21,889 nucleotides of DNA from a virus: IMG/VR virus record IMGVR_UViG_3300028377_000063, positions 1 to 21,889 of that record; one strand, given 5' to 3'. Under the pieces are notes generated by a model. That model did not search any database, was not told the DNA's origin, and worked only from the letters and a program-made list of their open reading frames with translations. Below, piece after piece: positions 1 through 21,889 of this stretch; positions within the stretch are counted from its first letter, which is position 1; the number at the start of each line of letters is the position of its first letter. Both the position numbers and the translations under genes were made by a program.

Positions 1-1372
1 CAGTTTCTTTATGCTCTTCCAAAATGTCTTGATTTGTTGCACCAGTTTTCCGAAACAGGTATCTGTCATTACCATCTAATCCATCTTCAAGTTTTTTTGT
101 AATCTTAAAATTAACAGTATGAATTAACCCTTTATCGTTTTTGTGATATTCAAGAATCTTTTTAGTTAAATCAATTACCTTGGGTAGATTTTGATCCATC
201 ATCTTATAACTTAATGGGAATTTACCATCTGTTTTAATGGGTGATTTCTTAGGATCAAAAACACTACCTACATCGATGTATGTATATTCTCCATCATTTA
301 CACCCAAATCTTTCAGTTCTTTTTTATGATCAATAATTGTCGCACTCAAAAATATAACTTTTTCAGAATATCTAAACAAATACTTACTAATCTTATCAAT
401 TCTAAATGGTGTAAATGATACACCAGCCTTTTGATTTTTATTATATTGATCTGGTTCTTTTAATTCAACAATAAATTCAGTAAGTTCACCCCCACCACTA
501 ATAGGATTCCAATTATCGAATATATTTTGGATACTATTTAAAACACGTATAATTGCTTTATTTTTATACGTAGTCTGTTTATACAGTTTATGGTGCTTAT
601 CTTTTAAAATTTCTACAAAATCTGCTAGTTTATCTGAGAATGCATCTTGTAACCCAGATAGCCATTTAAACCCGTCAATTTCTCCATCCTTCGTTAACAC
701 TTCATACTTATAGTCAAGAATTTTTTCAATTGCTTCATAGGAAATATCTAAGGAATATGCATCAACTAACGTCCCTTCAAGTTCGCTTGCTTCATCACAA
801 ATAATTACTTGACGTTTTTTAACATGTGGAGGTAGATGGATAAATGAACTATAGTTAAATACACCAAAGTTATTTTTCAATGCATCGTTACGCGCCTCAT
901 AATACGGGCAACGCGCACAATCCCAACATTCCTTCAGTTGGCGTTTACTGTGATTACATGGACCATCCTCAACATCAAAACGATCATCAACTGCGCATTG
1001 GTAATTTGTTTTACCCTTCATCAAACTGATGTTCGAAAAATCTTTTATATATTGGTCTTGAAGCTGTTTGGTAACTGTCAATACAGCACACCCATAATGC
1101 TGATATTGTTCCGATTCAGCTTCACCACCCTCTTTAAATGCTCTGTATGAGCTTATATAGTCATTATAACCACTGCATGGCTCTCTGGTAGCATTAGCTA
1201 TAGATGCGGCCACAAAACTCTTACCTACCCCAGTAGGGGCACATACCATGATAAATTTCTTATCACTATCTAATGCGGTTTGTATTTGTTGGAGAAGCAC
1301 AACTTGTTCTGGTCGCGCTTCATATCCCTTTGGGAAAGTTTCTAGTAAATTAGGAAAGTTGTTTTCGGACAT
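1..1372 (-). CDS. DinG/XPD-like iron-sulfur DNA helicase, 3' end cut by window edge
   Basis: An open frame of 457 codons starts at ATG 1372-1370 and runs off the left edge, so the C-terminal motifs are missing. It should be an ATP-dependent superfamily 2 helicase acting on phage DNA. Seen in the translation: a Q-like motif YEARPEQ (residues 18-24), Walker A APTGVGKS (45-52), a cluster of five cysteines (126, 139, 149, 152, 155) ending in the CPYYEAR pattern typical of the 4Fe-4S domain of XPD/DinG helicases, a Walker B box DEAS (193-196) in place of DEAH, and motif III FLSAT (341-345). An in-frame TGA lies two codons upstream, which supports this start. The gene overlaps the upstream 116-residue gene by 23 bases and has no Shine-Dalgarno sequence. 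Which four cysteines bind the cluster is not certain. A DinG-type helicase is an accessory in T4-like phages, distinct from gp41, UvsW and Dda. Confidence 0.85.
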   Translation of the reverse strand, partial: MSENNFPNLLETFPKGYEARPEQVVLLQQIQTALDSDKKFIMVCAPTGVGKSFVAASIANATREPCSGYNDYISSYRAFKEGGEAESEQYQHYGCAVLTVTKQLQDQYIKDFSNISLMKGKTNYQCAVDDRFDVEDGPCNHSKRQLKECWDCARCPYYEARNDALKNNFGVFNYSSFIHLPPHVKKRQVIICDEASELEGTLVDAYSLDISYEAIEKILDYKYEVLTKDGEIDGFKWLSGLQDAFSDKLADFVEILKDKHHKLYKQTTYKNKAIIRVLNSIQNIFDNWNPISGGGELTEFIVELKEPDQYNKNQKAGVSFTPFRIDKISKYLFRYSEKVIFLSATIIDHKKELKDLGVNDGEYTYIDVGSVFDPKKSPIKTDGKFPLSYKMMDQNLPKVIDLTKKILEYHKNDKGLIHTVNFKITKKLEDGLDGNDRYLFRKTGATNQDILEEHKET

Positions 1373-1700
1373 ATATCAATTGATTAAAAAATTTGGATTC
1401 GCTATTATGCCCCATTTTTATCAATTTGTCAACTTGTTTTTTATCTTGCACCATGTCAACTATGCGATATGATAAAATTAACTCTTTATCGAATTTGAAT
1501 GCAAATGGTATCGGGAGAATGTAATCTCTGGCCTTATCTTTTGATTCAATCCTATAATGAGTAAATGGGAGCTTAACATTAAAATTTTTAAGATTCCCTT
1601 TTTTCAATGTAGTTTCCTCACCGTTAATAATAATATAAAATTCAATATCGTTTTGAAGATAATTATTAAAAATAATATTTGCTAATTCATTTATAACCAT
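1350..1700 (-). CDS. Hypothetical protein, 116 aa
   Basis: This gene is not recognised. It encodes a lysine-rich soluble protein with no membrane segment. The N-terminal third alternates charged and aliphatic residues and looks like alpha/beta structure. The C-terminal third is basic and probably helical. The ATG at 1700 sits 5 bases downstream of a late-promoter octamer, leaving no room for a Shine-Dalgarno sequence. Its 3' end overlaps the helicase start by 23 bases, and the helicase promoter lies within it. It is probably expressed late, unlike its downstream neighbour. Confidence 0.7.
   Translation of the reverse strand: MVINELANIIFNNYLQNDIEFYIIINGEETTLKKGNLKNFNVKLPFTHYRIESKDKARDYILPIPFAFKFDKELILSYRIVDMVQDKKQVDKLIKMGHNSESKFFNQLIYVRKQLS
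1404..1432 (-). promoter_or_regulatory. sigma-70-like promoter for the helicase gene
   Basis: On the minus strand a perfect -35 TTGACA (1432-1427) is followed by exactly 17 bases and then CATAAT (1409-1404), five of six matches to the -10 consensus. The predicted start is near 1397, giving a leader of about 25 bases before the ATG at 1372. The promoter lies inside the upstream 116-residue gene, so the helicase can be expressed independently of late transcription. Confidence 0.6.
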
Positions 1701-1705
1701 GGAAT

Positions 1706-1713
1706 TATTTATT
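1706..1713 (-). promoter_or_regulatory. T4-type late promoter (AATAAATA)
   Basis: The octamer AATAAATA lies on the minus strand, 5 bases upstream of the ATG at 1700, and is followed by ATT as at most sites of this family in the window. It differs from the T4 late consensus only in the first base. Initiation at the usual distance would fall on or next to the start codon. Confidence 0.65.
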
Positions 1714-1732
1714 CCACATTTTGAAAAAGCAA

Positions 1733-2158
1733 CTATTTTTTAAGAAATTCTATTTTATCCTGTTGTGACATGTTGGCAATATTATTATTAAAGTATTCCC
1801 AGAAATTTTCAATATTATTTTTAGTGTCAACAGGAAATGCACGAATAGAATTACATCTATATACATATATGTTTCGATAATCTTGCATAAATATATCATA
1901 TGTTACCACAAGATTCTTTTCATCTGGGTTATAACCCTTTGGTGGATATGGTGATGCACTTTTTGGGTATCTAAAACCAAGTGCAGATTGAGCACCAATA
2001 GATGCTAAAAATTGGCTGTTTTGAAAATTGGGGTATGCGCCTGTGCAAAACATCCTACGAGTGTTTGAAGACTGCGTAGGATGTTTCCGTTGATATTTTA
2101 ACTCAATAACGTGGTTTAGTAACATTTGTTTTAAACCGTCTCTTGAAAGGAATGCCAT
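1733..2158 (-). CDS. DUF2693-like small phage protein, 141 aa
   Basis: Function unknown. The protein opens with a short helix (SRDGLKQMLLNHVIELKY), then RRMFCTG (residues 34-40), a Pro/Tyr-rich middle (about 62-78), and KNLVVTYDIFMQDYRNIYVYR (about 80-100). The order 'helix, RRM-C-T, later L-V-x-D with a YR strand' resembles the DUF2693 type of small beta-barrel-like proteins found in T4-like and other phages. That likeness was judged from memory and is moderate. It is preceded by a late promoter whose octamer includes the stop codon of the 66-residue gene. A 32-base gap separates it from the next gene, and that gap carries the next late promoter. Confidence 0.7.
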   Translation of the reverse strand: MAFLSRDGLKQMLLNHVIELKYQRKHPTQSSNTRRMFCTGAYPNFQNSQFLASIGAQSALGFRYPKSASPYPPKGYNPDEKNLVVTYDIFMQDYRNIYVYRCNSIRAFPVDTKNNIENFWEYFNNNIANMSQQDKIEFLKK

Positions 2159-2165
2159 ATGTAAT

Positions 2166-2173
2166 TATTTATT
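2166..2173 (-). promoter_or_regulatory. T4-type late promoter (AATAAATA) overlapping a stop codon
   Basis: The minus-strand octamer AATAAATA is followed by ATTACAT and then the ATG at 2158, a spacing of 7 bases. The TAA inside the octamer (2171-2169) is the stop codon of the upstream 66-residue gene. Confidence 0.65.
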
Positions 2174-2369
2174 CATCTTCGTCAAATCGGCACATATATT
2201 CTTGTCTAAATTCAGGTTTTGTTGATATATCATATCTAAGTGGATGATAAATCATTAAGTTCTTCCATGCACGAATATGAACCTTTGCGGTTGGATGTTT
2301 ATCGAATAAATCTGCTATTTCCATCATTCGGTCAGCCATTTCTAGCTCGATATGTTTATGTGAACTCAT
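2169..2369 (-). CDS. Hypothetical protein, 66 aa
   Basis: This is a small, mostly helical and acidic-tailed protein of unknown function; it ends in a run of Asp/Glu. It contains one Trp and several His residues, with no metal-binding pattern that can be argued. The ATG at 2369 overlaps the 3' end of the 215-residue gene by 14 bases, so it is probably translated from the same message by coupling. Its stop codon is built into the late promoter of the next gene. Confidence 0.6.
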   Translation of the reverse strand: MSSHKHIELEMADRMMEIADLFDKHPTAKVHIRAWKNLMIYHPLRYDISTKPEFRQEYMCRFDEDE

Positions 2370-3003
2370 CGTAATATTCGTAAACTTCGTCTAATTGCGA
2401 TTCATCTTTAATGCAATATACATAATCGCCATCGCCACAACTTGTAACTTCAACATCGTTACCGTGTATAGATTTATCATATAACTCACGGGCTACATCA
2501 ATCGAAAAATCTTTGGGAGTGAATGGAAACGACTTGATATATTGCCTACTATTAAGGACTTTATTTGTGCGAAAGTCTTTAATGGAGCCACTAAAGCAGT
2601 CATATTCATCTTCGCCTTGGAACCTAATAGCATCAATATAATATGCCTGACCGTTTTTACCATCCTTAAATACCGCTGATAAACGATTATTTTGATACAT
2701 TTCTTTACCACCAAGGGTGTTATCCAGATTATTCCATTCGCTATCTTCACCAGTTAATGGCGATAATGGGTTGAATGTTAATGCATTCTTAATAGTATTG
2801 CTCAAAACACTCGCATAAAAAGGAGCCGAAAATCCACTATGTCCCTCGTCGGATGCAATTTTTAAAATTTCTCTAATTACATCAATATAATTATGTATAC
2901 ATAGTTTATCTTCATATTCATCTTCATCTGCATATTCTTTGTCTTTTTCAAATTGTGATTGTAGAATCTTCAATTCTCTTTCAAAATGTTCTGTATAGCT
3001 CAT
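2356..3003 (-). CDS. Conserved-type phage protein of unknown function, 215 aa
   Basis: The N-terminal 45 residues are a charged helical segment rich in Glu, Lys and Asp. The middle contains FNPLSPLTGEDSEW, then a YQNNRLSAVFKDGK segment and a YYIDAIRF strand. That order (a P-L-T-G-E-D-x-E-W box, then Q-N-x-R-x-x-x-V-F-K) is one I know from uncharacterised proteins of many tailed phages, but no function is known to me. The C terminus is very acidic and Tyr-rich. I chose the ATG at 3003 over an upstream ATG at 3057: it lies one base after the stop of the GroES-like gene and 7 bases after a G-rich GAGGGGGGG element able to act as a Shine-Dalgarno sequence. The longer frame would bury 55 bases in the GroES-like gene. 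Confidence 0.75.
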   Translation of the reverse strand: MSYTEHFERELKILQSQFEKDKEYADEDEYEDKLCIHNYIDVIREILKIASDEGHSGFSAPFYASVLSNTIKNALTFNPLSPLTGEDSEWNNLDNTLGGKEMYQNNRLSAVFKDGKNGQAYYIDAIRFQGEDEYDCFSGSIKDFRTNKVLNSRQYIKSFPFTPKDFSIDVARELYDKSIHGNDVEVTSCGDGDYVYCIKDESQLDEVYEYYDEFT

Positions 3004-3004
3004 A

Positions 3005-3451
3005 TTATTGCCCCCCCTCAACTTTCTCGCTAATAGCGAAGATACGATCCTCTGCAATAAAGATACAATGATTAATTACACCGTATCCCTTAACATTCAC
3101 CGCCTTTGCATTAATCCCCTTATCATTAGGGAAGGTAACATAATCCCCCTCTTTAACAAGTTGTGAGCCTCTACCTGCCATAACTACCTGCCCAGTCCTC
3201 CATGCTTTAGTCTGACCTGCCATAGTAGGTATAAACACCCCCCCTTTTTTAACATTGTCACCATCGCCATCTTTAAAGTGGACGAGTAATGTATCAAACG
3301 GCATTGCCACAATTTGATATTCTGTATCTACGTCATAGTTTGCGCCTGAATATTTATCCAGTTGAATCGCACCTTTTACCTTATCTTCAGTGCGCATTAT
3401 GTGTTCTCTATGTTTAATTATATCTTCTAGTTGGTTTGTTTGTTGTTCCAT
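3005..3451 (-). CDS. GroES/gp31-like co-chaperonin, 148 aa
   Basis: T4 gp31 replaces host GroES on GroEL so that the major capsid protein can fold; this protein probably plays the same part. The GroES-like beta barrel spans about residues 45-143: a first strand MPFDTLLVHFK, a loop entering GGVFIP (70-75; compare the mobile-loop region of GroES), WRTGQVVMAGRG (84-95), VKEGDYVTFPN (99-109), and a final strand FIAEDRIFAISE. GroES is about 97 residues and gp31 about 111. Here an extra charged, helical N-terminal stretch of some 44 residues precedes the barrel. It lies 4 bases downstream of the gp62-like gene and one base upstream of the 215-residue gene, so all three are probably one transcript. 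Its last codons form a run of seven G. A GroES-like fold is well supported; a strict gp31 role is inference. Confidence 0.78.
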   Translation of the reverse strand: MEQQTNQLEDIIKHREHIMRTEDKVKGAIQLDKYSGANYDVDTEYQIVAMPFDTLLVHFKDGDGDNVKKGGVFIPTMAGQTKAWRTGQVVMAGRGSQLVKEGDYVTFPNDKGINAKAVNVKGYGVINHCIFIAEDRIFAISEKVEGGQ

Positions 3452-3455
3452 AATT

Positions 3456-3863
3456 TTATTTTAATGTGTGTTTAATTTTATCGATGTCAATATATCCTTC
3501 GTTCACTAAATATTTAGTTTCCCTCACTGATAATTCAAGTGCATCAGCTAAAAATTCTAAAGACTCTGTATATAATGCAGTGTCTGATTTGAGTTTAACC
3601 TTTTTGATATAGCTATAATTCACTTTACCGAGATTCGGGAACGTATGGTATAGATAGAGATACGCACTATACTTATCACGAAAATTATATTTATTAAGCT
3701 TATTTAAGAATGGAATAATTTTTTTAGAATATTCGTCTCCGCATGTAATGAAAGATAGCCACCGAATTACCATATAGTTGCCAATATATTTGGCTTCTAT
3801 ATAATCCTTGGACAAAGGTTTCTTCTCTGTAATAGACGAAAGTTGCTTAAATAGATCACTCAC
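3456..3863 (-). CDS. Probable clamp-loader small subunit, gp62-like, 135 aa (GTG start)
   Basis: T4 gp62 joins four copies of gp44 to load the sliding clamp gp45. The match rests on order of features recalled from gp62 proteins: LFKQL near the N terminus, a basic linker, AKYIGNYMVIRWLSF (residues 24-38; compare the Y-x-x-F-M-V-N-R-x-L-S box of the family), LNKYNFRDKYSAYLYLYHTFP (56-75; compare the 'MN-Y-x-F-x-DK' to 'F-L-L' region), and a C-terminal helical YYGYS-like segment (about 100-135). A TTG at 3899 would give 147 residues but coincides with the -35 box. The GTG at 3863 gives a family-like start (M-S-D-L-F) just after the predicted transcription start. T4 gp62 is 187 residues and lies next to gene 44; here it is shorter and about 6.6 kb from gp44. 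Moderate confidence; the alternative is an unrelated small helical protein. Confidence 0.58.
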   Translation of the reverse strand: MSDLFKQLSSITEKKPLSKDYIEAKYIGNYMVIRWLSFITCGDEYSKKIIPFLNKLNKYNFRDKYSAYLYLYHTFPNLGKVNYSYIKKVKLKSDTALYTESLEFLADALELSVRETKYLVNEGYIDIDKIKHTLK

Positions 3864-3870
3864 TAAAATG

Positions 3871-3899
3871 AGTATACCATATAGCGAATGAATTGTCAA
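3871..3899 (-). promoter_or_regulatory. Strong sigma-70-like promoter for the gp62-GroES operon
   Basis: On the minus strand a perfect TTGACA (3899-3894), a 17-base spacer and TATACT (3876-3871) give eleven of twelve consensus matches. The expected transcription start, six to seven bases beyond the -10 box, is at 3864 or 3863, immediately at the GTG start of the gp62-like gene. It occupies the short gap after the 83-residue gene. Confidence 0.75.
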
Positions 3900-3902
3900 A
3901 TA

Positions 3903-4154
3903 TTAATTAACGTTTTCGGCGTTTTCTTCACCACTTACCTTCTCATATATATGAAATGGGACGGCTTTTTGCAATTTAACCGCGATCATCTTATCAGACA
4001 TTCCTGCTTTTTGTAAGAGTTTAATTTGAGTCTCTAGCCCATGGATAAATTTTGGGTGCAGTCCTAAATTTCGTGGATAGAGTCTACGTTGGGTCTGAGT
4101 GATAGACGAATGTGCCTCTTCAATAATATTTTCTACGAGTTTTTTATGTTTCAT
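3903..4154 (-). CDS. Hypothetical protein, 83 aa
   Basis: Not recognised. It is a basic, helical protein (many Lys, Arg and His in the first 60 residues) with an acidic, Asn-rich tail. The segment from about residue 38 to 66 (LETQIKLLQKAGMSDKMIAV) reads as two helices joined by a turn and could be a small DNA-binding or adaptor fold, but no motif proves this. It has its own late promoter 5 bases upstream of the ATG at 4154, and the sigma-70-like promoter of the next gene starts right after its stop. Confidence 0.65.
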   Translation of the reverse strand: MKHKKLVENIIEEAHSSITQTQRRLYPRNLGLHPKFIHGLETQIKLLQKAGMSDKMIAVKLQKAVPFHIYEKVSGEENAENVN

Positions 4155-4159
4155 ATAAT

Positions 4160-4167
4160 TATTTATA
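4160..4167 (-). promoter_or_regulatory. T4-type late promoter (TATAAATA) overlapping a stop codon
   Basis: An exact TATAAATA on the minus strand is followed by ATTAT and the ATG at 4154. The TAA of the octamer (4165-4163) is also the stop codon of the 1040-residue structural gene. Confidence 0.75.
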
Positions 4168-7100
4168 AAAATATCCCTAACCCTTGTCTTATCTTATCGC
4201 CCAACACTGTAGAAATAATTCCACCTTCCACCATAAAGTTATCATATGATGATAAACCTTGGATAGATGTATCAGTTAATTCATTATCCCAGTCAATAAC
4301 ACTGCCCATTTTAGTAGACTCTACGGGTAACATCTCAAAAAAATCATAATAATCCACAAGATTGCCTCCAGAAGGAACAGATAACCCCCATCCCCAATCT
4401 TGTGAATAACTACTCAATGGGTATGTGGTTAAATCATTGAATATTAGTGGTGTGATGATAGTATTATATTCATTAAAACGCTCAGTTGCAATTATTTTAG
4501 TCTGTGGGTCAGCTAATACAGTATAAGTGGAAATGTCGATAGAAGCACCTTTAAAATCCTCAATTACCCCAGTTGTGTATTGATCACCCCAAAGTTTTTT
4601 ATATTTAATACTGAATAAATCGACGATACGTTTAATATCTCTTGGATACACAAGGTCAACTTCAAAATCAATACCTACTTCACTACATACAGATTTTAAT
4701 GCATCTATAGAACATGTATCAACATCACTATGGTTCATTACAAAATTAGCAATTTTTTCATACATGTTTTTGCCGAAGTAAGTCCCGTCATCATATTTAT
4801 TACCGAAAATACTTCCCAGAAAATCATCAAATAAATGATCAAAGTCAAGCATAGATTCAGTGGTTCTATATGACTTTAATGTTTCTGTCATATCAAAATC
4901 CTCATTTATTTTTTGAAGATTATACTTATTTTTTGGATGTATGACAAATGGCTCGGATTCGCCAGATAGACTATATGTATTAACAGTCCCTCCATATCCA
5001 AATTTATTATACCATCTGAAACCATTCCAGTCACCATATGCCACATATTTATTTGTCGTTATAGGTAAATCTTCTGTGATTGATATATTTTGATAAATCG
5101 ATGGATCGGATGCATTAAAAATAACCACCCTATCATTATCACTATCAATTAACCAAACATTACCATATGAATCACCAGCGATCCCACCAATGTTTTTTAT
5201 GCTGTTAATCCCCCCAAATTGTGACAGTGGGTATGTATTACCTATTGTATATAATGTATCGTAAACATTACTACTGGAGATAGATTTTGACGCTACCCAT
5301 AGGGATTGGTTTATATCAATTGTTATAAATTCGGAATTAAATCCAGCGGATTCAGATGATAATAGCGCGTTTGTAGATGTGTCATAACTTCTGATATACG
5401 ACTCCTGTGTGTTAACATTAACAGCTAATACATATAATATATCACCATCCCTATTAGACACCATATCTACGGCTTGATAATTTTCTAGCTCGATAATATC
5501 AGATGATAATACAGATATACCATTGGTTCTATCAATACTGTATTCACCAATAAAATTAGCACTTAAATTTGAAACATATGATATATACATATTAGTATTA
5601 TCACTTATTAATTCAATTGCAGTTGGTTGAAATAATAATTCACCTCTATCAAGTGATGTATTATCAACAACATAATTAGGTAAACCCCCATCAACAACAT
5701 AATTCCCGAATTCGTCAACTATAACATTTGAAGGGATGGGTGGGTATAGCACCATTTCGGTTAATATATTATCATCAGAATAAATTAATTTTGAAGCGTC
5801 TGTTAATGTTATGAAGTAATTTCCTGATTCATCAAAACATAGTTGGGCTGGCGATACATGACCATTAATACTTTCATCATATGAGCTAAGTTCAATACTA
5901 GTTAATACATTAAATGCTGTATCGTATGTTTCAATTCGTGAATCATCACTGTCTAAAAATATTGTTTCATATGATGGTGTAATAGCTGTCCCAAATTTAT
6001 TTGAAGTGAACCCATCAAAGGTGTTGCCAATAATCTCTGAATCTTTTCTATTATACGATGTAGAAAACCCCTCAATAAAAGATACCCGATATATTCTATT
6101 AGAATTCTCATCAGAGAATGCCCCAAATCTTGTAGGGTTTCTATTTAAAGTATAATCGATTAATGTTGATGCCGTTAATATGACACTTGCCGTTGAAATA
6201 TTAGTTGGGGTGAAATATGATTCATAAAATCCACCCAATTTACTAAAATCTGTTTTGAATCTTAATAAACTGTTCCCACTCAAAGATGGACTCGGTAATA
6301 TATCAACATCCCCAATAAAACCAATATCTAAATTATATGAGCCAACTAACTCACTTTCGAAGGGATTTGTTTTTATATAATTACCACTAACGTCAACTAA
6401 TCTAATATTAAATGGTATAGCCGTATTTTGAAATTTTAAAGGATCAAAATCAAATATTCCATTTGATGTTATATCTAATCTATATGGTGTTACATTATCA
6501 ACAAACACGGAATTAATTAAATTTGGATATTGAATATAATTCTCATTTCCAAACTTTACATCGCCATATTTAGATGTGAGTGGTTGAGATACAATTATTG
6601 TTGATGGTAGATATGATGATTCGTCAACATCAATACCAGACGGTGTATCATCGATAAAATAAAATTCTGCGGTCGAACTCGTTCCTACGAATACTGATTC
6701 TGATGGATTTAAGCCCTCACCAATAATTATTTCATCATTAACCATTTGTGCATATAATTTTGTATGCGTTAATGAAACAGTATCAATAACGTTTTCATTG
6801 ACATCGACAAATCTCCAAGTTGGTTTTAGATGAATTCTCTTATCTGTAATGTCAAACGGTATACTGTTGGAATTTTCAACGTAAAATGTTAAAAAGCTAT
6901 TTTCATCGTATGTCTGATAACTATTATATACTTCGGCTTTAAATGGTATAGAGTTTTTTACTGATGCTACGATGGAGGATGATGCATATGAATCACCTGC
7001 CCACTTCATCAAATTAGGTATCAAATTATGTGCAGTAATAGTTTGGGATTCAGATGATACAATGTCACCACTAGAGAGATATTGTGACATTGTAACATCA

Positions 7101-7285
7101 TATATACCAGCTTCGGTATAGACATGTGATGCAGATGATAGCGGTGATGTATTACCATCACCAAAATCCCACAAATAGTAGCTCTTACTATATATATCGG
7201 ATGATAGTGGGTCTGCTGAAAACGGAGTTAACGCATTAGTGTATAATACATTATCAGATGTAATGTTAAAATTTGGATTAGCCAT
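4163..7285 (-). CDS. Large baseplate/virion structural protein with PKD domain, 1040 aa
   Basis: Residues about 15-85 form a PKD-type Ig-like domain, marked by YYLWDFGDGNTS (37-46) and a closing HVYTEAGIYDVTM strand. The middle is Ser/Asp/Asn-rich beta structure with repeated 'D-x-x-GN-(Y/V)' turns. Near residue 700-720 an NHL-like repeat reads GDSYGNVWLIDSDNDRVVIF, suggesting part of a beta-propeller. The last 250 residues differ: a helical stretch (about 800-900) and a Trp/Tyr-rich tail with WGWGLS and DYYDFFE. It follows gp6 with an 8-base overlap (ATGGCTAA). In T4 gp7 (1032 residues) follows gp6, so size and place fit a gp7-type wedge component, but sequence likeness to T4 gp7 was not seen. 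PKD domains in virion proteins are usually linked to surface or carbohydrate contact; that role here is inference. Confidence 0.8.
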   Translation of the reverse strand: MANPNFNITSDNVLYTNALTPFSADPLSSDIYSKSYYLWDFGDGNTSPLSSASHVYTEAGIYDVTMSQYLSSGDIVSSESQTITAHNLIPNLMKWAGDSYASSSIVASVKNSIPFKAEVYNSYQTYDENSFLTFYVENSNSIPFDITDKRIHLKPTWRFVDVNENVIDTVSLTHTKLYAQMVNDEIIIGEGLNPSESVFVGTSSTAEFYFIDDTPSGIDVDESSYLPSTIIVSQPLTSKYGDVKFGNENYIQYPNLINSVFVDNVTPYRLDITSNGIFDFDPLKFQNTAIPFNIRLVDVSGNYIKTNPFESELVGSYNLDIGFIGDVDILPSPSLSGNSLLRFKTDFSKLGGFYESYFTPTNISTASVILTASTLIDYTLNRNPTRFGAFSDENSNRIYRVSFIEGFSTSYNRKDSEIIGNTFDGFTSNKFGTAITPSYETIFLDSDDSRIETYDTAFNVLTSIELSSYDESINGHVSPAQLCFDESGNYFITLTDASKLIYSDDNILTEMVLYPPIPSNVIVDEFGNYVVDGGLPNYVVDNTSLDRGELLFQPTAIELISDNTNMYISYVSNLSANFIGEYSIDRTNGISVLSSDIIELENYQAVDMVSNRDGDILYVLAVNVNTQESYIRSYDTSTNALLSSESAGFNSEFITIDINQSLWVASKSISSSNVYDTLYTIGNTYPLSQFGGINSIKNIGGIAGDSYGNVWLIDSDNDRVVIFNASDPSIYQNISITEDLPITTNKYVAYGDWNGFRWYNKFGYGGTVNTYSLSGESEPFVIHPKNKYNLQKINEDFDMTETLKSYRTTESMLDFDHLFDDFLGSIFGNKYDDGTYFGKNMYEKIANFVMNHSDVDTCSIDALKSVCSEVGIDFEVDLVYPRDIKRIVDLFSIKYKKLWGDQYTTGVIEDFKGASIDISTYTVLADPQTKIIATERFNEYNTIITPLIFNDLTTYPLSSYSQDWGWGLSVPSGGNLVDYYDFFEMLPVESTKMGSVIDWDNELTDTSIQGLSSYDNFMVEGGIISTVLGDKIRQGLGIFL

Positions 7286-9050
7286 TTACAACTGTAATTC
7301 TTGAGGTTAATGATTCTAGGTCAAAGAAGAATGCATATTGAAAATCCTCTAATGAAATATTTTGCGAACTACTGACGTAAGATGTCTCGTAAACAACATC
7401 CCACATATATAAATTAAGTCCAGTTTTTTCAACATTCCCATTAATTGTTGACATTCTGCCAACACCTTTAATATTCAATATAGAGTTTGTGATGACTTGT
7501 AAATCAATAGTTTGCCCAAGCTCAAAATTTGATGGTAGGAAATAGGTTTTAAAAATATCTTTAATTGAATCTTTAATATTCTTAATATCAACACTAGAGC
7601 TTGTAGTATAAATTCTTAATTTCGATTCATCAATATGTGAAAACTCTGGATTGGCATTCGACACGCCAATGTCCACACCCATATATACTGGATCTTGAAT
7701 GATAATGTCTAATGAAATTTCTTTCTTTGTATCCATTGAATCAATAATTAATCTTTTTTGCTCTGTATTCAAATAATTTAAACGTTTAAGTGTGGAATAT
7801 TGTTGCTCAACACGAGGGACTGCATAGATATATACGTTGTTAAAGTTACAAGGCGTTGAGAATGCGTATTGATTAGTTAATACTCGACCGTCCTCAAAAG
7901 GATATACAACCCCAATCTTACTTAAATATGCTATATGCGAGCTAAGAAAATCTCTGTTGTTTACAACCTTAACGCTACTAATAAAGCTACTGTAATTATT
8001 TTTAACAAACGATGTAAAGTCATTCTTACTAATCAAACGATTTTGACTTTGGAAGAAAATGGATGCATTTTCACGAATACTATCAACATCCTCTCGATCT
8101 GATGACTGCGTTGATGGCAATTCATTTGAAAAAGACACACCAGAAACATCTCCTGAAGTGATATAGTTGACGTTACTGATGCTACTGCGTATAGTCTCCA
8201 TGCGTGGTGATGAATATAGGGTGATGTTTCCAGTTAAGAAATTCTCCGTAACCTCACCCTCTTTACTTTGACTATTAAGATAAAAAATACTGATTAAGTC
8301 ACCACTAGCTAAAGACGCCCCATTAATACTATCACCGAACACAATATCATAATTATCATTTTCATTTAGACGAATTGAGAATTTATTTTCATCAAATGAT
8401 GCAAAATATAAATCTTCAATTTTTTCCCACTGTGACCAAACGCCATTTCTACGGACATATACATTAATTGTATTGCTATCGATATATTTATTTTTAGTAG
8501 ATAATTCGATAGTTTCGCCAGCTTCACCAACTGCTGTATAATCCGACAACTGTTCATATTTACCATTGTAAAGAATATATGAATCAGAAAAGTCCACTAA
8601 TTTCTCTTCTTCTCCTCCAGATGTTTCTTTAATAAAAATAGCGTCTTTAATAAATGAATATGAAATACCATTAATATTAAAAAATGAGTAACGTGGGATA
8701 CTGTATGTTCCAGCATCAAGAGTGGATGTGGATGTAAACCCCACAGTGGAAGCAACAAAACCAGTTGGTTTATAACCGATTAACTTAACAATTCTGTTAA
8801 TGTTCTCGTATAATTGTGCATCGGAAAATAATGACTCTTTAGATGTTTGGTTCAAATAAAACAGCATTGTGTTATTTGAATAAGCAATAATATCTAAGAG
8901 GTTGTTGAGATTACTGCCCACAAAATTTTGGTCAGTAAACCATGCATTTTGACTCAACTTCTCGATCATATAATCTTTGAATGATGTTGCATCAAAGTTT
9001 AAATATGCATCAGTGGGTAGGTTGTAGTTGATTAGATTCTCAGTTGCCAT
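7278..9050 (-). CDS. gp6: Baseplate wedge protein gp6-like, 590 aa
   Basis: In T4, gp6 dimers form the ring that holds the wedges together around the hub. The protein has the size of the family (T4 gp6 is 660 residues), follows gp25 directly as in related phages, and shows the gp6/J-like opening: FKDYMIEKLSQNAWFTDQNF, then SNLNNLLDIIAYSNNTMLFYLNQTSKESLF (about residues 24-76). That is the 'S-N-x-x-x-L-L-D-x-x-A-Y' helix common to gp6-type baseplate proteins. A middle region has IFYLNSQSKEGEV. Further on, REDVDSIRENASIFFQSQNRLISKNDF (about 317-343) matches the 'R-E-N-A-x-x-F-x-x-Q-x-R-x-x-T-x-x-D-(F/Y)' element of the family. It has a late promoter 5 bases before the ATG. No internal breaks. 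Confidence 0.85.
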   Translation of the reverse strand: MATENLINYNLPTDAYLNFDATSFKDYMIEKLSQNAWFTDQNFVGSNLNNLLDIIAYSNNTMLFYLNQTSKESLFSDAQLYENINRIVKLIGYKPTGFVASTVGFTSTSTLDAGTYSIPRYSFFNINGISYSFIKDAIFIKETSGGEEEKLVDFSDSYILYNGKYEQLSDYTAVGEAGETIELSTKNKYIDSNTINVYVRRNGVWSQWEKIEDLYFASFDENKFSIRLNENDNYDIVFGDSINGASLASGDLISIFYLNSQSKEGEVTENFLTGNITLYSSPRMETIRSSISNVNYITSGDVSGVSFSNELPSTQSSDREDVDSIRENASIFFQSQNRLISKNDFTSFVKNNYSSFISSVKVVNNRDFLSSHIAYLSKIGVVYPFEDGRVLTNQYAFSTPCNFNNVYIYAVPRVEQQYSTLKRLNYLNTEQKRLIIDSMDTKKEISLDIIIQDPVYMGVDIGVSNANPEFSHIDESKLRIYTTSSSVDIKNIKDSIKDIFKTYFLPSNFELGQTIDLQVITNSILNIKGVGRMSTINGNVEKTGLNLYMWDVVYETSYVSSSQNISLEDFQYAFFFDLESLTSRITVVNG

Positions 9051-9055
9051 ATAAT

Positions 9056-9063
9056 TATTTAGT
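9056..9063 (-). promoter_or_regulatory. T4-type late promoter (ACTAAATA)
   Basis: The minus-strand ACTAAATA is followed by ATTAT and the ATG of gp6. It is the most divergent octamer of the set, but the TAAATA core, the downstream ATT and the 5-base spacing are kept. Confidence 0.6.
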
Positions 9064-9071
9064 CAGTCAGG

Positions 9072-9536
9072 TTAAATTGTAAAGCCATTTTCTGTGAAGA
9101 TCGCACCGTAGTTAAAATTCTTCCCCAATGATGGTAAATTAACCGATAAAGAAATATTATATTTATTATTTTCGGCATCTACATCAATGTTCAAAAAATT
9201 AACCGTAACGCGAGTTTCATACTTTTCAATACCTTGAGCAATACGCCTTGCAATTGATCTAGCAGAAAACTCGTTTACATTCTCAAATAGAAACTGATGA
9301 AAATCAAGTCCATATTCTGGATTTAATATTCTTTGTTTTGGTCTTGTTGAAAATAAATTCCTCAACGAATTACCTATAGCTTGCTCATCAAAGTCTGTAT
9401 CTATATCTGAATTGCCAGATTTCCGTATAGAATTGCTTTCACCAAGTGGAATAAATTCTTTTTGAAGATCAAGGCTCAAATCTGAATATGTATACTCAGT
9501 TGAAGTAGGTTTTTCGAATGTAATTTGTAAGGCCAT
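9072..9536 (-). CDS. gp25: Baseplate wedge protein, gp25/GPW family, 154 aa
   Basis: Gp25 is a small wedge subunit that contacts gp6 and gp53 at the sheath-initiating end of the baseplate. The family core is clear: DEQAIGNSLRNLFSTRPKQR (residues 50-69), then ILNPEYGLDFHQFLFE (70-85), the 'R-x-x-x-P-x-Y-G' signature that ends in LFE, then ARSIARRIAQGIEKYETRV and two final strands. T4 gp25 is 132 residues; here there is a longer N-terminal strand region. The stop is 22 bases before gp6, and the late promoter of gp6 lies in that gap. The gene has its own late promoter upstream. Confidence 0.92.
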   Translation of the reverse strand: MALQITFEKPTSTEYTYSDLSLDLQKEFIPLGESNSIRKSGNSDIDTDFDEQAIGNSLRNLFSTRPKQRILNPEYGLDFHQFLFENVNEFSARSIARRIAQGIEKYETRVTVNFLNIDVDAENNKYNISLSVNLPSLGKNFNYGAIFTENGFTI

Positions 9537-9546
9537 TTCTTTTAAT

Positions 9547-9554
9547 TATTTATG
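9547..9554 (-). promoter_or_regulatory. T4-type late promoter (CATAAATA) for gp25
   Basis: The minus-strand CATAAATA lies 10 bases upstream of the gp25 ATG at 9536 and is followed by ATTAAAAGAA. It faces away from the late promoter at 9588-9595, 33 bases away. Confidence 0.68.
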
Positions 9555-9587
9555 GGAGGATATTGATATTGAAATAACCCACAGTTT

Positions 9588-9595
9588 TATAAATA
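9588..9595 (+). promoter_or_regulatory. T4-type late promoter (TATAAATA), plus strand
   Basis: An exact TATAAATA is followed by ATTAAAAGGCTTAACT and the ATG at 9612. The 16-base spacing is longer than at most sites and contains AAAAGG, a plausible weak ribosome-binding site 7 bases before the ATG. Confidence 0.72.
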
Positions 9596-9611
9596 ATTAA
9601 AAGGCTTAACT

Positions 9612-10157
9612 ATGAAATTTAACAAACAATATTCAAAATACGCAAAACTTTATCTTGAAAATGTAAACAACTTCCCCGATCAAGGTGATCAAGTTGTTTT
9701 TAAAAAGGGTTGGGAAAAAGATGAATACGCTCAGAGTATCGTAAACACCAGCACTGGTGAACGCATTCGTGCCATGATTGATCAAGGCACAGACCCTCTT
9801 ATTATCACTGGTATTCAATATAAAAGACCTACTTCATATGGTTCGTTTGGGTCACAAGAACAAAACCACATCCATAATGAGACAGAAATTTATGCTACAG
9901 TGTCGCAACAATACGCCCTTGGGTTGTATAACGCAATTGTTGTATGTCCCGTATCTATGCTACAACGTGTTGAAAATGGCACAAACCTCCCACCACTTTC
10001 GGATAATCAAGTTAAGGAATATCGTCAAACAACTGGCGAACACCCAAATTTGAACAATAGTCCAAATAGTCCTTTGCCTCAAACTAATGCTGCGCTAAAG
10101 GATCACGGATTTAAAAATAACTCTCAGTTGCTTCCAACAAAGCATAAGAAGTTCTAG
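9612..10157 (+). CDS. Hypothetical protein, 181 aa, plus-strand late gene
   Basis: Not recognised with confidence. The N terminus (KFNKQYSKYAKLYLENV) is a basic amphipathic helix. It is followed by GDQVVFKKGW (residues 25-34), which looks like a KOW/SH3-type strand pair. After a helical region come strands around EIYATVSQQYALGLYNAIVVCPVSML, and then VENGTNLPPL. The last 45 residues are Asn/Pro/Ser-rich and low in structure, with a basic end. It is the only coding region on this strand between the wedge block and the clamp-loader block. It has a late promoter and its own terminator, so it is probably a monocistronic late gene and perhaps a virion or assembly protein; that role is inference. 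Confidence 0.8.
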   Translation: MKFNKQYSKYAKLYLENVNNFPDQGDQVVFKKGWEKDEYAQSIVNTSTGERIRAMIDQGTDPLIITGIQYKRPTSYGSFGSQEQNHIHNETEIYATVSQQYALGLYNAIVVCPVSMLQRVENGTNLPPLSDNQVKEYRQTTGEHPNLNNSPNSPLPQTNAALKDHGFKNNSQLLPTKHKKF

Positions 10158-10171
10158 TCAACATATCTTAA

Positions 10172-10201
10172 AAAACCCCCGATTAATTAATCGGGGGTTT
10201 T
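10172..10201. terminator. Bidirectional rho-independent terminator
   Basis: This is a perfect 30-base palindrome: AAAACCCCCGATT, a short AATT centre, and AATCGGGGGTTTT. The C5/G5 stem is flanked by A and T runs on both sides, so it can stop transcription of the plus-strand 181-residue gene (stop at 10157) and of the minus-strand clamp-loader transcript arriving from the right. Confidence 0.92.
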
Positions 10202-10214
10202 GATTTAATATTGT

Positions 10215-10434
10215 TTAATTGAGTTCACGTAGTTTATTATCTGCCTCTTCACGCTTATCCTCTGCCCGATCTCGCTCTAAATAATATTCTGACGACTCTA
10301 CAATGCCTCTCACTTGAATCGCATTCAAAAATCGCGAATATAATTCAATATATTCGAGTTTCGTTTGAGTTTCCTCACTGCATTTGATCTTATCTAATAG
10401 ATCTGTTAGTATTTCTGTTTCTAATGTTTTCCAT
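10215..10434 (-). pseudogene. Frame-disrupted small ORF after gp44 (would be 72 aa)
   Basis: Downstream of gp44 a minus-strand frame stays open for about 70 codons to TAA at 10217-10215 but contains no ATG, GTG or TTG near its beginning. Its translation is protein-like: KTLETEILTDLLDKIK, then a charged amphipathic helix ending ADNKLRELN. The only nearby ATG (10434-10432) is out of frame by one base; read as is, it gives just 14 codons. Removing one G from the ATGG at that point would give M-K-T-L-E-T-E and a clean 72-residue helical protein. This could be a real frameshift mutation, a sequence or assembly error, recoding, or a non-standard start (an ATA sits a few bases after AGGGAG at the gp44 end). 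T4 carries gp62 at this position, but no gp62 likeness is seen here. Function unknown. Confidence 0.5.
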
Positions 10435-10460
10435 TGTTTTATTGTTTTATTGTTTATTGT
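10433..10460. repeat. Short tandem repeat (8-bp unit) at the gp44 stop
   Basis: On the plus strand ATTGTTTT occurs twice in tandem (10433-10448), followed by ATTGTTT and ATTGT. The gp44 stop codon (10456-10454) falls within the repeat and the out-of-frame ATG of the following small ORF lies at its other end. Confidence 0.75.
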
Positions 10461-11380
10461 AACTCCCTGATTCTTAAAATTGCTGTAAACATATTAATTT
10501 CAGCATCTGGTTTTGTTGGATGATCACCAATTGCATCTCCCAATACTATTAATATTTTAGACTTTCTATCATTATCAATATCTGACTCACATACAAACTG
10601 AAATAATTTGTTACCCAATGTGAAATAATCATTATTAAATTGAGATTCGCTCTCAATAATTAATTTATGTAATTCGTGTATAGATAATGTATAGATTTTA
10701 TCCCATAGCTCAATAACAAATGATTCACTGAGAGTCACTGCGTCTGTAACGTCTATAACACCGTCTATAACACGCGATTGAAGATCATTAAGGCACTCCC
10801 TAATGTCTGGGAAAAAACCCTGTATAAACGGCACTACAGACTTGTCAAAGGTTATACCTTCATCCTTTAAAATTGTAAGGATGTGTTTTGCGTATTCTTT
10901 GGTGGTATAGCTCATGTCAAACGCCACACACCTACTTTTAACTGCACCAGTGATTTTATGACTATGGTTGGTTGTTAAAATAAAAATAACATGGCCAACA
11001 TTTTCCTCCATGATATTATTCAACATTTCTTGCGCTTGAAATGACAGCCCACCCGCTTCGTCAAGGATAACAATCTTCTTCTTACCATCAAATGATCCCG
11101 TCTCAACATATCGAGTTATATTTGTGCGTATATCCTCAATGCTAGTTTTATCACTAGCATTAACATACATGTATTCACAATCAAGGATATCATTAGGAAC
11201 CATCTTTGCCAATGATGTTTTCCCAATACCATATGAGCCAATCAGCAAAATATGCTGGGTTATTTCACCAGTGGCTTTCATGTTGGTGAAATAAGAGTTC
11301 ACACGATCTGACGTAATCAAATCATCAATTGTTTGTGGGCGATATTTTTCAGCCCAATTATCTTTGATTGTTTTACTCAT
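10454..11380 (-). CDS. gp44: Sliding-clamp loader ATPase, gp44-like, 308 aa
   Basis: This AAA+ ATPase subunit opens the gp45 sliding clamp and loads it on primer-template junctions; T4 gp44 is 319 residues. Seen: WAEKYRPQTIDDLI (residues 9-22), the usual clamp-loader opening; Walker A GSYGIGKT (48-55); Walker B IVILDEAG (103-110) with D107 and E108; sensor 1 ILTTNHS (134-140); and the SRC motif (149-151) with the trans-acting arginine finger. A helical collar domain follows. The ATG overlaps the dut stop (TAATG), so translation is probably coupled. The partner subunit is not beside it; a gp62-like gene lies at 3456-3863. Transcription probably comes from the dut promoter and ends at the palindrome at 10172. 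Confidence 0.94.
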   Translation of the reverse strand: MSKTIKDNWAEKYRPQTIDDLITSDRVNSYFTNMKATGEITQHILLIGSYGIGKTSLAKMVPNDILDCEYMYVNASDKTSIEDIRTNITRYVETGSFDGKKKIVILDEAGGLSFQAQEMLNNIMEENVGHVIFILTTNHSHKITGAVKSRCVAFDMSYTTKEYAKHILTILKDEGITFDKSVVPFIQGFFPDIRECLNDLQSRVIDGVIDVTDAVTLSESFVIELWDKIYTLSIHELHKLIIESESQFNNDYFTLGNKLFQFVCESDIDNDRKSKILIVLGDAIGDHPTKPDAEINMFTAILRIRELQ

Positions 11381-11913
11381 TATTTCCCTGTGCTCCCAAA
11401 TCCACCTTCACCGCGTTCACTTGGTGTTAATTCTTCGACTTCAATCCATTTTACATCGCGAACATAATCTGGAACAAGTTGGCAAATCTTATCGCCATAT
11501 TGGTATATTCTATCCATATTAATCAATACAGAAACTCCACCAACCCCCATCTGTGATTGCATGACCACAATATCCTCTGGTTGGATAATATATGCAAATC
11601 GCACAAGAATATTACCGCGATAACCATTATCTACAGTTGATGGCGTATTTCTAAGTGCTAAATTATATTTAGAGATACTTGATCGAGGGCGAAGTTCAAA
11701 TTGAAGAGGTATTAGTTTATTCATTGGTTCAATCCCTAAATTAGTTTCATATTCAATATAGTCAATGCGTCTCCACAAACCTGTAGACGTTTGTTCACCA
11801 ATAATCTTTGGATTAGATGCCGCAAATAAATCAAATCCCGCATCGTCCCAATGCTTCTTTTCGGGAACTTTAGCGTCTTTACCTAACTTATAAAATATAT
11901 TAATTTTCTCCAT
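11380..11913 (-). CDS. dut: dUTPase (dUTP diphosphatase), 177 aa
   Basis: It converts dUTP to dUMP and pyrophosphate, limiting uracil in phage DNA and feeding dTMP synthesis. All five motifs of the trimeric family are visible: motif 1 DAGFDLFA (24-31), motif 2 RPRSSIS (75-81), motif 3 NTPSTVDNGYRG (89-100) with catalytic-type D95 and Y98, motif 4 GDKICQLV (140-147), and motif 5 RGEGGFGSTGK (167-177), the C-terminal lid. At 177 residues it is longer than the usual 150 or so because of an insert at about 36-58 and another at about 118-135. It is the first gene of a dut-gp44 operon with a TAATG junction. A sigma-70-like promoter places the transcription start at the ATG. Confidence 0.96.
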   Translation of the reverse strand: MEKINIFYKLGKDAKVPEKKHWDDAGFDLFAASNPKIIGEQTSTGLWRRIDYIEYETNLGIEPMNKLIPLQFELRPRSSISKYNLALRNTPSTVDNGYRGNILVRFAYIIQPEDIVVMQSQMGVGGVSVLINMDRIYQYGDKICQLVPDYVRDVKWIEVEELTPSERGEGGFGSTGK

Positions 11914-11919
11914 TCACAC

Positions 11920-11948
11920 AATATATCATAGGTTTACTTGCAAATCAA
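11920..11948 (-). promoter_or_regulatory. sigma-70-like promoter for dut-gp44
   Basis: The minus strand reads TTGATT (11948-11943), a 17-base spacer, then TATATT (11925-11920). Counting seven bases on puts the start at about 11913, the A of the dut ATG, so the message would be leaderless. The -35 box is imperfect, hence moderate confidence. It lies back to back with the late promoter at 11958-11965. Confidence 0.5.
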
Positions 11949-11957
11949 GCCTTTTAT

Positions 11958-11965
11958 TATAAATA
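11958..11965 (+). promoter_or_regulatory. T4-type late promoter (TATAAATA), plus strand
   Basis: An exact TATAAATA is followed by TTTTTAT and the ATG at 11973, a spacing of 7 bases. It drives the gp16-like gene. Confidence 0.72.
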
Positions 11966-11972
11966 TTTTTAT

Positions 11973-12458
11973 ATGACTGATTTTGAAGACGAATTTAATG
12001 AGATTGCAAAGGGATTAGCGGAGGAACTGCAAAGTAATCCACCAAACCAAAGGAATTTTAACCCCCCAATGGAAGAAATTGCCGTTCGGGACTTAAATAG
12101 TGATACTACTATTGAGGAATATATTAACGCATCGGCTCAAAAAAGCAATGAAACTCTCAATCAGGTATTGGCTCGCCTAGCACCTGATGTTGGCGATGAC
12201 CCAGAGCGAATTGATGCATTCGCAAAATTAATTAAAAGTAATACCGAAATTCTTAAAATTTTTAACGATCAGCTTATTAACAATAGGAACAACCAAACTA
12301 AAATAGTTATTGCAAAGATGAAACATGATGGCTCAATGAAAGATGTCATTGAAAATGAGGAGAGTGTAGTATCATCTAGAGATGATATGTTCCGTCATTT
12401 AATCAAAAATGCAAAAATTACTGAATTTGAGGAAGGGGAAGGGCAAGAGTTAACCTAA
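11973..12458 (+). CDS. Probable small terminase subunit, gp16-like, 161 aa
   Basis: T4 gp16 (164 residues) recognises concatemeric DNA and stimulates the large terminase gp17. Length, a very acidic N terminus (FEDEFNEIAKGLAEELQ) and the central helical region fit. DDPERIDAFAKLIKSNTEIL (residues 75-94) followed by KIFNDQLIN parallels the gp16 segment in which a 'D-S-P-R' turn leads into paired helices ending in E-I-L-K. The C terminus is again acidic. It stands alone on the plus strand, with its own late promoter. Its TAA directly abuts the stop of the convergent hub gene. Gp17 is not in the window, although gp16 and gp17 usually adjoin, which lowers confidence. The alternative is another small acidic helical assembly factor. 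Confidence 0.52.
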   Translation: MTDFEDEFNEIAKGLAEELQSNPPNQRNFNPPMEEIAVRDLNSDTTIEEYINASAQKSNETLNQVLARLAPDVGDDPERIDAFAKLIKSNTEILKIFNDQLINNRNNQTKIVIAKMKHDGSMKDVIENEESVVSSRDDMFRHLIKNAKITEFEEGEGQELT

Positions 12459-13919
12459 TCATTCCAACTTATTCAATTTGACCCCGACTATACTGTTTGT
12501 ATAGGATTCACCAATAAAACTATGTTGGACACTCATACAAAACCATTGTCCTTGTAGTTTGTTTTCATACTCACTTGGAACATAATCATTCTCCCTTTGA
12601 ATACTAAAAAATGTTCCTGCCTGTCTATGAGTCATCCCAATCGTAGTAAACTCTAATGCGAGATTGAGTGAATACGCAGATTGTAATACCTTATTTCTAG
12701 ATAAAAATTCTAATGTATTTTCCGCTTTGTGAAGTGACCCGTATGTATGTGCAACATTTCTATTTTGTAATCTATATGTGTCTGTTTTAAATATAGTTGA
12801 ATTTTTAAATAGTGGTTTATTTAATTTCGTGGCATAATTATCAGTAAAGTAAGTTTGTGTATCTGCTAAATCATAATGTTCAATTCTAAATTTCCCATCA
12901 TTAAAATCATATGAGTGAGCAATCGTGGTCTTAATAGACTCAGATGCGTCATAGTTAGAAATTTCCACCATCCTATAATCTTCAAGCTTCGATAGATCAC
13001 CAAAGAACATATTATTATTTATCCCATAATTTGTTGGAACACGCCTAGATTTTGGGATTGTTGCAGTAGAGCCGCCCTCTGCAATAATAAATGTCTCAGA
13101 TTGTAATTCACCCGATTTGGTTTTATCAGTCTGATTTAATGCCTTACTAACAATATCAGAAAACCTATTAAGCTTCCATATATCTCTGAATCTACTCTTC
13201 TGTAAAATACAAAAATCACTGTCTATTGCACTCTGATGTGAATTATACAAATATAATAAATCGTCGTAATATGTTTGACTAATCGGCGATGTATAGAAAA
13301 TATCATTCTTACCATCGTCCCAATCGGGGTCTATCTCAGCATCTGTCAACGCCTCTTTAATCATAGACTTTAAAGCAAATCCCGTTTTGACCATATTGTC
13401 TTCATTGTCTCGTAGATATGGTTTGATTGTTGAGGTTACATATTTTGATGTTGAAAAATTACTAGTCTTTCTCAACATGATATCTTTATCGCGTTCATGA
13501 AGAAATAAACGCTTAAATTTCTTTTCTGGGTCATCTGATGGAATATCTTCCATATCAACAATTGCAAATGTGTATTGTAATGTCCACACTTCATCATTTA
13601 TATCGCCCTCATTTTGCCCTGCATAAAGTATAGGTGTCAACTTAACAAATATATAGTCGGTATCATATAGATTAAAATCAAATGATGCCTCAGTGATTCT
13701 TCCATCAGATGTCTTAAACCCCCTCTGTAATGCATTCAATGAGTTATCAATAACCATCTCTGCATCTACAAATGGCTCAAATACATTATCCGAAATACTC
13801 AACATTCTAACAGAACTTTGCGATAATGGAACGAAGTCATTATTATTGTTCGCAAGTATGATATCGAACATATATTCAATATCGTTGATTTTAGCAATAT
13901 TGGTTTTATTTTTATTCAT
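12459..13919 (-). CDS. Baseplate hub protein, gp27-like, 486 aa
   Basis: Gp27 trimers form the central hub ring under the tail tube and hold the cell-puncturing device. Supporting features: the N-terminal beta region (residues about 14-120) with paired strands ending in DYIFVKLTP, a long mixed middle, and a C-terminal end reading RQAGTFFSIQREND and then LQGQWFCMSVQHSF (about 452-465). That is the gp27/late-control-D style 'G-x-(Y/W)-x-V-x-x-V-x-H-x-F' strand pair followed by a Y-x-x-x-(I/L) strand. It ends the gp54-gp26-gp29-gp48-gp53 run and overlaps gp53 by 8 bases. No own late promoter is convincing. No lysozyme or needle domain is fused to it. Confidence is moderate because gp27 proteins diverge greatly. 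Confidence 0.65.
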   Translation of the reverse strand: MNKNKTNIAKINDIEYMFDIILANNNNDFVPLSQSSVRMLSISDNVFEPFVDAEMVIDNSLNALQRGFKTSDGRITEASFDFNLYDTDYIFVKLTPILYAGQNEGDINDEVWTLQYTFAIVDMEDIPSDDPEKKFKRLFLHERDKDIMLRKTSNFSTSKYVTSTIKPYLRDNEDNMVKTGFALKSMIKEALTDAEIDPDWDDGKNDIFYTSPISQTYYDDLLYLYNSHQSAIDSDFCILQKSRFRDIWKLNRFSDIVSKALNQTDKTKSGELQSETFIIAEGGSTATIPKSRRVPTNYGINNNMFFGDLSKLEDYRMVEISNYDASESIKTTIAHSYDFNDGKFRIEHYDLADTQTYFTDNYATKLNKPLFKNSTIFKTDTYRLQNRNVAHTYGSLHKAENTLEFLSRNKVLQSAYSLNLALEFTTIGMTHRQAGTFFSIQRENDYVPSEYENKLQGQWFCMSVQHSFIGESYTNSIVGVKLNKLE

Positions 13920-14271
13920 TTATTCTGGTCCGAATTTTGTCAATCACTAGGCGAACGTATTCTGGTTTCAAAACCTTTAGTTCTGTTCCTGTTTCTGGAA
14001 ATTGAATTGGGTTAATTATACCATTAATTAAACAAATTAACCACCATAAATCAATAGTATTATAATTTTCATATGAAATAATAGTCCATGCAGTAGGTCT
14101 ATTGACAGTATAAATATTATAAAACTCTGGCTCTAAGTCGGTATCAATATCAAGATTATTGCTTAAATTATATATATAATAATTATCAATATCATATACT
14201 TTAAATACATTTTCATATTTAAATTCATCGAGCTTTGGTAAACCGCTTATATTATTTTGATAATCAGTCAT
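13912..14271 (-). CDS. Baseplate wedge protein, gp53-like, 119 aa
   Basis: Gp53 is a small wedge subunit with a LysM-like fold that helps wedges associate. The middle carries PTAWTIISYENYNTIDLWWL followed by ICLINGIINPIQFPETGTELKV. That is the pattern 'W-x-I-x-x-x-x-Y-x-x-x-x-x-W-W-L-I-x-x-x-N-x-I-x-x-P-x-x-x-x-x-G-x-x-L-x-(I/V)' seen in gp53 and other LysM-like baseplate proteins. T4 gp53 is 196 residues, so this is a short form. It starts in a TAATG overlap with the gp48-like gene and ends inside the hub gene start, so all three are likely to be co-translated. Confidence 0.68.
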   Translation of the reverse strand: MTDYQNNISGLPKLDEFKYENVFKVYDIDNYYIYNLSNNLDIDTDLEPEFYNIYTVNRPTAWTIISYENYNTIDLWWLICLINGIINPIQFPETGTELKVLKPEYVRLVIDKIRTRINE

Positions 14272-15572
14272 TAGAATAACCCCCTTACTGCACTACTAGC
14301 ATTGGTTACGGCTTCACCCACAGATGATTTAACATTACTGAACGCTTTACCGATAGACCCATTTGCAAACCCATCTTGAGCATTCTTTGCAATCCCAGAA
14401 CGATTATTTGAACGCTCTTTATTGATTGAAATATATGATATTTCATTCCCATTTGTTGTAATATTTGCATCTTTATATGTTTGCTCAACTGATACAAAGT
14501 CTTTTGATGTTGTATCACCACCAAATGTAACCGAAATATTCCTATCTGGATTAACCATAGCGTTCATAAAGTTTTTACTCTCTTGGAATACATCTTGAAT
14601 ATCAATGGTTACTTTGTATGCATCAGGAACAATGGTTCTAAATTTGGAGTTACCAATAGAGCCAGATAAATCTAAGTCCATGATACGTGTTGCACCAACA
14701 AAGTCAACCTTTAAACCCCTAATCCAACTAACTGGAGATTTTCTAACTCCAGGTATTTCAATTTCATACAATGGTGGTGGGTCAAATGTTGTTTTTGTTC
14801 TTCTATTAGGTAGATTATTATAGATAAGTAAGAAACATAGTTCCCAATTTTTAATAATATCCTCAATAGTTGTTGTATTGAATAAATTAAATGTGAGGCT
14901 ATATGATGGGCCACTATCGCCAAATTTATATTGTTTAGCGCGTTCAATATATGTTCCAACATTAGCTTTCATATTTAAATCCATGCCAGTTGCTTGATTG
15001 GCTGTTTCAAAAAACGACATAACTTTATTTAAATCTTCACCAAATCCAGCAATACCTTCACCAACTGCGGCTAATCCTTTACTTATACCCCCGCCACCTT
15101 CAGGTGTTCCCCAGTTTGAACCAACATTATGATTTTGTTTATCAAAATATGGGAAAATAAATTCCCAACCAGTATCGTCCAACGCATATAATCCAGCATA
15201 TGGGGATTCTTTGTCTTTTGGTTTTGAATTCAATGCCGCAATAGCATCGGACTTCTGTTTCGTCGATAATGTGCTATTATTAATAGAATTTATAGCACTT
15301 TTCTTTAGTGCATCTCCAACCGTATCTGTGATTTCCCCACCCGCTTGATATACTGCCGTGATATTATACAACAACTGTTGTAACATAACATCGTTAGTAA
15401 CTTTACGTTCAACCATGTAGATATACGGAACATCCTTTCTAGATGACTTTGGTGAAAGTGTCCATGAATGATCTAATACAACATTCACAACCCCATTGTG
15501 AGTGTCGGGAACTGCCATATCTGCACCACTATTTGTTTCTGTTGTATCTTCTTCTAATTTAAATAATGCCAT
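14271..15572 (-). CDS. Baseplate tail-tube cap protein, gp48-like, 433 aa
   Basis: Gp48 caps the baseplate and, with gp54, starts tube polymerisation. T4 gp48 is 364 residues; this one is 433. The second half shows the tube-like domain: YSLTFNLFNTTTIEDIIKNW (223-242), which parallels the T4 'F-T-W-D-L-x-P-R-S-T-E-D' strand and helix; SPVSWIRGLKVDFVGATRIMD (279-299); and VPDAYKVTIDIQDVFQES (315-332), which parallels the final 'L-P-S-T-F-T-L-E-I-T-M-R-E' strand. The N-terminal 60 residues have a VPYIYMVERKV strand. Residues 155-180 are Gly-rich. It starts 5 bases after the tape-measure stop and ends in a TAATG overlap with gp53, matching the T4 neighbourhood of genes 29 and 48. It has no promoter of its own, apart from a weak internal candidate in the upstream gene. 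Confidence 0.66.
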   Translation of the reverse strand: MALFKLEEDTTETNSGADMAVPDTHNGVVNVVLDHSWTLSPKSSRKDVPYIYMVERKVTNDVMLQQLLYNITAVYQAGGEITDTVGDALKKSAINSINNSTLSTKQKSDAIAALNSKPKDKESPYAGLYALDDTGWEFIFPYFDKQNHNVGSNWGTPEGGGGISKGLAAVGEGIAGFGEDLNKVMSFFETANQATGMDLNMKANVGTYIERAKQYKFGDSGPSYSLTFNLFNTTTIEDIIKNWELCFLLIYNNLPNRRTKTTFDPPPLYEIEIPGVRKSPVSWIRGLKVDFVGATRIMDLDLSGSIGNSKFRTIVPDAYKVTIDIQDVFQESKNFMNAMVNPDRNISVTFGGDTTSKDFVSVEQTYKDANITTNGNEISYISINKERSNNRSGIAKNAQDGFANGSIGKAFSNVKSSVGEAVTNASSAVRGLF

Positions 15573-15577
15573 AATGA

Positions 15578-17251
15578 TTAATTTCCAAATGCTGGTCTAA
15601 GTGGGGTATATTCCCTACCATTTCTTTTAACGGCGGAAGATCCACCTGATGTTGCACCAAAGTTATTTATGTTTGTATTTGAACTACTTTGTGTTGATAT
15701 ACCCACACTACCCCCCGATTCATTCATTTTTTTAAGCTCGTCTACTATAGACTGGTCATTTATACGTTGTTGACGTAACTCCATCATTTCTAGCTCAAGT
15801 TTTTTGGCCTTATCTCCCCTCCGACCACGCCATCCATCATCCCCTTCAGATAATAATTGGACTTGTTTTTCGTATTTAGATGTCACTTTAGCGAGTTCGA
15901 TATTAGTATTATCTAAATCCTCTTCTGCATCTACCATTGCCCCTTTTTTATATGATGATAATCCCATCATATCCAACCCTTTGCCAATTAACCCATCTGG
16001 CATACCTCTAATAGAATATAATCTATCAACAATCCATTGTATCATCCCTTGTATCATCGCTGATATAGTATCTGATATAGTTGTATATATAGATTTTATA
16101 CCATCTTTAAGTTTCCCAGACATTGTTTGATCTCCATTTTCATCAACGTCGCCAGTTGTATCACCAACGATAAGGTCATATACTAAGCCCATTCCAGGTA
16201 TTAAAGCAAATCCCGCCCCCATTAATGATTTAAACCCCTCCTTTACGTCACCCCCAACAAAATGGGCAAGTGCTTCACCTAACCGAGTCACAGTCCCAAT
16301 AATAGGCAAATTTCTTGCATTATCTTTTATCCATTTAGACACACCATCTACAGCACCGCTAAGACCACCACCTTTTGCACGATTGGTATCAATAGTTGCG
16401 CTCATAACATCCAATGCTATGGCGATAGCTGTCCCAACACCTGGAACCATTGTGGCTACAGCCGATCCCATAGCCATTAATCCCTGAATAATTTGCCCAT
16501 TTTTAAAACGAATAAATGCATCCCCAAGAGATATAATAGACCCAATAATCGGAATTCGTTTTAAAAAACCCCTCCCAAGAACTTTCAACAATCCCTTCCT
16601 TCCCCCAACTCCAAACGCCTTTGCTACAGAAGATGTTCCCGTTCCGAACATTTTCATAATAATCCCACCCTTCCCGAAAATTTTAGCTGATAAATTTCTA
16701 AGGAGTCCACCCTTTGTAGCAAATAATTTACCAAAAAATCCATTAAACAATGTCGAAAATGATTTTGCTAAAATTGTAAATACGCCTTGAAATGGATCAC
16801 CTGATATCATTTTAGATAATGACCCCAACAATGTGCCACCAATTGCCACCAATGGTATCGCAAATTTAATTATTTTTTCTAATAGACTACTAGTGTTTTC
16901 ATCTTTTGTTTCATCTACGGATTTACTCTTCTTACCCGAGCCAAAATTCAATTTTCGCAATAGGTCATTGTCAATATCAATAATTTTTACTTCAAGAAGT
17001 TGTTTGGTTCTACTTTGGGATTGCGCGTTAGCATCCGACTTAACCTTCTGCATAAAAATTTGATCAATAAAACTACTTTTTATATTTGGAACCTTTTGCT
17101 TATCAAGTAAAAGCCTAGTGGATTCGGCAATGACATCCCTATTTTCTTCTAAAGCTTTTTCAAACGCAGCACGTTCCGCTTGAAGTGCATCAGGCACATT
17201 TGGGCGATATGTATTACTCTTGGGCTTTTCAGCTTTTTTATCCTTTGCCAT
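15578..17251 (-). CDS. Tail tape-measure protein, gp29-like, 557 aa
   Basis: It fills the tube lumen and sets tail length; T4 gp29 is 590 residues, so a tail of roughly T4 length is expected. The first 120 residues are charged and helical. Hydrophobic stretches follow at about 126-149, 232-282 and 314-363. The last two are an internal duplication: IPIIGSIISLGDAF...PGVG and LPIIGTVTRLGEAL...PGMG share the same order of P-I-I-G, L-G-(D/E)-A, G and P-G-x-G elements. Residues about 440-510 are a coiled-coil-like helix (SKYEKQVQLL, ELEMMELRQQ), and the Ser/Asn-rich end is flexible. It lies immediately before the gp48-like gene, as in T4. It has a late promoter 6 bases before the ATG. Confidence 0.8.
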   Translation of the reverse strand: MAKDKKAEKPKSNTYRPNVPDALQAERAAFEKALEENRDVIAESTRLLLDKQKVPNIKSSFIDQIFMQKVKSDANAQSQSRTKQLLEVKIIDIDNDLLRKLNFGSGKKSKSVDETKDENTSSLLEKIIKFAIPLVAIGGTLLGSLSKMISGDPFQGVFTILAKSFSTLFNGFFGKLFATKGGLLRNLSAKIFGKGGIIMKMFGTGTSSVAKAFGVGGRKGLLKVLGRGFLKRIPIIGSIISLGDAFIRFKNGQIIQGLMAMGSAVATMVPGVGTAIAIALDVMSATIDTNRAKGGGLSGAVDGVSKWIKDNARNLPIIGTVTRLGEALAHFVGGDVKEGFKSLMGAGFALIPGMGLVYDLIVGDTTGDVDENGDQTMSGKLKDGIKSIYTTISDTISAMIQGMIQWIVDRLYSIRGMPDGLIGKGLDMMGLSSYKKGAMVDAEEDLDNTNIELAKVTSKYEKQVQLLSEGDDGWRGRRGDKAKKLELEMMELRQQRINDQSIVDELKKMNESGGSVGISTQSSSNTNINNFGATSGGSSAVKRNGREYTPLRPAFGN

Positions 17252-17257
17252 ATTAAT

Positions 17258-17265
17258 TATTTATG
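17258..17265 (-). promoter_or_regulatory. T4-type late promoter (CATAAATA)
   Basis: The minus-strand CATAAATA is followed by ATTAAT and the ATG of the tape-measure gene at 17251, a spacing of 6 bases. Confidence 0.7.
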
Positions 17266-17276
17266 GCTAGATGCTA

Positions 17277-18026
17277 TTAATTAAAAAGTTCTGAAGTCAC
17301 TTGAATATCTGTATCTTCATCAATTTTATACATAGGTTCATGCAATTTCTTTAAGTCTTCAATATATGTTTGAAGCTTAATCAATGCCTCTTCGCCAATA
17401 TTATCTGTAATATCCATTTTATTTTGGAGCGTTTGTTGAGCAAATGACATTGTGTGTTCTGATGATGTAAGACGCATAATAGAGATATATTTACATAATT
17501 CGATAATATATAAATCAGAAATCATCTCACGCACAACATCATCATCACTTGGGGCAATCGCATAATTCTTTGAGTTAGAATATTCTGAATACAGTTTCTT
17601 TTCATCCTTAATGTTTGGAACAGTATATTCAATAATAAGATTATCGGAGGTATCACTCTTTGGTGTGAAGTCCTCCCTGATTTCCCTAATACCCTCAATC
17701 ACATGTGCGAAATCTTTTCCCTTATATAGTTTAGATACGAAGTGATAACGCATTTGAATTAAAATTGCATCCTTATCAAAAGTGGTTAGATTATCAACAA
17801 TGGCTGGCTCAGAACATAATTCTTTGATTAAATCATACACCCTCTGGTTAAAGATAGCATTGAAGATGGGATTATCTAAAGCGGATTGAATTATCAACCT
17901 CTTATGTTTTGCTGTAAGGGTAGAGAAATCTACTTCTCGTTCCAAAGATGGAATATAAATAGACTTAGAAAGAGAATTTACGTTATACTCTTTTAATGAA
18001 TTGATGAAATCGGATGTTTGGCTCAT
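17277..18026 (-). CDS. Baseplate hub assembly protein, gp26/gp51-like, 249 aa
   Basis: The N terminus has a short strand pair and helix, SIYIPSLEREVDFSTLTAKH followed by KRLIIQSALDNPIFNAIFN (about residues 22-60). This is the 'L-P-S-x-x-(K/R)-E-(V/I)-x-F-x-x-L-T-x-K-x-x-K' opening that I associate with the T4 baseplate hub family (gp26 and its relatives). The next segment, LTTFDKDAILIQMRYHF (about 80-96), also fits. A long acidic helical C-terminal part follows. T4 gp51, the hub-assembly chaperone, is also 249 residues, but equal length is not proof. It is flanked by a second protein with the same opening (18057-18905) and by the tape measure. Whether it stays in the virion or acts only in assembly cannot be told from sequence. 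Confidence 0.6.
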   Translation of the reverse strand: MSQTSDFINSLKEYNVNSLSKSIYIPSLEREVDFSTLTAKHKRLIIQSALDNPIFNAIFNQRVYDLIKELCSEPAIVDNLTTFDKDAILIQMRYHFVSKLYKGKDFAHVIEGIREIREDFTPKSDTSDNLIIEYTVPNIKDEKKLYSEYSNSKNYAIAPSDDDVVREMISDLYIIELCKYISIMRLTSSEHTMSFAQQTLQNKMDITDNIGEEALIKLQTYIEDLKKLHEPMYKIDEDTDIQVTSELFN

Positions 18027-18032
18027 ATATAT

Positions 18033-18040
18033 TATTTATT
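18033..18040 (-). promoter_or_regulatory. T4-type late promoter (AATAAATA)
   Basis: The minus-strand AATAAATA is followed by ATATAT and the ATG at 18026, a spacing of 6 bases. A TTGACA lies further upstream (18060-18055), but its best -10 match would start transcription inside the coding region. Confidence 0.63.
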
Positions 18041-18056
18041 TGTCATTATTGATTTG

Positions 18057-18905
18057 TCAACTTTTTGGCGTGGAAAGGTTAAAACCGTTCGGCCCATTAC
18101 TACTACCCCCACCTTCGGCCTCATCTTGCCTTTCTTGTTCTTCATTGAATAATTGGGTATATAGCACAAATTCTGGCATTGTAATACACTTATGTTCTTC
18201 AAATGAAATACCTATTTTTATTTTTAAATCGTATAGATTTTTATATAATGACATTAAATCGTCCTTCAAAAATATTTTTATCATATCATATATGTAATTG
18301 TCTTCTAATGAAAAATTTATATTTTTCCATTGGTTATCCTTGGTATATAAAGTAAATAGGATTATGGATGCATAATCTTTCTCAATACTATCCATCACAT
18401 CGTCTATCTGACTTTCAACATATAGTGGGATATATTCTTTCATGTCACTTGTATACGGGATCTTCTTCCCATGATCCCCAATAAAATATTTAATACAATT
18501 GTCCCTATCAAGCGCATCAATAACTACTTTATCAGCAATGAAATCCTCAACTTCGATAATATATTCGTCGCTGATTGATTGATATTTTGAATAAACTTTA
18601 TTGATTATATCAATCAAGTTAATTTTTATTTTACCTTCAACACCATCTTTCCAAGATGTAAATGTGCGTTCATCGGATACACTATATGACCTTATTGATA
18701 GTAATATGATAAATATGTCGATAAGATTTAAGTGAGGTAATTCTTCAATACATAATTCATCTATAAGGATTTTAGTATAATCTTTGAATAAATTTATATC
18801 ACTTTCCACACAAACCTTTTGGAGATTTTTATAATCATCAACAGTTAATTCTCTAAATTTTAGAGTTTTATTTTCTGTTAATTTAACTTTATAAAAGTAG
18901 TTCAT
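18057..18905 (-). CDS. Baseplate hub subunit, gp26-like, 282 aa
   Basis: The opening YKVKLTENKTLKFRELTVDD followed by YKNLQKVCVESDINLF (about residues 5-40) matches the beta-strand, 'F-R-x-(L/F)-T-V-x-(D/E)' and helix arrangement of the T4 gp26 baseplate-hub family. A 'LIDIFIILLSIRSYSVSDERTF' stretch (split here as LIDIFIILLS and IRSYSVSDERTF) parallels the 'D-x-x-x-L-x-x-x-I-R' part. The remainder is acidic and Ile/Tyr-rich, and the C-terminal 25 residues are Gly/Ser/Glu-rich and probably disordered. The start codon is part of a TAATG overlap with the gp54-like gene, so expression should be coupled to it. T4 gp26 is 208 residues; this is longer. Together with the 249-residue neighbour it may form a heteromeric hub-assembly pair. 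Confidence 0.6.
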   Translation of the reverse strand: MNYFYKVKLTENKTLKFRELTVDDYKNLQKVCVESDINLFKDYTKILIDELCIEELPHLNLIDIFIILLSIRSYSVSDERTFTSWKDGVEGKIKINLIDIINKVYSKYQSISDEYIIEVEDFIADKVVIDALDRDNCIKYFIGDHGKKIPYTSDMKEYIPLYVESQIDDVMDSIEKDYASIILFTLYTKDNQWKNINFSLEDNYIYDMIKIFLKDDLMSLYKNLYDLKIKIGISFEEHKCITMPEFVLYTQLFNEEQERQDEAEGGGSSNGPNGFNLSTPKS

Positions 18906-19750
18906 TAGAATATATTTTTAATTTTGTTGATACTTTCATCTAAAATAACTGTATTTAGAATTTCTTTTACACCACCATTTGAGAACTTATCAATAAGGTC
19001 AAATACTGGAATATATGTTGTATTATACAAATCATATTTATTGTATGCAAACTCGATCCCAGTCCTTCTTTCAACTTCGCCATTTGAATAGTCATATGTT
19101 GCTGATGTGATACCTACAGGGCATACATCATAAAAATTCCATATTTTTCTCGCAATAGGTGCAAGATTTTGGCTAGTAAATCCATATTGAATGACTGTAA
19201 TATTAGTCTTAATACTTTCGGCTTTCGGCCTTGCTACAAGCCCCTTGTGCTCAGATAGAATTGTCCACGGTCTTAATATACCATCAACAAATGATAAATA
19301 TGTCTCTAAGAAGTCTAATATGAGGGGTTGTGCTGGTTCTCTACCTTGTGCTACTGGGCCACCTAGAAAACCCCGTATAGGCGGAGTGTATCCAATTATG
19401 TTACGTTCCTTGGGTAGTCTTACACCTTGGGCGAATACACAACCAATTGTTTTTTGTAAGGCATAATTTGTTAATGCTTTCTTAGGGATGTTCCACCCTT
19501 TCTTGTCACCAGATGTATATTCTAAACCCTGAAGAACTTCCGTTTGGAGTGTTTTTGGAAAATCTTCAAATAATATAATCCATTGTGACGCATTAGATGG
19601 TGCAGATATCCACGATTCCATCTGTTGCAAAAAATAGGAACGTGGGCTAATTGTAACCAAAGATGGTATATTGCCTAGAATAGTTTGGCCTATATCTGGA
19701 GACTGTAAACCACCTTTTTTTAAAACTGTTATTGGGTTATTCAAACTCAT
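18905..19750 (-). CDS. Baseplate tail-tube initiator, gp54-like, 281 aa
   Basis: Gp54 sits on gp48 and is the platform from which gp19 tube rings polymerise; T4 gp54 is 320 residues. The core parallels T4 gp54 in order: FAQGVRLPKERNI (106-118), like the T4 'Y-S-V-K-M-P-E-N-R' strand; GREPAQPLILDFLETYLSFV (136-155), like 'G-R-E-L-D-P-L-V-I-S-F-R-M-D'; and WNFYDVCPVGITSATYDYSN (204-223) then FAYNKYDLYN, like 'F-T-G-C-I-P-I-S-V-S-A-P-E-L-S-Y-D' and the final strand. In T4, genes 48 and 54 adjoin; here they are separated by the two hub proteins and the tape measure. It has a late promoter 10 bases upstream and a TAATG junction to the next gene. Confidence 0.66.
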   Translation of the reverse strand: MSLNNPITVLKKGGLQSPDIGQTILGNIPSLVTISPRSYFLQQMESWISAPSNASQWIILFEDFPKTLQTEVLQGLEYTSGDKKGWNIPKKALTNYALQKTIGCVFAQGVRLPKERNIIGYTPPIRGFLGGPVAQGREPAQPLILDFLETYLSFVDGILRPWTILSEHKGLVARPKAESIKTNITVIQYGFTSQNLAPIARKIWNFYDVCPVGITSATYDYSNGEVERRTGIEFAYNKYDLYNTTYIPVFDLIDKFSNGGVKEILNTVILDESINKIKNIF

Positions 19751-19759
19751 ATGTTATGA

Positions 19760-20428
19760 TTATTTATTCCAATTTTTTGCTGTCCTCACCCATACCGCAG
19801 CAGACAAGGATGCTGCAAGGTTGTCATCATTTAAAATTAATTCCGCAACTTTATTCTGCGTGTGTATATCATTTACTTTCAACGATTTTAAGTATTTTGC
19901 GACACTACCAAATTGTTTATCAAATTTTTTACCAAAGAATTGTTGACTATTAATAAATAAATCTACGGCAGTCTTAGGCTCAACTTGCCAATATCCTCTG
20001 GCTGGCCCACCACCAGTTTGAACCCTAGTTCTATATTGTGATTCGATTTGTCCTGTATAGGACAATAAATCTTTTAAAATATTTGACTGAACTCCATTAT
20101 CTCCATCAAAAATATATGCAGCTATGTCAATTGCTTGCCATGCAGATTTAGGAACATTAACGCCAGCCTCTAATCGCGCCAATGCTTTTTGCTCAGTTGT
20201 TGCATTATCATCCGTTTGATAATATTTACTCCAAATATCGATAACATATGATACATCGTTCAATACCCACGATGACGACTGTTCACGTTGATTAGAATCA
20301 CCTGCAACTGCTACATTTGGCGCACCCATAATAGATGCAGCACCCATTGCAACACCAGCAGCTATTTTACCAAGTTTGCTTTCGGTATATAAACTATATA
20401 TGTTATCATTTTCTACTGCATCGATCAT
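19760..20428 (-). CDS. Lysozyme/transglycosylase-like structural protein, 222 aa
   Basis: Residues about 118-160 resemble a lysozyme-fold hydrolase: LLSYTGQIESQYRTRVQTGG (121-140), then ARGYWQVEPKTAVDLF (143-158). E129 in the I-E-S motif is in the place of the catalytic Glu of lytic transglycosylases, and the 'R-G-x-W-Q-(V/I)-E-P-x-T-A' segment is common in phage muralytic proteins. Residues 21-42 are Ala/Gly-rich and hydrophobic and end in AVAGD, like a signal peptide cleavage site, but they are preceded by 20 polar residues, so this may instead be a virion-embedded segment. It lies between tail tube and tube initiator, which suggests a tail-associated cell-wall hydrolase rather than a holin-partnered endolysin. 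It has a late promoter 5 bases before the ATG. Confidence 0.6.
   Translation of the reverse strand: MIDAVENDNIYSLYTESKLGKIAAGVAMGAASIMGAPNVAVAGDSNQREQSSSWVLNDVSYVIDIWSKYYQTDDNATTEQKALARLEAGVNVPKSAWQAIDIAAYIFDGDNGVQSNILKDLLSYTGQIESQYRTRVQTGGGPARGYWQVEPKTAVDLFINSQQFFGKKFDKQFGSVAKYLKSLKVNDIHTQNKVAELILNDDNLAASLSAAVWVRTAKNWNK
19761..19768 (-). promoter_or_regulatory. T4-type late promoter (AATAAATA) inside the end of the upstream gene
   Basis: The minus-strand AATAAATA is followed by ATCATAACAT and the ATG at 19750, a spacing of 10 bases. The octamer covers the last codons of the lysozyme-like gene and part of its TAA stop. Confidence 0.63.
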
Positions 20429-20433
20429 ATAAA

Positions 20434-20441
20434 TATTTATA
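20434..20441 (-). promoter_or_regulatory. T4-type late promoter (TATAAATA) fused to a terminator
   Basis: An exact TATAAATA on the minus strand is followed by TTTAT and the ATG at 20428. Its first T (20441) is the last base of the T-run of the upstream terminator. Confidence 0.75.
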
Positions 20442-20468
20442 AAAAAGCCCAGAATAACAATTCTGGGC
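20441..20468 (-). terminator. Rho-independent terminator of the gp19 gene
   Basis: On the minus strand a 9-bp perfect stem GCCCAGAAT / ATTCTGGGC (20468-20447) with a TGTT loop is followed by six T (20446-20441). It lies 23 bases after the gp19 stop and would free the abundant tube message from downstream genes. The opposite strand has CTTTTA after the stem and could terminate weakly. Confidence 0.9.
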
Positions 20469-20491
20469 CTTTTATCAAGATTATTGTTTAA

Positions 20492-21040
20492 TTAAATATC
20501 TGATTCTTGCGTAAAATGAAATGAAAACGTTACAGTAAATTCCTGAATCGTCCCTGAATCTTCTATAGTATATTCTAATTCACCAACTTTTTTACATACC
20601 ACACCGACAAGAGATACCTTTTTAATTGGATTTAATTCATTATCAATAAGGACCAAATCAATAACAGCAGATGCCTTTGGGGTGAAATAATTACCTGATG
20701 ATGATTCATCATCGAATACCTCTCTACGCCATCCATCAAGTTTTTCCCAAAGTTGGAATCTCTGATCGGCAAAAAAAGTAAGTGTATATGACTCGCTACC
20801 CGAATATTCTACATTACCTGGGATATTAAAACCTAATCCCATAAATTTGGCTTGACTAGTGGTAACACCAGCAGTTGGCAACTTCGCGGCTTTAACATAT
20901 ACAAGGTCATCTGGCGTAAAAGATACTGACAACCCCGCACCTGAGTTAATTGCTAAAACGCGAATTTGATTCTTACGAGCAAAATCACGTTCCATGGCGA
21001 CTTTATAAAAGTCTCTAATTGTTGATATTCCGTTTGGCAT
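20492..21040 (-). CDS. gp19: Tail tube protein, gp19-like, 182 aa
   Basis: This is the major subunit of the inner tail tube; hexameric rings stack on gp54 around the tape measure. T4 gp19 is 163 residues. Seen: an N-terminal helix RDFYKVAMERDFARKNQIRV (9-28), with the 'D-F-A-R-K-N-x-F/I-x-V' start common in marine T4-like gp19; FMGLGFNIPGNVEY (66-79); SYTLTFFADQRFQLWEKLDG (84-103), the tube-fold strand and helix; and a last strand FTVTFSFHF. It is a stand-alone transcription unit with a late promoter 23 bases upstream and a strong terminator downstream, consistent with high-level production. No Shine-Dalgarno sequence is visible in the leader. Confidence 0.8.
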   Translation of the reverse strand: MPNGISTIRDFYKVAMERDFARKNQIRVLAINSGAGLSVSFTPDDLVYVKAAKLPTAGVTTSQAKFMGLGFNIPGNVEYSGSESYTLTFFADQRFQLWEKLDGWRREVFDDESSSGNYFTPKASAVIDLVLIDNELNPIKKVSLVGVVCKKVGELEYTIEDSGTIQEFTVTFSFHFTQESDI

Positions 21041-21063
21041 AGTTTAAATGAGTTTGTTTTAAT

Positions 21064-21071
21064 TATTTATG
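21064..21071 (-). promoter_or_regulatory. T4-type late promoter (CATAAATA) for gp19
   Basis: The minus-strand CATAAATA is followed by ATTAAAAC and lies 23 bases before the gp19 ATG at 21040. This is the longest leader of the set (about 17 bases), and it is A-rich. Confidence 0.68.
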
Positions 21072-21144
21072 AAAATAAGCACAATTATGGAATTTTATTA
21101 AATTGTTAAATTTATTCCATATGTTAACTAAAAATATATGTAAT

Positions 21145-21405
21145 TTATCCATATACTACAATTGCATCTCCATCATAAACAACATCGTTACCGTAATATA
21201 CAGCATTAGCTGGAACTGATTCCCCTTCGCTATGTGGTGAAAATTTATATCTTTTTTGACCAATATATTTATTCACATTATATGACGATTTAATTTCTGC
21301 TCTCTGTGAAATTTCTGATCTATTATTTGAACGAACTCTATTTCTAAATTTATCATTCACAATAGATTGAATATTCTGTGAAGTTGTTTTAAATGCATTT
21401 CTCAT
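21145..21405 (-). CDS. Hypothetical basic protein, 86 aa
   Basis: Not recognised. The first 60 residues are rich in Arg, Lys, Asn and Ser (for example KFRNRVRSNNRSEISQRAEI) and could bind nucleic acid or be disordered. The last 25 residues are acidic and Gly/Tyr/Val-rich with repeated DVVYDGD-like strands. A late promoter lies 8 bases before the ATG at 21405. It lies just upstream of the gp19 unit, in an otherwise structural region, so a small virion or assembly protein is possible but unproven. No terminator is evident before the gp19 promoter. Confidence 0.65.
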   Translation of the reverse strand: MRNAFKTTSQNIQSIVNDKFRNRVRSNNRSEISQRAEIKSSYNVNKYIGQKRYKFSPHSEGESVPANAVYYGNDVVYDGDAIVVYG

Positions 21406-21413
21406 ATATTAAT

Positions 21414-21421
21414 TATTTATA
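21414..21421 (-). promoter_or_regulatory. T4-type late promoter (TATAAATA)
   Basis: An exact TATAAATA on the minus strand is followed by ATTAATAT and the ATG at 21405, a spacing of 8 bases. Confidence 0.73.
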
Positions 21422-21456
21422 ATTTCCGCCGTTTTCAAATACCATATTACCAACAG

Positions 21457-21889
21457 TTAAGACAATTTTTTAACTGCAATTGCATGAATGCGCGGTCGAA
21501 CTGTCAAAAAAGCATTATAAAAAAAGAATGAGTCTGGTAATGGTAAAGCTGCACCATCCTTTGTATGGTCATTAGTGTCCATTACGTTGTTATCAGGATC
21601 TATTGTATTAGAATTTATTATTGATTTTAATTTCGTTAATGATATGTCCGTATATCCAGAATGGCCTTGATTTCTACTAGAAATGGTTATGGTCTGATTA
21701 GATAATCCTTTATTATTTACAATAATGTCCAACCCAAAATATGCAGCAAAGTTTGTAGTGTCGCTGCTACGAGTTAGAGGTATATTGCTTCGCATTCTCC
21801 CACTATTATTGGAATATCTACGAGTGGTATTGACTTCATTTGATAATAACAGAGACCCGCCATAACCATTACCACCGTCGTTGAATTGA
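21457..21889 (-). CDS. Probable virion structural protein, C-terminal 144 aa (5' end outside window)
   Basis: The frame stays open from its stop at 21457 to the right edge, so the ATG at 21795 is probably internal and the true start lies beyond the window. The visible part begins QFNDGGNGYGGSLLLSNEVN, Gly/Asn-rich, then a basic R-R-Y-S-N-N-S-G-R-M-R stretch and strands such as AAYFGLDIIVN and NQTITISSRN. It ends in FLTVRPRIHAIAVKKLS. The composition (Asn, Ser, Thr, Gly, alternating strands) resembles phage tail or decoration proteins. No family is recognised. The neighbouring gp19 gene points to a tail or capsid-surface role, but that is inference. Confidence 0.7.
   Translation of the reverse strand, partial: QFNDGGNGYGGSLLLSNEVNTTRRYSNNSGRMRSNIPLTRSSDTTNFAAYFGLDIIVNNKGLSNQTITISSRNQGHSGYTDISLTKLKSIINSNTIDPDNNVMDTNDHTKDGAALPLPDSFFFYNAFLTVRPRIHAIAVKKLS

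Follow-up and report, generated by a model that had tools for sequence, protein, structure and literature searches.

The window, that is the whole stretch of DNA analysed here, is a 21.9 kb IMG/VR fragment of a T4-like phage, in which gp6, gp25, gp44, a dUTPase, a gp53-like wedge protein, a tail tube protein and a helicase were supported by profiles. The gp6 shares only ~25% identity with its best named matches. The 1040 aa protein adjoining gp6 (window 4163-7285) carries a PKD domain at the N-terminus. The features that stand before the genes are collected in Table 1. The sequence-only reading had described thirteen octamers of the T4 late promoter type close to ATGs, and all of them were recovered at the spacings it gave (TATAAATA five times, AATAAATA four times, CATAAATA three times and ACTAAATA once); ATT follows directly in nine. 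Profiles back the assignment of gp6, gp25 and the tail tube; neither 'small terminase' nor 'lysozyme-like', two labels of that reading, was supported by PHROGs or Pfam.

Table 1. Octamers, early promoter and terminator in the window (gap, bases between the element and the ATG; positions in the 21.9 kb window)
Feature	Position	Strand	Gap	ATG	Gene	Remarks
AATAAATA octamer	1706..1713	-	5	1700	116 aa gene	orthologues L005, L006, L007 at gap 5
AATAAATA octamer	2166..2173	-	7	2158	141 aa gene	4 near relatives at gap 5-6, flanks unrelated
TATAAATA octamer	4160..4167	-	5	4154	83 aa gene	relatives at gap 6-7
ACTAAATA octamer	9056..9063	-	5	9050	gp6 (baseplate wedge)	4 near relatives at gap 6
CATAAATA octamer	9547..9554	-	10	9536	gp25	divergent from the plus-strand gene at 9612; near relatives at gap 6-8
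TATAAATA octamer	9588..9595	+	16	9612	181 aa gene	near relatives L005-L007 at gap 15-18
sigma70-like early promoter, TTGATT-17-TATATT	11920..11948	-	6	11913	dut	6 is the mode for early promoters of the clade
TATAAATA octamer	11958..11965	+	7	11973	161 aa gene	divergent from dut, 59-base intergenic stretch
CATAAATA octamer	17258..17265	-	6	17251	557 aa putative tape measure	
AATAAATA octamer	18033..18040	-	6	18026	249 aa gene	2 far relatives with AATAAATA at gap 5
AATAAATA octamer	19761..19768	-	10	19750	281 aa gene	
TATAAATA octamer	20434..20441	-	5	20428	222 aa gene	terminator U-run immediately before
intrinsic terminator hairpin	20447..20468	-				U-run abuts octamer; -19.3 kcal/mol, z -5.5
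CATAAATA octamer	21064..21071	-	23	21040	tail tube (gp19-like)	not leaderless; 5 far relatives at gap 5, G026 at gap 26
TATAAATA octamer	21414..21421	-	8	21405	86 aa gene	

One site places a limit on the transcript itself. The U-tract of a strong terminator runs into the TATAAATA octamer of the 222 aa gene; a transcript arriving from upstream would end there, and the mRNA of this gene must therefore start at most ~14 bases from its ATG. Several octamers share bases with the stop codon that ends the preceding gene, so that read-through and re-initiation could also express the genes behind them. A gap-0 'octamer' before gp44 was rejected as a promoter, being composed of the C-terminal codons and the stop of dut (GGT AAA TAA).

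Octamer position in the window and its relatives

Relatives were sampled via gp6, which gave 80, all of them uncultured. Five 'near' relatives share 67-69% gp6 identity with the window, and the remaining 'far' ones share 36-41%. A 75.8 kb near-clade contig (G026) was tied to the window via the tape measure gene. Gene calling in the clade contigs, near and far, was mechanical and took the first ATG as the start. L009/G014 of 47.8 kb and L266/G026 of 75.8 kb, both near-clade contigs of metagenome 3300002231, may belong to a single phage genome; the 217 kb contig L120 (G001) carries ~12 tRNAs and a predicted tmRNA. A search for the host through gp6 relatives in bacterial genome contigs found none. 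The actinobacterial marker WhiB is absent from the contigs searched, and the host is therefore probably not an actinobacterium. A tRNA-Arg 31-mer of G003 was discarded as a host clue, as it matches Sphingobacteriaceae, Opitutae, Planctomycetes and others, and is not specific.

The number of TAAATA strings in the window is not unusual (63, versus 56 +/- 7 in shuffles), which is what would be expected if the octamers were a chance product of A/T-rich composition. The signal lies in their position, however, and this already refutes chance. In the window, NATAAATA stands at gap 5-8 before 8 of the 24 called gene starts but before only 3 of 933 other ATGs (Fisher p = 7e-12), so that the window alone gives a p of about 1e-11. 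Across the clade, the motif is carried by 127 of 896 gene starts and by 30 of 23304 other ATGs. The enrichment at gene-start ATGs over other ATGs is ~100-fold, and ranges by position from 40- to 370-fold per clade contig, values that partly reflect the common ancestry of the contigs. Moreover, control motifs, both unrelated and A/T-rich, lack a peak at gap 5.

The distribution of the gaps between NATAAATA and the ATG has a sharp wall. In 11 clade contigs, gaps of 5, 6, 7, 8 and 9 occur 63, 46, 15, 16 and 8 times; whereas gaps of 0 to 4 occur 0, 1, 2, 2 and 0 times (5 in total). The spacing seen by the sequence-only reading is thus not local to the window. The octamers keep gap 5-6 in orthologues whose flanks have diverged, and the sequence upstream of them carries little information, with no -35 element. 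Long open frames behind gap-5 octamers in these 11 contigs open with ATG in 75 cases and with GTG in 16 (TTG is not among the codons listed), and ATG-only gene calls therefore miss some cases. A variant octamer, with TAAGTA for TAAATA, likewise has its maximum at gap 5, with 11 cases, in far relatives such as L131, L044, L104 (gp53), L017 and L027 (gp25).

The T4 late octamer spans positions -13 to -6 (PMC1524935), and gap 5 would thus put +1 on the A of AUG, if the T4 spacing holds. For most genes, the predicted +1 is this A or a position up to ~3 nt before it.

Late-gene specificity, early promoters and Shine-Dalgarno signals

Genes of ten clade contigs were assigned to classes by labels taken from similarity to HTVC008M proteins. 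An octamer at gap 4-9 stands before 28 of 70 late structural homologues versus 3 of 76 replication homologues (p = 4e-8). An abutting sigma70-like -10 element was observed in the opposite pattern, before 0 of 70 and 14 of 76, respectively (p = 7e-5). Both p values are generous, because the homologues come from related contigs and do not count as independent. About ten late families contribute (gp3, gp6, gp13, gp15, gp17, gp18, gp19, gp21, gp25 and gp54), and six early ones (gp32, gp41, gp45, gp46, nrdB and uvsX).

The sequence-only reading had suggested looking for a gp55-like late sigma factor, gp33 and gp45 elsewhere in the genome. Homologues of gp55 occur in 6 of 24 relatives (the far contigs G001-G004, G009 and G010) and in the near-clade contig G026; the 21.9 kb window itself contains none. 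The gp45 sliding clamp has homologues in G003, G004 and G009, which were found by phmmer with HTVC008M gp45 as the query, whereas PHROG and Pfam profiles missed gp45 in the relatives. The profile search for the coactivator gp33, a short and divergent protein, gave at most one doubtful match.

Four findings agree: the gaps rise abruptly at 5, the octamers are specific to late genes, relatives encode gp55 homologues and a terminator abuts one octamer. The octamers are therefore very probably T4-type late promoters giving leaderless or near-leaderless mRNAs, as part of a genome-wide layout and with 5' ends placed by promoter geometry. The host RNA polymerase with the gp55-like sigma factor would recognise the octamers, and ribosomes would bind the 5'-terminal AUG of the leaderless mRNA with no Shine-Dalgarno pairing.

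The layout is not confined to the late genes, because early sigma70-like promoters also abut the ATG. For example, the early promoter of dut and the late octamer of the 161 aa gene point away from each other. In the 11 clade contigs, sigma70-like -10 elements were found in 6 cases at gaps 0-5, 22 cases at gap 6 and 12 cases at gap 7. The sigma70 -10 element spans -12 to -7; at the gap-6 wall, the canonical +1 would therefore again be the A of AUG. Promoters of the sigma70 type are thus likewise predicted to set +1 at the AUG, genome-wide. The claim of a leaderless strategy for late genes holds in that late promoters lie near the ATG, unlike in T4, but fails as a trait peculiar to these genes. 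The same applies to the absence of Shine-Dalgarno sequences: they are missing before late genes as had been stated, but are missing genome-wide in the clade. SD-like 4-mers are about equally frequent before and inside the clade genes, unlike in HTVC008M and T4, and the regions upstream of genes are A/T-rich in general.

These two observations would also suit an A/T-rich translation-initiation element: TAAATA could lie within longer transcripts, serve an SD-less host and be no promoter. The motif, however, is largely limited to late genes, and precedes 4-5% of overlapping operon-internal genes, which have an equal need of initiation, versus 16-63% of the others. Moreover, the motif is the T4 late promoter consensus in a clade where gp55 is present in relatives, it lies mostly 14-50 nt upstream of the ATGs in other T4-like phages, and a strong terminator stands immediately before one copy. 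The translation-element explanation is therefore unlikely. Still less probable, indeed very unlikely, is that the octamers are promoters whose true start codons lie downstream of the called ATGs, behind a normal leader. The mechanical calling from the first ATG leaves room for such errors; however, alignments of orthologues begin at residue 1 or close to it (gp25, the 141 aa gene and the tail tube), the gap wall at 5 refers to the called ATG, and the downstream Shine-Dalgarno sequence that would be needed is absent clade-wide.

Comparison with known phages and genes with leaders

The late promoters of T4 (gp55/gp33/gp45) share with those of the clade the octamer consensus, the late-gene specificity and the lack of a -35 element. 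The spacing differs: the T4 octamer is 14-35 bases from the ATG, with a Shine-Dalgarno sequence, whereas that of the clade is mostly 5-8 bases away. Gaps longer than those of the clade, mostly 14-50, were found in T4, Melnitz, phiM12, Cr30 and three cyanophages. The cyanophages P-SSM2, Syn9 and S-PM2 resemble the clade in their NATAAATA late promoters and little use of Shine-Dalgarno sequences; however, their octamers stand 15-57 bases from the ATG, and leaders are kept.

The cultured SAR11 (Pelagibacter) phages HTVC008M and Mosig EXVC030M are mixed. Some late octamers stand at gap 5, too close for a Shine-Dalgarno sequence to fit, as in the clade; other late genes have gaps of at least 16, mostly with a Shine-Dalgarno sequence, and such sequences are common genome-wide. 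In HTVC008M, they occur in 12 of 15 leaders where the octamer is 16-60 nt from the ATG, and in 0 of 17 cases at gap 9 or less; the latter figure is partly forced, because there is no room, and the long class is the informative half. Since part of the genes of these cultured phages share the layout, it is testable now. For pelagimyophages, a published study reports that the search for late promoters had no success (PMC7029224), which the abutting layout may explain.

Leaderless transcription occurs in bacteria, for example in mycobacteria (PMC4633059), where, as in the clade, the promoter abuts the start codon and there is no Shine-Dalgarno sequence. The mycobacterial genes use host promoters; whereas the clade adds a phage-specific late class of the gp55 type. 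No report of leaderless late genes in T4-like phages was found in the open-licence literature.

Among phages, mRNAs that lack a leader are as a rule uncommon exceptions. In this large uncultured T4-like branch, a regulon known from the best-studied type of phage appears to be leaderless. The arrangement is real and conserved, and it combines T4 late transcription with mRNAs that, as judged from where the promoters would place their 5' ends, are leaderless. If true, this would show how promoter spacing and translation mode change together. The layout also offers gene finders a start-site rule for marine and freshwater phages.

The layout is common but not universal, since gp23 in relatives and the tail tube gene of the window, with its 23-base gap, keep leaders; these would represent a minority of late genes, and longer leaders are retained by some genes of the clade. 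A wider interpretation, which we favour with some reserve, is that the whole T4-like clade rebuilt both its host-sigma70 early promoters and its gp55 late promoters, so that most units would be leaderless; gp23 might keep its leader as an exception, perhaps for high output, and the SAR11 phages might be intermediate. In the four relatives that were read, gp23 (major capsid) has no abutting octamer. An octamer-like site is present ~40 bases upstream of gp23 in G001 and G007, with a purine-containing leader between. Unlike many late genes, gp23 appears to keep its leader in L140, L141, L142 and G026 (66895-68353).
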